Source of the DNA: Sinorhizobium fredii NGR234
GTDB taxonomy: Bacteria > Pseudomonadota > Alphaproteobacteria > Rhizobiales > Rhizobiaceae
Assembly (NCBI RefSeq): GCF_000018545.1
Contig: NC_000914.2
Coordinates: 186,001-250,000 of the forward strand
Direction of reading: 5' to 3'
Length of the DNA stretch: 64,000 bases
The notes under the pieces were generated by a model, which searched no databases, was not told the DNA's origin, and saw only the letters and a program-made list of their open reading frames with translations. Within the stretch, counting starts at the first letter, position 1, and every line of letters begins with the position of its first letter. The translations under genes were made by a program, and so were the position numbers. Of the stretch, positions 1 to 64,000 are shown piece by piece.

Positions 1-267
1 CTCAGGAAGTACATAGTACAAGAAGAACAATTGGGCGATTAATGGCGTGTCCCTTATGAACTCGATTAGGACAGCGGCCGGCCAGGCTACCCATCTCGTA
101 CGCATCCCCCGTAAAACCGCGAACACCATTCCTAGGACGCATGCGACGAAGAAGCCCAGAAAGGCCGCCTGGAGAGTGGTTATCAATCCCATCAAAAGCA
201 TTGGCAAAATGGAAATAGCGAATGCTAACTCTCCGTTGCCGGTATCCCATGTAAAACCGTAGAGCAT
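1..267 (-). CDS. ehuD: Amino-acid/ectoine ABC transporter permease (EhuD-like), 3' end outside window
   Basis: Inner-membrane permease subunit of a polar amino-acid or ectoine uptake ABC transporter (HisM/EhuD type). Translation from the ATG at 267 begins MLYGFTWDTGNGE and contains hydrophobic stretches and the segment EFIRDTPLIAQLFFLYY, which matches the conserved family motif E-x(2)-RGTPLL-x-QLF. Only about 89 codons are inside the window; the gene runs off the left edge. The start follows the ehuC stop (270-272) after 2 bases, and a GGAGGTAG ribosome site lies inside the end of ehuC, so the two genes are translationally coupled. The neighbours (matching permease and binding protein upstream on the same strand) support an ectoine or related polar amino-acid substrate, which the sequence alone cannot fix. 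Confidence 0.8.
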   Translation of the reverse strand, partial: MLYGFTWDTGNGELAFAISILPMLLMGLITTLQAAFLGFFVACVLGMVFAVLRGMRTRWVAWPAAVLIEFIRDTPLIAQLFFLYYVLPE

Positions 268-269
268 TT

Positions 270-941
270 CTACCTCCGATGTCCGCGCCAGCGGGTTACC
301 GACGATTCTATGAGGCGCATGAAGAAAGACAGTACGAGTGCTATCCCGAAATACATAAGAAGGACCATTGTATATACGGTCGTGCTATCTTGGTAGAAAT
401 TGCGCAGTTGCTCCGCGGCGAAAGTCAAGTCATGCAATGTAATGAGCGATACCAGTGAGGTATCTTTCAAAGCGGCGATCGCGAGATTGGAGAAACTCGG
501 CATCATCTCCGGGATCGCTTGCGGTAACGCCACGCGCCAGAGAGCTTGTGACGAGCTGAAGTTCAACGCCGTTGCTGCCTCATATTGACTAGGACTGACC
601 GCCTGAATTGCCCCTCGAACGATTTCCGCACCATAAGCCCCCAGGTTAAGGCTAAGAGCGAGAACGCCAGCCACTACGGGAGAAAGTCGCAGATCGATGC
701 CCATCATGTCCCCGGCGATCGGCAGGGCGAAAAAGAGCCAGAACAACTGGACCAATAGAGATGTTCCGCGGAAGATCTCAATGTAGAGGATTGAAAAGCC
801 TTTGACGAACGGGTTCTTGGAAAGCTTTCCAATCCCGAACGCGAAAGAGCAGACAGCCCCAAAGAACATAGAGTAAAGAGTGAATTGGATCGTGACCCAG
901 GCGCCACGACCCAACGGTCCGAGGTAGTCGTGCCAATCCAT
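270..941 (-). CDS. ehuC: Amino-acid/ectoine ABC transporter permease (EhuC-like)
   Basis: Second permease of the uptake system, 223 aa from the start MDWHDYLGPLGRGAW; an in-frame start 15 codons upstream also exists but lacks family similarity. It carries the HisQM/PAAT-type features: early membrane segment, EIFRGTSLLVQLFW (family RGTPLLVQL motif) at about residues 70-85, and the EAA loop region EAATALNFSSSQALWRVALPQAIP near residues 140-160, which contacts the ATPase. No ATPase gene (ehuA) lies in the window; it would be expected further left after ehuD. It lies about 95 bases after the binding-protein gene and is probably in one operon with it. Assignment to ectoine rather than another polar amino acid rests on overall resemblance to EhuBCD and is inference. 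Confidence 0.82.
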   Translation of the reverse strand: MDWHDYLGPLGRGAWVTIQFTLYSMFFGAVCSFAFGIGKLSKNPFVKGFSILYIEIFRGTSLLVQLFWLFFALPIAGDMMGIDLRLSPVVAGVLALSLNLGAYGAEIVRGAIQAVSPSQYEAATALNFSSSQALWRVALPQAIPEMMPSFSNLAIAALKDTSLVSLITLHDLTFAAEQLRNFYQDSTTVYTMVLLMYFGIALVLSFFMRLIESSVTRWRGHRR

Positions 942-1037
942 TGATAGCTCGCCTTTAAGTGGAAGGTAGACGCGGCGCGTTCGCACCGGAGAGACGTCGA
1001 CGGATGTTTCGGTCGACGTTCAATCGTTCTTGCTGCC

Positions 1038-1940
1038 TCAATTCGAGCATAACTCTTTGGTCGTCTTGTCGGGTATCGCCGCGATCGACTCTGGCAAATA
1101 ACCGTACCCGAGCAAGAGCTGCTTGAACTCATCCGTCTTGCGGAACTCCAGGAGCGCCTCGTTGAACTTGTCACGCAGGTCGGCGGATTCCTTGTTGAAG
1201 CTGAAGGCACCCCAACTGCGCTGAATTTTGCCATCGATGACCGGATCTTGGAAAGGCGTGGCGAGTTCGACTTTGTCGCTCTTTTTGGCAAGGTCGGCTG
1301 CAGTTGAGGCCGCCGCTGCATAGGCGTCGGCGCGCCCGGTGGCGACCGCTGAAATAGCGTCGGCATTTGCTGCGATCGTTATTATGTTCTCGTTTGGGAC
1401 GCCCAATGCCTGCATCATTCGCAACTGATCGGCGCCCGCCATGATCGCAATCTTCCCCTGTTGAGCCACGTCTTCATAGGAGTGAAAGTTTCGCGGGTTG
1501 CCTTTGATCACCAGCATTCCCTCGCCATAACTGGAATTCGGCTCACTGTAGATAACCTTCTCGCAACGCTCTGGTCGAATGGCCATCCCGGCGGCGGTCA
1601 TGTCAAAGCGGTTGGCTTGCAGCCCGGGAATTAACGACCCAAAAGTCGTGACGACCCATTGAATGTTCTCTGGTTTGATCCCCAATTTCTCGAGGACGCG
1701 CCGCGCAACATCGGCCTCAGAGCCCTTCACCTCGCCGTTCGGGTCGGTATAGCTGCCGGGCATCTCATTCGCTATTGCGATAGTGATGTACCCGCGCGCT
1801 TTCACTTCCTCGAGCGTCACGGCACCTGCAAGCTGCGCTGACAAGAACAAACTTAGGGCCGCAGCCACACTCGCAATGCGGCCGGCAGGAAGGAAGCGAG
1901 CAACAGCAGGTGCGGTTTTGGAGATCTTTAGATGTGTCAT
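1038..1940 (-). CDS. ehuB: Periplasmic solute-binding protein, ectoine/hydroxyectoine type (EhuB-like)
   Basis: SBP family 3 protein of 300 aa that would capture ectoine or a related solute in the periplasm and deliver it to EhuCD. Start MTHLKISKTAPAV at 1940 is chosen because GGGGAACC lies just upstream and because a Sec signal peptide follows (basic start, hydrophobic core, cleavage near AQLAGA-VTLEE). The mature part starts VTLEEVKARGYITIAIA, and the ligand-domain segments SEADVARRVLEKLGI and RFDMTAAGMAIRPERC are typical of EhuB. It heads ehuB-ehuC-ehuD on the minus strand, with an Lrp/AsnC regulator 465 bases upstream on the same strand. A second, disrupted paralogue lies at 3198-6720. 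Resembles y4tE of pNGR234a from memory. Confidence 0.85.
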   Translation of the reverse strand: MTHLKISKTAPAVARFLPAGRIASVAAALSLFLSAQLAGAVTLEEVKARGYITIAIANEMPGSYTDPNGEVKGSEADVARRVLEKLGIKPENIQWVVTTFGSLIPGLQANRFDMTAAGMAIRPERCEKVIYSEPNSSYGEGMLVIKGNPRNFHSYEDVAQQGKIAIMAGADQLRMMQALGVPNENIITIAANADAISAVATGRADAYAAAASTAADLAKKSDKVELATPFQDPVIDGKIQRSWGAFSFNKESADLRDKFNEALLEFRKTDEFKQLLLGYGYLPESIAAIPDKTTKELCSN

Positions 1941-2405
1941 TTGGTTCCCCTTTTTGAGCGGGCTTACGAAGCCGCCGCTGGGGATGATCAATGCACTCGG
2001 CCGCCAGGATTCGGCATTTTTCTGCCTCGGCCGCAGGAAATCAGTAAAATTCAGGCGGGTTTCGCAGGGTTTGGACGGGAACCACCCGGACTTCCCCGCA
2101 TGGGGTTGTAATGCGCTCTGCTTCTAGTCCGAAGACTGACAGTGCGAGGGATTGGCGGACGTCCTCCTGTACTGCTGGTTTCTAACTGACACGTGCGGCG
2201 TACGAGGATCGCGTCCTAGTGGACAGGCGCCTTTATGTTAGAGACACAGAAGGGGTCTACTATTTCCAGGGCCGGTCACGCTACCCCAGATGATTGACCG
2301 ACGGCACTTCATCCGGCCTCCAGGTCATTGCGCTAGCAGGTCGCGCCAGCCTACGTTTGTGCGAGTTCGCCGGCTATGGCGTCGGGCGAACACGATAGTT
2401 TCGGA
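1941..2405. other. Intergenic region upstream of ehuB
   Basis: 465 bases between the lrp-type gene and ehuB. No convincing ORF is seen. It must hold the ehuB promoter, presumably the target of the neighbouring Lrp/AsnC protein, but I could not pick out a clear dyad or sigma-54 site. Confidence 0.4.
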
Positions 2406-2870
2406 CTAGATTTCGATTGGAACTGCAAATGTGGCTTTCACTCGATCCATAACCACCATGGTCTTAAAGCCCTTGATGTCGTGATTCTCATAGAAAAACC
2501 TCCGAGTAAACTCCTCGTATTCCTCCATGTCCTTTGCTGTCACTATTAGGATGAAGTCCGCATCACCTGTGACGTAGTAACCAATCATTACCTCCCGCGT
2601 ATTTCGAATAGAGGACTTGAACCTGTCGACAATATCGGCACGTTCTCGTTCCAATGACACCATAACAATCATCGTTACGGGGCGGCCGACAGCCTTGGGA
2701 GACACTATGGACACATCCGCTTCGATCACACCTAGGCTACGGAGCCGTTTAAGTCTCCTCTGACATGCTGTGGGTGAAAGGCCAACCTTGTCGGCGAGTT
2801 CTTCGGAAGTGAGCCGGTTATTTTTCTGTACGGCATTGAGGAGCGCCACATCTGCCCGATCAAGTTCCAT
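2406..2870 (-). CDS. Lrp/AsnC family transcriptional regulator
   Basis: Feast/famine DNA-binding regulator of 154 aa. The start MELDRADVALLNAVQKNN at 2870 fits the normal family N-terminus; two upstream in-frame starts (2915, 2939) would add unmatched residues. Residues about 5-60 form the winged helix-turn-helix (LTSEELADKVGLSPTACQRR), and the rest is the RAM/AsnC ligand domain, including MIGYYVTGDADFILIV. It lies between the two ehuB copies on the same strand, so it probably controls amino-acid or ectoine uptake in response to an amino-acid effector; EutR/AsnC-type regulators are known beside ehu/eut genes. Resembles y4tD of pNGR234a from memory. A second, truncated family member is at 10779-11191. 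Confidence 0.87.
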   Translation of the reverse strand: MELDRADVALLNAVQKNNRLTSEELADKVGLSPTACQRRLKRLRSLGVIEADVSIVSPKAVGRPVTMIVMVSLERERADIVDRFKSSIRNTREVMIGYYVTGDADFILIVTAKDMEEYEEFTRRFFYENHDIKGFKTMVVMDRVKATFAVPIEI

Positions 2871-3197
2871 AGCGTAATCCTGCAGGATTTCTTGAGAATT
2901 GCAGACATCCTGCATAATGACGCTTTCTCCGGCTGTCAATCACCGAGGAACGACGCCCGTACGCTCGAAACTGCGTTCCATTAATTGAAAGACCTCGAAA
3001 CCCGAACTTGGCGCGAGGAACAGCGTGTTGGTCTGCTGAGGCCGCAACGCTCCTCTGAATGCATTTGTAGACTTTTGTCCCATTCAGTGTCGCTGGTGCA
3101 CCCGGTCACAATGGTTGTCACAAGGCTGTCGCGAGTCGTATTCGAAAGAAGGACTTAGGAATGGGTCGCTGGATGAGCGACCCATCAATCTTCCGCT
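2871..3197. other. Intergenic region upstream of the lrp-type gene
   Basis: 327 bases between the second ehuB copy and the lrp-type gene; no ORF or clear regulatory motif recognised. The regulator's promoter should be here. Confidence 0.35.
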
Positions 3198-3848
3198 TTA
3201 CGGTGAACAAAGGACATCGGTGGTTTTCGTTGGGATCGCGGCAATGCTTTCCTTTGTCATGCCATACGCCAATTGAATCTCTTTGAATTTCTCAGTCTTT
3301 TGAAACTCAAGAAGCGACTTGTTGATCGCGTCGCGAAGGTCGCCGGATTCTTTATTGAACGTATAGCCGCCCCAGCTCCTTTGGGGCTTCCCGTCAATAA
3401 TCGGATCCTTAAAGGGTGCTGCGAGTTCGACTTTATCGCTCTTACCTGCCAAATCAGCGGCGGTAGTGGCGGATGCTGCGTAGGCGTCAGCGCGTCCCTG
3501 AGAGACAGCTGCAATAGCATCTGCATTCGATGCGATGGTGATAATATTTCCTTCTTCAACACCCAGCTTCTGCATCATTCTGAGCTGGTCAGCACCGGCC
3601 ATGATCGCAACTTTACCTTGCGTGGTAATGTCCTCGTAAGAGTGAAGATTTTTGGGATTACCTTTTGGGACCAGTAGACCCTCGCCATAGGAACTGGTTG
3701 GCTCGCTATAGATTACCTTTTGACATCTTTCTGGGCGGATAGCCATTCCAGCTGCCGTCATGTCGAAGCGATTTGCCTGTAAGCCTGGTATCAAAGAGCT
3801 AAAGGACGTAACGATCCATTGGATGTTTTCACGCTTGATGTCCATGCG
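3198..3848 (-). pseudogene. EhuB-like binding protein, C-terminal part (split by IS21)
   Basis: C-terminal two-thirds of a second ectoine-type solute-binding protein. Reading ENIQWIVTSFSSLIPGLQ, RFDMTAAGMAIRPERC and MMQKLGVEEGNIITIAS parallels the intact copy at 1038-1940 almost residue for residue. The reading frame is intact but has no start; the N-terminal part is at 6472-6720, beyond an IS21 element. Removing the element and one copy of the 6-bp duplication CATGCG restores HVLERMDIKRENIQW in frame. This copy is therefore interrupted rather than eroded, which suggests a recent event. Confidence 0.88.
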
Positions 3849-4026
3849 TGCGGGTTTCGGCAAAGTCCGGACAGGATTTCCGGTAATCTCCGGACACAGT
3901 TTTCAGTAATTCCCGGACAGCGATTCCGCTAAATCCCGGACAGTTTCCGGCGGCGGTTTGACGGGTTGGTTCGCGGCTGCGCCGTCTTGTTGGTTAGGCC
4001 TCTCACGACAACGTTGAGAGGGGCCG

Positions 4027-5577
4027 ATGCCGAGACGGAAGCAAGCAAGACGAACGACAGTGAGGGATATCCGGACTATTCTGCGCCTGACCCATGAAGA
4101 GGGTCTTTCGGTGCGCGAGATTGCCGAGCGGCTGAAGATCGGCAAGAGCTCGGTATCGACCTATTTGCTGCGATCTCGGGAAGCCGGGCTTTCGTGGCCG
4201 TTGCCAATCGGCGCGGACGAGGATGCAAAGCTGGAGCGGCGGCTGTTCGGCCGAGCCGGTCGACCGCCGCGCGATCTCAGCGAGCCGGACTGGGCGCTGG
4301 TGGTTCGGGAGCTGAAGCGCAAAGGCGTGACGCTGACGCTTCTATGGCAGGAATACCGCGCCAGCCATCCTGATGGTTACGGCTTCACCTGGTTCTGCGA
4401 GCAGGTTGCCGCCTTTCGGCAGCGCACCAGTGTAGCGTTCCGCAATCGGCACGCGGCGGGCGCCGTGATGCAGACCGACTATGCCGGGCCGACGGTGCCG
4501 GTGATCGATCCGGCAACCGGTGTCATCCATCCGGCCCAAATCTTTGTCGCGGTGCTGGGCGCCTCCAACCTGACCTTCGCCCATGCCAGCTTTAGCCAGC
4601 AGTTGCCGGATTGGATCGACGGTCAGGTGCGTGCTCTGACCTTCTATGGTGGGGTCACCAAGGCAATCGTGTGCGACAACCTCAAATCGGGGGTGGCCAA
4701 GGCCCTTTGGTTCGAGCCGACATTGACTGCGACGTTCGCCGCCATGGCGGAGCATTACGACACCACGATCCTGCCGACCCGCAGCAGGAAACCGCGCGAC
4801 AAAGGCCGGGTCGAAGGCGCGGTATTGATCGTGGAACGCTGGATTCTGGCCCGGCTCAGGAACCGTACCTTCTTCTCGCTTGCCGCCCTCAACACGGCGA
4901 TTGCCGAATTGCTCGAGGACCTGAACAACCGGACGATGCGCCATGTCGGCAAAAGCCGCCGCGAGCTGTTCGAGGAGATCGAGCGGCCAGCCTTGAAGCC
5001 CTTGCCGGCGATACCGTTCGAATATGCGGAATGGAAGTCGGCGAAGGTCCATCCGGACTATCATGTCGAGGTCGACAAGACCTTCTACTCGGTGCCGCAT
5101 CGGCTGATCGGATGCACCCTCCAGGTGCGGCTCACCCACCGGGTGGTCGAGATCTTCCACGACCACCAGCGTGTCGCCAGCCATGTTCGCCGCTCCCAGC
5201 GTTCCGGCCACGTCACCGTCAACGACCATATGCCCAAGGCGCATCAGCGCTATGCCAACACCACGCCGGCCAATCTGATCGGCCGTGCGACCCAGATCGG
5301 CCCCAATGCCGCCATCCTGGTCGAACGCATGATGCGCGACAGGCCGCATCCGGAACAGGGATACCGCTCGGCCATGGGCATTCTGTCGCTGGCGCCGCGC
5401 TATGGATCCCAGCGCCTCGAGGCGGCCTGTGAGCGGGCGCTCACCATTAATGCCATCACCTATTCCTCCGTCGCCTCCATCCTCAAATCCGGCCTCGACC
5501 GGGAAAGACCGCAGGCTGAACACGCGGCCCCCACGCCTGCGCATACCAATATCCGTGGCCGATCCTACTACCAGTGA
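4027..5577 (+). CDS. istA: IS21 family transposase IstA
   Basis: 516-aa DDE transposase of the IS21 element. An N-terminal helix-turn-helix is visible ([19 protein letters not shown], about residues 25-45). The integrase core has [14 protein letters not shown] with the first Asp, [10 protein letters not shown] with the second Asp, and the [10 protein letters not shown] segment with the catalytic Glu. The C-terminal Mu-like domain includes [13 protein letters not shown]. Start ATG follows GAGAGGGG. It overlaps or abuts istB, as is normal for the family. No damage is visible, so the element may still be active. Confidence 0.93.
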
Positions 5578-5588
5578 AGGAAGCAAGA

Positions 5589-6365
5589 ATGCTGACGAAC
5601 CCCACCCTCGACCAGATGCAGGCCCTCGGGCTGACGGGCATGGCCGCCGCCTGGCGCGAATTGACCGAGCAGTCCGGCACCAATGAGCTCAGCCGCGATG
5701 AGTGGCTCGGACTGATGCTCGACCGCGAAGTCACCCTGCGCGCCGACAAGCGCATCCGTAACCGGCTCGCCTCCGCCAAGCTACGCTTTGCCCAGGCCTG
5801 TATCGAAGATATCGACTTCGCCGCCGCCCGCGGTCTCGACCGGCGCAACACCATGGCGCTCGCCCAGGGGCAATGGCTCACCGCCCACGAGGGCCTGATC
5901 ATCACCGGCCACACCGGCACCGGCAAGTCATGGCTGGCCTGTGCCTTCGGCAGGCAAGCGGCCAGGCTCGGTCACTCCGTGCTCTATGTGCGCGTGCCCC
6001 GAATGTTCGAGGAGCTCGCGCTTGCCCGCCTCGACGGCTCCTTCCCCCGCCTCATCGACAGGCTCACCCGCGTCCAGCTCCTCATCCTCGATGACTTTGG
6101 AACCCATACGCTCTCCGATCAGCAGCGCTTTCACCTCTTCGAAATCGTCGAGGAGCGTTATCAGCGAAAGTCCACCCTGATCACAGCTCAGGTTCCCGTG
6201 GCAAGCTGGCACGACCTTATTGCCGACAGCACGGTCGCCGACGCCATACTCGACCGTATCGTCCACAATGCTCACCGCATCACCCTCCGGGGCGAGAGCA
6301 TGCGAAAGCAAAAAAGCGCACCCCTCTTGACTGGGGCAGAAAACGGCGAAATCAATCAGCCCTGA
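5589..6365 (+). CDS. istB: IS21 helper ATPase IstB
   Basis: 258-aa AAA+ helper protein needed with IstA for IS21 transposition. Start [15 protein letters not shown] at 5589, preceded by GAAGGAAG; a GTG five codons upstream overlaps the istA stop and is a less likely start. Walker A is [12 protein letters not shown] (about residue 105-115), Walker B is [10 protein letters not shown], with a sensor region near TLITAQVP. Family length is normal. It lies just after istA. Confidence 0.93.
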
Positions 6366-6471
6366 TGCTAACCAGGCTGCCGAGGACCAACCGCATCAAA
6401 CTGTCCGGACTTTAATGAAATTGCTGTCCGGGATTTAGCGGAATCAATGTCCAGTTTTTGCGAAGCGCGCA

Positions 6472-6720
6472 CATGCGTTCAAGGACATGTTGGACCACTT
6501 CCGCTTCTCGCCCCTTAACGTCGCCGTTAGCATCTGTGTAGCTGGCTGGAATCTCGTTGGCGATCGCAATTCGAATGTACCCTCGTGCCTTAACTTCCTC
6601 GAGGGTCACCGCTTCTGCCGCACTAGCCCAGACGAGTAGGCACACGGCGGCACTCGCTAGTGCAGCGCCTTTCGGACGTACGCCAAAGAATTTGATGACT
6701 TCGCTGTACACGTCGACCAT
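6472..6720 (-). pseudogene. EhuB-like binding protein, N-terminal part (split by IS21)
   Basis: N-terminal 83 codons of the disrupted binding protein: start MVDVYSEVIKFFGV at 6720 with AGGGGAGC upstream, a hydrophobic signal peptide ending near SAAEA, then VTLEEVKARGYIRIAIA, identical in style to the intact ehuB. The frame then runs into the IS21 end and stops within it at 6412. The joined gene (with 3198-3848) would code for about 300 aa. Confidence 0.88.
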
Positions 6721-7135
6721 TTGGTGCTCCCCTGTTTTGAGATGAATCGTGGTCCATCGCCCGATTGTATCGGCGCGGCTCTGCAGTGATCCTGCAAAGA
6801 CTCGCAAGAATTGCAGGCTTCGGGTGTTTAAAGGCTCATCTCGCAGCAATCCTGCACGTCCATGGACTTTTCCAGTCCCACGACGCGGAAATTTTGCTCA
6901 CGCAGTCCAATCGGAGGATGATATTCCGCATCTGGCGTTGAGACAGCCGCGCCTCGCCGCATTAAAGCGCGAGCGGGCGAAACTTTGCAGGATTCCGTCG
7001 TGCTCACCTACATTGCGCCCAAAAGCGCCTTCGTTTCCGAATTATTGTGTGGCCCTGGGCTTAAGCTTCTTACTTCGTCTTGGCCGCAGAAGCCTTTCTA
7101 GCTGGGACTGACGTATAAACCCGGAGAAGTGAGCC
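6721..7135. other. Intergenic region between ehuB paralogue and S9A unit
   Basis: About 415 bases holding the promoter of the disrupted ehuB copy (minus strand) and probably that of the S9A peptidase unit (plus strand). No sigma-54 consensus or obvious operator was found; short ORFs here look like chance. Confidence 0.35.
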
Positions 7136-7372
7136 GTGCCTGTCGCAAGCTGTTCTGCAACCATTGGTGGGGAGCTTGAGGTGCGCCTCCGCGGGGTCGG
7201 CTTGCCACACAGGGGAATTGACCGGTTCGCGAACACGGAGCGTTGGCTCAACTTCCTGGACCCATCGCCTTCCGACGCCTCAGAGTTCTTCCCGTTGTTG
7301 CTCGGCAACCGTCGGCTTTGGCTCAGCCCTGCAAAACGCTATGTCTGCAATCCAATTCCAGGAGCATTCTGA
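7136..7372 (+). CDS. Hypothetical 78-aa protein overlapping the S9A peptidase start
   Basis: GTG-start ORF (MPVASCSATIGGELEV) with CGGAGAAG 6-7 bases upstream. Its TGA overlaps the ATG of the peptidase gene (TGATG at 7370-7374), suggesting translational coupling. No family is recognised. It is not strongly hydrophobic and has no signal peptide. The last codons read IPGAF-stop; the second S9A gene at 58711 is also preceded by an ORF ending ISGAL-stop that overlaps its ATG in the same way, which suggests a shared ancestral upstream gene. It could be a real small protein, a leader or a gene remnant. Confidence 0.35.
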   Translation: MPVASCSATIGGELEVRLRGVGLPHRGIDRFANTERWLNFLDPSPSDASEFFPLLLGNRRLWLSPAKRYVCNPIPGAF

Positions 7373-9489
7373 TGGAAAATAAGTCCCTGCAGCCCCCGCT
7401 TCCCCGAAGCGAACGCCGGATTCGAGTGCTTCATAACGACGTCACGATCGACTCCTACGGCTGGCTGCGCGACAGGGAAGATCCTGATGTCCTCGCATAT
7501 TTAGAAGCCGAGAACCATTACGCGGATGAAGTGACGTCCTATGTAGCAGAACTCAAAGCCGATCTAATCGCCGAAATCGAGAAGCGAGATTCTTGCGATG
7601 GCGCACCACCACCGTTCCAAGTCGGCTTTTTTTTCTATTTCCAGAAAAGTCAAAGCGGCTTGCTACATTCAGCATGGTGGCGCCGGCCGGTAACTGGAGG
7701 TCCAGAAGAGCTTGTCTTCGATCCGAACACGCTCCCTGGGGCAGAAGTGTTCTATTCTCTCGGCGCGCTCGAACCGAGCGATGACGGTCGCTACATAGCA
7801 TTCAGCTTCGACCTCATCGGTAACGAGCGCTACGAATTGAGAGTGAGGGACATGACCAACGGCCGCGAGATCTGGCGCGACCCCTCCCGCGCTGGGCGAC
7901 TAGTTTGGGCAGCGGACAATCGCACGCTCTTCTTTACGCGCGAGCGCGCCGATCGGCGCCAACACGACCGTGTTGTTCGATTGGACGTCGAGACCGGACG
8001 TTCCGAGGTGGTGTTCGAAGAAGTGAATGAGCGACTGGCCCTGGTGGTTCGGCGGTCGGGCAGCGGCGCTTACCTGTTCATAGACGTGATCATCACCTCG
8101 GACATGTCTTCTCGCATCCAGCGCGCCGCCGCGGAGGTATGGTGTCTTCCTGCCGAACGACCGACAGACATGTGGCGCCGGATCCTTGCACGTGAACTGG
8201 GGCACGAGATCTACGCGGAACACTGGGGCAACGAGTTTCTTTTTCGAGTTAACGACACTGGCCCGAATTTGCGCCTCGTGCGCACGGCGATTGATGACAC
8301 CTCACCGTCGCGCTGGCAGGAAGTGGTTCCACATCGGGCCGGCATAACGCTCGAGGAGATTCATGTCCTTGAAGAGCATGTGATTGTGTTAGAGCGCGAA
8401 GGGATTCAACCTCGCTTAGTCGCGCACCACCGAAATGGACGAGTCGGGCCCAGTATCGTCCCCGTCGAACATAGCTGCACCGTGACCGTTGGTCTATCGG
8501 CAGGCGGCAGCTACTCCTGCGCACGACATCCTTACCGGGTCTCTGCGCTGACCTACAAAATCTGTTCTTTTGTGACGCCTGACATATTCATCCAACACGA
8601 CCTCCTAACGGATAAGTCCAAAGTCCTCTACCGAACCCTGGTATCAGGTTTCGAACCAGAACTGTACGAGGCTAGGGTCGTAATGGCGAAGGCAGAGGAC
8701 GGAGTGGAGGTTCCAATCTCGATAGTAGCGCGGCGAGATAGAGGTGAAGACGGTCCGGTTTTGCTGAACGTGTATGGCTGCTACGGAGCACAAAGCTTAC
8801 CGGCTTTCTTTGGCTGGCCTTCATCAATGACCGCTCGCTTGAGCCTACTCGATCGCGGGGTAGCCTTTGGCATCGTGCACGTGCGAGGAGGCGGCGAACT
8901 CGGTCGGGCGTGGCACGAAGCGGCGACCCGCGATCAAAAGCGACTGACGCACACGGACTTGATCGCTGCGGCCGAGTGCCTCGTCGAGCATCGGTTCGCC
9001 AGCCGTGACGGCATTGTCATCGAGGGCAGGAGCGCTGGCGGCGGTACGGTTCTGGCCGCCGCTGTCCTGCGCCCTGACCTTTTTCGAGCTGTGCTCGCCG
9101 AGGTTCCACTTGCCGATATCATCGACACGGAGTTGGACTTCACGCTCCCATACGCCCTAAGAGAAACTGCAGAGTATGGAGATCCGCATCTTGCTAACGA
9201 CTATCAATATCTACGAAGCTATGACCCTTACTATAATCTGACGCCTGATCGACGGTATCCGCCGACATACATCGACGCGGCCCTCCACGACAGTCAGGTG
9301 CTCTACTATCAGCCCGCTCGCTATGTTGCGCAGCGCCGATCAAAGGCCGTTGATCGTGATCCGGACCTAATCTTCCGCACTCGGATGATCGGCGGCCATA
9401 TGGGTGTGTCACATGGACCAGGAGTAGCAGAAGAAGCCGCGTTTCGCATGGCATGGATTCTCCACCGGCTGGGACAAAGCGGACGTTGA
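7372..9489 (+). CDS. Prolyl oligopeptidase family (S9A) serine peptidase
   Basis: 705-aa peptidase of the POP/oligopeptidase B family, expected to be cytosolic and to cleave short peptides. Start MENKSLQPPLPRSER at 7372, with CAGGAG upstream. Residues 1-70 hold the typical N-terminal helix (YGWLRDREDPDVLAYLEAEN), followed by a beta-propeller to about residue 420. The alpha/beta-hydrolase domain has the oxyanion-side VHVRGGGELGRAWH, nucleophile Ser554 in EGRSAGGG, Asp640 in LHDSQV and His676 in GGHMGVSHG, so the triad is complete. A close paralogue is at 58711-60882. Two such genes near peptide-ligase-like genes could process or inactivate a small peptide product; this is inference. Resembles y4nA/y4sO/y4qF of pNGR234a from memory. 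Confidence 0.9.
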   Translation: MENKSLQPPLPRSERRIRVLHNDVTIDSYGWLRDREDPDVLAYLEAENHYADEVTSYVAELKADLIAEIEKRDSCDGAPPPFQVGFFFYFQKSQSGLLHSAWWRRPVTGGPEELVFDPNTLPGAEVFYSLGALEPSDDGRYIAFSFDLIGNERYELRVRDMTNGREIWRDPSRAGRLVWAADNRTLFFTRERADRRQHDRVVRLDVETGRSEVVFEEVNERLALVVRRSGSGAYLFIDVIITSDMSSRIQRAAAEVWCLPAERPTDMWRRILARELGHEIYAEHWGNEFLFRVNDTGPNLRLVRTAIDDTSPSRWQEVVPHRAGITLEEIHVLEEHVIVLEREGIQPRLVAHHRNGRVGPSIVPVEHSCTVTVGLSAGGSYSCARHPYRVSALTYKICSFVTPDIFIQHDLLTDKSKVLYRTLVSGFEPELYEARVVMAKAEDGVEVPISIVARRDRGEDGPVLLNVYGCYGAQSLPAFFGWPSSMTARLSLLDRGVAFGIVHVRGGGELGRAWHEAATRDQKRLTHTDLIAAAECLVEHRFASRDGIVIEGRSAGGGTVLAAAVLRPDLFRAVLAEVPLADIIDTELDFTLPYALRETAEYGDPHLANDYQYLRSYDPYYNLTPDRRYPPTYIDAALHDSQVLYYQPARYVAQRRSKAVDRDPDLIFRTRMIGGHMGVSHGPGVAEEAAFRMAWILHRLGQSGR

Positions 9490-9795
9490 AACCCCTCGGG
9501 CCAAAGCTTCCAACGCTTGGCACACACCGACGCGAAAGCGAGGCTCAAGCTATTGCTCGGCGGCAAAGAAATAAAGAAGGCGTCGGGAGATCGACGCCAT
9601 TGATGTGGGCGCGGCGATCGTCTCGATGCCGCCTCGCGACAACCTTCCGGGTCAACCGCCGCGGAGGGGGCCGTCCGCTGTTGTCGACCCGGCTGGCGAA
9701 TTGGCAAGCAGCCATGCAGCCGTCAATTAAGAATCGCGTTTCAAGCCATTCTTCCCGTCGTGACGCGACGGGAAGATAGCGCATAGGCCCGCTAG
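9490..9795. other. Intergenic region, no gene recognised
   Basis: 306 bases between the peptidase gene and the IS5-type element. A plus-strand frame near 9600-9730 (DVGAAIVSMPPRDNL, ending at a TAA) looks faintly protein-like and may be a gene remnant, but nothing can be named. Confidence 0.3.
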
Positions 9796-10652
9796 GTCGT
9801 AGTGACGATTTAACTATTTGAGCCATATGGCGATAGCGGCGAGTTTGACAAAGCCCATGAAGTTGGCGAGCAACTTGTCATAGCGTGTCGCGACGCGGCG
9901 GAACTGTTTGAGCTTGTTGAAGAAGCGCTCGATGCGGTTGCGTTCTTTATAGAGTGCGGCGTCGTAGGCCCTTTGCATTTTGCGATCCCGTTTGGGCGGG
10001 ATGACGATTTCAGTTCCTGTTTTCTCCAGTTTCTCAATGAGATGTCCGGCATCGTAGCCCTTGTCGGCCAGCAGGGCATCGGCGTGGAGACCGTCGACGA
10101 GATCATGGGCGGCTGTGATGTCGTTGCGCTGTCCCGCCGTGCCGATGAGGCGAAGCGGCAGGCCGAGCGCATCGCCGGCAGCATGGATTTTGGTGCTCAG
10201 CCCGCCTCGAGACCGACCCAAGCCCTGGGCATCCGCCCCCCTTTAGCCCTGCGCGCCCCGGCCGCATGCTGATGGGCGCGCACGATAGTCGAATCGATCA
10301 TCAACCATTCCAAATCAGCTTCGCGGGCAAGCACGGCAAGCATCTCGTCGAGCACGCCCATCTCGATCCAGCGGTAATAGCGTCGTTTTACGGCGCGGTA
10401 GTCACCCAGTCGTTCTGGCAGGTCTCGCCAGCGGCCGCCCGAACGGGCCATCCACAGCAGCGCATCCAGAAACAGCCGGTTGTTCGTGCGCGGGCCACGC
10501 TTGCCCTTCGTGCCCCCGGGCACAAAACCTCTGATACGTTCCCATTGATCGTCCCGAAGCCCATCGCAATCCATCACTGACCTCCAAAAGTCAGTGTTGA
10601 ATCTGATTTGCCCCTTCTTGGGAATCTCAATCCGTTAAATCGTCACCACGAC
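9796..10652 (-). mobile_element. IS5-family insertion sequence (IS427 group)
   Basis: 857-bp element with inverted ends GTCGTAGTGACGATTTAAC and GTTAAATCGTCACCACGAC, flanked by CTAG at 9792-9795 and 10653-10656, the target duplication style of this group. It carries one transposase split over two overlapping frames. Confidence 0.88.
9814..10577 (-). CDS. IS5-family transposase, two-frame (programmed frameshift)
   Basis: The N-terminal frame (10577-10197) reads LRDDQWERIRGFVPGG and WLMIDSTIVRAHQHAAG with the first DDE aspartate. The C-terminal frame (10221-9814) reads GRSRGGLSTKIHA, LLADKGYDAG with the second Asp, and YKERNRIERFFNKLKQF with the catalytic Glu. The frames overlap by 25 bases, the layout in which IS427-group transposases are made by ribosomal frameshifting, so this is probably functional rather than broken. 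Confidence 0.88.
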
Positions 10653-10778
10653 CTAGTGCCTTCGATTGCTGAGCTCACATCTTCTGTGGCCTGTAGCCCC
10701 TGCGGATCTTGAGGGGCAGCGGTCATATGAGGTACACAGCCTACCTCACTGCCGCGCAATCTCTCAAATGGGCAAGTT

Positions 10779-11191
10779 TCATCTTTTTGCTTTCAGACGG
10801 CCCGCTAACACATTTCTAATCGAGAAGCTCGAATGGATACGCAGCACCCCAGGCAACGTCGACAGGACCTCTTTGTGTATGCGCTCGAATGCCCCGGCAT
10901 TCTCGACGTCCACCCTCAGCATGTAGTCTGATCCGCCGGTCATTAGATAGCACTCCCTAATTTCGGGGTGCTTGCGCACGGCCGCTTCAAACTTGTCGAG
11001 GTACTCCTCCGTCTGCCGCTCCAGCGTAATGTTGATGATGACGGCTATGGTCGATTCCGACTGCGTCGGATCGACAAGCGCCGTATAGCCCCTGATGACA
11101 CCTGCCTGCTCCATAAGCTTGATACGCCTCAGGCAGGCTGACGGCGAAAGCCCAACTTCCACGGCGAGCTTCGCGTTGCTGACCCGCGCGC
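10779..11191 (-). pseudogene. Lrp/AsnC-type regulator, N-terminus lost
   Basis: The frame encodes most of an Lrp-type protein: [22 protein letters not shown] (helix-turn-helix) followed by the RAM domain (ECYLMTGGSDYMLRV). The first 20-25 residues of the family are missing, and the similarity stops at about 11191, exactly where the dadA-like similarity begins on the opposite strand. An internal GTG at 11162 could start a shorter product lacking the first helix. The natural arrangement is probably a divergent lrp-dadA pair whose shared promoter region was deleted; the regulator would have controlled D-amino-acid catabolism. Confidence 0.75.
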
Positions 11192-11893
11192 GACAAGATC
11201 GTCGGTGGGCTGCTGACGCCGAAGGACGAGACCGGCGACTGCTTCAAGTTCACCAACGCGCTTGCGAAGAAGGCGGAGCAATTGGGCGTCCGCTTCTCCT
11301 GGGGCACGGAAGTCAGGAAACTGGATGTCGAGGGCGACAAGGTCAGGGGTGTCGTAACCAACTGGGAAAGGCTCGCGGCCGATGCTGTTGTCGTCGCACT
11401 CGGCAGCTATTCGCCGCTACTGCTGAAGCGTCACGGCATCAAGCTGCCGGTCTACCCGGTCAAAGGCTATTCGCTGACGATCCCGATCACCGATGCCTCG
11501 CGGGCGCCGGAATCGACCATCATGGACGAGACGTACAAGATCGCCATCACGCGCCTTGGCGACCGCATCCGCGTCGGCGGCATGGCAGAAATTTCCGGAT
11601 ACACCAATGATCTCGGCCCCGCCCGGCGACGCACACTCGAGCATTCCGTCATGGACCTCTTTCCCGGCGGCGATGCAAAAGAAGCATCCTATTGGTCGGG
11701 TCTGCGCCCAATGACGCCGGACGGCACGCCCGTCATCGGCCCAACGAAGATCGCCGGTCTCTTCCTTAACACCGGGCACGGCACGCTTGGCTGGACGATG
11801 AGCTCCGGCTCTGCCCGCGTCATTGCGGACCTGGTATCTGGCCGGAAGCCCGAGATCGACGCCACCGACCTCGCCGTCAGCCGCTACGCTTGA
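11192..11893 (+). pseudogene. dadA: D-amino-acid dehydrogenase (DadA) C-terminal fragment
   Basis: C-terminal 55 percent of a DadA-type FAD-dependent D-amino-acid dehydrogenase. The in-frame sequence begins [18 protein letters not shown] at 11189-11192, directly after a stop, without the N-terminal Rossmann GxGxxG domain needed for FAD binding. The remaining part is intact, with [27 protein letters not shown] and [16 protein letters not shown] at 11282 could start a shorter product. It is followed after 33 bases by ridA, a frequent partner that clears the imine or enamine products of amino-acid oxidases. Confidence 0.85.
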
Positions 11894-11926
11894 GCACTCA
11901 CTGGATACCAATGGAGGACTAAAACT

Positions 11927-12307
11927 TTGATCGAACCCATTTCTACAAACGATGCCCCCGGCGCGGTCGGCCCCTACTCCCAGGCCATCAAGGTTGGCGA
12001 TCTGCTTTTCGTCTCCGGGCAGTTGCCAATCGATCCGGCCACCGGGGAGTTCAATTCGGCCAATGCTGTCGAACAGGCCGAACAATGCCTCAAGAACCTT
12101 CAGGCGATCGCCAGGGCCGCCGGCACGGATCTGTCGAAGACGGTCAAGACGACAGTGCTGCTCACCGACCTTGGCGACTTCGCGGACATCAATCGCGTTT
12201 ACACGGGCTTCTTCTCCACCCCCTACCCGGCGCGCGCCTGCTATGAAGTCAAGGCGCTGCCAAAAGGTGCCAAGGTCGAGATTGAAGCCGTCATCTCTCT
12301 GACTTAA
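11927..12307 (+). CDS. ridA: RidA family reactive intermediate/imine deaminase
   Basis: 126-aa RidA/YjgF/UK114 protein that hydrolyses enamine/imine intermediates released by amino-acid oxidation. It begins at TTG (11927); GGAGG sits 9 bases upstream and no better start exists. Family motifs: APGAVGPYSQAIKVGDLLFVSGQ, QCLKNLQAIARAAG, and YPARACYEVKALPKGAKVEIE with the conserved active-site Arg in PARAC. Full length. Encoded between dadA and an aldehyde dehydrogenase gene, so it was probably part of a D-amino-acid catabolic operon whose first gene is now broken. Confidence 0.92.
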   Translation: MIEPISTNDAPGAVGPYSQAIKVGDLLFVSGQLPIDPATGEFNSANAVEQAEQCLKNLQAIARAAGTDLSKTVKTTVLLTDLGDFADINRVYTGFFSTPYPARACYEVKALPKGAKVEIEAVISLT

Positions 12308-12419
12308 CGGAGAGAGCAGTCCAAGGGACGAGCCGGCGCAATGGCGATCATTGCTCCGGCTTTGCCTTTCGCGACAGGCGGGAAGAGGCGCAATCGAACG
12401 CGCGTGGGAGGAACGAAGA

Positions 12420-13895
12420 ATGACACTGACATCGGCATTGACGCGGCACCTGAAATGTCCCGAGCTTTTTCGCAACCTTGCCAATGAACCGCACCCTTCG
12501 GTCGCTGGCCAGCGGCAACGGTTCTCCGTGTTTAACCCATCCACCGGCGAATTGCTGGCCGAAGTGCCGGATATGGGTGCTGCCGATGCCCACGCGGCCA
12601 TCGAAAGGGCTGATGCCGCACAGGAACCGTGGTCGGGACTGACCGCGCGGGCGCGATCGGATATCCTCTGGAAATGGCACCGGTTCATTCTTGAACACAG
12701 CGATGACCTCGCAGCCATCCTGACCGCCGAAATGGGCAAGCCGCTTGGCGAGGCGAAATCCGAAGTGCAGCATGCGGCAGCCTATCTTCAATGGTATGCG
12801 GAAGAGGCGAACCGCATCTATGGCGAAACCATCTCGGCGCCATCGACCGACCGGCGCATGCTGGTGATCAAACAGCCGATCGGCGTCGTCGGCGCCATCA
12901 CACCCTGGAACTTTCCCGCCTCGATGGTGGCGCGCAAGATTTCGCCGGCGCTTGCGGCAGGCTGTACCGTCGTGCTCAAGCCCGCCGAGCAGACGCCTCT
13001 GGTCGCAGGCGCGATGTTTGCATTGGCAAAACTGGCCGGTTTTCCGGACGGCGTCCTGAACCTGGTCTATGCGTCGGAGGGGGACGCGATCGGCCGCGAA
13101 CTCTGCACCAATCCGAAGGTCCGGAAGATCAGCTTCACAGGCTCGACCGAGGTCGGCCGGTTGCTGATGCGTCAGTGCTCCGACCAGATCAAGAGGATCA
13201 GCTTCGAACTCGGTGGCAACGCCCCCTTTATCGTCTTCGACGATGCCGACATCGACGCCGCGGTCGACGGAGCGATTCAGGCAAAATTCCGCAATGCGGG
13301 ACAGACCTGCGTGTCTGCCAACCGGATTTATGTTCAATCCGGCGTCTATGCCGAGTTCGCCGAAAAGTTCACCGAGCGGGTGCGCACTCTGAAGGTCGGT
13401 GACGGCTTTGATCCGAATGTGGCGATCGGTCCATTGATCAATCAAGAGGCTCTCAAAAAGATTGAACTCCACATCAGCGATGCCGTCCAGAAGGGCGCAA
13501 GGGTTCGCAGTGGCGGCCGTCGAACTGGATCATCCGGCACGTTCTTCGAACCGACGGTCGTCACGGATGTTTCTAAAACGATGCGTCTGGCTGAGGAAGA
13601 GACCTTCGGACCGCTTGCACCTCTGTTACGGTTCGATGATGCAGATCACGTTGTGCGCGAGGCGAATGACACGATCTATGGTCTGGCAGCTTACTTCTAC
13701 GCCTCCAACCTGAAGCGGGTTTGGCGGGTGGCAGAAGCGCTGGAATATGGCATGGTCGGGATCAACACCGGCCGGATGTCATCCGAGGCCGCGCCCTTCG
13801 GGGGCGTCAAGCAATCGGGTATTGGCCGGGAGGGGTCCAGGCATGGGCTGGAAGACTACCTCGACATGAAGTATCTCTGTGTGGGCGGGCTTTGA
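12420..13895 (+). CDS. gabD: NAD(P)-dependent succinate-semialdehyde-type aldehyde dehydrogenase
   Basis: 491-aa aldehyde dehydrogenase of the GabD clade, oxidising succinate semialdehyde or a similar aldehyde. Start [15 protein letters not shown] at 12420 follows GGGAGG. Motifs: [21 protein letters not shown] (coenzyme binding), [19 protein letters not shown], catalytic Glu in FELGGNAPF, catalytic Cys in [11 protein letters not shown], and the C-terminal [15 protein letters not shown]. It lies 112 bases after ridA and probably belongs to the same catabolic operon. Its last 40 bases overlap the 3' end of the convergent chemoreceptor gene. The exact substrate cannot be fixed from sequence. Confidence 0.9.
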
Positions 13896-16114
13896 GGCTG
13901 TCGGGTGGAAGAACCCCCTCCCAGTTCGAATTGTTGAATTAGTTCCAACAGATGCTGCGCCTCGGCGTTCAAGGATCGACAAGCGGCGTCCGATTCCTCG
14001 GCCATCGCCGCTGTCTGCTGAGTAGATTGATCAATCTCAGCGATCGTAGTCTGAAATTCAGACAGATGCTTTGCTTGGCTCGTTGCCGTTGCAGCAATGT
14101 TGGAAACCGTGGTCCTGATCAGATCGACACGCGCGGCTATATGCTTGAGCAATTCACTCGCGCTATCGACAAGCTCTTTGCCGCGCTCCACACGTTGGGT
14201 AGAAACATTGATCAAGTCCTTAATTTCCTTGGCGGCGTCAGAGGATCGCTGTGCGAGCGCCCGGACCTCCGAAGCAACGACCGCGAATCCTTTCCCGGCT
14301 TCCCCCGCTCTGGATGCTTCAACACCAGCGTTGAGTGCTAAAAGGTTCGTTTGATGTGCAATCTCCTCGATGACCGAGACGATCGTTGCAATCTTTGCAG
14401 AAGACTCTTCGATCTCCAACATGCCCGCTATTGCGCTCGAAACAATCTCGTCCGACGCGGCTGCAGCGGAGTGGGCGTCGCGGACAAGCGCATCAGCATT
14501 ATTTGCCGCGTTCGCTGTGACGCTTACATCGTTTGATATTGCATCCATCGTATTCACGGCACCATCGAGCACGATAGCCTGATGTTCCGTCCGTTTCGCC
14601 AGGACATCAGTTGCGCAGCTTATTTCGGAGACGATAGACGACATCGACGCGGCTTGAGCCGCGACAGTTCGTATTGTCTCTCTGAGTTGCCCTAGTGCGC
14701 GGTTGAAATCGCTCTTGAGCGGACGATACTCTTCTGGGAAATCCACGGTGATGGGTCTACTAAACACTCCATCGGAGAGTGCTGCTAAGCCTCCGCCAAT
14801 TTGAGCCATAACTCGGGCTTGCTCGTCGAGCCGCTCTGACCGCTCCATCTCCATCATCCTGCGGTCGTGCTCCATCGCCTCTTCAGCGCTCCTTGCATCG
14901 TCCTCCGCAGCAACCCTAGCTATCGCGTTATCTCGAAAGACGAGAACTGCTCTAGACATTTCGCCCATCTCGTCGCGGCGATCGACACCAGCGACACGCA
15001 CGTTTATGTCACCGTTTGCGAGTCTTTTCATAATAGACACCAGCCCCGCCAGTGGCCCTGATATTGAGCGAGAGGCGAGGATGGCCATTGCCAGCGCCAG
15101 AATCGCAGTGGCAGCCGTAATGCCGATAATCTTGATCAACATTGCAGTTGACGCCGAGACAACATCTGCCTCCGGCTCTAGGGCAATGATCGACCACTGG
15201 TGATCCTGCCATTTCAGTTGTTGTGATGCAGAAAGAACCTCTTGAGCGCCGAAATTGGACGTCTTTATACCTTGGGAGAGCAGGTCACTGTTGACGACCG
15301 CTTCAGCGTCTTCGTCTCTGGATATGGACGACAAGGAGCGAGGTTTGCCGTCGCTCCCGGCAATGAGCGCTTCGCTGTGTGGGCCGAAACCCTTTGCTTG
15401 ACCCATGACTGCATTTAGCATTTCGGTACTCATGGAAATCAGTAGAGTACCATTTCGTTTGTCAGGTATGAACGGGTGAACGATCGCAACGGCATATAGA
15501 GCCTGCCCCGGTGCGGACAACGTTGGAGGCGTGAAATCAGTCATCACCGCCTCCTGACTGTTAGCTGAGCTTGCGATGGCCAAGTTGATCGATCCGTTGG
15601 CATCTACGGGGCCGACCGGATTAGTTCCGGTGCTATAGATGATTGCGCCCTCAGCATTTGCTAAAAGGATCCCCGAATATGACTGCTTGGCGGCCAACGG
15701 CTTGAGCCAAGCATCCAGCTTTTGATAATTGTCGACATAGAATTTCGTGGTTGGTGTTGCCGCGAGACTAAACTTCCCACTCTCGACTTTATCTACCGAC
15801 GCTGCCGTGAGGTCTGTTGGCGACACCGCCGCGAAACCAACACTCGTATTATTAAAGAGTTGAAGCAGCCCAGGATTGGCGGAGAGCCCTTCGACTTCGA
15901 ACTTGGTCGCCTGGAGTTTTGTGAGGAGCGCGTCTCGCATCGAGATAGCGACATAATTAAGGTGCTTCTCGATCAAGCTCCTGGTTGTTGCGACTGAAGT
16001 AATTCCCGCGAATGTCGCGACCGTCGTGCAGGACAGTACCGCTACGCAGACGGTCATAGCCGGAATCTTTAGACTTATCGGCCACTTCAATGGCGATACA
16101 TTCAACAGCGGCAT
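13856..16114 (-). CDS. Methyl-accepting chemotaxis protein (cache domain)
   Basis: 752-aa transmembrane chemoreceptor. The start at 16114 ([11 protein letters not shown]) has GGGGGA just upstream; an ATG seven codons earlier is possible. Order: N-terminal membrane segment (about 15-40), a periplasmic cache-like sensor domain to about 300, a second membrane segment ([18 protein letters not shown]), HAMP ([21 protein letters not shown]), a second HAMP-like/linker stretch, and the signalling domain with the hairpin tip [21 protein letters not shown]. There is no C-terminal NWETF-type CheR pentapeptide. The gene is convergent with the aldehyde dehydrogenase gene and overlaps it by 40 bases. Resembles y4sI of pNGR234a from memory. 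The ligand is unknown. Confidence 0.92.
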
Positions 16115-16401
16115 TCGTCCCCCCATCCGAAGCAATCGGTGTGTGAGACTAGATTCGAATTAAAGGCGTGATCGTGCGTTATCGAGGGAGCGCTCGCAGA
16201 AATTATGCTTCCTTACGCCATTTTTTGCTAAACCAGTCGCCGTTTTCGGAAGCGGGGGAACGTCCTTTTCCGGGGGATTCGGAGCACGCCGCGTCATTGT
16301 TGGCATCTGCTGTTGGCAGACCACATCATCTGAGATGCGGTGTCATGGCTTGCTGCCGCCTTATCCGCAATAGACAGTCGGCGTGGTCGCTTGGCCGTAG
16401 C

Positions 16402-18071
16402 TTAAGGGCTGTCCCGTGGCTGCAATGGCAGACCATAGGCGCGCATTTTGTTGTACAGCGTCTTGCGCGAAATCCCGAGATGGCGAGCGGCTTCACCGCG
16501 GCGGAAGCGATGACGCTGGAGCGCGTCCAGGATCCATTCGCGCTCGTTTGCCGGGTGCGATTCACGCATATCCGCGTGGTCCAAGGGCGGCAAATTCTCC
16601 GCCTTGATCCAATCGCCCTCGCAGCGGATGGCGGCTGTCTCGAGCACGGAGCGCAGTTCGCGGACGTTTTCTGGCCAGGAATAGGCCATCAGAAGGCGGT
16701 AGGCCGAGTAATCGACCGACAGCTTGAGGCTGCGCCGATCCTTTCTGAGCGCCTGCAGGAAGTGCTCCGCAAGCAGAGGCAGGTCTTCCAGGCGGTCGCG
16801 TAGCTTGGGCAGGAAGACATGCCCGGGAACCAGGCGCGAAGCGAGCGAGGAGATTACCTTCCCGCTTGAGCTAAGTTGTGACAGCGGCTGCATCGATGTC
16901 AGGATCAGACGTCCCTCGAAAACCTCTGTCGTTATCACCAAGCCGCCGGTAAACGCCAGTCTCGATGACCTCGGTCAGCCGCTTCTGAGCGTCTTCGCAC
17001 AAAGTTTCGAAATCCTCAATCACCAGCGTCGCCTTGGGATGGAATTGGAGCAGCCCGAGCACCTCGCGTCCACCCTGCGCCGGGGCCGAACCGAAGAGCG
17101 ACTCGCCAATAACATCCGCCGTAGGCGCGTTGATTAATTTGCTGCCAGGACGTCTGGCAGCTTCATGAATGGCGCGTGTGAGCAGCTTCTTTCCGGTTCC
17201 TGGTTCCGGTAATCATGACCGACAGGGGCGAGGCTGCGAGCTTTTCAATCCGCTGCTTGATCTGGTGGATCAACGGCGAGCGCCCGACAGTCAAATACTC
17301 CCGCTGCACGTGCTCGAGCTTTCGCTCCAGCTCATCGATGCGCTTTTGCAAGGTGCCAACAGATTTAAAGGCTGATGTGATCCGTTCCATCGAGGCTTCG
17401 AGCGGCACCCGGTCGATGGTCGAGCCGCCGATATAACCGTCTGCCTTGGCGACGATCGAGGCCTCGTACATCTGATCGGGGCTAACGATCGGGCCGCCCC
17501 CGAGCAGGCACAGTATCTCCTGGGAAATTCCCCTTATCTGCCGGAACACGATCTTGGCGTACTCGGCCGCCTGTGCCAGACCAAGCCCGCTGCGGCTTCC
17601 GACGGATCCGCCGACGTTCCAGCCGAGATTAAGATTGATGATGTCCACGCCAGCCTCTGCCGCCTGCTCTGCTTCAGTCATGCTGCAGACATACGCGAGT
17701 GTCGCCATGCCGCGCTCTTGGGCAACGCGGAGCATTTCGAGCTCACGCTGAAAACCCAGTCCGGCGCACTCTATATCGGCCCTAAAGCGACCGTTGAGGA
17801 AGATCGCAGTCGGGAAGTTGACGACAGCACCGAAGCCGGCTTCCGCGATCCTCCCCAGTTCAGCTTCAACCGAGGAGCGGGGGTCGAAGGCACTGGCGCC
17901 GAAGAAGATCGGGACCTTGGCGAAGGGTAGGATCTCCGATCGGGCGAAATCGAGGACGAAATCGTTGCTGTTGCGGAGAGCCAACAGGGAGAAGATCGAC
18001 GGGGCACCCATGCTGCGCAAACGACCTGCATTTAGCGCAAGGATGAAGTCGGCGCCACCGCGCGAGGCGGC
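16402..18071 (-). pseudogene. PEP-hydrolase-like TIM barrel + sigma-54 activator, frameshifted and truncated
   Basis: Remains of one long gene. The N-terminal part (18071 to about 17210) is a TIM-barrel of the phosphoenolpyruvate-hydrolase-like family (GGADFILALNAGRLRSMG, NFPTAIFLNGRFR, LLGGGPIVSPDQM), then a coiled linker. The middle and end are a sigma-54 activator AAA+ domain and a Fis-type helix-turn-helix (YSWPENVRELRSV; RRGEAARHLGISRKTLYNKM). The frame breaks inside Walker A near 17205-17210 (PGTGKK lies in another frame) and again near 16930, and the first residues are replaced by IS66 DNA at about 18072. It once linked a metabolite-binding barrel to sigma-54-dependent transcription; it cannot be functional now. 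Confidence 0.82.
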
Positions 18072-18425
18072 CTGATCATTTGAGCGCTCGCATGATCGCG
18101 GCTGCCAGGTCGCATGGAGCCGCTGAGCCAATTCTCACCTTCACGCCGTTCGGGAACTCCACTGCCATGGCCAGTTCGACCGCATCACTGCTGCCAGAGT
18201 CAACAAGCTTGGCTGGCACAAAGGGCGGGCTCGGCCTGCTGGACCAAAGCTTGCCGCCGCCATGTGTAGATCAGGCCAGTCGAAACCTCGAAGCGGCGCG
18301 CAACTTCGGAAACCACCGCGCCCGGCGCGAAGGCCTCCGCCAGTATCTGCGCGCGATCTTCCAACGACCATCGCCGACGCCGCTCTGGCCCCGTCAGCAA
18401 ACTGCATGTCCCATGAATTGCTCAG
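18072..18425 (-). pseudogene. IS66 TnpA (OrfA) remnant
   Basis: Minus-strand remnant of an IS66 accessory protein: RRRWSLEDRAQILAEAF and VSEVARRFEVSTGLIYTWRRQAL (helix-turn-helix), then a frameshift and a tail reading VEFPNGVKVRIGSAA and ending DLAAAIMRALK at a stop near 18075. Its end abuts the truncated PEP-hydrolase-like gene. Confidence 0.8.
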
Positions 18426-18489
18426 TGCGCTCTTAAGTCCACTCTTAAGAGCGCAGACTCACGGGAGACGCGGAACTTCGCAAGTCGGT

Positions 18490-18955
18490 CCCCGCCGGAG
18501 GGACACGCAAATGCTGCCCTTCTTCTCGAAGCTACCATCATGCCTGATCGGGATGGAAGCGCGCGGAACAGCGCATCATTGGCCTCGCACGCTCGCGGCG
18601 ATGGGCACGAGCGTCCCGCTCTCCTATGTGATGCCTGTGTCAAGCGTGGCAAGAGCGAGCTGGACGCCGAAGCAATCTGCGAAGCTGTGCGGCTCCCGAC
18701 GATGCGGTTCGTGCCTGTGACGACGGTGGAGCAGCAAGGCATTCTCGTGATCCACCGCGCGCGAGCGTTGCTCGTTCGCCAGCGCACCATGGTCGCACAT
18801 GCGCTGCGGGCGCATTGGCAGAATCTGGTCTTGTGGCCAATCCCGGCGCTATCTAATCTGGCAAAGTCGCAGCAACCGCTGTCCGATGCCAACGGCCTGG
18901 GCTTATGCACGCACTTCGCTGGATATTCTGAGCCGGCAGATCATGGCGTTTACGG
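18490..18955 (+). pseudogene. IS110-family transposase remnant
   Basis: Decayed IS110 transposase in at least two frames: GMEARGTAHHWPRTLAAMG in one, then KRGKSELDAEAICEAVRLPTMRFVPV and ARALLVRQRTMVAHALRAHW in another. The C-terminal transposase_20 part is missing. Confidence 0.8.
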
Positions 18956-19206
18956 ATGAGATTACGGTACCGCATCAGCAACTGCACGCTTGGCATGTAG
19001 CTCGCTCTCAGACAGCGACACCAAACCGCTCCCTCATTCCTTCTACACGAACGAGGATAAGCAGGGATCAGTTCTACAAGTCAACTGAAACCGGCTTGGA
19101 ACATCGCTTTCCTTGAGCCATCTGTTATCAGTTCCCTGCTCAGCCGATAAGAGCGACCCCATACGGGCGAGAAATCGCAGCTTGGGAGGTTCGTGACGAT
19201 GCGTGG
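18956..19206. other. Intergenic region, no gene recognised
   Basis: About 250 bases between IS110 debris and the CapA-like gene end. No coding or RNA feature recognised. Confidence 0.3.
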
Positions 19207-20592
19207 TTACAGTCTAATAAGACCGACACGGTCCTCGATGGTGATTCTCGTTCCAAACGGCTCTGACAACCTCTGCAGGCGTTCAAGAATCGAGATTGCC
19301 TGAGGGCGTGGAGCAAGACTAGGGACGCCCCTGTTCGCAAGCCTTTTGGAATAACCGAGCTCGATTGGATAAAGCCGCAGTTCGGCCAGTTGGTTCTCCT
19401 CAAAGCGGCTAACTGCGACGACGCTCTCGTAATACACCGGTTCGGCGAGCGCGCCTATGAACCCTGCAGCCGTAGGGTAACCCATTGTTTCTTCCGCTGC
19501 GGTTACTTCGGCATCGGTGTCCACCTGTGGGTCCTTGTCGTACACATCGTACATGTCCGCCCCAACGGGTGTCCGGAGGTCATCATAAAAGAAGTTCCCC
19601 AGACTATAGAAGATGGGCCGGCGTTTGTAGATTTCGATGCCACGCAGTCGGTGCGGTCCGTGTCCAACGTACGCGTCCGCTCCCGCATCGATTAGCTTGC
19701 GAGCAAGCGCCTGCTCAAAATCGGCCGGCTCTTCGCTCCAATTTCCCGGCTCGTGTGCGTGGTTTGTAAAAATGCAGAAATCGGAATATTGCTTGCCGCG
19801 CCGAACGTTTCTTAAAATATCGGCCAGATCTCGCGTATTAGCCGCATAGGTGTAGCCGACGTCTTTGCCGGTTCTATAGGTCGTTCCTGCGAGCACCAAC
19901 ATTTCGCGATCATCGTGTTTAGGCCCAGGATTGGGCAAGGCATCACGTATCTTTCTTAGGCTCTCAAGCATGTCGGGCTCGACGACGACGCTTCTCTCTA
20001 GACGGAGCGCATTGACTCCAGGCCTGGCTGGTGCCTCGCCCGCTGGATCGCATGCACGCGACATCGGCGTGAATGAGGTGGCGCATGAGAGCAAAGCGAC
20101 GCGACCGCGGGCCGTTTCTAAAAGACGTGCAGCGCTGGCTTGTGCGCGACTTTCACCCACACCGGCGTGGATGATGCCGCTCTCATCGAGGATCCGGCTC
20201 GTCTCACGCATGCCTTCGACGCCCCAGTCCAAGGAATGGTTGTTTGCGCGGCCCATAATATTGAACCCCATCGCCTTCAGATCAGGTCCAATCTCGGGAA
20301 GGCTGACGTGATACGCCCCCCCGTACTCAGCCTGCGGTGTTCCATTGAATGATCTGATGTCGAAGATCAGCGTCTCCATGTTGCCGAAAGTTACGTCTGC
20401 GGCTCGCAGGAGCTCGACGATCTCACTAAAGCCCGGATGGTGCCCGTTCGCCAGGGTTCGCGACACGATAACGTCGCCAACTGCCACCATTGTGAAACCG
20501 TCCACGACGTTCGTCGCCGTCGAACCAGTGATATCGTATTTGCCGTCATTCTCCGCCGAATGACGACCGCTCTCGTGTGAGCACTTCTCCAT
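19207..20592 (-). CDS. CapA-family (poly-gamma-glutamate synthesis type) metallophosphatase-like protein
   Basis: 461-aa protein of the CapA/PgsA family, a calcineurin-like metallophosphatase fold linked in other bacteria to capsule poly-gamma-glutamate. Start MEKCSHESGRHSAEN at 20592 with AAGGAAG upstream. Metal-site motifs in order: VAVGDVIVSR (about residue 37), FGNMET, GRANNHSLDWG, FTNHAHEPG, GHGPHRLRGIE and YSLGNFFYD near residue 340. Unlike PgsA/CapA of Gram-positives it has no N-terminal membrane anchor or clear signal peptide, so it may act in the cytosol. It is the last gene of a probable operon with a D-Ala-D-Ala-ligase-like ATP-grasp gene. The combination suggests formation and trimming of an amide- or peptide-linked product; substrate unknown. 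Confidence 0.85.
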   Translation of the reverse strand: MEKCSHESGRHSAENDGKYDITGSTATNVVDGFTMVAVGDVIVSRTLANGHHPGFSEIVELLRAADVTFGNMETLIFDIRSFNGTPQAEYGGAYHVSLPEIGPDLKAMGFNIMGRANNHSLDWGVEGMRETSRILDESGIIHAGVGESRAQASAARLLETARGRVALLSCATSFTPMSRACDPAGEAPARPGVNALRLERSVVVEPDMLESLRKIRDALPNPGPKHDDREMLVLAGTTYRTGKDVGYTYAANTRDLADILRNVRRGKQYSDFCIFTNHAHEPGNWSEEPADFEQALARKLIDAGADAYVGHGPHRLRGIEIYKRRPIFYSLGNFFYDDLRTPVGADMYDVYDKDPQVDTDAEVTAAEETMGYPTAAGFIGALAEPVYYESVVAVSRFEENQLAELRLYPIELGYSKRLANRGVPSLAPRPQAISILERLQRLSEPFGTRITIEDRVGLIRL

Positions 20593-20627
20593 ATTTCTTC
20601 CTTGGTGTTCTGGGCTAGCTTTTTGAT

Positions 20628-20972
20628 TCAACGACGGGCGAGAATTGTTCCGCCGGGCTGAACGGTTTTTGGCAGTGCAAGAGACGCGAGAGCGCTCGGC
20701 GAAATATGAGCCGCGGCAGCCGGGGCCCGTACGTGGCAAGCCACCGCACGACCATCGGGCATAGGGACGAGTGTGAATCTCTCCATGTTTACAGGTGTAA
20801 TTTGAACATCACGGCAGACACGGTGCTTGCGGTCAGTTTCCGGCATGTTTGTGCGAGCTGCTTGACCGCAGGCCTTGATGGTATTCGCGATCGGAGGCCA
20901 GTCAAACGGACGAGCTCTTTTGCATCGTCTCATCGGTGTTTCCCAAACCGCACCATACCGGTTTGTCGTCAC
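20628..20972 (-). CDS. Hypothetical small protein between ATP-grasp and CapA genes
   Basis: GTG-start ORF of about 114 aa (VTTNRYGAVWETPMRRC to the C-terminus QPGGTILARR) with a GAGGAG ribosome site 8 bases before the GTG. It ends 35 bases before the CapA-like gene and is on the same strand. An internal ATG gives a 52-aa version, MERFTLVPMPDGRAVAC. The C-terminal half is rich in Ala and small residues (APAAAAHISPSALASLAL). No family recognised and no signal peptide. It could be a real small protein, possibly a substrate peptide for the ATP-grasp enzyme, or chance. Confidence 0.35.
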   Translation of the reverse strand: MTTNRYGAVWETPMRRCKRARPFDWPPIANTIKACGQAARTNMPETDRKHRVCRDVQITPVNMERFTLVPMPDGRAVACHVRAPAAAAHISPSALASLALPKTVQPGGTILARR

Positions 20973-20974
20973 AT

Positions 20975-21142
20975 TCACCTCTCCTCGCAAACCCGCACTG
21001 TTCCTACGGCGCGTGTCGTTTTGTGCGCGACCGCGACCGCGGCGACGTTCATGAACTCTTAGCCGTCGACTTCATCCATGCTTTCCGGCTTGATCGGGAC
21101 AAGAGCATCGAGACAAGGGGCATCCGCCGTACCGAGCCGCAT
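20975..21142 (-). other. Two in-frame micro-ORFs between ATP-grasp and CapA genes
   Basis: In one frame: an ORF of 27 codons at 21142-21059 (MRLGTADAPCLDALVP, ending ESMDEVDG) and, after a single stop, one of 25 codons at 21052-20975 (MNVAAVAVAHKTTRAV, ending VCEER). The second stop lies two bases before the GTG of the next small ORF. They may be a single small gene broken by one stop codon, separate peptides, or chance. A plus-strand frame is also open here. Confidence 0.25.
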
Positions 21143-21278
21143 GCAGCTATCATTCCTGTATGACACTCGCTAATGCGTGGATCAGATTGACAGCTGCTGC
21201 GACCGATACGCCTAAACCTTTTTCGGAAATCTGTATCGCAGTTGCCGCCATCTTTGGGCTATGATGACTGAACCACCC

Positions 21279-22289
21279 TCACCCTAGGATGCCGTTTCCG
21301 AAGTACCGCCTATGGGCGACGTCGAGGATGCCATTGATCAAGCTAGAGTAACTGTGTCCGGCAGTCATCGCGGCTAAAACATAAGCGGAGTGAGTACTGA
21401 GTCCCGGCATCGAGTTTATCTCAAGAACAAAGGGCTGGCCGGAACGGTCGAGCCGGAGGTCGACGCGAGCATAATCCCGGCACTGGCAGGCGCGGAAGGT
21501 CGCAACAGAAATATCCCGCAGCAAAGTCGCGAGCTTGCTCTCGATTTTCGCCGGACAGGTCTTTGGCGGCTGCACGGCCGCCAAGTACTTCGCTTCCCAG
21601 GTTAGAAGAGGGGCTTCGTGTTCGCCAAGCTCAAATTCCACCATAGGCAACACCTCGACTTCTTGGTTTCCCAACAGCGCGACGTGGATTTCTCGCCCAT
21701 CGATGTATTCTTCCACAAGCGCATCCTGCGCATACTTCGTGACGATCATTTTCACTGCTTGCTGCAATTGAGCCGGCTCATGTACGAGCTGCAATCCGAA
21801 GCTGTTGTCCTCGTGACGCGGTTTCACCACGACTGGGAATCGGAGATCGTCGGTACTCTCGGTGCCGCGGCGCATAATACTAAAGTTCGGCGTGGGCACG
21901 CCGCTATCGCGCATAAGCGTCTTGCTGATGACCTTATCGTCGGTCAGCCCATGCCCCAGAGGGCTCGATCCGGTGTAGGGGACGCCGGCCATCTCGAGCA
22001 TAGCCGGAACATGGGTGAAACGGTACTCGCCCTGAATTCCCTCGGCCAAGTTGAAGACCATTCCCGAAGTACGGGCTAGCGGATCGGGTGGCATGAACCG
22101 CTCAAGCGTAGTGAGCAGTCCTTTGTCGCCTTCACACAGCAGCGTCTCGTGGCCGCATTCTTGCAGGGCCGCCACCACGCTGTCCGCTATCCGGCCCTGC
22201 GGCCAAGGCTGCGGCGGCTGCGGATAAGGCTGACCGAACCGATTGATTACACCCGTAAAAGCACTGTTACACACGACGGCTATTCGCAT
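21279..22289 (-). CDS. D-alanine-D-alanine ligase-like ATP-grasp enzyme
   Basis: 336-aa ATP-grasp ligase resembling Ddl. It starts MRIAVVCNSAFTGVINRFG, where Ddl has the GG(x)S(x)E substrate loop; the rest fits the fold: VFNLAEGIQGEYRFTHVPAMLEMAGVPYTGSSPLG (FN.aEG..GE motif), PVVVKPRHEDNSFG (ATP lysine and loop), LVEEYIDGREIHVALLG, and the metal site DYARVDLRLDRSGQPFVLEINSMPGLS. It is probably not the housekeeping Ddl: it sits among symbiosis-type accessory genes with a CapA-like partner, and the N-terminal substrate loop is atypical. Expected reaction: ATP-dependent amide bond formation between amino-acid-like substrates. A full-consensus sigma-54 promoter lies 107 bases upstream. Related lineages are used for amino-acid or peptide ligation in natural-product pathways. 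Confidence 0.85.
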   Translation of the reverse strand: MRIAVVCNSAFTGVINRFGQPYPQPPQPWPQGRIADSVVAALQECGHETLLCEGDKGLLTTLERFMPPDPLARTSGMVFNLAEGIQGEYRFTHVPAMLEMAGVPYTGSSPLGHGLTDDKVISKTLMRDSGVPTPNFSIMRRGTESTDDLRFPVVVKPRHEDNSFGLQLVHEPAQLQQAVKMIVTKYAQDALVEEYIDGREIHVALLGNQEVEVLPMVEFELGEHEAPLLTWEAKYLAAVQPPKTCPAKIESKLATLLRDISVATFRACQCRDYARVDLRLDRSGQPFVLEINSMPGLSTHSAYVLAAMTAGHSYSSLINGILDVAHRRYFGNGILG

Positions 22290-22395
22290 GAGCTACTCCT
22301 TGGTTGTCTGGTAACTGTCACTCTCATTTGCTCGAATTTGGTCGCTAATCGAGGGTAACAGTTGGTCTCATCCCACGCGCTTACACGGAGTCCAA

Positions 22396-22412
22396 TGCAA
22401 TCGGCGTGCCAA
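22396..22412 (-). promoter_or_regulatory. Sigma-54 (RpoN) -24/-12 promoter, full consensus
   Basis: On the minus strand the sequence is TTGGCACGCCGATTGCA, matching the consensus YTGGCACG-N4-TTGCW at every fixed position, with the required 12-base step from GG to GC. It points to the ATP-grasp gene, whose start is 107 bases downstream. I did not find a TGT-N10-ACA NifA site in the 150 bases further upstream, so the activator (NifA, DctD or other) is unknown. Confidence 0.8.
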
Positions 22413-22579
22413 CGAATGAGAACAAGGGGAGAAAACTTACGTTTTTTCGCGCCACGCCGACGGAATACCCGCCCTCAGTCTCTGGGGTTTCGCACATGGA
22501 AGTCTCAAACGGACAAAGCTGAACACAAGTGCGAGGGGACGATCTTCATCCTAGGGCACGCCGTCCCTAGCGGGCCAAG
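22413..22579. other. Upstream region of the sigma-54 promoter
   Basis: About 170 bases between the promoter and IS3 debris. No NifA-type upstream activator site is clear; the original enhancer may have been lost or lie beyond the IS insertions. Confidence 0.3.
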
Positions 22580-22735
22580 ACGAAAGGCTAAGGCCAAGAG
22601 ACCGCTTCGCCTTGGAAAGCACCATGCCGCCGTATTTGGCTTTCCAGTTGTAAAGGTTGCTTCTGAAATCCCATGCTGCAGAGGTCGGGCCACCTTCGCG
22701 CCAGCCTTCTGCTCCTTGGGGTCAAGCCGTTGAGG
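22580..22735 (-). pseudogene. IS3-family OrfA remnant
   Basis: Minus-strand fragment with SNLYNWKAKYGGMVLSKAKR, the conserved end of the OrfA helix-turn-helix and start of its leucine zipper, broken by frameshifts and stops. No second ORF remains. Confidence 0.7.
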
Positions 22736-22974
22736 ACCGTGTGCGGGCGGTTCAAGTTATAGGGCGTGACCGATAGCGCACCATTTTCTGGTCAGCGGAT
22801 ATGATCTGGCAGGCCCGCCGCTCCGACAGACCCATGACGGCCTTCAGATGCGCGCCGGCTTCACGCTTGGCGGCAGGCCCTACCATTAATGGGATGGTCC
22901 GCCTTGTCCTCCTGCCGCATTCTGAGGCTGTCAAACCGAAGGAGGTTGCAATACCACAACGCAATCTGCCGCGC

Positions 22975-23578
22975 CCAGCGGCTGTCTACGGAATTGATAT
23001 CGGCAAGAGTATATTCCACGTCGTCGGCCTCGGAGCGATGGCGTGCCAGTCCAGAAGGTTGGTTTCCGACGCGACACGCTGTTACAGTTCTTCGCGCGCG
23101 CAGCACCGGCGATCGTGGGGATGGAATCGTGCGCAGGATCTCGGTGGATTGCCAGGAAGATACAGGCGCTCGGACACAAGGTGCGCTTGATCCCCGCGCA
23201 GTTTGTGAAGCCCTACGTAAAGTCGAACAAAACCGATATCATCGATGCGGAGGCGATCGCTGAGGCAGCCACGCGACCAACGATGCGATTTGCTGCACTC
23301 AAGAGCGAGGAACAAGCCGATCTTCGGGCTTTGCATCGGGTGCGGGGCCAGATGATCGGAACGAGAACGCGTCTGATCAATCAGATGCGAGCCTTCTGCC
23401 TCGAACACGGGGTCGCCCTACGCCAGGGCGCAGGTCTGTTCAAGCTCGACCTGCCACTGGTTCTCGAGGACCAATCAAAACGACCTTTCGTCGGCGATGC
23501 GTAAGCTGCTCGCAGAGCTGTTCACCGATCTGCGCCAATTGGAGAAGCGCATTGGTGACGTCACACGCGAGATTGCGC
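22975..23578 (+). pseudogene. IS110-family transposase, N-terminal part (frameshifted, split by IS21)
   Basis: IS110 (DEDD) transposase remains: GIDIGKSIFHVVGLGA, then after a frameshift APAIVGMESCAGSRW, FVKPYVKSNKTDIIDAEAIAEA, RLINQMRAFCLEHGV, another frameshift near 23470, and LRQLEKRIGDVTREIA up to the IS21 insertion. The 3' part is at 26207-26690. Frameshifts show decay independent of the insertion. Confidence 0.82.
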
Positions 23579-23705
23579 GGCGACAAACAAGGTGAGACTC
23601 AGCGTCAATCAGGATGAGACTCGGCGGTGGGGGTGTGACGAAGGGAGGGCGTAGCCCGACCGGAGTTACACCCCCGCCGCGGCGCAATTTTTAGGCGTCT
23701 CATGA

Positions 23706-26164
<2,459 letters not shown>

Positions 26165-26206
26165 GAGTCTCATCCAGATTGTCGCCGCCGTCTCATCCTG
26201 ATCGCC

Positions 26207-26690
26207 GCGCTATACGAGATCGAGGCGATCGCCAGTCGCGAGGATGTGGCTCGACGGCTCATGACGATCCCCGGGATCGGAGCTTTGGGTGCGACTGCAC
26301 TCCTCGCGGCCATTGGCAACGGTCGGCAAGTCCAAAAAGCCCGCGATCTAGCTGCGTGGCTGGGCCTTTGCCGCGCGAATACTCGACCGGCGGAAAGCAG
26401 AAGCTTCTCGGCATCAGCAAACGAGGAAACCGCTACGTGCGCAAACTGCTCGTACATGGCGCACGATCATGCTTTCGGCATCTCGACCGAACAAGAGATC
26501 GATTGGGGAACTGGCTGGATGGCCTTCAAACTCGGATGCACCCTACAAAGTCGTCGTCGCACTTGCCGCTAAGATGGCCCGGATTGTCTGGGTCGTCCTG
26601 ATCAAGCCTGGAGCGCTCTACGAACGCAGAGACCCTGCCTTCACCTGGCGATCCAAGCTCGATTGCAAGGCTCGGGAATAGTGATGACGA
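26207..26690 (+). pseudogene. IS110-family transposase, C-terminal part (split by IS21)
   Basis: Continues the gene of 22975-23578: LYEIEAIASREDVARRLMTIPGIGALGATALLAAIG is the transposase_20 helix-hairpin-helix, followed by KARDLAAWLGL and, after frame changes, SFRHLDRTRDRLGNWLDGL and KVVVALAAKMARIVWVVL. Non-functional. Confidence 0.8.
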
Positions 26691-26796
26691 AACAGTGGAT
26701 CAACATGCCGTAATACCAACGAGCGCCGTTTCTGACTCTCATGGGATTCCCAAGGTGTCGCGAATCTGAATCCATGCTGCAAACAGGAGGTTTGCG

Positions 26797-27450
26797 ATGG
26801 GTTCGGCGGTTTTGTTGCGTGATGATTTCGACGGAGCTGCTCTTCGACAGCTCGCACGGCAGACGAAGGATGCCAATCAGGCCCGGCGGTTGCTGGCTCT
26901 TGCCGCGATCTATGACGGCGGCCCGCGCTCGGATGCGGCACGGATCGGCAGCGTGACGCTGCAGATTGTGCGGGATTGGGTCCTGCGTTTCAACGCGCGC
27001 GGCCCCGATGGACTGGTGAATGGCAAAGCGCCTGGCGGCCGAGCGAAGTTGAATGCCGCTCAGCGCCAGGCTCTTGCAAAGGTCGTCGAGAGCGGCCCGA
27101 TCCCGGCGATCCACGGTGTTGTCCGTTGGCGGCGCAAGGACCTGGTTCAGTGGATATTCCAGGAATTCCGCATCTCGATGGACGAGACGACGGTCGGCCG
27201 CGAGTTGAAGGCGCTCGGCTTTGCCAAGCTGTCGGCTCGCCCACGCCACTACGCTCAGAACGAGCTGGAAGTAGACGCTTTTAAAAAGACTTCCCCGCCG
27301 CTCTGGCGGAAATCCGAAGCCGGCTCCCGCAAGGCACGGACATCGAACTCTGGTGGGCCGACGAAGCGCGCATAGGCCAGAAGAACAAGATCACGCGCCG
27401 ATGGGCGCGTCGTGGCACCAGACCATCCGCGCCCTTGGATCAGCGCACCA
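26797..27450 (+). pseudogene. IS630 transposase, N-terminal part (split)
   Basis: Starts MGSAVLLRDDFDGAALR with an N-terminal helix-turn-helix (ARRLLALAAIYDGG, RDWVLRFNARGPDGLV). The frame changes near 27280 at GCTTTTAAAAAGAC, a run typical of programmed frameshifting in this family; the second frame continues TDIELWWADEARIGQKNK with the first catalytic Asp up to the IS110-type insertion. The 3' part is at 28848-29255. Confidence 0.83.
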
Positions 27451-28847
27451 TGTTGAGGTGGACGGCTCCCAACGGCATCGAATGTGCCAGAATGAGTTCG
27501 TTGAAGTTCTCAATCGAGGGAAACCGTCCGTGGAACAGATTATCCGAATTGGTATGGATACGTCAAAGAGCGTCTTCCAATTGCATGGTGTGAATGCGGT
27601 TGAGCAGCCAATCCTTCGTAAGAAGCTGTCGCGCCGGGAAATGGTGAAGTTCTTCGAGAAAACACCGCCGACCATTATCGCACTTGAAGCGTGCGGTGGG
27701 TCACATCACTGGGCACGGCTGTTAAGTTCGTTCGGCCATGAAGTAAAGTTGATAGCACCGCAACTGGCCAAGCCGTATGTGAAACGGGGCAAGAACGATG
27801 CCGCGGATGCGGAAGCATTGTGTGAGGCAATGAGCCGCCCGACCATGCGCTTCGTGCCAATGAAAACGGCTGATCAGCAGGCGGCGTTAATGCTGGTCGG
27901 TATGCGAGAGAGACTCATCCGCAATCGGACACAGCTCGCCAATGCCATTCGCGGTTTTGCCATGGAATTTGGCATCGTTGCGGCCAAAGGCATGTGCCGC
28001 ATCGAAGCGCTATTGGAGCGCATTGCCGCTGACCCGTCCCTACCGGAACTGGCGCAGGATCTCTTCGCGCTGCATGGACAGGAATACCGCGAGCTAGCTT
28101 GCCAGATCAAAACGCTCGATGAAAAGTTGATGAAGTTGCATCGTGCTGATGAATGCAGCAAACGCCTGGCCGAGATCCCGGGTGTCGGCCCGATAGGCGC
28201 CTCCCTTCTCTTGATGAAGACACCGGATCCTCGAATGTTTAAATCGGGCCGCGACTTTGCAGCATGGATCGGTCTGACGCCGAAGGACCATTCAACTGCC
28301 GGAAAGGTCAGGCTTGGTGTCATTACCCGGGCTGGCGACGAAATGTTGCGGAGCATCTTGGTGGTTGGCGCGACATCTCTTCTACAGCAAGTCAGAACAG
28401 GCCGCAGCAGGCACGCCTCTGCATGGCTTATGGGGCTGCTGCAGCGGAAAAGGCCAAAGTTGGTTGCCGTAGCGCTCGCCAACAAGCTGGCGCGGATTGC
28501 GTGGAAGCTTATGACGAGCGGCGAGTCATATCGCCAGGCAGAAGGCCAAGCGCAGACATCATAAAAGTTCAGCCACCACGGTGAGCAAAGACAAAATGCT
28601 ACCGTGTGAGCTGATGCTGTGAACTTGCAAGCGAAGAGCAGATGATGCGATCGGACGATCCAAGACGCGTGAAACTCCGTTAGGCCCACTGACCGCTAAA
28701 GGTCGAGACCATGTTAGGAATACGCGTTGCGGAAATCATCTTGGCCAGTGGTCATGTGCGACCACACCAAAAGGCCGCACATATGGAAGCAAGCGATCCG
28801 GTCAAAAATATCTGCAGAAAACACTTGCAAGCGGGAGCCGTCCACAT
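27451..28847 (+). mobile_element. IS110/IS1111-type insertion sequence
   Basis: About 1.4 kb inserted in the IS630 transposase, with subterminal inverted repeats GGTGGACGGCTCCC (27457) and GGGAGCCGTCCAC (28833), as found in the IS1111 subgroup. The boundary is approximate because no clear target duplication exists, which is normal for IS110. Confidence 0.75.
27530..28564 (+). CDS. IS110-family transposase (DEDD)
   Basis: 344-aa transposase beginning at GTG (VEQIIRIGMDTSKSVFQ) with GAGGGA upstream. N-terminal RuvC-like DEDD domain: GMDTSK, IIALEACGGSHHWARLL, AKPYVKRGKNDAADAEALCEA. C-terminal transposase_20 domain: AEIPGVGPIGASLLLM, FAAWIGLTPKDHSTAGK and a catalytic Ser region near VGATSLL. 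Intact, so possibly active. Confidence 0.93.
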   Translation: MEQIIRIGMDTSKSVFQLHGVNAVEQPILRKKLSRREMVKFFEKTPPTIIALEACGGSHHWARLLSSFGHEVKLIAPQLAKPYVKRGKNDAADAEALCEAMSRPTMRFVPMKTADQQAALMLVGMRERLIRNRTQLANAIRGFAMEFGIVAAKGMCRIEALLERIAADPSLPELAQDLFALHGQEYRELACQIKTLDEKLMKLHRADECSKRLAEIPGVGPIGASLLLMKTPDPRMFKSGRDFAAWIGLTPKDHSTAGKVRLGVITRAGDEMLRSILVVGATSLLQQVRTGRSRHASAWLMGLLQRKRPKLVAVALANKLARIAWKLMTSGESYRQAEGQAQTS

Positions 28848-29255
28848 ATGTGGGCCTACATCTTCGGGGCCGTCTGCCCGCGGAAGGGAAAGGGCGCGGG
28901 CCTGGTCCTGCCCTATTGCGATACCGAGGCCATGCAGGAGCACCTCGCCGAGATCGGCCGGAGCGTCGATGACGGCGCCCATGCGGTGCTCATCCTCGAT
29001 CAGGCCGGATGGCACGTGACGCCGAAACTGAAGGTGCCGGACAACATCACCTTGATGTTCCTGCCGCCGCGCTCACCGGAACTCAACCCAGTCGAAAACG
29101 TCTGGCAGTTCATGCGCGACAACTGGCTCTCCAACCGTATCTTCAAGGACTACGACGACATCGTCACCCATTGCTGCGCCGCATGGAACAAGCTCGTCGA
29201 CCAGCCGTGGAAGATCATGTCCATCGGACTCCGCGAATGGGCGCATCGGTCATGA
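28848..29255 (+). pseudogene. IS630 transposase, C-terminal part (split)
   Basis: Continues the IS630 transposase: YIFGAVCPRKGKGAGLVLP, HAVLILDQAGWHVTPK with the second Asp, and FLPPRSPELNPVENVWQFM with the catalytic Glu, ending near the right inverted repeat. In frame, undamaged apart from the split. Confidence 0.87.
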
Positions 29256-29271
29256 TCACCGCTCGTTGGTA

Positions 29272-29912
29272 TAAGTCCTGTTCAAAAAAGCGGGCTTCGT
29301 GCCCGAACCATTTATTGGGAACGGCATGTGCGGATCTCATGGCCTGGCTGCAACCGCAGCCCACTCGCGAGAGGCCCGGATACATTTATGCAACTGGAAT
29401 TGTCATTCACGATGTCGCGTACCCTTGCACGGACGAGGCGGACCATACATTTTTTGCAAGAAGCTCGCGGAGTGCGGCGGCATCCAGCATCTGCTCGGCC
29501 AGCAGCTTCTTCAGCTTGGCATTCTCCTCTTCGAGCGCCTTCAGACGCTTCGCCTCGGAGACCTACATGCCGCCATACTCTGTGTGCCACTTGTAGAAGG
29601 TCGCGTCGGTGACACCGTATTTGCGGCACAGCTCGACGGCCGACAAACCAGCCTGGTGCTCCTGCAAAATGCCGATGATCTGCTCGTCGAAACGGGATCG
29701 CTGCGTTCTCTGTCTCCATCTTCGGAGAACAGACCAACCTCGAACCCGGGACATTCCAGGGGGCAGGTCAACGTCTCGGCAATCAGGCGGTCCTTCTCCT
29801 CGTCCGGCCGGTCCCGCGGCTTGCGTCGCGCCCGCACCGGCGCCGCCGTCAAAAGCTCGAATGTTCGCGGCTGACTGACACTGTCGCTCATAGGATTCTC
29901 CGCATGACTCAT
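29272..29912 (-). pseudogene. IS66 TnpA N-terminus fused to IS3 OrfA remnant
   Basis: Minus-strand debris. From 29912: MSDSVSQPRTFELLTAAPV and RARRKPRDRPDEEKDRLIAE, the N-terminus of an IS66 TnpA like the one at 43424. Then, in another frame, SRFDEQIIGILQEHQAGLS and CRKYGVTDATFYKW, the OrfA helix-turn-helix of an IS3 element, with a stop and its leucine-zipper part down to about 29450. The stretch 29272-29450 is not recognised. Confidence 0.75.
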
Positions 29913-29927
29913 GCAGAAAATTCAAGA

Positions 29928-31784
29928 TCAGCACCCCAAATGATACGCCGTACCCGCGCGCTTACTTTGTGTCGACCATTCTACCAGTTCTTCATTAATC
30001 CGCCGGAGTGCCGACACAAGGTAACGATTCTCCTCATAGGGTAGCACAGTCAAGCGCAGGTATCGGTCACCATACTTCATACACTGATTTTCACAGTTCT
30101 GGACCAACACGCCGTATCGCTTCGCAAGCATCGTGGCAACATGCTTCGCACTTGGCCAAGCCTCAGGAGTTCTGCAGAAGAGGTAGTTTGCTTGGGAAGG
30201 GTGGACCTCAAGCTCCGGGATAGTATCCAACATTCGAGAGAAGGACACAACGTCTGCTCGAGTGCGACGAAAGCTTGCTTCCCACTCCTCGCGAAATTCT
30301 GGCAAAATCCAAAGGAGATATTCTGCGATGCCATTTATGTTCCCAAGCGGAAGCCGCCGGCGAACTCCGTGGGTGAGTTGTTCGTCTTTCGAAGCAAGAT
30401 AGCCGATCTGGGCACCTCCCAGGCCCATTATCGCACCTAGGCTTTTAAGAATGACCATCTTTGGAAAAACGCTGAGAAGCTTCTCTACCGAATTTCCTTT
30501 CCCTGCCACTGAAAACTCTATGAACGTCTCATCGACCACGAGCCGGCACTTCTCTATAGCGAGTTGTGACGCCAACCATTCTATCTCCTGGACGGGAACC
30601 AAGCGTCCTGTTGGGTTGTTTGGGTTGACCAGTACAGCGACGGACGCTTGCCGCCTTTTTGCAAAATTTGCGAAAGCCTCCACGTCTAAGTCAAAGTTCT
30701 CAGGCGGAAGCTCGAAACGACTCACTTTATTTGGTTCGACGGCATCAATGTACTGCGCGGATGTTGGGGTTGGAATCACGATTCTCGGATCGAGGTAGCC
30801 GTAGAGGGCTTTAATTAACTCGCCCACGCCGTTACCAACTGCAAGATTTCGAGCCGGAAGATCTGTCATTTCCGAGAGCTTTGCTATAATATCGAGCTGG
30901 TCGGAGGGCTGAAGATAGAGCAGGTCCTGCAAACGTTCGCGCAGTCGGTCGACTACTGAGGCTGGAGGAAAATGATGATTACAGAGCAAGATGTGCTCAC
31001 TGGCTGGATATCGCCAGTTCCCCGCTTGCAATCGTTCAAGTATACTAAACTGGTCGCCGCTGGAACTAGACGCAAAATTTGCCGCCTCAAGATCGGTGGC
31101 ATCATTCACTCTCCTTACGTGTTGAGGGTCGGCATACATCAAGTAAATTTGATGGCGTTGAAGCCCTAAAGCGGTTTCGAAGAACTCCAGATCGTCATTA
31201 AACCGATGGGGGCGGATACGAGCAATCGCTCGGAGAAGTGCGGGATCAAATTTATAGATCCCGACGGGGCTAACGTCTGCAGAAGCACTTTCTCGAATGG
31301 GAGAGTCACCGGGCAACATGGCAGTAAGACGGCCTCCAATATCGCCCAATAAACGCAAGCATCGTCTGCGTTCTGATCTGCTTACTACCGTGATATTGCG
31401 GTCAGATGATCGCAATAAACGTTGAATCAGTGAGGGATCGATGACAGCGTTCTCAGTGAACACTAAAACTTGACCGTGGAACTCAGCGATTTCCGTAATA
31501 GTTGCTAGATCTATAAGGCGACCAGAGCCCGGGGTCGGCATGATACGTATCACGAGCTCCATGCGCTTCATGCGGTTGTTGAGAATACGTTTAACGTCGC
31601 CGATACCATCTAATGCGAACACGATCGTTTTTTGTACCCCCGCCTGTGCCAATTGAGAGACCAAGCGGGCAAGAATTGGCATGCCGCCGACCGAGCTCAG
31701 CGGCGCTGGACAGCGATCTTTCCAAGTCGAGATTATCAGTCGCGGGTCAGTGACAATAATCGCTAAACTCTGGACGTTGGGCAT
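29928..31784 (-). CDS. Nucleotidyltransferase-fold domain fused to HisC/CobD-type aminotransferase
   Basis: 618-aa two-domain protein. Residues 1-240 resemble an NTP-transferase (sugar or phosphocholine nucleotidyltransferase fold): [57 protein letters not shown]. The catalytic signature AAGxGxRL is replaced by VTDPRLIISTW and the metal-binding GD by EN, so nucleotidyl transfer is doubtful. Residues about 250-610 are a fold-type I PLP aminotransferase (HisC-like): VGNGVGELIKALYG, NPNNPTGRLVP, CRLVVDETFIEF, and the PLP lysine region VILKSLGAIMGLGGAQIGYL. It is divergent from an MFS gene. A stand-alone copy of the first domain is at 63147. Likely makes an amino-acid or amino-phosphate building block; substrate unknown. 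Confidence 0.85.
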   Translation of the reverse strand: MPNVQSLAIIVTDPRLIISTWKDRCPAPLSSVGGMPILARLVSQLAQAGVQKTIVFALDGIGDVKRILNNRMKRMELVIRIMPTPGSGRLIDLATITEIAEFHGQVLVFTENAVIDPSLIQRLLRSSDRNITVVSRSERRRCLRLLGDIGGRLTAMLPGDSPIRESASADVSPVGIYKFDPALLRAIARIRPHRFNDDLEFFETALGLQRHQIYLMYADPQHVRRVNDATDLEAANFASSSSGDQFSILERLQAGNWRYPASEHILLCNHHFPPASVVDRLRERLQDLLYLQPSDQLDIIAKLSEMTDLPARNLAVGNGVGELIKALYGYLDPRIVIPTPTSAQYIDAVEPNKVSRFELPPENFDLDVEAFANFAKRRQASVAVLVNPNNPTGRLVPVQEIEWLASQLAIEKCRLVVDETFIEFSVAGKGNSVEKLLSVFPKMVILKSLGAIMGLGGAQIGYLASKDEQLTHGVRRRLPLGNINGIAEYLLWILPEFREEWEASFRRTRADVVSFSRMLDTIPELEVHPSQANYLFCRTPEAWPSAKHVATMLAKRYGVLVQNCENQCMKYGDRYLRLTVLPYEENRYLVSALRRINEELVEWSTQSKRAGTAYHLGC

Positions 31785-32301
31785 TCTTCAACTCGCATTG
31801 CGGGGGCTAACATTACCAGATCACGTGCAAACTTTGATCATGCTGACCGAGAAGATAAGCATGTGGTCGGCACCGCCACTAACGTGAACAAAGGCATAAT
31901 CGCACTGAGCTTCGTGGAGAGTCTCAGCATAGAGCGCCATCTCGTGCACCTATTTACGTTGGTAGTATCGTGTTGGGCTATTCTTCGATTTCCATCAATG
32001 CCTATATCTTAGGAAGGAGGCGAGCGGGTGCTCCGCCTGGATCGCTGGAGGAGGTTTTCATTTTCAGCCTTAATCATGCGGCACGCCGTCGGAGCGAGTC
32101 TATAAACAGAATCAGACACTCGACTTGTTAGACTGGCGACACGGCCAAAAGCAGTGCCGATTGTCTGATGCGGGAAGGTGTCGGCGGCTACGGATACGCT
32201 GCTCTTGGACTTGTCGTGTGCTCGAAAGGACCCGGCCCCCCAGTAACACGTCCGGATGTCTCGTAAACTGCAACCAACATAGCGCCCGTGTGCAGGTCAC
32301 C
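31785..32301. other. Divergent intergenic region (aminotransferase fusion / MFS)
   Basis: 517 bases that must hold promoters for both divergent genes. No full sigma-54 consensus was found; CGGCACTGCTTTTGG near 32145-32160 on the minus strand is a three-mismatch match only. No gene seen. Confidence 0.4.
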
Positions 32302-33519
32302 ATGGAACGACAAATTTCATACAGAAGCCTTTCGAAGATACCTGGCCTATTCTCCTTGCTTCTTGCTGCAACCTTGTCCCGCCTGGCCGGACGCATGTTC
32401 GTCCTCACATTGGTGCTGTTCGCGCTGGCGCGTTTTTCGTCACCAGTTCTGGCTGGGTGGCTTACATTTGCAGCAATTGTCCCGGGCCTGATTGTAAGTC
32501 CGCTCGCAGGTGTTTTGCTTGATTGCGTAGGACCGACAATCGCAGTAAGGATCGACATGATCGCTAGCACTGCCTTCATTACCGCGATTAGCCTTGCCGG
32601 TTGGCTTGGTTGGTCCAGTCCTCCAGTCGTATGCACCCTGGCGATGCTATTTTCGCTAGCCGGCCCCTTAGGCATTGCTGGAATCCGCACGCTGTTGCCC
32701 CGACTCGTTCCACCACACGCGCTTGATCAGGCGAATGCGCTAGACACTGCGGTCTATTCCATCGTCGATGTGGTGGGGCCGGCGATGGCGGGCGGACTCG
32801 TCGGATGGCTCGGGCCAGAAGCTGCGATGTCTCTAATCGCTGCGGCCTGTGCAGGTGCCGCGGTCTGCTTATCCCAGGTCCAGCGCCTGCCAGGGCTGGC
32901 ATCCTCACGCACATCTTTGCTACGCCAAGCGATCAAAGGCATTTATGTGGTGGTCCGACAGCCCACATTACGCGGTCTGGCCGTCTCCCAGTCGCTGTAT
33001 CAAATGACATGGGGCGCCCTTCACGTGGTCATTCCGGTGTTCGTTGCCGGTAACTACACTGTTGCGGCGGGCAGTACAGTAGTAGGGCTTTTATGGGCTC
33101 TGGTCGGTATCGCCGGAGGTGTTGGTGCGCTCCTCGCTGGACATCTGTGCACCACTGGGCGCGAGCGCCACATTATGACCGCCGGAATGGCCGTAACCGC
33201 TTTTGCCACGTGGCCCATTGCAGCGGAATTCGGCTTCCGTGGCCTGACGATCGGCCTGTTGCTCGCTGGCGCAATGTCCGGTCCTATTGATGTCGCGATG
33301 CTGACCTTGCGCCAACGGCGCACCAATCCCCGACAGCTTGGTCGAGTGATGTCCATTTCGATAAGCGTAAACCAAGCGGGCTTCCCACTAGGAGCGGCCA
33401 TTGCTGGGGTAGTGATCACAGAATCGTTGTCGGCTATATTCGTTTTGGCGGGCATCACATCTGTGCTTGCGGCGATTGCAACCCTCTCCATCCCTCCCGA
33501 TGCAACGCCGGTGGCCTAA
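32302..33519 (+). CDS. MFS transporter (probable exporter)
   Basis: 405-aa major facilitator of the MFS_3/enterobactin-exporter-like type, inner membrane, 10-12 hydrophobic segments. Start MERQISYRSLSKIPG at 32302; an upstream in-frame start would add an unlikely 59-residue tail. Visible: LSRLAGRMFVLTLVLFALARF (segment 1), VSPLAGVLLDCVGPTIAVRID (loop 2-3), LPRLVPPHALDQANALDTAVYSIVDVVGPAMAGGL, and in the second half GRVMSISISVNQAGFPLGAAIAG. The LVPPHxLxxANxL and GP-x-GG pattern is typical of efflux members. Divergent from the aminotransferase fusion gene. It probably exports the product of this cluster. Resembles y4rN of pNGR234a from memory. Confidence 0.88.
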   Translation: MERQISYRSLSKIPGLFSLLLAATLSRLAGRMFVLTLVLFALARFSSPVLAGWLTFAAIVPGLIVSPLAGVLLDCVGPTIAVRIDMIASTAFITAISLAGWLGWSSPPVVCTLAMLFSLAGPLGIAGIRTLLPRLVPPHALDQANALDTAVYSIVDVVGPAMAGGLVGWLGPEAAMSLIAAACAGAAVCLSQVQRLPGLASSRTSLLRQAIKGIYVVVRQPTLRGLAVSQSLYQMTWGALHVVIPVFVAGNYTVAAGSTVVGLLWALVGIAGGVGALLAGHLCTTGRERHIMTAGMAVTAFATWPIAAEFGFRGLTIGLLLAGAMSGPIDVAMLTLRQRRTNPRQLGRVMSISISVNQAGFPLGAAIAGVVITESLSAIFVLAGITSVLAAIATLSIPPDATPVA

Positions 33520-33830
33520 CGTACCGTTGCGGGATGTCGCAAACCTCAGCGCTATAAATGGGCAGTGGTGACAAACGCATGCGCACTGGCTCAGCACATC
33601 GTCGCTTGCGCGAGGCTGACGGTATCCCACGGTGAAGGCCGGATGACCTGAAGGCTGCAACTCCTGGTGCGAGCACTTCTCTATTCGGCGGTTGTGGTCA
33701 AGCGCTTTTGAGCTTTACGTTCCGGCTAGCGTTGAAATGGTCTCCGCGGGTTCTTTTTTCTTTTCGGGGATCGGCACCCTGGCCCTCCCACCATGGGGTC
33801 GGAAGAATGCAGCGGTCTAATCTAGACTAG
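33520..33830. other. Intergenic region, no gene recognised
   Basis: 311 bases between the MFS gene and the ISNCY-type element. Nothing coding recognised. Confidence 0.35.
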
Positions 33831-33968
33831 TGCCCGTCCATAAACGTTAAACTGCTGAAATTATTGTATTAATCACGATATCTCGGCGGGCAAAGCCCGG
33901 CGGCTTCAGGTATACTTTAGATCAAGCTACTGATTCTAAAGATAAACCCGTAACCGCCGGAGCCGACA

Positions 33969-33995
33969 ATGCGCCAAGAACGCACCGTCCAGGCG
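33969..33995 (+). pseudogene. ISNCY transposase, first nine codons
   Basis: The start ATG and MRQERTVQA of the ISNCY-type transposase, cut by the integrase-core IS. Removal of that IS and one AGGCG copy joins it in frame to SIFDLFAEHEIG. Confidence 0.75.
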
Positions 33996-35693
33996 TGTCG
34001 GGCGAAATGAAAAATTGACCCCGCATTGCCTCAAGCAAAATGTTACCGATAGTGTTGATGCTCCCGATGGGATGGCCATGGTTCGCTGTTCCGGCTCGGG
34101 GGATGGATGGCACGGCGGATCAGCATGGCGACACGGACGGAACTGGTCGAGGCGATCATCGAACGATATCGATCGAGCTGTCGGGCGGACAAGCAAAGGA
34201 TCCTAGATGAGTTCGTCGCAGTTACCGGATATCACCGCAAGCATGCGATCCGAGTGCTCCGCCCTAGTGAGAGCGAGCCGCCTTGCGCTCGGCAATATGC
34301 TGTCAGGTATGGTCCCGAGGTTCGGGAAGCGCTGGTGGCTCTGTGGGAAGCATCCGATCGCCTCTGCTCGAAACGTCTGAAGCCGCTGATCCCGATTTTG
34401 CTGCCAGCTCTTGAGCGTCACGGCCGGCTCGATCTGAGTACCGAGCTTCGCGATAAGCTACTGACCGTCAGTGCGGCGACGATGGACCGGTTGCTGTCAG
34501 AGATACGTGTGGTGGCTCGTGGTGGCCAGCGTCGGCGCGCTGGAATGAGTTCTGCTGTTCGCCGCTCGGTCCCGGTGCGCACTTTCGGGGACTGGAACGA
34601 TCCGCTGCCCGGTTATGTCGAGGTCGACTTCGTGGCTCATTCGGGGACCTCTTCGTCCGGTAGTTTCGTGCAGACGATGGTGCTAACCGATATCGCTACG
34701 GGCTGGACCGAGTGCGTGCCAGTCCGCACGCGCGAAAGCGGTCTCGTTATCGCTGCCCTCAATCAGGCCCGCTCGCTGTTTCCATTCCCGCTGCAGGGCG
34801 TGGACTTCGACAACGATAGCGCCTTCATGAACGAACGTGTGGTCTGCTGGTGCCGAAGTCAGGGATTGGAGGTGACCCGTTCGCGCGCGTATCGAAAGAA
34901 CGATCAGGCTTGGGTCGAGCAGAAGAACGGCGCGATCGTGCGACGGCTGGTCGGTTACGGAAGGCTCGTCGGCGCGGAGGCGACGGCTGCCCTTGGGCGT
35001 CTCTACGACGTGGTGCGTCTCTACGGCAATCTGTTCCAGCCTTCGTTCAAGCTGCGAGAGAAGACACGGATCGGCGCCCGCGTCGTCAAACGCTACCATC
35101 CGCCCGTGCCGCCTATCGCGCGGGGTGGTTGCCCATTCCGGTGTGGCCGAGGCCGATAAGGAGCGGCTGCAGGCGATGTTGGAAAGGGAAGATCCGGTGA
35201 TGCTGTTTGCCGGAATTCGTGCCGCCCAGGAGGAGCTCGGAAAGCGGGTCGATTGCCGTGGCTTGAATGCCGGGACCGAAGAACCGCTCGCCATCGATCT
35301 GCAGCGATTCACCGTGAGCCTGAAGACAGCCTGGCAGGCCGGAGAGAAACGGCCGACACATCGGCGGCCCTATCGGCGGACCAAGCCTTACCCGAAAAGG
35401 CCGAGCATGCTGGAGCCATTCGAGCCCCAGATTCGAGCGTGGCTTGAGGCAGATCCGGCGCTCTCGGCAGCCGCGGTGCTCCAGCGCCTTGTGAGCGCCG
35501 ATCCGTCACGCTTCACCAAGAAAGCGCTGCGGACGGTGCAAATGGCCGTCAAGGCTTGGCGCATGGAAATAGCCGGGCAGATCATACTCGATGGCGACTG
35601 GATGAAGCGCGCGCCCGTATCTCAATGCCCCCAACTTCAGTAACATTCCTGGGTGAGGCAATAGGGGGGGTCAATTCTTCGATTCGCTTGACA
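33996..35693 (+). mobile_element. Integrase-core (rve) insertion sequence
   Basis: 1698 bp. The ends match in inverted orientation (TGTCGGGCGAAATG and, complemented, TGTCAAGCGAATCG, both followed by AATTGACC within ten bases) and have TG...CA termini. Flanked by AGGCG at 33991-33995 and 35694-35698. A decayed relative is at 39480-40843. Confidence 0.87.
34125..35643 (+). pseudogene. rve-type transposase with frameshift
   Basis: Starts MATRTELVEAIIERYRSS with DNA-binding helices (LDEFVAVTGYHRKHAIRVL). Integrase core: GYVEVDFVAHSGTSS with the first Asp, GVDFDNDSAFMNE with the second Asp, and KKNDQAWVEQKNGAIVRRL with the catalytic Glu. The frame changes near 35100, after VVKRYHPPVPP; the C-terminal part (EADKERLQAMLEREDPV, ending CPQLQ) continues in another frame. 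It could be programmed or a mutation. A related but more decayed copy lies 5 kb downstream. Confidence 0.85.
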
Positions 35694-35899
35694 AGGCGAG
35701 CATATTCGATCTTTTCGCCGAACACGAGATCGGTCGTGAACTGAAGGTGATGTCGCAATGGCTGGATGAGCATCGCGATCTGCTCGGGCTGGTGACGCGG
35801 GACCTGCGCCGGCATGGCCTCAAGGAGACCGGCCGCGAGGGGCTGCCGGCCGAGGCTGTGCTGCGCTGCGCGCTGCTCAAGCAGCATCGCCAGTTGAGT
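35694..35899 (+). pseudogene. ISNCY transposase, second part
   Basis: Reads SIFDLFAEHEIGRELKVMS and HGLKETGREGLPAEAVLR up to KQHRQLS, where the IS110-type element enters. Continues at 37488. Confidence 0.85.
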
Positions 35900-37487
35900 T
35901 TATATGAGGAGCGTCAATGTGGAACTGTCGTCAGGGTGACTTTTTTTGCTTTCCATCGGTTGTTGCGGCATCCACGGTCTGAGCCCGATTGCAAGACGCG
36001 GCTCGTTGCCAAGCCAGATCCAACTTATATACGGTCGCTGTTCGAGACAGCGGAACCAACATCCCGCTTGCGGCGGACAAGGGCTCAGGAGGACGAGACC
36101 ATTCTATCAAGCGGCGTTTGAAGCCATACTCAACTGCGGTTCGTCCCACCTAGATCCGCCAGGACTGATCGGGTCCTGGAAGATTGCAGAATTTCGGTTG
36201 CGATCGGGATCAGGGGGTCTTCATCACGGCCCCCTCGATGACGACGCCGGCATTGACGTATTTCCACAGCGCGACGAGTAGCTTGCAGGCGAGCGCCACG
36301 ATCGTCTTCTTCTTCTTCAGACGACCATCGTTCTGCTTCCCCCGCTGCTTGAACCACAGGCTGAGCGCTGAGTGCGGCTGATGGCGCAACCACAGCCAGG
36401 CCCCCTGGATCAGCGTCGTTCGCAGCCTTGGATTGCCGGCTTTCGATACCCCCTGGTCGTGATCGACCGAGCCGCTCTGCCAGGGTGTCGGCGCAAGGCC
36501 GGCATAGGCGGCAACCTGTCGTCGGTTGTCAAAATGACGCGACAGCCCCTCCGACCACAAGACAGCGGCAAACTCCGGCCCGATGCCTTTCAAGGCGAGC
36601 AGCATCGCCGGTGCCGGCTGCTCACAATCAGCGAAATGCGCAGAGCCGACCGGCGCGGCAGCGAGCATGGCGTCGCGCTCGACCTCGACTGCCTTGATCT
36701 GTCCGATCAGCAGCTCCAGCCGATCGAGTTCGCGGCCGACCTGCGCCTTAAGATGCGTCGGCAATGGTCGGCCGTCGCCGGTCCTCAGCTCCTCGAGCCG
36801 CGTGCGCCGGTCGCGGCGCAGCGGCTGGTAGCCGGAGACGCCCTGGCTGAACAGCAGGCCCTTGATGCGATTGACGTGGCGTACGCGCTCGTTCGTCAAC
36901 GCCTTGCGCTCACGCGAGATGCGGCGACGGTCCTCCTCCTCGGGCGTCGGCACCCGCAGCATCGCACAGACGCGCGGCTCGCCCCTTTTATAGGCGAGCA
37001 GCGCGCGCACCAGCGTCTCACCGTCGATCTTGTCGGTCTTGGCCCGCCGCCGCCGGCGCGAGGTCGGAATCGGGGCCGGATCGACGACGTGGCTTTCGAT
37101 CCCCTCGGCCTGCAGCACCCGGTGGATCCAGAAGCCGTCGAGCCCGGCCTCCTGGATCACGATGGTGGGAAAGTAGCGCCCGGTCCGGGCCCGCGCCTTC
37201 CTCTTGAGCTCGGCAAACCGCGCCAGCAGGCCGGCGATGTCGTCGGCCGCCACCGCATGTTTCGACATCTTCTCGCCGCCGCCCGGCGACAGCGAGGTGA
37301 TTAGCCATTTCGAACGGCTGAGTTCCAAGGAGACGAAGATTGCGCCAAGATCAATGCGGATAGCGGTCGGCGCTTCAGGTCGTTCATTCGCAGCGAGCAT
37401 GTTCGGCCTCTCCAGAGTAAGGTGTTGATTGAAAGCGACATCACTTTGTCACAGCGCGGATCGCTATCCACCTCTCCTCATAGGATC
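35900..37487 (-). mobile_element. IS110-type insertion sequence (inside ISNCY transposase)
   Basis: About 1.59 kb between KQHRQLS and YQELAFHF of the ISNCY transposase, with TATATGAGGAG near the left and CTCCTCATAGGA near the right as possible inverted ends. About 310 bases at 35900-36209 are non-coding. Boundaries approximate. Confidence 0.72.
36210..37400 (-). CDS. IS110-family transposase
   Basis: 396-aa intact transposase. N-terminal DEDD domain with DLGAIFVSLELSRSKWL, TIVIQEAGLDGFWIHRVL, RAKTDKIDGETLVRALLAY; C-terminal transposase_20 with ALKGIGPEFAAVLWSEGL, VAAYAGLAPTPWQSGS and KAGNPRLRTTLIQGAW. Starts MLAANERPEAPTAIR. No damage visible. Confidence 0.92.
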   Translation of the reverse strand: MLAANERPEAPTAIRIDLGAIFVSLELSRSKWLITSLSPGGGEKMSKHAVAADDIAGLLARFAELKRKARARTGRYFPTIVIQEAGLDGFWIHRVLQAEGIESHVVDPAPIPTSRRRRRAKTDKIDGETLVRALLAYKRGEPRVCAMLRVPTPEEEDRRRISRERKALTNERVRHVNRIKGLLFSQGVSGYQPLRRDRRTRLEELRTGDGRPLPTHLKAQVGRELDRLELLIGQIKAVEVERDAMLAAAPVGSAHFADCEQPAPAMLLALKGIGPEFAAVLWSEGLSRHFDNRRQVAAYAGLAPTPWQSGSVDHDQGVSKAGNPRLRTTLIQGAWLWLRHQPHSALSLWFKQRGKQNDGRLKKKKTIVALACKLLVALWKYVNAGVVIEGAVMKTP

Positions 37488-38594
37488 TATCAGGAACTGG
37501 CCTTCCATTTCGAAGACTCCGCCTCTTTCCGGGCCTTTGCCCGGTTGCCGTGGGGGTGGAACCCGAAGAAGTCGGTCTTGCACAAGACAATCAGCCCGAT
37601 CCGGGCGCAAACCTTTGAAGAGATCAACCGGGTGCTGCTGGCGAGCGCCCGGCAGGAGAAACTGGAAAGCGGCAAGGTCGTGCGTGTGGACAGCACCGTC
37701 ACCGCCGCACCGATCCATGAGCCGAGCGACAGCAGCCTGTTATGGGACGCTGTCCGGGTGATGGTGCGACTGTTGCAGCAGGCTGATGCACTGGGTCGCG
37801 CCATCCCATGGCACGATCACTGCCGCGCGGCGAAGAAGCGGGCTCGAGCGATCGAATATACCCGCGGTCGCCCGAAACGGGTGAAGCACTACCGCGAACT
37901 GCTCAAGATCGCGCGCACCACCTTGAGCTATCTGCAGCAGGCGAGTGGACAGTTGCTCCTCACGGCGGGCCCGGCGGTCGAACTCTGGCAGGCGCAAGTC
38001 TGCCGCTACAAGCCGCTGGTCGAGCGGATCATTGCCCAGACGGAGCGGCGGGTCCTGGCCGGCGAGGCGGTGCCGGCTGGCGAGAAGCTGGCGAGCCTGT
38101 TCGAGCCGCATGTCGACATCATCGTCAAGGGCAGCCGCGACGTCGACTACGGCCACAAACTCAATCTGACCACCGGCACAAGCGGACTGATCCTCGACCT
38201 TGTCATCGAAGCGGGCAACCCGGCCGACAGCGAGCGCTTGCTGCCGATGCTGGAACGCCACATCGCTTTTTACGGCGAGCCGCCGCGTCAGGCGGCGGCC
38301 GACGGCGGCTATGCCAGCCGCGAAAATCTGAGCGGAGCCAAAGCCCGCGGCATACGCGACATGGCCTTCCACAAGAAGCGCGGTCTCAAGATCGAAGACA
38401 TGGTCAGGAGTCGCTGGGTCTATCGCAAGCTCAGAAACTTCCGCGCCGGCATCGACGCCGGCATCTCTTGCCTGAAACGCGCTTATGGCTTGGGGCGCTG
38501 CACCTGGCGCGGCCTCGACCACTTCAAGGCTTATGTCTGGTCCTCGGCGGTCGCTTACAATCTCTCCCTCTTCGCCCGCCTCCGGCACACCTGA
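37488..38594 (+). pseudogene. ISNCY transposase, main C-terminal part
   Basis: Continues YQELAFHFEDSASFRAFARL, then VRVDSTVTAAPIHEPSDS with the first DDE Asp, IVKGSRDVDYGHKLNLTTG, AADGGYASRENLSGAKARG and the C-terminal ISCLKRAYGLGRCTWRGL. In frame and undamaged apart from the insertions. Confidence 0.87.
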
Positions 38595-38784
38595 CTCCCC
38601 TTGTCTGGCACTGTTCAGAGCAAACCCCGGCGAGCGTCGGCGGATACCCCATGACCCATTGCCGCCAGATCGCTCTTCGGGTGATAATCTGCATGGCATT
38701 GCGCCATCACGCGTCCAAGAAACACGCGTCAGCCGGCAAGAAACCTTTGAAAATTCCACAAAAACAGGCGTTTATGGACGGGCA

Positions 38785-39170
38785 CTAGACTAAATTTAGG
38801 AGACGCCCTGACCGCAACTGATGCGACCGGGACAGCGCTTGCAACGAACTCACCTCATCCATCGTCCTGCGAAGGACATCCATACCGCCGGAGGCGGAAT
38901 ATCTTCACCTCCACCGTTCGGTCTCGAGACCCCATGCTCGGCGCGGAGCCTTCAATCAGCAGCGTTGAGCCGGGCCAAGACCTTCTTTTCTGCTCCAGCA
39001 AAAACTCCGTTTCGTCACTCCACATGCGATGCATGATCGTTTCCAGCCGGCGGCCAAGCGCGACAACCGCTCTCTTGAGACCACGTCTCCTGGCGACATT
39101 CATCGCCAGTGCCGCCGAGGCCGGTATCACCGGAGCCGCCGCCGGCCCCTCGCTCGCGCAAGAAGGCAAG
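38785..39170 (-). pseudogene. IS110 transposase C-terminal remnant
   Basis: The minus strand around 38980-39120 reads MNVARRRGLKRAVVALGRRL and ETIMHRMWSDETEFLLEQK, the conserved C-terminus of IS110-type transposases. Flanking parts (38785-38960) are unrecognised. Confidence 0.65.
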
Positions 39171-39410
39171 CATGGTGACGATCGAGCCGGGCGGTGGGCG
39201 TCGCCTGGGGGTCCAGAATGACATCGACACTGATGCCCTCGGTCGGATTCTTGATGTGCTGGAGCGGCGATGATCCCGGTCCCGATCGGTGTGAAGGTCT
39301 CGCTCGCGACCGGCTATACGGATATGCGCATGGGCTTTCCCGGCCTGTCGCTGATGGTGCAGGAGACGTTGAAGCGCGATCCGATGAGCGGCCAGCGGAA
39401 GTAGCAGGCA
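39171..39410 (+). pseudogene. IS66 TnpA end / TnpB start remnant
   Basis: VTIEPGGGRRLGVQND and ALGRILDVLERR (end of TnpA, stop at about 39270), then MIPVPIGVKVSLATGYTDMR and GFPGLSLMVQETLKRDPMSG (start of TnpB), ending at a stop near 39403. No TnpC. Confidence 0.78.
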
Positions 39411-39479
39411 TAGCTCAGCGCCGTTGCGCCATCCAAGAGATGGCGTTTGTGCTTGGAGTGAAGGGGCGATGAGATTCGA

Positions 39480-40843
39480 TCGTAGTCTGCCGGATGCCGA
39501 AGTGTGGTGGCCCGCGGTGGCCGGCGTCGGCGCGCTGGAATGACGGCGCCAGGTTTTGTCGAGGCGGATCTCGTCGCCCATTGCGGCCCTAGGGCTCGCG
39601 GCAGCTTCATCCAAACCCTTGTTCTCACGACATCGCGACTGGCTGGACGGAATGTGCGCCGCTGCTGGGTTGCGAACAGACACTGTTGAGGAGTGTGCTC
39701 ACAGAATTGCGCAAGCAACTGCCCTTCGCGCTTCTCGGCCTGGATACGGACAACGACACCGTCTTCATGAACGAGACGCTGAAGGCTATTGTGACGCCGC
39801 CAACATCGTCTTCACGCGCTGCCGCCCCTACCGCAAGAACGACCGGGCCTTTGTCGAGCAGAAGAATGGCGCCGTGGTGCGCAGGATGGTCGGATACCGT
39901 CGGTTCCAGGGACTGGAGGCCGCCACGCTGCTAGCGAAGCTCTACCGATCAGCGCGGCTGTTCGTGAACTTCTTTCAGCCATCGTTCAAATTAATGGCGA
40001 AGCAGCGCGACGGTGCTCGTGTGCGCAAGACGTATAGTCCGCCCAGCCACGCCGCATCAGCGCCTGATTGCCGACGCTCGCGCGTAAGATGCAGCTCGCT
40101 CCGTCTGCAGGAAATCTACGCCGGGCTCGATCCAGTCCTGCTATTGCGCGATATTCGCGCCCTGCAGGAGCGACTCGCTGCGCTTGCCGACACGCCGCCG
40201 GCCATGCGCACTGACGGGATAGCTCAGCCGATCGACCTTTTCCTCGCGAGTTTGCGAACGGCCTGGAAGGACGGAGCTACCCGGCCGACGGATCGCCCGA
40301 TCGTGAAAGCCAAAAGACGACGGCATGCTGGAAAGGGAAAATCCGGTGACGTTGTTTGCGGGCATCCGTGCTGCCCAGGAGGAGCTCGGAAAGCGGGTCG
40401 ATCGCCGTGGCTCGAATGCGGGCCCGAAGAACCGGTCGCCATCGATCTCCAGCGATTCACCTCGAGCCTGAAGACGGCCTGGCAGGCGGGGAGAGAAACG
40501 GCCGACACGTCGGCGGCCATATCGACGGACTAAGCCTTACCCAAAAAGCCGAGCCTGCTGGAGCCATTCGAACCCAAATTCGAGCGTGGCTAGAGGCGGA
40601 TCCGGCGCTCTCGGCAGCCTCGGTCCTGCAGCGTCTAAAGAGCGCCGATCCGTCACGCTTCACGGAGAAAAGCCTGCGGACGGTACAAAAGGCCGTCAAG
40701 GCTTGGCGGATTGAAATAGCCGGGCAGATCATACGCAATGGCGACTGGTTGGAGTGCGCGCCCGTATCTCAGTGCCCTCAACTTCAGTAACATTCCTGGG
40801 TGAGGCAATAGGAGGGGTCAATTCCTCGATCCGCATGACATAG
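39480..40843 (+). pseudogene. Decayed integrase-core IS (relative of 33996-35693)
   Basis: Frameshifted copy: RRRAGMTAPGFVEADLVA, then LGLDTDNDTVFMNETLKA, KNDRAFVEQKNGAVVRRM, SARLFVNFFQPSFKLMAKQ, and a C-terminus IRAWLEADPALSAASVLQRL ending CPQLQ. The right end GGTCAATTCCTCGATCCGCATGACA (two pieces of one terminus at 40817-40841) matches the end of the intact relative; the left end is lost. Confidence 0.82.
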
Positions 40844-41071
40844 CGTTCGGCGCCTATATCGAACAAGTTCTCGTGCCAACACTTGCTCCGCCGTTGCGAG
40901 CTTCCTAATGGCATTCAGAAACGCTAGGGCGGTCCGGGGTAAATGGTACTAACTCCCTTTCGAGGCCGCGAGCCGCCCCGCCCGTCAACCCACCTAATGC
41001 CGCAGTATCCGAGCGTTGGCCAGAGCTTTAGAAATAGAGCCGTCCGATGCAATAAAACGGGGTGTACCAAC

Positions 41072-41821
41072 ATGCAAAGCAACGTGACCACACTTGACGT
41101 TTCAAAGTACATTTCCTGCGCAGATGATGTAGCCCGCAACGCAGGCCTCAATATTGCAATGGGCGACGATTTTCGGCAGTACGTGGCGATCACCAGCAAA
41201 CTTCCAGGCAAATATCCAACTACTCCGAACTTCAATCCGAACTACTCTGATCTTTCACCTGAGAGCTCCTTCTGGATTGTAGGGCGTGACCAAGAAGACA
41301 GAGTCGCCCATGTACAGGCATTGCGACTATACGATCTATCCAAAACCACACTTGTTGAGCATCTGGAGTCGCTGCGCGCCTGCTTTGCGGACCCCGTCGG
41401 CAAATCAGGCCTTAACTCAACGTGTCGTTGTTACGCACCCAGCGCTCGCAGCATTACCGGGCGAGTCGCTTATCGCGGTGACATGTGGTTTCGCGACGAC
41501 TTTAGGGGTCGTGGTTTGCTAGCACCGCTTGGTCGCCTTGCATTCGCGCTTGCTTGGGTGAACTGGTCCCCTGATTTCATCTACTCACTTGTGGCCGAAT
41601 GGTACATCAAAAAGAGAATATTCGATCGATCAGGACACTGTCATCGAGAGCCCCATGGATCAGTCCTTCGGTTGCCAACATTAGGAATAGACGACGACGA
41701 ATGGCTCCTCTGGACGACTCGCGACGAGCTTCTCAAGATGCTCTCGAATACGTCAGAAGTCGCCCGTGAGTGGGAAAATCATGTTCGGGACAGCACGCTC
41801 CTTCACTCTGGCTCTTTATGA
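41072..41821 (+). CDS. GNAT-like N-acyltransferase-fold protein
   Basis: 249-aa protein from start MQSNVTTLDVSKYIS at 41072. The middle part VAYRGDMWFRDDFRGRGLLAPLGRLA resembles the GNAT motif A (R/Q-x-x-G-x-G/A acetyl-CoA loop, here RGRGLL), and SFWIVGRDQEDRVAHVQALRL fits the preceding strands, so an acyl-CoA-dependent N-acyltransferase is the best guess. It precedes the ATP-grasp gene on the same strand with a 124-base gap and probably shares its transcript. It could acylate an amino group on the cluster's product or give self-protection. Otherwise unrecognised; similar to a y4r-region gene of pNGR234a from memory. Confidence 0.6.
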   Translation: MQSNVTTLDVSKYISCADDVARNAGLNIAMGDDFRQYVAITSKLPGKYPTTPNFNPNYSDLSPESSFWIVGRDQEDRVAHVQALRLYDLSKTTLVEHLESLRACFADPVGKSGLNSTCRCYAPSARSITGRVAYRGDMWFRDDFRGRGLLAPLGRLAFALAWVNWSPDFIYSLVAEWYIKKRIFDRSGHCHREPHGSVLRLPTLGIDDDEWLLWTTRDELLKMLSNTSEVAREWENHVRDSTLLHSGSL

Positions 41822-41945
41822 TGTACGCGTTCGCCGATTGTGCATGCGCAATTACAGCCGGGAGTGGGCACCGTCCTCAGCGGCTGAAACAACTGATGCA
41901 GATCGCCTGGGCCACCCACAGAACGTAACAGCAGAGGCAGATAAA

Positions 41946-43202
41946 ATGCGAAAAGCGCTCATTTTAATTGAAAATACGCGGACTAATGGCCGGTCGTACG
42001 TAGAAGCCGTCCGGCGTCTTCGGCTACATCCAATAATCCTGGCGGCAGATCCAGCACTTTACGACTATGTCGCGGCGGAACGCATTGAAGTCGCTCGCGT
42101 CGATACAACCAATTTGGATGCTCTGATCGGCGAATATTCTCGGCTGGGTAAGAGTTTCGACATAGCCGGAGTTACATCTGCCGCAGAGTCGTTCTATGCG
42201 ACAGTTGGCAAGATCTGTCGGAATTTCAATCTACCTGGACCTGATCCGGAATCAATTGAACAATGCTGCAATAAGGCCGCCCAACGTCAGGTCCTTGCGG
42301 CAGCCGGAGTTCCCGTGCCTGGCTATCGGTCGGCGACCACAGCCGCCGAAGTACAATGCGTTGCAGCGGAGATCGGCCTGCCAGCAGTACTTAAGCCTGC
42401 AGTCGGCAGCGGTAGCCGAGGAGTCCGCTTGTGTCGCGACGCTCGCGAGCTAGCTGAACACACAGATTATCTATTGGGCGGGAAGCACATGTGGCGATCT
42501 TCACCCGAGGTATTGGTAGAGCAGTTCGTGGATGGCCCTCATTACATCGCCGAGATCATGGGAGACGAAGTTATTGGAATAGGCATCACTGAGTATGGCC
42601 CACCGCCGCATTTCGTGTTCCGCCAGTTGACCTTTCCTGCACCCTTGACCGATGAGCAGTACGAGCGTGCCGTTGATGTTGTACAACGCTGCCTCCGGGC
42701 ACTCGGCCTTGGCTGGGGACCAACGAACATTGAGTTCCGGTGGACCGAGGTCGGTCCAGTCGTTATTGAAGTCAACCCGCGACTTGCTGGTAATCCTGAT
42801 CCGCAATTGGTTCAGCTGGCCTTCGACGTCGATCTCATCGGCGAGCACATCAAGCTTGCTATTGGTGAACAATGCAATTTGTCGAAGAGGCAGTCACGAA
42901 CAGCGACCGCCCGATCCTTGATTGCGGATCGCGATGGCACACTTGATTACATTGATGGTATCGACCGGGCGGCAGCTATACCCGGTGTCGCGGACGTCAA
43001 ATTGTATGTTAGACCAGGAACGCCAATAGTCAGAAATGGTGATTACTGTGACCGAATTGGATATGTCGTTGCTGTAGCGCCCTCGCGCTCCAGCGCTGAT
43101 ACGATAATTCAACGCGCAGTTGAATCAATCGATTGGTCTATTTCACCATTCTCGGACCTTCATGATCAGGAACAATATACTCCGCTGTACTTTCCGGACT
43201 AA
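41946..43202 (+). CDS. ATP-grasp amino-acid ligase-like protein
   Basis: 418-aa ATP-grasp enzyme of the BacD/L-amino-acid-ligase/carbamoyl-phosphate-synthase-like group. Start MRKALILIENTRTNG at 41946 with AGAGG upstream. N-terminal Rossmann-like part (HPIILAADPALYDY), then the ATP-grasp domain: KAAQRQVLAAAGVPVPGYR, LPAVLKPAVGSGSRGVRLC (ATP lysine and glycine loop), EVLVEQFVDGPHYIAEI (adenine-binding E-x-x-x-G), and metal site TNIEFRWTEVGPVVIEVNPRLAGN (E and E-x-N). A C-terminal lid of about 90 residues follows. Expected to join an amino acid to another amino acid or amine through an acyl phosphate. The nearby exporter and aminotransferases fit a dipeptide-type product. Resembles y4rH of pNGR234a from memory. 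Confidence 0.85.
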   Translation: MRKALILIENTRTNGRSYVEAVRRLRLHPIILAADPALYDYVAAERIEVARVDTTNLDALIGEYSRLGKSFDIAGVTSAAESFYATVGKICRNFNLPGPDPESIEQCCNKAAQRQVLAAAGVPVPGYRSATTAAEVQCVAAEIGLPAVLKPAVGSGSRGVRLCRDARELAEHTDYLLGGKHMWRSSPEVLVEQFVDGPHYIAEIMGDEVIGIGITEYGPPPHFVFRQLTFPAPLTDEQYERAVDVVQRCLRALGLGWGPTNIEFRWTEVGPVVIEVNPRLAGNPDPQLVQLAFDVDLIGEHIKLAIGEQCNLSKRQSRTATARSLIADRDGTLDYIDGIDRAAAIPGVADVKLYVRPGTPIVRNGDYCDRIGYVVAVAPSRSSADTIIQRAVESIDWSISPFSDLHDQEQYTPLYFPD

Positions 43203-43423
43203 CCAGTTGTGAGCTTTCCATAGACTATCCATCGGATCCGGACGAGAAAGCTGAGGCTGTCGACGCTTCAGTGATTCGAAACCGACCAGCAGACCCCATC
43301 TGGCCGGCTTAACGCGTGACTAGATAAGGCAGACATTCGATTTCTCGTAAGCGGGTAGGTCACCCCACGTATCTTTAGGGCCGCTGAACGGTCATTCTCT
43401 GCATGAGTCATGCGGAGAAACCT

Positions 43424-43810
43424 ATGAGCGACAGTGTGAATCATCATCATCATCGAACATTCGAGGTCCTGACGGCGGAGCCGGTGCGGTCTCGACGCAA
43501 GCCGCGTCATTGGTCGGACGAGGAGAAGGCGCAGCTTGTCGCCGAAGCGCTCTCGCCGGGGGCCAATGTGTCGGCGATTGCGCGGTCTCAGGGATTGGAC
43601 CCGTCGCAGCTCTATGCCTGGCGTCGTAAGGCGCTCTCGTCGGGAATGGTCGCGCCATTGACGGAGGGAGCGCCCGCGCCAGTCAAGTTCACGCGCTTTG
43701 AAGCGGTGGGCAGTTCGATGGTGGAAATCGTCGTGGGCGATATCGTGGTGCGCGCCGGCGCCGATGTCGATCCCGATCACCTGGCCAAGATTCTCCGGGT
43801 GGTCCGCTAG
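43424..43810 (+). CDS. tnpA: IS66 accessory protein TnpA
   Basis: 128-aa helix-turn-helix protein of IS66, start MSDSVNHHHHRTFEVL at 43424 with GGAGAAA upstream. KAQLVAEALSPGANVSAIAR and GLDPSQLYAWRRKAL form the DNA-binding part; the tail VEIVVGDIVVRAGADVDPDH is typical. A run of four natural histidine codons occurs near the N-terminus. Intact. It precedes tnpB by two bases. Confidence 0.92.
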   Translation: MSDSVNHHHHRTFEVLTAEPVRSRRKPRHWSDEEKAQLVAEALSPGANVSAIARSQGLDPSQLYAWRRKALSSGMVAPLTEGAPAPVKFTRFEAVGSSMVEIVVGDIVVRAGADVDPDHLAKILRVVR

Positions 43811-43812
43811 GT

Positions 43813-43920
43813 ATGATCGCTTCCGGAGTTGTGGTTTACGTGTCGTGCCAGCCGGTCGACTTCCGCAAGGGAGCCGCGTCTTTGATGGCGCTGGTGAGGG
43901 ACGGCGGCCTCGACCCGTTC
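43813..43920 (+). pseudogene. tnpB: IS66 TnpB, N-terminal part (split)
   Basis: MIASGVVVYVSCQPVDFRKG up to GGLDPF, where the 9.4-kb insertion enters at the duplicated CCGTTC (43915-43920). The 3' part is at 53328-53564. Confidence 0.92.
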
Positions 43921-44003
43921 TTATGTGCCGGGCGAGATTATGTGGCGGAGCCGTCCCAGCGCCAGCCGAGGCCCGCCTAATCTGGAATTCTCCGCCACAT
44001 AAT
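43921..44003 (+). repeat. 83-bp terminal inverted repeat of RIT1, left
   Basis: Nearly identical in inverted orientation to 50664-50746. Each copy itself contains an internal inverted pair, ATTATGTGGCGGAG and CTCCGCCACATAAT, which may be the recombinase core site arms. Confidence 0.88.
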
Positions 44004-44062
44004 ATTTCGTGCCTCTTGGATGAGTGCGGGATCCCCCCGCGCCGCTATTCCGGAGGGACAAC

Positions 44063-45301
44063 ATGCTCGAGTTCTATTTCTCGTATCGTGGGGTGCTCAA
44101 GCGCCTACGTAGCGGTGCGCTCGGTGGCGAGATGGATCGCCTCGCCGAGCATTTTCTTACGCTCGGTTATAAGCGAGCGTCCGCCAAGATTTACCTGAGC
44201 CGGGTTGCGCGTTTTAGCCAGTTTGCCGCGACGCGCTGTGGCTTGATGCCAATCCATCAAGATGTCATCGACAGCTATTTGGGCACGTTTACTACAGATA
44301 CTCCGCGGATCGGGGCCGTATCGGCTCTGGCACACGCACGGCGAGTGGCTCCGGAGCGGTTCATTATTCCCGTTCCAAGTGAAGAGGCTGACCCGGATGC
44401 TCTGCTTCTGGCCTCCTTTTCGGACTATCTGCGCACGGTACGGGGCCTGGAGCCGAAGACCCGCGAAGGTATTCTTCTGGGCGGCCGCCGCTTTTTGGAT
44501 TGGTTCCGCCATCGCCACCCCGGCCAAAATCTTGAGGCGTTGACGGCCGAGCACGTGCTCGCTGCTGTCGAGCATCGGCTGTCGCTATCGGCGACCTCCG
44601 GCACCCGCACGGCAGCGACCTCTCACATTCGAACATTTCTTCGGTTCTTATGTTGGGCTGGCCACCATCGCCAAGATCTTGCCCGCATCGTCCCGAGGAC
44701 GCCCTATTGGCGTTTGGCGCATCTGCCGCCGCGCCTTGCATGGGGTGACGTTCGGCGCGCAATCGATGCGATCGGCGCAACGACGCCGGTCGCTATCCGC
44801 GATCGAGCCGTCCTGCTGCTGCTCGCCACCACGGGCATTCGCAACGGCGAGTTACGCGCCATTCGGCTGCAGGATATCGACTGGCGTACTGGCGAGGTTT
44901 TTATCCGGCGCACCAAGGGCAAGCGTGATCGGGTGGTGCCACTCCTTGAGGAGACCGGCGCCGCACTCGTCGACTACATCCTGCGCGCTCGACCGAAGGT
45001 GGACAGTCCGTATCTGTTCCTGTCGTTCACGCCGCCGGTGGGAGCGTTCAAGTCTGCGGCGCCTGTATCAAGGATCGTGAGGAAGCGATTGCGACATGGC
45101 GGGGTCGAACTCGGGCGGGTCGCAGGTGCACATCTCCTGCGCCACAGCCTCGCCACCCAGCTTGTCGGGCAGCGAAGGCCAATCAACGAGGTCGCCGATC
45201 TTCTTGGTCACCGGAGCATCAACACAACGGCGCTGTACGTAAAGGTTGCGGCCTCGCAACTCGCCGAGGTCGCACTCCCCTTTCCGGGAGGCGCTGCATG
45301 A
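44063..45301 (+). CDS. ritA: RIT1 tyrosine recombinase RitA
   Basis: 412-aa tyrosine site-specific recombinase, first of the trio. Start MLEFYFSYRGVLKRL at 44063 with GGAGGGAC upstream. N-terminal core-binding domain, then the catalytic domain: TTGIRNGELRAIRLQDID (first Arg), RRTKGKRDRVVPL (Lys), GAHLLRHSLATQL (H-x-x-R), LLGHRSINTTALYVKV (His and nucleophile Tyr). All catalytic residues present. Overlaps ritB by ATGA. Resembles a y4rA-F product of pNGR234a from memory. Confidence 0.92.
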   Translation: MLEFYFSYRGVLKRLRSGALGGEMDRLAEHFLTLGYKRASAKIYLSRVARFSQFAATRCGLMPIHQDVIDSYLGTFTTDTPRIGAVSALAHARRVAPERFIIPVPSEEADPDALLLASFSDYLRTVRGLEPKTREGILLGGRRFLDWFRHRHPGQNLEALTAEHVLAAVEHRLSLSATSGTRTAATSHIRTFLRFLCWAGHHRQDLARIVPRTPYWRLAHLPPRLAWGDVRRAIDAIGATTPVAIRDRAVLLLLATTGIRNGELRAIRLQDIDWRTGEVFIRRTKGKRDRVVPLLEETGAALVDYILRARPKVDSPYLFLSFTPPVGAFKSAAPVSRIVRKRLRHGGVELGRVAGAHLLRHSLATQLVGQRRPINEVADLLGHRSINTTALYVKVAASQLAEVALPFPGGAA

Positions 45302-46230
45302 CCGCCTTTGCCCGATTCCTCGGCGAGAAGGTCGAGCGTTACATCGACCTGCGTCACTCGCTCGGCTATGCCTTCAGCAAACAAGCCGGCACGTTGCGGG
45401 CTTTCGTCCGCTACGTTGAACGCGCTCAATTCGATGCGCCCGCCACCCGGACTATGGCGCTGGACTTCGTCCTGTCGTTCGGCGGCGCCGCCAACAGCCG
45501 CGCCACTCGTCACGGCGTGCTCCGCCGATTCTACGAGTATCTCGCTGTCTATGACGCCCAAACCGAAGCCCTGAAGCGCAGAGCCTTTCCTAGATCCAGG
45601 GCGATTCCGCCTCCACGTATCCTCAGCGAGGCAGAGTTGGCGTCGCTCATCGACGCATGCGCCCGCATTTCGCCAGGCATCCCTCTCAGGGGGCTGACGA
45701 TGGCGACGCTGATCGGACTGTTAGCAAGCTCGGGACTGCGGTCGGGCGAAGTGGTCAGGCTTGATCGTTCCGATGTCGATCTGACCAACGGGGTTCTTCT
45801 GGTTCGGAAGACGAAGTTCCGCAAGGATCGTCTCGTTCCGGTTCACGCGACGACCCAAACAGCGCTTTGTCGCTATGCCCGTGAGCGCGATGCCGCTTTT
45901 CCCAGTCCCAAGGACCAGGCCTTCTTCCTCAGCTCTCGTGGCAACCGCCTCTCGGCGACTGGCTTGCAATGCGGATTTGCTCAGGTCCGCAAGTTCGCCG
46001 GCCTTGATGACGGCAAGACGTTGCGGCCGCACGATCTGCGGCACCGGTTTGCCGTGACCCGCATGAGCCTTTGGCATCAACAACGCGCCAACGTCCAGGC
46101 GCTACTCCCGGTGCTCGCCACCTATCTCGGCCACGCCAATTACAGTGACACAGCCTACTACCTCACTGGCTCGGTGGATCTTCTCGCCATGGCGGCGGAG
46201 CGCGCCTTCCTCGATGGAGGCGCAGCATGA
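45298..46230 (+). CDS. ritB: RIT1 tyrosine recombinase RitB
   Basis: 310-aa tyrosine recombinase, second of the trio. ASSGLRSGEVVRLDRSDVD carries the first catalytic Arg, VRKTKFRKDRLVPVH the Lys, LRPHDLRHRFAVTRM the H-x-x-R, and TYLGHANYSDTAYYLTG the C-terminal His and Tyr. Start overlaps the ritA stop and its stop overlaps the ritC start (ATGA both times), so the three are translated as one unit. Intact. Confidence 0.92.
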   Translation: MTAFARFLGEKVERYIDLRHSLGYAFSKQAGTLRAFVRYVERAQFDAPATRTMALDFVLSFGGAANSRATRHGVLRRFYEYLAVYDAQTEALKRRAFPRSRAIPPPRILSEAELASLIDACARISPGIPLRGLTMATLIGLLASSGLRSGEVVRLDRSDVDLTNGVLLVRKTKFRKDRLVPVHATTQTALCRYARERDAAFPSPKDQAFFLSSRGNRLSATGLQCGFAQVRKFAGLDDGKTLRPHDLRHRFAVTRMSLWHQQRANVQALLPVLATYLGHANYSDTAYYLTGSVDLLAMAAERAFLDGGAA

Positions 46231-47025
46231 GCGAACACTTACTCCTGGCGCCGCTCCTGGAGTCCTACTTTCGCCGGCGCTTGACCAAACAACGCAACGC
46301 GACTCCCGCGACCATGGCCAGCTATCGCGACGCCTTGCGCATGCTCATCCTCTTTGCCGCCACCCGGTTGCGGAAGAAGCCGGCGGCTCTGGTGCTCGAG
46401 GAGCTCGATCGAGACCTCATTCTCGCGTTTCTCGACGAACTCGAGGAGAAGCGGAACAACACGATCGCCACGCGCAACGCCCGCCTAGCGGCGATCCGAT
46501 CGTTCTTCCACCATGTCGCGGCCGCCGATCCGGCGTCCTTCGGTGTCGCCCAACGCGTGCTGACGATTCCCATAAAACGGGCGCACATCGAGGTGACGCA
46601 TCACCTCACCAAGGCCGAAGTGGACGCCCTCATTGAGGCGCCCAATCCAAGGACGCCCCGTGGTCGGCGTGACCGCACGTTTTTACTGTTCCTGGCACGG
46701 ACCGGCGCGCGGGTCTCCGAAGCTACCGGCGTCAACGCAAACGACCTTCAGTTGGAACGGTCGCACCCGCAAGTGCTGCTGCGCGGCAAAGGGCGCAGAG
46801 ACCGCGTCATCCCCATTCCTCAGGATCTGGCGAGAGCACTGACAGCCTTGTTGGCCGAGCACGGAATCGCGAACCACGAGCCGCGACCGATATTCGTCGG
46901 CGCCCGCAACGAGCGCCTGACGCGCTTCGGAGCAACCCACATCGTGCGGCGTGCGGTGGCCCAGGCCGTGACCATCAGGCCGACCTTGGCCCAAAAGCCT
47001 ATATCGCCGCACATCTTCCGACACT
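46227..47025 (+). pseudogene. ritC: RIT1 RitC, N-terminal part (split by RIT2)
   Basis: Third recombinase of the trio, intact up to ISPHIFRH, where RIT2 enters within the catalytic H-x-x-R-H codons. Earlier motifs: RTGARVSEATGVNANDLQLE (first Arg), LLRGKGRRDRVIPI. The 3' part at 50453-50661 restores FRHSLAMKLLQAGVDL after removal of RIT2 and one 8-bp repeat. Confidence 0.9.
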
Positions 47026-47128
47026 ATCTACCCCACCCGACTATGTCGGGTACCGAAAACGCAAGCGTCTGAGGAACAACGAGATTTCCTACAGGATCGG
47101 CCGAGCCACACGACATAGTCAGCGGGAT

Positions 47129-48127
47129 CTACAGGCTGTTCAAGAACGCCAGCAGATTGTCGTCGGGCCGGAATCGGGATGACTTCCCGGAATATGGGGA
47201 TGTCTTTGCCAACGCCGCCTCCTTCATCGCCAACGTCGCCTCGAGATAGATTTGTGTCGTCTCGACCGATTCATGGCCGAGCCACAGGGCGATGACGGCG
47301 CGATCGACGCCGGCCTGTAGGAGGTCCATGGCCATCGTGTGCCTCAGACGATGAACAGTGACGCGCTTTCCCTCCAGCGACGGGCTCATGGCAGAAGCGA
47401 TCTGACGGTGTTTGTTCAGCATATACTGAACGCCATGAACGCTCAGCCGCTCACCTCTGGCGCTGGGAAACAGGATACCTTGGTCTCCGCGCTGCGGCTC
47501 TTTCAGCCAGTTTCTCAAGACGGCGGTCGTAGACTTGGCGAACGGGGTGCAGCGTTCCTTGCGCCCTTTACCAATGACGCGCAGGTGGGCCCCCGTGCCG
47601 AAGAACAGATCATCCCGCTTGAGACCGGTGATCTCCGATAGGCGCAATCCGGTCTGCACCGCGACCAGGAGGAACGCGTGGTCGCGGCGGCCGGACCAGG
47701 TCGATCGATCCGGTGCGGCCAGCAAGGCATCGACCTCCGGACGGGTCAGGAAATTAACGAGGGTTCGGGTGAAGCGCTTGCTGGGAATCGCAAGCACGCG
47801 TTGGATTTGGGCGGAATGCTCGGGTATCTCGAAGGCCGCATAGCGAAAGAAGGAATGAATCGCCGTGAGGCGCAGGTTGCGGCTGCGGACGCTGATACCC
47901 TGGCGGTTCTCCAGGTCATCAAGGAAGGCAACGATCAGCGGCGCGTCGATCTCCTCGAAGTTCAGGCGAGAGGGCGGCTTGCGCAATCTTCGTTCTGCGA
48001 ACTTCAGCAGTTGCCGAAATGTATCGCGATAGGAACTGATCGTATGGGGGCTTGCCTGCCGCTGTTGCATCAGGCGTTGGAGGAAAAAGCTCTCCAAGAG
48101 TGGCGCGAGGCTGGCGTGCTTGGTCAT
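47129..48127 (-). CDS. ritC: RIT2 tyrosine recombinase RitC
   Basis: 332-aa tyrosine recombinase, last of the trio. Catalytic motifs: VQTGLRLSEITGLKRDD (Arg), IGKGRKERCTPFAK (Lys), VTVHRLRHTMAMDLL (H-x-x-R), LWLGHESVETTQIYLEA (His, Tyr). N-terminal SAM-like core-binding domain (ASPHTISSYRDTFRQLLKF). Start overlaps the ritB stop by ATGA. Intact. Confidence 0.92.
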   Translation of the reverse strand: MTKHASLAPLLESFFLQRLMQQRQASPHTISSYRDTFRQLLKFAERRLRKPPSRLNFEEIDAPLIVAFLDDLENRQGISVRSRNLRLTAIHSFFRYAAFEIPEHSAQIQRVLAIPSKRFTRTLVNFLTRPEVDALLAAPDRSTWSGRRDHAFLLVAVQTGLRLSEITGLKRDDLFFGTGAHLRVIGKGRKERCTPFAKSTTAVLRNWLKEPQRGDQGILFPSARGERLSVHGVQYMLNKHRQIASAMSPSLEGKRVTVHRLRHTMAMDLLQAGVDRAVIALWLGHESVETTQIYLEATLAMKEAALAKTSPYSGKSSRFRPDDNLLAFLNSL

Positions 48128-49068
48128 GTCCGATCCTCCCAGCGACGTTCAAGGCGGCGCATTGCTTCTTTCATCAGCTCGGGTGAACCGGTGAGGTACC
48201 ATTGGGTATCGGCCACGTGGACATGACCGAGATAGGTGGACAGAATGGGCAGGAGCCGCTCGGGATCTTGCTCGGCTTCGTACCAGCGCACCAGCGTGTT
48301 CGTGGCGAACACATGCCGCATGTCATGCAGCCGCGGACCGTGGCTGTCAGTTGCGCCGCGCAGGCCGATTTGGCGAGACAGAGCATAGAATGTTCGGTGA
48401 ATGTCTCCGACATCAAGGCGATTGCCCAGTTGCGAAGTGAATAAATAGGGAGATGCCGCCTGGGCTGCACAATGCTGTCGTCGGCGTTTGAGATAATCGC
48501 GGAGCACTGCGCATGTCGATGCGTGCATCGGTACAAGACGGGACTTTCCGAACTTCGTTCCGCGGATCGTCAACACCGCAGCGTCGAAATCAACGTCCGC
48601 GAGCTTGAGGTTGCGCGCCTCGCCGAGCCGCAAGCCGGAAACGCTCAGCAGCCCGAACAGGCAATAATATGTCCATGGCCTGAGCTTGCAGCGGGTATAT
48701 CGACACGGCATCTCCAGAGCGGCCGACAGGAGGCGTTGGATGTCTTCCTTCGAATAGAGATATGGTCGAGCCCGCTTCGGGCGAAAGGGAAGCAAGCCGC
48801 TTGGAGGAATCTGAGTTCGCGGATCGGCGGCGGCCCGATAACGGGCGAATACGCGGACATAGCCCAGCCGTGTCGCCCAATGCGAAGGCTGCGCCCGCGA
48901 CGGTCGCTGAGCCCAGGCAAGGGCCAGTTCCGTCGTGATGTGTGGCGTGTCGTTGGCCTCCAGGAAGGCGGCGAAATCGATCAATCCCCGTTCTGTCTCT
49001 CGCAGCTTGAACCCCAGCCCTCGCCGCATCTCGATGTACTCCTGAACAGCCTGTCGGAATGTGCTCAT
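48124..49068 (-). CDS. ritB: RIT2 tyrosine recombinase RitB
   Basis: 314-aa recombinase. Start MSTFRQAVQEYIEMRRG at 49068 overlaps the ritA stop (ATGA) and follows GGGAGAAG. Motifs: LLSVSGLRLGEARNLKL (Arg), RGTKFGKSRLVPMH (Lys), PRLHDMRHVFATNTL (H-x-x-R), TYLGHVHVADTQWYLTG (His, Tyr). Intact. Confidence 0.92.
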   Translation of the reverse strand: MSTFRQAVQEYIEMRRGLGFKLRETERGLIDFAAFLEANDTPHITTELALAWAQRPSRAQPSHWATRLGYVRVFARYRAAADPRTQIPPSGLLPFRPKRARPYLYSKEDIQRLLSAALEMPCRYTRCKLRPWTYYCLFGLLSVSGLRLGEARNLKLADVDFDAAVLTIRGTKFGKSRLVPMHASTCAVLRDYLKRRRQHCAAQAASPYLFTSQLGNRLDVGDIHRTFYALSRQIGLRGATDSHGPRLHDMRHVFATNTLVRWYEAEQDPERLLPILSTYLGHVHVADTQWYLTGSPELMKEAMRRLERRWEDRT

Positions 49069-50294
49069 TGGGCTTCTCCCGGCCATGGCAAAGCCAGTGT
49101 TCGCAACGCGTCGAGATCGACCTTGGCGTAAATTGCCGTTGTCTGCACATGACGGTGTCCCAGGACTTCGCCGATCTCACCCAGCGACGCGCCGCCACGC
49201 AGCATCTCCGAGGCAAGCCCATGTCGGAATTGGTGCGTTCCCTTTGTTGGAGAGTCGATGCCGGTCCTCTTGAGTGAGCGTCTGACAATTGACCCGAGTC
49301 CGCTCGGGCCCACGAAGCCTCGGATCGGGGCCTTGTCGCGTAGAAAAACACGGCGACTGGCATTGCGCGGACGCGCCCTCCACAGGTAGTCGGCAATCGC
49401 CTCGCCAACGTCCGCCGGCAACGGAAGTTCGTTACGTCCGTGTTTACCGCGCACCCGGATCCGTCCGGCTACCCAGTCAATATCGTCGAGCTCGAGCGTC
49501 ACCACCTCGCTCGACCGCAATCCCAGTCGCGCCAATGCGAGGATCATCGCATAATCGCGACATCCGATGGGCGTATCCCGATCGATGCTGGAGAGCAATC
49601 GGCTCACGTCATCGCGGCCGATTGCACGAGGAATGGATGAGAGCGACCAATTAGCCACGATCGGGACCGCGGCCGCGAGGTCCGACGTGATGTCCCCCCG
49701 ATAACGCGCATAGGAGAGAAATGACCGCAGTGCCGTGGTCACAATCTTTGCGCGTCGCATATTGAGGCGCGATACCTTCTTTTGCACGAAATCGGTCACG
49801 TCGGCGGCGCGCAATTGTGCGAGCGAGATCTCGCCATCACCGAAGCGGAAGCTGAGAAAATCCCGGACAACAGGTCGGTAATTTATGATCGTTTGACGCG
49901 ACAGGGCACGGGCGTCTCGCAGATGCCGCTCATATGCCTGCACATGTTGTTCTACCGCTGACGGGTTGTGATCGACCTCAATCTCTTCGGCGATCGCGTT
50001 TTGACTTCGAAGAAAAGCCAATAGATGTCGAAGAGCGGCGTCATCTCCAAGCTTTGGGCGCTGCACTCGGTCGAGCAAATAACGCCCAGCATGCTCTCCA
50101 TTTATGTCGCTGAGTCCAATCCCCTTTTGCCGAAGCCAACTGCTGAAGCCGGCAGCCATCAGCACCTGGTTCCTTGTAGAAACAAGGCCGTAGCCTCGAT
50201 CAACGAGCCATTCGGCAAAAGGAATAATGTAAATCGCCACCGGGCCCTCTGGCGGCCGCGACAGCGCAAAATCGGCATTGACGAAATACTTCAT
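49065..50294 (-). CDS. ritA: RIT2 tyrosine recombinase RitA
   Basis: 409-aa recombinase, first of the RIT2 trio. Start MKYFVNADFALSRPP at 50294 with GGGAGCG upstream. Motifs: LARLGLRSSEVVTLELDD (Arg), RVRGKHGRNELPLP (Lys), KGTHQFRHGLASEML (H-x-x-R), EVLGHRHVQTTAIYAKV (His, Tyr). Only loosely similar to RIT1 RitA, so the two RITs are different lineages rather than a recent duplication. Confidence 0.92.
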   Translation of the reverse strand: MKYFVNADFALSRPPEGPVAIYIIPFAEWLVDRGYGLVSTRNQVLMAAGFSSWLRQKGIGLSDINGEHAGRYLLDRVQRPKLGDDAALRHLLAFLRSQNAIAEEIEVDHNPSAVEQHVQAYERHLRDARALSRQTIINYRPVVRDFLSFRFGDGEISLAQLRAADVTDFVQKKVSRLNMRRAKIVTTALRSFLSYARYRGDITSDLAAAVPIVANWSLSSIPRAIGRDDVSRLLSSIDRDTPIGCRDYAMILALARLGLRSSEVVTLELDDIDWVAGRIRVRGKHGRNELPLPADVGEAIADYLWRARPRNASRRVFLRDKAPIRGFVGPSGLGSIVRRSLKRTGIDSPTKGTHQFRHGLASEMLRGGASLGEIGEVLGHRHVQTTAIYAKVDLDALRTLALPWPGEAQ

Positions 50295-50452
50295 TCTTCG
50301 CTCCCTTCCCAAGCTGGATTGCTGGAAGGGCTACGAACTATCTCTACACGCTATCTATAAAGCATTGAAATCTTTGATCGAAATCTAGTTACACGACATA
50401 GTCCGGCGGGGTAGATAGTGTCGCCTATATCGATCAAGACATAGCCGACACT

Positions 50453-50661
50453 CACTGGCCATGAAGCTTCTCCAGGCGGGCGTTGACCTTTTAACGATCC
50501 AAGCCTGGCTCGGGCACGCACAGGTCGCTACAACCCATCGCTATGCCGCCGCCGATGTCGAGATGATGCGCAAAGGTCTCGAGAAGGCTGGAGTCGCCGG
50601 CGATCTGGGCATCCGTTTCCGACCAAATGACGCCGTGCTGCAACTACTGAACAGTATCTGA
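50453..50661 (+). pseudogene. ritC: RIT1 RitC, C-terminal part
   Basis: MKLLQAGVDLLTIQAWLGHA and TTHRYAAADVEMMRKGL, carrying the last His and the nucleophile Tyr of ritC, ending QLLNSI just before the right RIT1 repeat. In frame with the 5' part once RIT2 is removed. Confidence 0.88.
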
Positions 50662-50663
50662 CT

Positions 50664-50746
50664 ATTATGTGGCGGAGAATTCCAGATTAGACGGGCCTCG
50701 GCTGGCGCCGCGACGGCTCCGCCACATAATCTCGCCCGGCACATAA
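50664..50746 (-). repeat. 83-bp terminal inverted repeat of RIT1, right
   Basis: Inverted near-copy of 43921-44003, ending GGCACATAA. It lies directly after the ritC stop. Confidence 0.88.
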
Positions 50747-50874
50747 TCGCATTTGGACTAACCCGCTCCGCTACCGCGGAGCGGCAAGGAGGTCATGTAT
50801 TCAGTAGGAGCCCCAACTGCGCGACGATGGGACGGCTGTTTGGCAGCCTATTCCATCAGACAGAGGAGCTCGTC

Positions 50875-51753
50875 ATGACCCCACTTCGCCAGCGCATGAG
50901 CGAGGACATGCAGGTGCGCAATTTCTCGCTCAATACCCAGCTTTCATATCTGCGGCAGGTGTCGCTGTTTGCACGACACTTCGGCAAGGCGCCGGACTTG
51001 CTCGGCCGCGAGGATATTCGGACCTATCAGGTCTATCTGGCCAACGAGAAGAAGCTGGCGCCTAACTCAATCCATATCGCCATTGCGGCGTTGCGCTTTT
51101 TCTTCAGCGTCACACTCGAGAGGGACTGGGTGCCTGCAGAGGTATTGCCGCTTCCGAAGAAGCCGCAGAAGCTGCCGATCATCCTCAGTCCGGATGAAGT
51201 ACAGCACTTTCTCGGCTGCGTGCTTGATCTCAAACACCACGCCATCCTGACGACGTGCTATGCCGCTGGCTTGCGCATCTCGGAAGCGGTTCAGCTGAAG
51301 CCCACGGACATCGACAGCCAGAGAATGGTCGTCCGTGTCGAGCAGGGTAAAGGCCAGAAGGACCGCTATGTGATGTTGTCGCCCAAGCTCCTGGAGATCC
51401 TGCGCGACTATTGGAGGATGCCGCGGCCAAAAGAGTGGCTCTTCCCCGGAGATCGCGCCGGCCACCCGATCACTCGGGATGCAGTCGGGCAAGCCTGTGC
51501 GAAAGCGCACGATCTCTCCCGCTTGTCCAAACCGGTGACGCCACATAGCTTGCGGCATGCCTTCGCCGTCCATCTCCTTGAGGCCGGCGCCGACGTGCGC
51601 ACCATTCAATTGCTGCTCGGTCACCGCAGCCTCGCGACCACCGCCCACTACCTGCGCATCGCCACCAACAAAGTCTGCGCCACCTCAAGCCCGTTCGAGC
51701 TTTTGCCCCGTCCGGCGCCCACGCCGCCGCCCGCCAAACCTGAGTATTTCTGA
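50875..51753 (+). CDS. Tyrosine recombinase/integrase preceding IS91-type transposase
   Basis: 292-aa XerD-like recombinase. Start MTPLRQRMSEDMQVRN at 50875 with GAGGAG upstream. Core-binding domain (YLRQVSLFARHFGKAP), then CYAAGLRISEAVQLKPTDID (Arg), VEQGKGQKDRYVMLS (Lys), VTPHSLRHAFAVHLL (H-x-x-R), LLGHRSLATTAHYLRI (His, Tyr). The stop is 7 bases before the IS91-type gene, a pairing common for this IS91 subgroup. Intact. Confidence 0.92.
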   Translation: MTPLRQRMSEDMQVRNFSLNTQLSYLRQVSLFARHFGKAPDLLGREDIRTYQVYLANEKKLAPNSIHIAIAALRFFFSVTLERDWVPAEVLPLPKKPQKLPIILSPDEVQHFLGCVLDLKHHAILTTCYAAGLRISEAVQLKPTDIDSQRMVVRVEQGKGQKDRYVMLSPKLLEILRDYWRMPRPKEWLFPGDRAGHPITRDAVGQACAKAHDLSRLSKPVTPHSLRHAFAVHLLEAGADVRTIQLLLGHRSLATTAHYLRIATNKVCATSSPFELLPRPAPTPPPAKPEYF

Positions 51754-51760
51754 GCTCCCG

Positions 51761-52957
51761 ATGGCCCGTTCGGGGCCGGAAGTGGCGGATATCTTCCGTC
51801 GCTACGGCGAGGCCTATCGTGCCCAGCACACGTCGCTTTCGACCGCGCAGCGCCGCGTCATGACGGCGATCGAGTTGTGCCGGACCGCCGCGCTCGGTGG
51901 GCACGTCGAAGCGTGCGATCAATGCGGCCACCGGCGCATCGCCTTCAACAGCTGCCGCGACAGGCATTGCCCCCGCTGCCAATCGCTTGCCCGTGCGCAA
52001 TGGCTGGAGGATCGTCGCGCCGAGCTGCTCGAAACACAGTACTTTCACGTCGTCTTCACACTGCCGGAGGCCATTGCCGCCATCGCTTACCAGAACAAGG
52101 CGCTCGTTTACGGGCTGCTCTTCCGCGCCACCGCCGAGACGCTACGCACCATCGCTGCCGACCCCCGACATCTCGGCGCCGAGATCGGCTTCTTCGCCGT
52201 CCTGCACACCTGGGGGCAAAATCTACTGCACCATCCCCATCTGCACTGCGTCGTCCCGGGTGGCGGGTTCTCGCCGGACGGCACGCAATGGATCGCCTGC
52301 AAACCCGGCTTCTTCCTGCCGGTCCGCGTGCTCTCTCGCCTGTTCCGACGCTTGTTTCTGGAGCACCTGGAGAAAGCCTTCGACGGCGGCAAGCTGCAGT
52401 TCTTCTCCGACTTGCGAGCCCTCAACGAGCGCAACGCCTTCCGGCGCTATCTGGCGCCGCTGCGAAAGGCCGAGTGGGTCGTCTTTGCCAAGCCGCCCTT
52501 CGCCGGGCCCGAACAGGTGCTCGATTACGTCGGCCGTTATACGCACCGCGTTGCCATCTCCAACAACCGGCTCGTCGATATCGAAGATGGAGCGGTGCGT
52601 TTCCGCTGGAAGGATTATCGGCACGGCGACCGGCAAAAGGTCATGACCGTGTCGACCGACGAATTCATCCGCCGCTTTCTGTTACACGTCCTGCCTGAGG
52701 GCTTCCACCGCATCCGCTATTACGGTTTCCTCGGCAATCGCTATCGCGAACAAAAGCTTGCCCAATGCCGCGACCTGCTCGGCATGTCCGTTCCCGCCCC
52801 ATCGGAGACCCAGGCGCCGAAGGAGTACCGCGACCGCTACGAGGAACTCACCGGGCGTTCCCTCAGACAATGCCCGGCCTGTCATCAAGGGCAGATGATC
52901 ACCATCGAAATCTTCGACGGCGTCACCGGACCGCCGCGATGCTGGGACACGTCATGA
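51761..52957 (+). CDS. IS91-family transposase (HUH, Y1)
   Basis: 398-aa rolling-circle-type transposase. Start MARSGPEVADIFRRYG at 51761. N-terminal zinc-binding region with cysteines (CDQCGHRRIAFNSCRDRHC, CPRC), the HUH metal motif HHPHLHCVVPGGG, and the tyrosine motif VGRYTHRVAISNNR. C-terminal CPACHQGQM is another cysteine pair. Intact. Expected to nick and transfer single-stranded DNA. Confidence 0.93.
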   Translation: MARSGPEVADIFRRYGEAYRAQHTSLSTAQRRVMTAIELCRTAALGGHVEACDQCGHRRIAFNSCRDRHCPRCQSLARAQWLEDRRAELLETQYFHVVFTLPEAIAAIAYQNKALVYGLLFRATAETLRTIAADPRHLGAEIGFFAVLHTWGQNLLHHPHLHCVVPGGGFSPDGTQWIACKPGFFLPVRVLSRLFRRLFLEHLEKAFDGGKLQFFSDLRALNERNAFRRYLAPLRKAEWVVFAKPPFAGPEQVLDYVGRYTHRVAISNNRLVDIEDGAVRFRWKDYRHGDRQKVMTVSTDEFIRRFLLHVLPEGFHRIRYYGFLGNRYREQKLAQCRDLLGMSVPAPSETQAPKEYRDRYEELTGRSLRQCPACHQGQMITIEIFDGVTGPPRCWDTS

Positions 52958-53321
52958 AAGAAGCGCTTTCATCGTCACCGTCGCACCGTTCCGCCGGAAA
53001 CCGGTCGGTCCCGAGAAGGTGCGTGCCGTTGCGCCTACCGATCCTTCCCGGCAGGTTACAATGGCAATCTCAACCCCTGTCGAATTCCATATCGGCGCTG
53101 CTTTCGTCCCGTGCACCCAGCGGCGGCGTACGTCATCACCGCCCCTGCGACGCCTTTCCTTCGAGCCGCACCATTCAATACCCATAGGACCTGAAACGCA
53201 CCCGCGGCTTAGTCCAACACGTTTTTAGCGCACCGTCGCCATCCGCCTCGGCGCGCGCGTCAACGTGGATACACGCGACGCCACGCTAAAAACGCTCTGC
53301 ATTATGTGGTGCGGCACATAA
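52958..53321. other. Non-coding 3' end of the 9.4-kb insertion
   Basis: 364 bases with no convincing gene. It contains GTTTTTAGCGCACCG near 53220 and, about 60 bases later, CGCTAAAAACGCTC (a likely hairpin or end structure), then the terminal GTGCGGCACATAA. Confidence 0.5.
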
Positions 53322-53327
53322 CCGTTC

Positions 53328-53564
53328 AATGGTTCGCTTTACGTGTTCCGATCGAAGCGGGCGGACCGTGTTCGGATAGTTTGGTGGGACGGCAGCGGGG
53401 TCTGCCTCTATTCGAAAACTCTGGAAGAGCAAAGCTTCTGCTGGCCGGGCATATCGGCGGCGCGGATGCGTCTGGACCATTCGCAGTTGATGGCGCTTCT
53501 GGCCGGGCTCGATTGGAAAAAGATCCGCCCGGCCAAGGTCAGGCGGCCGTTGTTAACGGGCTGA
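53328..53564 (+). pseudogene. tnpB: IS66 TnpB, C-terminal part
   Basis: NGSLYVFRSKRADRVRIVWW and DGSGVCLYSKTLEEQSFCW to the stop at 53564 complete the tnpB frame begun at 43813 after removal of the insertion. Confidence 0.92.
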
Positions 53565-53640
53565 AACCGGCCTGCGACATGATGAATCATGTGGCTGTAA
53601 CGGTTGGGAAAACGGCTGTTTTTGTGCTCTATTGCCTCCC

Positions 53641-55260
53641 ATGGTTTTGCCTGTTGCCGATCTTCCCGACGACGTCGATGCGCTGAAAGCGATGATCCTC
53701 GCAATGGCCAAGGAGCGAGCTGCGAACGAGGCCCGACTTGCAGCCGCGGCGGCAGAGGTCGCCCGGCTGAAGGCCGTCGAGAAAAGCGCCAACGAGCGGA
53801 TCGCCAACCTCACGTCGATCCTGAAAGTTCTGCAGCGCACGCAACATGGCACGCGGTCCGAGCGGCTGCGCTTGGCTGTCAACGACGAACAGGTGTCCTT
53901 TGCGTTCGAGGAGGTCGAAACCGGCCTTTCGGAAATCCAGAGCGAACTCAACCGCGCGGCCGGGGACAAGCCGAAGCGTGCGCCGCGTCCGCGCAAGGGC
54001 TTTGCCGCACACCTCGAACGCATCGAGGAGGTTATCGAGCCGGAAGTCCCGGCCGACTGCGCGGGGCTGGAAAAGGTTCTGATCGGCGAGGACCGCTCCG
54101 AGCGGCTGGACGTCGTGCCGCCGAAGTTCCGGGTCATCGTGACGCGCCGCCCGAAATACGCTTTCCGAGGCCGCGACGGCGTGGTTCAGGCACTGGCGCC
54201 GGCACACCTCATCGAAAGCGGCCTGCCGACGGAGCGGCTGCTCGCCTATATCGCCGTGTCAAAATACGCCGACGGCCTTCCGCTTTACCGGCAGGAGGCG
54301 ATCTATCTGCGCGATGGTGTCGAGGTCAGCCGATCACTGATGGCGCAGTGGATGGGGCATCTGGGCTTCGAGTTGCAGATGCTCGCCGATTATATCCTGG
54401 AGCGCGTCAAGGAGGGCGAAAGGGTCTTCGCCGACGAGACGACCTTGCCCACCCTTGCCCCCGGTTCCGGGAAAACCACCAAGGCCTGGCTGTGGGCTTA
54501 CGCACGCGATGATCGACCCTATGGCGGAACCAGTCCGCCGATGGTGGCCTACCGTTTTGAAGACGGCAGGGGCGCCGATTGCGTGGCGCGTCATCTCGCC
54601 GGATTCAGCGGCATTCTGCAAGTGGATGGCTACTCAGCTTATACCAACCTGGCCAAGGCGCGGGCCAAAACCGGCAGCAATGAAACGATCCAGCTCGCAG
54701 GGTGCTGGGCGCACCTGCGCCGCAAGTTTTACGACCTGCACATCAGCGGGGTCTCGCAAGCCGCAACGGATTCAATCATCGCCATGACCGAGTTGTGGAG
54801 GCTCGAGGATGAAGTGCGCGGCAAGGATGCCGCAAGCCGCGCTGAACTCCGCCAGGAAAAGTCCTCGGCCATCGTCGCCAGCCTCTTCGAGCTGTGGGAA
54901 AAGGAGCTGGGCAAGGTCTCGGGAAAATCCAAAACCGCCGAGGCGATCCGCTACGCGCTCACCCGGCGCGAGGCGCTGGAGCGCTTTCTGACGGACGGCC
55001 GTATCGAGATCGACTCCAACATCGTCGAACGGGCGATCAGGCCCCAAACGATTACGAGAAAGAACAGTCTATTCGCCGGCAGCGAGGGCGGTGGACGAAC
55101 CTGGGCGACGGTGGCCACCTTGCTGCAGACCTGCAAAATGAATGGCGTCGATCCGCTCGACTGGCTCTCGCAGACCTTGACCCGCATTGCTCAAGGCTGG
55201 CCCGCATCCGAAATCGAAGCGCTCATGCCCTGGAACTTCAAGCCTGACGCTATCGGCTGA
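53641..55260 (+). CDS. tnpC: IS66 transposase TnpC
   Basis: 539-aa DDE transposase of IS66. Start MVLPVADLPDDVDALK at 53641 (a TTG three codons upstream is possible). N-terminal coiled coil with AKERAANEARLAAAAAEV, a cysteine-containing middle part, GERVFADETTLPTL with the first Asp, LQVDGYSAYTNLAK with the second Asp, and SNIVERAIRPQTITRKN with the catalytic Glu. Intact, so transposase itself could still act on the element's ends. Confidence 0.94.
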   Translation: MVLPVADLPDDVDALKAMILAMAKERAANEARLAAAAAEVARLKAVEKSANERIANLTSILKVLQRTQHGTRSERLRLAVNDEQVSFAFEEVETGLSEIQSELNRAAGDKPKRAPRPRKGFAAHLERIEEVIEPEVPADCAGLEKVLIGEDRSERLDVVPPKFRVIVTRRPKYAFRGRDGVVQALAPAHLIESGLPTERLLAYIAVSKYADGLPLYRQEAIYLRDGVEVSRSLMAQWMGHLGFELQMLADYILERVKEGERVFADETTLPTLAPGSGKTTKAWLWAYARDDRPYGGTSPPMVAYRFEDGRGADCVARHLAGFSGILQVDGYSAYTNLAKARAKTGSNETIQLAGCWAHLRRKFYDLHISGVSQAATDSIIAMTELWRLEDEVRGKDAASRAELRQEKSSAIVASLFELWEKELGKVSGKSKTAEAIRYALTRREALERFLTDGRIEIDSNIVERAIRPQTITRKNSLFAGSEGGGRTWATVATLLQTCKMNGVDPLDWLSQTLTRIAQGWPASEIEALMPWNFKPDAIG

Positions 55261-55276
55261 CCGCTTACGATTTCTC

Positions 55277-55736
55277 TGACTGTGAGGATCTATGTCTACG
55301 CCTACAGCTAGCCCTAGCAGGCTGTTGAAGAAGTCTCCTGTTTGGCCCTGAGTATGGCCTCGTCGCCGTTGTGGTATGCGAAAGTGATCTCGACCGTAAG
55401 AGCGGCAAGGGAACCCCGTCTGGCGGAAGGGGGTGGCGGCCGGATATCGTAGCGCGTTGTGAGCCGATGTGAGCTTCTATGTCTGCGCCTCGTTCTGAAA
55501 CTAGTTCGCAGTCGAGGCAGCAGGCTGCGGCTCCCGCTTTGGATTGCCGAACGGCTTCCTGGACAAGCAAATGGCCGATGCGTAATGCATAGCCTCACAG
55601 TGCAACCACGCAACGGACACTACTGTCGCGTTTGTCGAGCCCACGACGTAGCGGCATGCGGCTGAGTACTGGCTGCATGGTGTTCAAATCCCTGACAAAC
55701 GAACAAGAATTTCGTTGACGCCCCCTTTCTGCAAAC
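55277..55736. other. Region between IS66 and luxR-like gene; IS debris and repeated start-like motifs
   Basis: About 460 bases. CAGGCTGTTGAAGAAG near 55318 is a common IS terminus, and the minus-strand frame down from 55440 (RRGSLAALTVEITFAYHN) looks like IS-derived debris. Two short ORF starts share ATGTCTnCGCCT: 55292 (MSTPTASPSRLLKKS, 19 codons) and 55471 (MSAPRSETSSQSRQQ, 37 codons), each after a TGTGAG block. Neither can be assigned. Confidence 0.4.
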
Positions 55737-55753
55737 TTGGCACGACTTTTGAA
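55737..55753 (+). promoter_or_regulatory. Probable sigma-54 -24/-12 promoter of the luxR-like gene
   Basis: TTGGCACGACTTTTGAA matches YTGGCACG-N4-TTGCW with correct spacing and one mismatch (C to A in the -12 dinucleotide). It is 70 bases before the ATG at 55823. About 40 bases upstream TGT-N11-ACA (55681-55697) is one base longer than a NifA site. Confidence 0.5.
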
Positions 55754-55822
55754 CCTCATTGGCGACGCGAGTAGGACTCGTCAACGATATACATTACTCA
55801 ACGGACGAAGGAGGAGAGCAAG

Positions 55823-56803
55823 ATGCCAGATCTCCATCGACTTGCATTGAGCGCCCTGCAATACCGGCCGGTGGGGGCGCAGAGCGGTAATGCCTCATCG
55901 GCTGCCGCGTCGTGCACCGGTGACTACATGGCGGGCGATTCGTCACTCGAGCGAGACTGTGGAAGACTCGCGGATGGCTGCAGTTTCCCTCAAGTCCGCG
56001 GATCGGCCACCGGAGTTTCTGATCAGTCCTTGGGAGGATCGATCCATTTCTCAAACGCAGGTAGGGACGAGTATGTGGTCGAGCTCGGCCGGCTTCTCGA
56101 CCTGACAGATGGTGTCGCTCAACCAAAAAAATTGTTCGACCTTTTGTCGGCTTTTGCGTTTAAATTTGGCTGCAAGTGGCTGGCCTATGGTCCGCTTACA
56201 AGCGACCATAAGGCTCTGAACCGAGTGAAATGCGACTCGGAAGAGATTCTGAATTATCCTGATGGTTGGCGGGAGCGATGTCTCGAAATGGGTTACGAGA
56301 CGATAGCCCCTGTCATCAAAGAGAGTCGAATGGGGGCTGGCCCGATTCGATGGAGCGACATGTACAGTGACGCAAGCACCACTGAATACGAGCGGCGCAT
56401 GTTTGACGAGGCTGCAATGTTTGGCTTGAGGTCCGGCATTACTGTTCCATTGCGTGGCCCTAGAGGTAGCTGCGCGATCATGAGCTTTGCTCGGCATTGC
56501 GAGCGTGAATTCCACGACAGAACAATCGCCTATTTACAACTTGCCGCGACCCATTTCCATCTGAGAGTCGCGAAAATCGCGAATTTGAACGCCGTCCAAA
56601 AAATTCCTGCCCTTTCTTTAAGAGAAAAAGAGTGTGTGTTGTGGGTGGCACGAGGGAAATCTTCGTGGGACATAGGGGTTATTATGCGGATTTCCGAAAA
56701 TACTGTGAACTTTCACATTAAGAACGTGATGCGGAAGTTGGGTACTTCGAGCAGAACCGTCGCAGCGATTAAAGCAATAAGCCTTGGAATTATCGAATTG
56801 TAA
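55823..56803 (+). CDS. LuxR-family quorum-sensing-type regulator (possible solo)
   Basis: 326-aa regulator; start MPDLHRLALSALQYR with GGAGGAG upstream. About 90 extra N-terminal residues precede the TraR-like autoinducer domain (about 95-235); the C-terminal GerE domain is LSLREKECVLWVARGKSSWDIG with NFHIKNVMRKLG. Gapless alignment to TraR (offset 92) keeps Tyr145, Trp149, Pro163, Trp177 and Gly205 (TraR Y53, W57, P71, W85, G113), but TraR Y61 is Cys153 and the ligand-amide contact D70 is Ala162. No LuxI gene is in the window. It is upstream of an aminotransferase and S9A peptidase gene. Resembles y4qH of pNGR234a from memory. It may bind a non-AHL or unusual ligand. Confidence 0.88.
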   Translation: MPDLHRLALSALQYRPVGAQSGNASSAAASCTGDYMAGDSSLERDCGRLADGCSFPQVRGSATGVSDQSLGGSIHFSNAGRDEYVVELGRLLDLTDGVAQPKKLFDLLSAFAFKFGCKWLAYGPLTSDHKALNRVKCDSEEILNYPDGWRERCLEMGYETIAPVIKESRMGAGPIRWSDMYSDASTTEYERRMFDEAAMFGLRSGITVPLRGPRGSCAIMSFARHCEREFHDRTIAYLQLAATHFHLRVAKIANLNAVQKIPALSLREKECVLWVARGKSSWDIGVIMRISENTVNFHIKNVMRKLGTSSRTVAAIKAISLGIIEL

Positions 56804-57321
56804 GAAGCGACCAAGCAACGTCAGGCTCGGGCACTCTCTAAAGGGAGTACAGGTGATTCGAACATCGGCCACGCTGCTACTCTTGTGAGCCTGCATTCAG
56901 AGCTCGCGGCCTCTGCACCGCGGCAGTGAGTTACCCACATGGCTGATCGTCAGACTCGGCTCGGAACCGATCTTGGAGGGAGCGCCAAGTCTTTATCGTG
57001 GGAGCCGCATCTGGCTGCATGGCGGCTACATGTCCTCTCGCGTCTGCAATAAGTAGTGCGACTCAGATAGTTTCAAGCTCTCAGGAAATCGGATGTCGAA
57101 AGGCACCAGGGGCAAACTCTCCTGGTTCTCGTCTAGTCATATCAGAACACGCGAATATACTGAAGAAGTGGCACCGACGATACTGCCAGCCTGGGTAGGC
57201 GCGTGGGCCTGCATCGCCGTGTAAAACCGCGGAGCCACGTAAAATTCCGATGTGGCATTGGCATCGGTTTCAAGAGCATGAGGCGCGCCGCTCTGACGCC
57301 ATCGTCTTGTTGAGGAAAATC
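56804..57321. other. Intergenic region luxR to aminotransferase
   Basis: 518 bases without a recognisable gene. Contains an 18-bp dyad at 56972-56989. No sigma-54 consensus seen. Confidence 0.4.
56972..56989. promoter_or_regulatory. Candidate LuxR-box-like dyad
   Basis: CTTGG-N8-CCAAG gives an 18-bp dyad, the length of a tra/lux box, 170 bases after the luxR-like gene and 332 before the aminotransferase start. Only five bases per arm match, so chance is possible. Confidence 0.3.
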
Positions 57322-58596
57322 ATGTCAAACGAGAGTAAGTCCAATTCACTCTACGCCTTCGAGAGCCTCGAATCGAACGTGCGATTTTATTCGCGATCGT
57401 TCCCCGTGGTGTTTGAGAAAGCCGCAGGCGCCATTCTGCATGACGAGAGCGGCCGCGAGTTTATCGATTTTCTCTCTGGCTCAGGCGTTCTTAACTACGG
57501 TCACAACGATCCGTATTTTCTTGACGAAGCGACTCAATACCTGAGATCAAATGGAATAATCCACGGGTTGGACATGGCTACGCCAGCTAAACGAGAGTTT
57601 ATGGAGTGTTTTGACGCCATAATATTGCGGCCACGTGGTCTGACTTACAAATTTCAGTTTTGCGGTCCTACCGGCGCTAATGCAGTGGAAGCTGCTTTGA
57701 AACTCGCGCGCAAGGCCACTGGACGGCACAGCATAGTTTCATTCACTAACGGCTTCCATGGGATGAGCTTGGGTGCGCTCGCGGTTACGGGCAATCGATA
57801 CTACCGGGACGCGGCAGGCTTTCCGCCAGCCGGGGTGGCGTTCATGCCCTATGACGGGTATTGGGGTGCCGATAACGACACTTCGGAATATCTCGATAAG
57901 GTGCTCGCTGATGCAAGCAGTGGCGTAGATGTACCTGCGGCAATCATTCTGGAAACCGTGCAAGGCGAAGGGGGGATCAACGCCGCGCGAAAAGAGTGGC
58001 TGCAGTCGATCCAGCGGATTTGCAGAAGCCATGGCATCCTGCTGATTGTTGACGACATTCAGGCAGGTTGCGGAAGAGCAGGCAATTTCTTCAGTTTCGA
58101 GTTTGCGGGTTTGTCGCCAGATGTTGTAGTCTTGTCGAAGTCTATAAGTGGCTGCGGACTGCCTTTGTCCCTTTTGCTGCTCAAGCCAGAATTAGACGTT
58201 TGGCGGCCGGGCGAACACAATGGGACTTTCAGGGGCAACAATCTTGCGTTCGTGACGGGTGCCGCTGCTTTGCGAAAGTACTGGACGAATGATGCGCTGT
58301 CTGCCCGTGTCATGGAGACAGGACGCATCATAGCGGAGCGCCTTCGGCAGGTGGCTCAGACCAACCGAGCTCGTAGCCTCTCCGTACGCGGAAGGGGCAT
58401 GATGTTGGGGCTCAATTGTGGTACAGGTAAGCTGGCTGAGAGGATCGTCCGCAAGGCCTTTGAAGAGGGACTTGTGGTAGAGCGATGCGGAGCGGAAGAT
58501 CAAGTTATCAAGCTTCTACCTCCTTTGACAACTGACGAGCAGACGCTTCGACGTGGTCTGGACATCCTGCACAAATCTGTGGCCGCAAGCATCTAA
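57322..58596 (+). CDS. Diaminobutyrate/EctB-like class III aminotransferase
   Basis: 424-aa class III PLP aminotransferase close to EctB/DABA aminotransferase, which makes L-2,4-diaminobutyrate from aspartate semialdehyde. Start MSNESKSNSLYAFES at 57322 with TGAGGAAA upstream. Motifs: FCGPTGANAVEAALKLAR (phosphate loop), FTNGFHGMSLGALAVTGN, ILETVQGEGGINAA, LLIVDDIQAGCGRAG (PLP Asp), and Lys273 in VLSKSISGCGLPLSL. Not accompanied by ectA or ectC, so ectoine synthesis is unlikely; it more probably supplies a diamino acid to the local pathway. Followed after 114 bases by the S9A gene. Confidence 0.87.
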   Translation: MSNESKSNSLYAFESLESNVRFYSRSFPVVFEKAAGAILHDESGREFIDFLSGSGVLNYGHNDPYFLDEATQYLRSNGIIHGLDMATPAKREFMECFDAIILRPRGLTYKFQFCGPTGANAVEAALKLARKATGRHSIVSFTNGFHGMSLGALAVTGNRYYRDAAGFPPAGVAFMPYDGYWGADNDTSEYLDKVLADASSGVDVPAAIILETVQGEGGINAARKEWLQSIQRICRSHGILLIVDDIQAGCGRAGNFFSFEFAGLSPDVVVLSKSISGCGLPLSLLLLKPELDVWRPGEHNGTFRGNNLAFVTGAAALRKYWTNDALSARVMETGRIIAERLRQVAQTNRARSLSVRGRGMMLGLNCGTGKLAERIVRKAFEEGLVVERCGAEDQVIKLLPPLTTDEQTLRRGLDILHKSVAASI

Positions 58597-58710
58597 AGCG
58601 GATCGCGACTCCGGTTCATGGGCGGGTTAAGCGCGATGCAGCGACGCATCGACTTGTTAGTGGAGGGCGGTGATGAATACGACGCTTGTTCTCATTTCAG
58701 GAGCGTTGTG

Positions 58711-60882
58711 ATGTGGGACAAGAGCCTGCGGCCACCGCTTCCGCGTGCCGAGCCACGGATCCGTGTCCTTCATGACGACGTCACTGTCGACCGGTATGGA
58801 TGGCTTCGCGACCGAGAGAATCCCGACGTCCGCGCGTATCTTGAAGCCGAAAACAGCTATGCAGAGCAAGCGACAGCTCACCTGAGAAGACTAAAGACTG
58901 AGCTCATCGCCGAGATCGAAGGGCGTCAGCCTTGCGAGGGCGCCACGCCACCGTTCCAAGTTGGGCCGTTTGACTACTTCCAGGGACACGAGCGGGGGCT
59001 GCCTCATCCGGTATGGTGGCGGCGGCCGGTGACCGGAGGTTCGGCCGAGCTTGTCCTCGACCCGAACGCGATACCCGGGGCCGACGTCTTCTATTGGCTC
59101 GGTGTGTTCGAGCCGAGTGACGACGGGCGTTACCTAGCGTTTAGCGTTGATCTCATCGGTGCCGAGCGCTACGAGTTAAGGGTGCGAGACATGTCCGACG
59201 GACGCGATGTCTGGCGAGACGCGGGTAGCGTCGGGCAGGTTGTCTGGGCCGCCGACAATCATACGCTCTTTTTCACACGGGAGCGGCCTGACCGGCGGCA
59301 ACATCATCAGATCGTCCGCTTGAACGTCGGGCGAGGAAACTCGGAGGTGGTGTTCGAGGAGGCAAACGAGCGACTGGCGGTGCTGGTTCGGCGTTCTCAG
59401 AGCGGCGCTTGGTTATTCCTCGACGTACTTACTACCTCGGACATGTCCTCTTACGTTCAGCGAGGGGCTGCAGAGGTGTGGTGTCTTCCCGCCGACGAGC
59501 CGGGAGGTCAGTGGCGCCGGATCGTGATGCGTGAACTGGGGCACCAGATCTATGCCGAGCACTGGTACGACAGGTTCCTGTTTCGGGTGGATGATGCTGG
59601 ACCGTACTGGCGGCTGGTGAGTGCGCCGATAGATGATCCCTCACCGTCGCGGTGGGAGGAGGTCGTGCCGCATCGAGCGGGCGTGACGATCGACGAGATC
59701 CACGTGCTCGAACAGCACTTGGTCCTCCTGGAACGAGAAGGCCTCCGTCCTCGCCTGATCTCGCGTAATCGAAGCGGGCGGGTTGGCGCTGTGATCGTTC
59801 CCGACGAGCCGAGCTGCACTATAAGGGTCGGCCTGTCGGCCGGTGGTTGCTATTCGGCCGCACGACATCCGTTCCGAAGCTCGAAGTTGACCTACTCGGT
59901 TAGCTCGTTTGTGACGCCCGACACCTTCATCGAGCATGATTTCGCCAACGACCGATCGGTGGTCCTGTGCGAGGCCCGCGTTCCCGGGTATGATGCCACT
60001 CAATACCTTGCAACGGTCGTAATGGCAGAGGCTGAAGACGGGGTGCAGGTCCCGATCTCGTTGGTCGCGCGGCGCGATCGAACGAGCCCTGGACCAGTGT
60101 TATTGAGTGTGTACGGCTGCTACGGGATACCGAGATTGCCCTCGTTCCTCGCTTGGCCCTCTTCCATGACGGCGCGTTTGAGCCTGCTCGACCGCGAAGT
60201 AGCTTTCGGCATCGTGCACGTGCGAGGGGGTGGCGAGCTCGGACGCCCATGGCACGACGCGGCTACCCGCGACCAAAAGCGCATTACTCACACAGATCTC
60301 ATCTCCGCTACCGAGGGGCTTATTGAGCGTGGGTTCGCCACCCGCGACGGCGTCGTTATTGAGGGAAAGAGTGGTGGCGGGGGTACGGTGCTTGCAACGG
60401 CCGTCTTTCGGCCCAACTTGTTCCGCGCCGTGGTTGCCGAGGTCCCACTGGCCGACATCATAGATACCCAGCTGGACTCGACAATGCCGTACACGCTAAA
60501 GGAAACGGCAGAGTATGGAGATCCCCAGGACGCCTACGAGTATCGGTATCTGCGCAGCTACGACCCGTATTACAACCTCAGCCCCGAGCGATCTCTTCCA
60601 CCTACATACGTCGACGCCGCGCTCGACGATGGCCAAGTGATCTATTACCAACCTGCTCGTTACGTGGCGCAGCGTCGGTCCTGCGCGACCGATCGCGACC
60701 CCGATCTTGTCTTCCGCATCCGGATGGTGGGCGGACACAGCGGCCCGTCACATGGGCCTGGCATAGCGGAACAAGCAGCTTTTCGCATGGCCTGGGTTCT
60801 CGACCAGCTCCGAAGTCACGCTCCGCCCCCATCAAGGAAGGCGCGCTCCGCCGCCAGAAGGTCCACCGATCCAGTGAGATAG
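58711..60882 (+). CDS. Prolyl oligopeptidase family (S9A) peptidase, second copy with altered C-terminus
   Basis: 723 aa, closely similar to the gene at 7372-9489 throughout. Start MWDKSLRPPLPRAEP at 58711 with CAGGAG upstream; the ATG overlaps a TGA (TGATG) ending a 12-codon ORF (MNTTLVLISGAL), itself behind GGAGGGCGGTG. Triad complete and at the same positions: Ser554 in EGKSGGGG, Asp640 in LDDGQV, His676 in GGHSGPSHG. The last 20 or so residues after VLDQLRSHA are read from the antisense of a ritB relic (60825 on), so the native end was lost and replaced; the catalytic domain is unaffected. Downstream of luxR-like and aminotransferase genes. Confidence 0.9.
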   Translation: MWDKSLRPPLPRAEPRIRVLHDDVTVDRYGWLRDRENPDVRAYLEAENSYAEQATAHLRRLKTELIAEIEGRQPCEGATPPFQVGPFDYFQGHERGLPHPVWWRRPVTGGSAELVLDPNAIPGADVFYWLGVFEPSDDGRYLAFSVDLIGAERYELRVRDMSDGRDVWRDAGSVGQVVWAADNHTLFFTRERPDRRQHHQIVRLNVGRGNSEVVFEEANERLAVLVRRSQSGAWLFLDVLTTSDMSSYVQRGAAEVWCLPADEPGGQWRRIVMRELGHQIYAEHWYDRFLFRVDDAGPYWRLVSAPIDDPSPSRWEEVVPHRAGVTIDEIHVLEQHLVLLEREGLRPRLISRNRSGRVGAVIVPDEPSCTIRVGLSAGGCYSAARHPFRSSKLTYSVSSFVTPDTFIEHDFANDRSVVLCEARVPGYDATQYLATVVMAEAEDGVQVPISLVARRDRTSPGPVLLSVYGCYGIPRLPSFLAWPSSMTARLSLLDREVAFGIVHVRGGGELGRPWHDAATRDQKRITHTDLISATEGLIERGFATRDGVVIEGKSGGGGTVLATAVFRPNLFRAVVAEVPLADIIDTQLDSTMPYTLKETAEYGDPQDAYEYRYLRSYDPYYNLSPERSLPPTYVDAALDDGQVIYYQPARYVAQRRSCATDRDPDLVFRIRMVGGHSGPSHGPGIAEQAAFRMAWVLDQLRSHAPPPSRKARSAARRSTDPVR

Positions 60883-61335
60883 TGGGCTGTGTCACTGTAG
60901 CTGGAGTGGCCGAGATAGGTGGCAGCAACGGCAGCAGCGCCAGGGCGTTGGCGCGTTGTTGATGCTCAGGCGGGTCACGGCAAACCGGTGCCGCAGATCG
61001 TGCGGCCGCAACCGCTTGCCGTCATCAAGGCCGGCGAACTTGCGGACTTCAGCAAAACCATTTTTTAGGCCGGTCGCACAGAGGCGGTGGCCACGGGAGC
61101 TCAGAAAGAAGGCCTGGTCCTTCGGCTGAAGAAAAGCCACGTTGCGCACACGCATCTAGTGGCGAAGGGCAGCCTGAGTCGCGTGAACTGGAACGAGACG
61201 GTCCTTGCGGAATATCTTCTTCCGAACGAGGACAGACCCATTTGTCAGATCGACGTCGGAACGATCAGGCTTGACCACTTCGCCCGATCGCGGTCCCGAG
61301 CTTGCCAACTATCCGATCAGCGTCGCCATCATCCG
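60825..61335 (-). pseudogene. RitB-type tyrosine recombinase remnant
   Basis: Minus-strand frames match RIT1 RitB: DQAFFLSSRGHRLCATGL, KFAGLDDGKRLRPHDLRH, and upstream SGLRSGEVV and DVDLTNGSVLVRKK, with frameshifts. The far end overlaps the peptidase stop region. It shows a further RIT element once sat here. Confidence 0.85.
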
Positions 61336-61543
61336 CCCTCTGCACATGATCGAGCACTTCGCCGACCGGACACAAGCGATCACGCTGGGTGCCGACAAGG
61401 CCTATGACACAAAGGACTTCGTTAAAGATCTGCGGTCGATGAAGGTGACGCCCCATGTGGCGCAGAACATCAATGGTCGCCGCTCTGCCATCGACGGGCG
61501 CACGACGCGCCATTCCGGCTATGGGGTCTGCTTGCCGCTCTGA
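61336..61543 (+). pseudogene. IS5-type transposase fragment
   Basis: Frame reading QAITLGADKAYDTKDFV, VTPHVAQNINGRRSAIDGRT and TRHSGYG, the second-Asp region of an IS5/IS1182-like DDE transposase. N- and C-terminal parts are missing. Confidence 0.75.
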
Positions 61544-61810
61544 TGTCCGCTGTCAACGTTGCAGACACGTCGAGTCGCTCGTTCCGTAGAGGAACGCTCG
61601 AGGTGGATAGCTTGCGCATTGGTGGAGGCGGAACTGAAAGACGTCGGTGATCAAGCTCTGATACGCGGGTTGGCTACCGCATTCCCGATTTTGCGTCTGG
61701 GGCTGTTCCTGTCTTACTGCGGGCGTCGGACTTGCCGGCCACAAAGCGGTTAACGGACATTCCCCTGCCGTTGTCCCGCCTCCGCCAATGCGCGAGTCGG
61801 TGCGCGGCTG
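61544..61810. other. Short unassigned stretch before IS110 element
   Basis: 267 bases, no gene recognised; probably the non-coding right side of the IS110 element plus debris. Confidence 0.3.
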
Positions 61811-62887
61811 TTATGACGTGGTCTGTCGCGCCTCCCTTGCAATTGCCCACATGAAGCCGGCGAGTTCCCGTGCGACTGCGGTGCACACGACCGTCGACTT
61901 TTTCCCTCGGGCGCTCAGCATGCGGTAGCGGGCCGTCAGGCGGGTCTGCGCCTTCCAGGCGATCTCGCGAACCGACGATGATACCTCTTCGAGGCGATAC
62001 AGCTTCCTCTTGCCGATCCGAGGCGGATACCGATACGTCCACGCGCATTCAACCAGCAAAGTCCGGACTCGGCTGTTGCCTGCCTTGGTAATGCCGATCC
62101 TCTTTGTTGTCTCCCCGGTCGATCGTTCGCCGGGAACAAGACCGAGATACCCCATCAGTTGGCGGGGGCTCTCAAAGCGGCCGGCATCTCCCACTTCTGT
62201 CGCAAACGTCACCGCGGCGATCAAGTCCACGCCGCGCAAGGCCCGCAGAGCGCATACGACCGCAGCGAGTGACCAGTGGGGCACGAATTCGGCGATGACC
62301 GTTTCGACCATCTCCTGCAGCGCGATCTGATGGGCAGGATGGTCGAAGTGCTGTTCTTGCAGCCATCGAAGGTAGCGCATCGTCCAGCTCCTCTTGCCGG
62401 GATAGATACGACCGTGCTTGAGCATGAACGCGTTGACCTGCTGGCGATGGGTGCGCAGCGTCTCGACGGCACTCGTGCGAGCCCGGACAAGGTCGCGCAT
62501 GGCCTCATGATCTTCATCGGGAACCCACACCGCCGTGAGCTCGCCGGCCCGCAATAGCCGGGCGAGCGAAATGGCATCGCGGCGGTTCGTCTTTACCCGG
62601 TCGCCTGGTTTTCTCGGGATCAAAGATGGAGCCACAACGATGCATTCGTGGCCGAGTGAGCGGATCAGCCGGTAGAGCCCGTAGCCAGTGGGCCCCGCCT
62701 CGTAACAGAAATACACGTGTTCAAACTTCGCCGTGATCTGCTTGATCGCGCGACGTATCCCTGCATCAGACGCCTCGACCTCGCCCCAGTATCGTACCTC
62801 GCCGTTTCGACCGGATTCGGCGACCGCAATCGCGTTCTTTAATTTTGCAACATCGATTCCGACAAAAGCTTCTCTATAATCAGCCAC
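61811..62887 (-). CDS. IS110-family transposase
   Basis: 358-aa transposase from GTG at 62887 (VADYREAFVGIDVAKLK) with AGGAGG upstream. DEDD domain: GIDVAKLKNAIAV, VYFCYEAGPTGYGLYRLI, VKTNRRDAISLARLLRAG; transposase_20 domain: LRALRGVDLIAAVTFATEVG, LMGYLGLVPGERSTGET, ITKAGNSRVRTLLVECAW. Intact; element ends not defined by me. Confidence 0.92.
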   Translation of the reverse strand: MADYREAFVGIDVAKLKNAIAVAESGRNGEVRYWGEVEASDAGIRRAIKQITAKFEHVYFCYEAGPTGYGLYRLIRSLGHECIVVAPSLIPRKPGDRVKTNRRDAISLARLLRAGELTAVWVPDEDHEAMRDLVRARTSAVETLRTHRQQVNAFMLKHGRIYPGKRSWTMRYLRWLQEQHFDHPAHQIALQEMVETVIAEFVPHWSLAAVVCALRALRGVDLIAAVTFATEVGDAGRFESPRQLMGYLGLVPGERSTGETTKRIGITKAGNSRVRTLLVECAWTYRYPPRIGKRKLYRLEEVSSSVREIAWKAQTRLTARYRMLSARGKKSTVVCTAVARELAGFMWAIAREARQTTS

Positions 62888-63146
62888 GGCTCGTCCTCCT
62901 GTTATGAGGATCGGCCCGGCCTGTCCGAGCAACCCTCGGAAGAACAGTCTAGGGCGAGCCACCTCACTCCCGAAGAAGGACATACGGTCTTACGGAACAT
63001 TGACCCATCAATACACCTCAACTCTTTTGCGCACTTCACCTACAGTCCGACTTCGAAGTCGCACCAATACTATTTGCCCTGGTAGTAGATAGAACGCTCG
63101 CCCTCAGATAGATTTTGAGGAAGTTCTCAGTCCGAGGATCGACGAA

Positions 63147-63881
63147 ATGCGCGAAGTTCAGAGCTTGGGGATTGTTATTACCGACCCACAACAGATGATC
63201 TCGACGTGTAAGAGGCGCTTTTCAGCAGCTCTAGGTGTGGTTGGCGGCACGTCGGTTCTGCGACGCTTATTATCTCAATTGGCACACGCTGGGGTGCAGA
63301 GGACGATGGTGCTGGCCCGAGAAACTTTAGGCGAAATAGCCGGCGACCTCGGTGGCGAGCTGAATGGGATGGAGCTCTGCTTACGCGCTCTGCCCAGGCC
63401 GAATGCCGGACGTCTCGTGGACGCAGCAACGGCAAATGAGATCGCCCACGTTGATGGCGACGTGCTGGTGTTCACGGAGAATTTGGTCATAGACTTCGAT
63501 GTGATCGAACGCCTGTTGCGGTCGCAAGACCGCAATATTGCCGTAGTCAGCAAAACACAGGGCGGACGATCCCTGCGCGTACTGGCGGACGATGCGCTGC
63601 GCCTTACAGCAGTGCTACCCGACCGCCCTTCAAGCCAGCATCACGCCTCTGCAGATTGGAATCTAATGGGTGTTTATAAGTTTGACCCTGCATTCGTTCG
63701 GGCCATTGCTAGAAACCGCCGGTATCGCGCGCATGACGATCTCGAGTTCTTTGAAACCGCTTTGGGTATTCATGCACACCCGATGCACCTCATGTGTGCT
63801 GAACCTCAACGTGTGAGAACGGTGAACGATGCAGTTGATCTAGCAGCGGCCAATTACGCGTTCAGGTCCAGTTCCGATTAA
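63147..63881 (+). CDS. Stand-alone nucleotidyltransferase-fold protein (paralogue of the fusion's first domain)
   Basis: 244 aa, start [16 protein letters not shown]. It aligns along its whole length with residues 1-245 of the fused protein at 29928-31784: same TDPxxMIST start, [60 protein letters not shown] and the end [20 protein letters not shown], stopping where the fusion's aminotransferase linker begins. As in the fusion, the AAGxGxRL signature is absent. It could be a true single-domain protein, with an aminotransferase encoded separately beyond the window, or a truncated fusion. Possibly a ligand-binding rather than catalytic domain. Confidence 0.75.
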
Positions 63882-64000
63882 CTACCTACGGCTGAACGCA
63901 CGCATGGGCACTGACCAAAACCTGCCGAGGCGCTTCCTTGTGAACAGGGCGCCTTTTCAAGACTCCTCATGGCACGAGGCGGCAGGTTCCACGTGGTGCT
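63882..64000. other. Window end; possible start of another gene
   Basis: 119 bases. An ATG at 63904 opens a plus-strand frame (MGTDQNLPRRFLVNRAP) to the window edge; no ribosome site and no recognisable family. Confidence 0.2.

What the first reader, a model, noticed from the sequence alone, without database searches (positions are those of the whole stretch)
29928..63881. A dispersed peptide-type biosynthetic locus is visible once mobile DNA is removed
Seen: in order, the non-IS genes are an aminotransferase fusion divergent from an MFS exporter, then GNAT, ATP-grasp ligase, LuxR regulator, EctB-like aminotransferase, S9A peptidase and a nucleotidyltransferase-like domain, nearly all on the plus strand. 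IS elements account for most of the 34 kb. Known: bacilysin-type clusters combine an ATP-grasp amino-acid ligase (BacD), an MFS exporter (BacE) and an aminotransferase (BacF). Inference: the locus makes an exported dipeptide-like signal or antimetabolite, perhaps containing diaminobutyrate. I know of no described product.
Basis: partly seen in the sequence, partly recalled or inferred. Interest (0 to 1): 0.75.

Follow-up and report, generated by a model that had tools for sequence, protein, structure and literature searches.

The report
Scattered diaminobutyrate-peptide genes in a rhizobium
On the symbiosis plasmid of a nitrogen-fixing root-nodule bacterium, transposons have split up a set of genes that in a related bacterium lie side by side and look built to make the unusual amino acid 2,4-diaminobutyrate and join it to something else; the product is unknown, but the set gives a new, testable meaning to a diaminobutyrate enzyme already shown to matter in pea nodules.

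Summary
The genes are real and where stated, and the EctB-centred part is a genuine gene set. The window lies on pNGR234a of Sinorhizobium fredii NGR234. In Ensifer aridi the core runs unbroken on one strand in 6 kb: nucleotidyltransferase-like gene, LuxR, EctB, ATP-grasp ligase. In 7 of 8 EctB-bearing Sinorhizobium genomes, NGR234 included, a ligase of this family lies within 20 kb of EctB. Some other rhizobia add an aspartokinase-like gene and an aspartate-semialdehyde dehydrogenase, completing an aspartate-to-diaminobutyrate route. The R. leguminosarum orthologue, Dat, is a published diaminobutyrate aminotransferase of pea nodules; on its plasmid three ATP-grasp ligases and an exporter follow, not mentioned in the parts of that paper I saw. 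Best reading: a variable diaminobutyrate-conjugate pathway. It is not bacilysin-type by the one test made: the ligase scores far under the BacD model. The fusion aminotransferase was near EctB in none, and the S9A peptidase in 1, of 22 other loci; the peptidase resembles one in a catabolic block. The NGR234 ligase has no clear orthologue, 3 of 14 plasmid loci have no ligase near EctB, and no product or function was tested.

The parts
57322..58596 (+). EctB: diaminobutyrate--2-oxoglutarate transaminase (y4qG by recall)
   Evidence: TIGR02407 668 bits, cut-off 552.2; 74% identical to the UPM791 EctB taken as Dat
55823..56803 (+). LuxR-type regulator with autoinducer-binding domain (y4qH by recall)
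   Evidence: PF03472 and PF00196; pocket Asp replaced by Ala; 81-86% identical neighbours of EctB in S. saheli, E. aridi, Ensifer IC4062 and G220
41946..43202 (+). ATP-grasp ligase of the L-amino-acid-ligase type (y4rH by recall)
   Evidence: LAL_C2 64.5 bits, cut-off 29.4; nearest solved relative 3vot, BL00235; within 20 kb of EctB in 7 of 8 genomes as a family; no clear orthologue
41072..41821 (+). GNAT-like protein, about 124 bp before the ligase
   Evidence: no domain hit; relatives named GNAT; next to a ligase of this family in L020, L021, L022
63147..63881 (+). stand-alone nucleotidyltransferase-like protein (y4qD by recall)
   Evidence: within 6 kb of EctB in 5 of 6 genomes with both; 244 aa; no domain hit
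32320..33519 (+). MFS exporter (y4rN by recall), possible member
   Evidence: PF07690; 74-75% identical copies 2-18 kb from EctB in R. sp. 007, R. gallicum IE4872 and R. sp. T136; elsewhere with unrelated neighbours
21279..22289 (-). second ATP-grasp protein, D-Ala ligase-like, outside the given coordinates, possible member
   Evidence: PF07478; 78% identical copy in the EctB locus of R. gallicum IE4872 and 72% in that of S. medicae ml42
29928..31784 (-). fusion of a nucleotidyltransferase-like and a HisC/CobD-like aminotransferase domain (y4rO by recall), probably not a member
   Evidence: PF00155; near EctB in 0 of 22 loci; 62% relative beside CDP-alcohol genes in M. mediterraneum
58618..60882 (+). 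S9A peptidase (y4qF by recall), probably a neighbour from the catabolic block
   Evidence: PF02897/PF00326; 70% copy at 7351-9471; in R. gallicum with GabD, RidA, DadA, Alr and a dipeptide ABC transporter
43403..55260 (.). mobile DNA between ligase and LuxR: IS66 parts, tyrosine recombinases, IS91-type

Best explanation
A transposon-scattered member of a variable family of diaminobutyrate-conjugate pathways on rhizobial symbiosis plasmids. Proposed mechanism: aspartate semialdehyde (in NGR234 from housekeeping enzymes, in some relatives from a dedicated kinase-dehydrogenase pair near EctB) is transaminated by EctB to L-2,4-diaminobutyrate; an ATP-grasp ligase of the L-amino-acid-ligase type activates a carboxylate as acyl phosphate and joins it to an amine, diaminobutyrate being the likely partner; the GNAT-like protein may acylate; an MFS carrier may export; the LuxR-type protein switches the set on, probably answering something other than an ordinary acyl-homoserine lactone. 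The ligases are exchangeable cargo, so strains would make different products around one building block. Shown here by sequence: family membership of EctB, ligase, LuxR and MFS; linkage of EctB with the ligase family and the nucleotidyltransferase-like gene; purifying selection. Shown by others for the UPM791 enzyme: DABA-AT activity and diaminobutyrate in pea nodules. Inferred: ligase substrates, acylation, export, regulation, and that NGR234 still makes a product.
For: Core contiguous in E. aridi. Ligase family within 20 kb of EctB in 7 of 8 genomes against about one expected, P 5e-5 or less under uniform placement; nucleotidyltransferase-like gene in 6 of 8 EctB genomes against 3 of 25 others. 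11 of 14 plasmid loci have a ligase within 20 kb, 8 the kinase, 6 the dehydrogenase, 8 a LuxR (these loci were partly chosen for nearby hits). UPM791: EctB followed by LAL-type ligase, D-Ala-ligase family, unknown, LAL-type ligase, MFS. Dat activity and nodule diaminobutyrate: PMC10228743 (abstract, sections 19 and 25). NifA-dependent EctB-type genes: PMC8305402 (passages), PMC3538637 (section 12). dN/dS below 0.43 in all 17 unsaturated comparisons.
Against: No product, substrate or expression of NGR234 genes was seen. The NGR234 ligase is on a long branch with no clear orthologue and its dS to relatives (1.1-1.6) is far above that of EctB, LuxR and the nucleotidyltransferase-like gene (0.13-0.52), so the set did not travel as one unit. 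No kinase, dehydrogenase or aminomutase of the relatives' type was found on pNGR234a. Ligase is absent near EctB in 3 of 14 plasmid loci (L093-L095) and 2 of 8 unbiased ones (G232; G071, whose contig ends close by), and present without EctB in 14 of 25 genomes. The M. loti msi260 mutant was fully effective (PMC3538637).
Confidence: 0.5

Rival explanations
1. EctB here serves nutrition only, as its authors propose for Dat: homoserine or aspartate passes through diaminobutyrate to beta-alanine and pantothenate; the ligases nearby belong to other small pathways.
For: PMC10228743 (abstract, section 25): dat mutant grows worse on homoserine, diaminobutyrate relieves pantothenate auxotrophy, beta-alanine falls. 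In R. indigoferae EctB runs into gltB, glnA, trxA, DadA, RidA and GabD with no ligase; R. acidisoli and R. etli Mim1 also lack a ligase within 20 kb.
Against: Ligase-EctB linkage in 7 of 8 genomes; three ATP-grasp genes and an MFS gene follow the UPM791 gene itself.
Confidence: 0.22
2. In NGR234 the set is a decaying remnant: insertions have parted it and it no longer makes anything.
For: About 12 kb of mobile DNA parts ligase and LuxR; dedicated precursor genes not found on the plasmid; the DadA-like gene upstream matches only residues 183-414 of 414.
Against: All eight frames are open; dN/dS 0.10-0.42 for EctB, LuxR and the nucleotidyltransferase-like gene, although this averages over time before the insertions.
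Confidence: 0.16
3. An opine- or rhizopine-like system: bacteroids make and export the conjugate, free-living sister cells import and degrade it with the S9A peptidase, D-amino-acid dehydrogenase, RidA and semialdehyde dehydrogenase block.
For: Both halves lie on the NGR234 plasmid and DadA plus RidA within 25 kb of EctB in 3 of 14 plasmid loci (L020, L087, L095); R. gallicum IE4872 adds alanine racemase and a dipeptide ABC transporter.
Against: 0 of 8 unbiased loci have DadA plus RidA near EctB, though several are cut by contig ends; NGR234 DadA is truncated; no common substrate known.
Confidence: 0.09
4. Bacilysin-type dipeptide cluster.
For: ATP-grasp ligase, MFS and aminotransferase genes in one region.
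Against: Ligase 33.6 bits against the BacD cut-off of 850; fusion aminotransferase near EctB in 0 of 22 loci. BacA, BacB, BacC and BacG relatives were not searched for.
Confidence: 0.02

Closest known systems
Dat (C189) of Rhizobium leguminosarum bv. viciae UPM791, PMC10228743
   Same: EctB of pRlvC, taken here as Dat, is 74% identical; EctB family; symbiosis plasmid; near nif genes there.
   Different: UPM791 has kinase, dehydrogenase, two LAL-type ligases, a D-Ala-ligase family gene and MFS nearby but no LuxR of this type within 20 kb. The authors assign a homoserine/pantothenate role. That this gene is C189 is inferred from plasmid, family and mass: 46.0 kDa computed, 47.1 kDa reported with its tag.
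L-amino acid ligases such as BL00235 (3vot)
   Same: ATP-grasp plus LAL_C2; best solved relative, E 6.7e-18.
   Different: Distant; substrates unknown; rhizobial family is diverse.
Bacilysin cluster (BacD, BacE, BacF)
   Same: ATP-grasp ligase, MFS and an aminotransferase together.
   Different: Fails the BacD model; class III EctB is the linked aminotransferase.
Ectoine pathway (EctABC)
   Same: EctB.
   Different: No EctA in the genome at E<=0.001; one EctC-like gene on another replicon.
NifA-dependent ectB of Paraburkholderia phymatum (Bphy_7266), PMC8305402
   Same: EctB (52%) followed by a GNAT gene on a symbiosis plasmid; both transcripts and diaminobutanoate fall without NifA.
   Different: Inside a hydrogenase cluster; no listed ligase near; the window's GNAT-like protein is not among the 15 best tblastn hits there.

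Membership tests
Diaminobutyrate aminotransferase (EctB) | Curated TIGR02407 cut-off | tested here: met
   668 bits, cut-off 552.2
Diaminobutyrate aminotransferase (EctB) | Enzyme activity | not testable with these tools
   Shown by others for the UPM791 enzyme (PMC10228743, section 19)
L-amino-acid ligase | ATP-grasp domain and LAL_C2 domain above cut-off | tested here: met
   PF13535 48.8 (cut-off 27), PF18603 64.5 (cut-off 29.4)
L-amino-acid ligase | Joins free amino acids with ATP | not testable with these tools
   none
Bacilysin cluster | BacD alanine--anticapsin ligase | tested here: not met
   NF053745 33.6 bits, cut-off 850
Bacilysin cluster | Anticapsin genes bacA, bacB, bacC, bacG | not tested
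   no search made
Ectoine biosynthesis | EctA with EctB and EctC | tested here: not met
   EctA 0 of 1 genome; EctC-like gene only on C3
AHL-binding LuxR receptors | Autoinducer-binding and GerE domains | tested here: met
   PF03472 104.9 bits, PF00196 67.8 bits
AHL-binding LuxR receptors | Asp of the ligand pocket (role recalled) | tested here: not met
   Ala in the window and in 18 of 28 aligned rows; Asp in 10 rows and in pNGR234a TraR
AHL-binding LuxR receptors | Cognate LuxI gene beside it | not tested
   TraI lies at C1:534836-535462; the window was not scanned for LuxI
Rhizopine-like system | Synthesis and catabolism genes for one compound on one plasmid | tested here: inconclusive
   Both gene blocks present, common substrate unknown

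The most novel reading that the evidence does not exclude
Rhizobial symbiosis plasmids carry a family of exchangeable diaminobutyrate-conjugate pathways (ATP-grasp, NRPS/PKS or EctC-like tailoring around one EctB hub) whose exported products are strain-specific nodule metabolites, with a matching peptidase and D-amino-acid catabolic block that lets sister cells feed on them: a peptide counterpart of rhizopines. Dat of R. leguminosarum would then be the entry enzyme of such a pathway and not only a vitamin enzyme.
Probability: 0.12. Interest if true: 0.85.

Novelty: new variant of a known kind. Interest (0 to 1): 0.6.

Why it matters
A diaminobutyrate aminotransferase is known to raise pea-nodule performance and competitiveness (PMC10228743), and EctB-type genes depend on NifA in two other symbionts (PMC8305402, PMC3538637), yet the purpose of the diaminobutyrate is open. 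The recurring ligase, exporter and regulator genes beside it say what to look for: a diaminobutyrate conjugate in nodules. If found, it would be a new class of symbiosis metabolite with exchangeable ligases.

Tried and rejected
Bacilysin reading: rejected on the BacD score and the lack of linkage of the fusion aminotransferase. Ectoine: no EctA. Siderophore of the rhizobactin 1021 kind: not pursued; an IucA/IucC gene lies near EctB in R. gallicum IE4872, but no such gene was looked for in the window. Direct NifA control: of 40 upstream stretches scanned, none of the 14 before EctB has a TGT-N10-ACA or sigma-54-like motif; single motifs occur before or at the start of LuxR (L019, L023), the nucleotidyltransferase-like gene (L023, L026), GNAT (L020) and between the fusion and MFS of the window. 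Orthology of the NGR234 ligase with the ligase beside EctB in E. aridi: not supported by a 30-row tree or by dS. Restriction to nodulating genomes: of 218 family genomes EctB (E<=1e-170) occurs in 2, both among the 13 with NodC; in the genus 31 of 33 have NodC, so nothing more follows. Rhizolotine, a nodule compound I recalled, gave 0 papers. The names y4rH, y4qG, y4qH, y4rO, y4qD, y4qF gave 0 papers; all y4 names here are recalled. A gene beside the aminomutase in relatives that I called an adenylation domain in a note is a condensation domain.

Selection: the 14 plasmid loci L018-L020, L022, L023, L086-L088, L091-L096 were partly picked because other hits lay near, so they illustrate. The unbiased set is the 7 other EctB-bearing genomes of 33 in the genus plus G071, several cut by contig ends. 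In the 14 records with the nucleotidyltransferase-like gene, the two S. numidicum and the two T1470/T1473 records look like near duplicates. The placement test assumes uniform placement on one plasmid of 300-536 kb. In the 30 loci, five non-rhizobial EctB loci (L044-L048) showed none of the other set members.
Full report
What the window is. It is G000:C1:186001-250000 of a 536,165-base replicon in a 6,891,900-base genome. A RepA-like frame at C1:101-1324 and a TraI-like frame at C1:534836-535462 (minus strand) fall at the coordinates printed for repA and traI of pNGR234a in PMC5114275 (passages; check, where the names rest on position and my reading of the sequence). The window is therefore from the symbiosis plasmid of Sinorhizobium fredii NGR234. 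The y4 gene names are recalled and come from no call.

Checking the observation. Eight non-mobile genes lie between 29928 and 63881, seven on the plus strand; they make up 10,383 of 33,954 bp. Pfam confirms six of the eight family readings. The GNAT-like and nucleotidyltransferase-like genes have no Pfam or NCBIfam hit; their reading rests on names of relatives. The final gene is a stand-alone protein with 30 hits in the protein search, a fragment listed without source among them, and a paralogue of the N-terminal part of the fusion at 29928-31784 (55%).

Is it a set? In E. aridi (L025) the nucleotidyltransferase-like gene (6644), LuxR (8421), EctB (9998) and an ATP-grasp ligase (11465-12691) run on one strand; other ATG-started frames of >=100 aa between them are antisense. 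In 33 genomes of the genus, EctB (E<=1e-170) occurs in 8, the ligase family (E<=1e-80) in 22 and the nucleotidyltransferase-like gene (E<=1e-30) in 9, of which G045 and G245 are partial or carry a stop. All 8 EctB genomes have a ligase against 14 of 25 others (Fisher p 0.031), and 6 of 8 have the nucleotidyltransferase-like gene against 3 of 25 (p 0.0017). A ligase lies within 20 kb of EctB in 7 of 8, NGR234 included; uniform placement predicts 0.9-1.6, P(>=7) 5e-5 or less. The nucleotidyltransferase-like gene is within 6 kb of EctB in 5 of the 6 genomes with both. In eight neighbourhoods outside NGR234 (seven of the genus plus G071, up to 20 kb each side, some cut short) there is a ligase in 6, a LuxR of this type in 5 (C-terminal pieces only in G231 and G243), the nucleotidyltransferase-like gene in 4, GNAT-like in 2, kinase in 2, dehydrogenase in 1, aminomutase in 1; the fusion, the S9A peptidase and this MFS type in none. 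In 14 plasmid loci, partly chosen for nearby hits: ligase 11, LuxR 8, kinase 8, dehydrogenase 6, nifH 5, nucleotidyltransferase-like 4, aminomutase 3, this MFS type 3, DadA plus RidA 3, GNAT-like 2, S9A 1, fusion 0. Among 14 plasmid records with the nucleotidyltransferase-like gene, 11 have a >=70% EctB within 10 kb.

What relatives add. S. meliloti M270 has ligase, KamA-family radical-SAM gene, ligase, aspartokinase-like gene, aspartate-semialdehyde dehydrogenase, EctB, LuxR. S. medicae ml42, R. gallicum IE4872 and Mesorhizobium AR07 also have the kinase-dehydrogenase pair. The dehydrogenase passes its curated cut-off; the kinase resembles aspartate kinases over its first 230-320 residues but is below the cut-off of all 25 families it hit, and the aminomutase is just below the KamA cut-off (195.7, 199.2). 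In R. leguminosarum Norway and UPM791 and in R. indigoferae the pair lies across nifHDKEN from EctB. S. mexicanum and R. anhuiense T24 have genes annotated ectoine synthase and other ATP-grasp types (PurD-like, PGM1-like) near EctB, with NRPS/PKS genes in the former. So EctB looks like a fixed hub with variable ligating and tailoring genes.

The published enzyme. PMC10228743 (abstract, sections 19 and 25, passages) reports that C189/Dat of the UPM791 symbiosis plasmid has diaminobutyrate aminotransferase activity, that a dat mutant has no diaminobutyrate in pea nodules, and that it performs and competes less well on pea. The authors favour homoserine use and pantothenate supply. 'ATP-grasp', 'LuxR' and 'operon' occur 0 times in the main text. 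On pRlvC the ectB gene is followed on the same strand by a LAL-type ligase, a D-Ala-D-Ala-ligase family protein, an unknown, a second LAL-type ligase and an MFS gene. That this ectB is Dat is inferred (see Closest known systems). In P. phymatum, ectB and the GNAT gene after it drop by 7.6 and 8.1 log2 units without NifA and diaminobutanoate falls (PMC8305402, passages). In M. loti R7A msi260 is strongly expressed in nodules, poorly in a nifA2 mutant, and its mutant was fully effective (PMC3538637, section 12). R. tropici was noted to have ectB without the rest of ectoine synthesis (PMC3557214, passage). An ATP-grasp, MFS, ATP-grasp row is listed for S. meliloti plasmid pSmeLPU88b (PMC10194956, passage).

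State of the NGR234 copy. Frames are open. dN/dS is 0.10-0.13 for EctB, 0.26-0.36 for LuxR and 0.31-0.42 for the nucleotidyltransferase-like gene (three relatives each), 0.17-0.19 for the ligase (three), 0.22 for MFS, 0.14 for the fusion, 0.13 for the S9A peptidase (one each); GNAT-like and the second S9A were saturated. dS separates two histories: 0.13-0.52 for the core trio, 1.1-1.6 for the ligase. The 30-row tree leaves the NGR234 ligase unplaced. tblastn of the relatives' kinase, dehydrogenase and aminomutase against the whole plasmid gave nothing at E<=1e-10. The NGR234 product cannot be read off from a relative.

Regulator. The protein aligns with LasR over 141-326. Tyr and two Trp that I recall as pocket residues are kept; the Asp that I recall as the amide contact is Ala here and in 18 of 28 rows (14 of 24 without repeated genomes), while 10 rows keep Asp. 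An ordinary AHL ligand is doubtful for this branch. No NifA or sigma-54 motif stands before EctB in 14 of 14 loci.

Genes that probably do not belong. The S9A peptidase beside EctB has a 70% copy at 7351-9471, which sits with a truncated DadA, RidA and GabD; R. gallicum IE4872 has GabD, RidA, DadA, alanine racemase, S9A and a dipeptide ABC transporter in a row. The fusion's closest plasmid relative (62%) lies in M. mediterraneum beside a cytidylyltransferase, a CDP-alcohol phosphatidyltransferase and a GHMP kinase. Synthesis and breakdown genes lie within 25 kb of each other in 3 of 14 plasmid loci and 0 of 8 unbiased ones; this is the thin base of the bold reading.

Print status. From titles, abstracts and the passages read, none listed a paper that describes this gene set as a biosynthetic locus. 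The library holds open-licence papers only, and seven papers were opened in part.

Noticed in passing
7243-13895: Second S9A peptidase, a DadA-like gene matching only residues 183-414 of 414, RidA and GabD: a peptide/D-amino-acid catabolic block, shared in content with R. gallicum IE4872.
   Followed up: partly
44024-50312: Two sets of three overlapping recombinase-like frames facing each other (2 of 6 confirmed as phage integrases); similar triplets lie near EctB and a ligase in R. tropici CIAT 899.
   Followed up: no
19207-20739: CapA-like gene with a 99.8% identical copy at C1:170941-172470.
   Followed up: no
29928-31784 and L011:17205-21827: The fusion's 62% relative in M. mediterraneum sits beside a phosphocholine cytidylyltransferase family gene, a CDP-alcohol phosphatidyltransferase and a GHMP kinase: possibly a different, phosphodiester-type pathway.
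   Followed up: no
L091 and L096: EctB loci of S. mexicanum and R. anhuiense T24 carry genes annotated ectoine synthase together with PurD-like or PGM1-like ATP-grasp genes, hinting at cyclic amidine products.
   Followed up: no
L009:14085-22886: In S. fredii CCBAU 83666 a ligase of this family lies with a cysteine-synthase-like gene, a 900-aa lyase-family protein whose N-terminal part is 31% identical to the window ligase, and a PLP aldolase.
   Followed up: no
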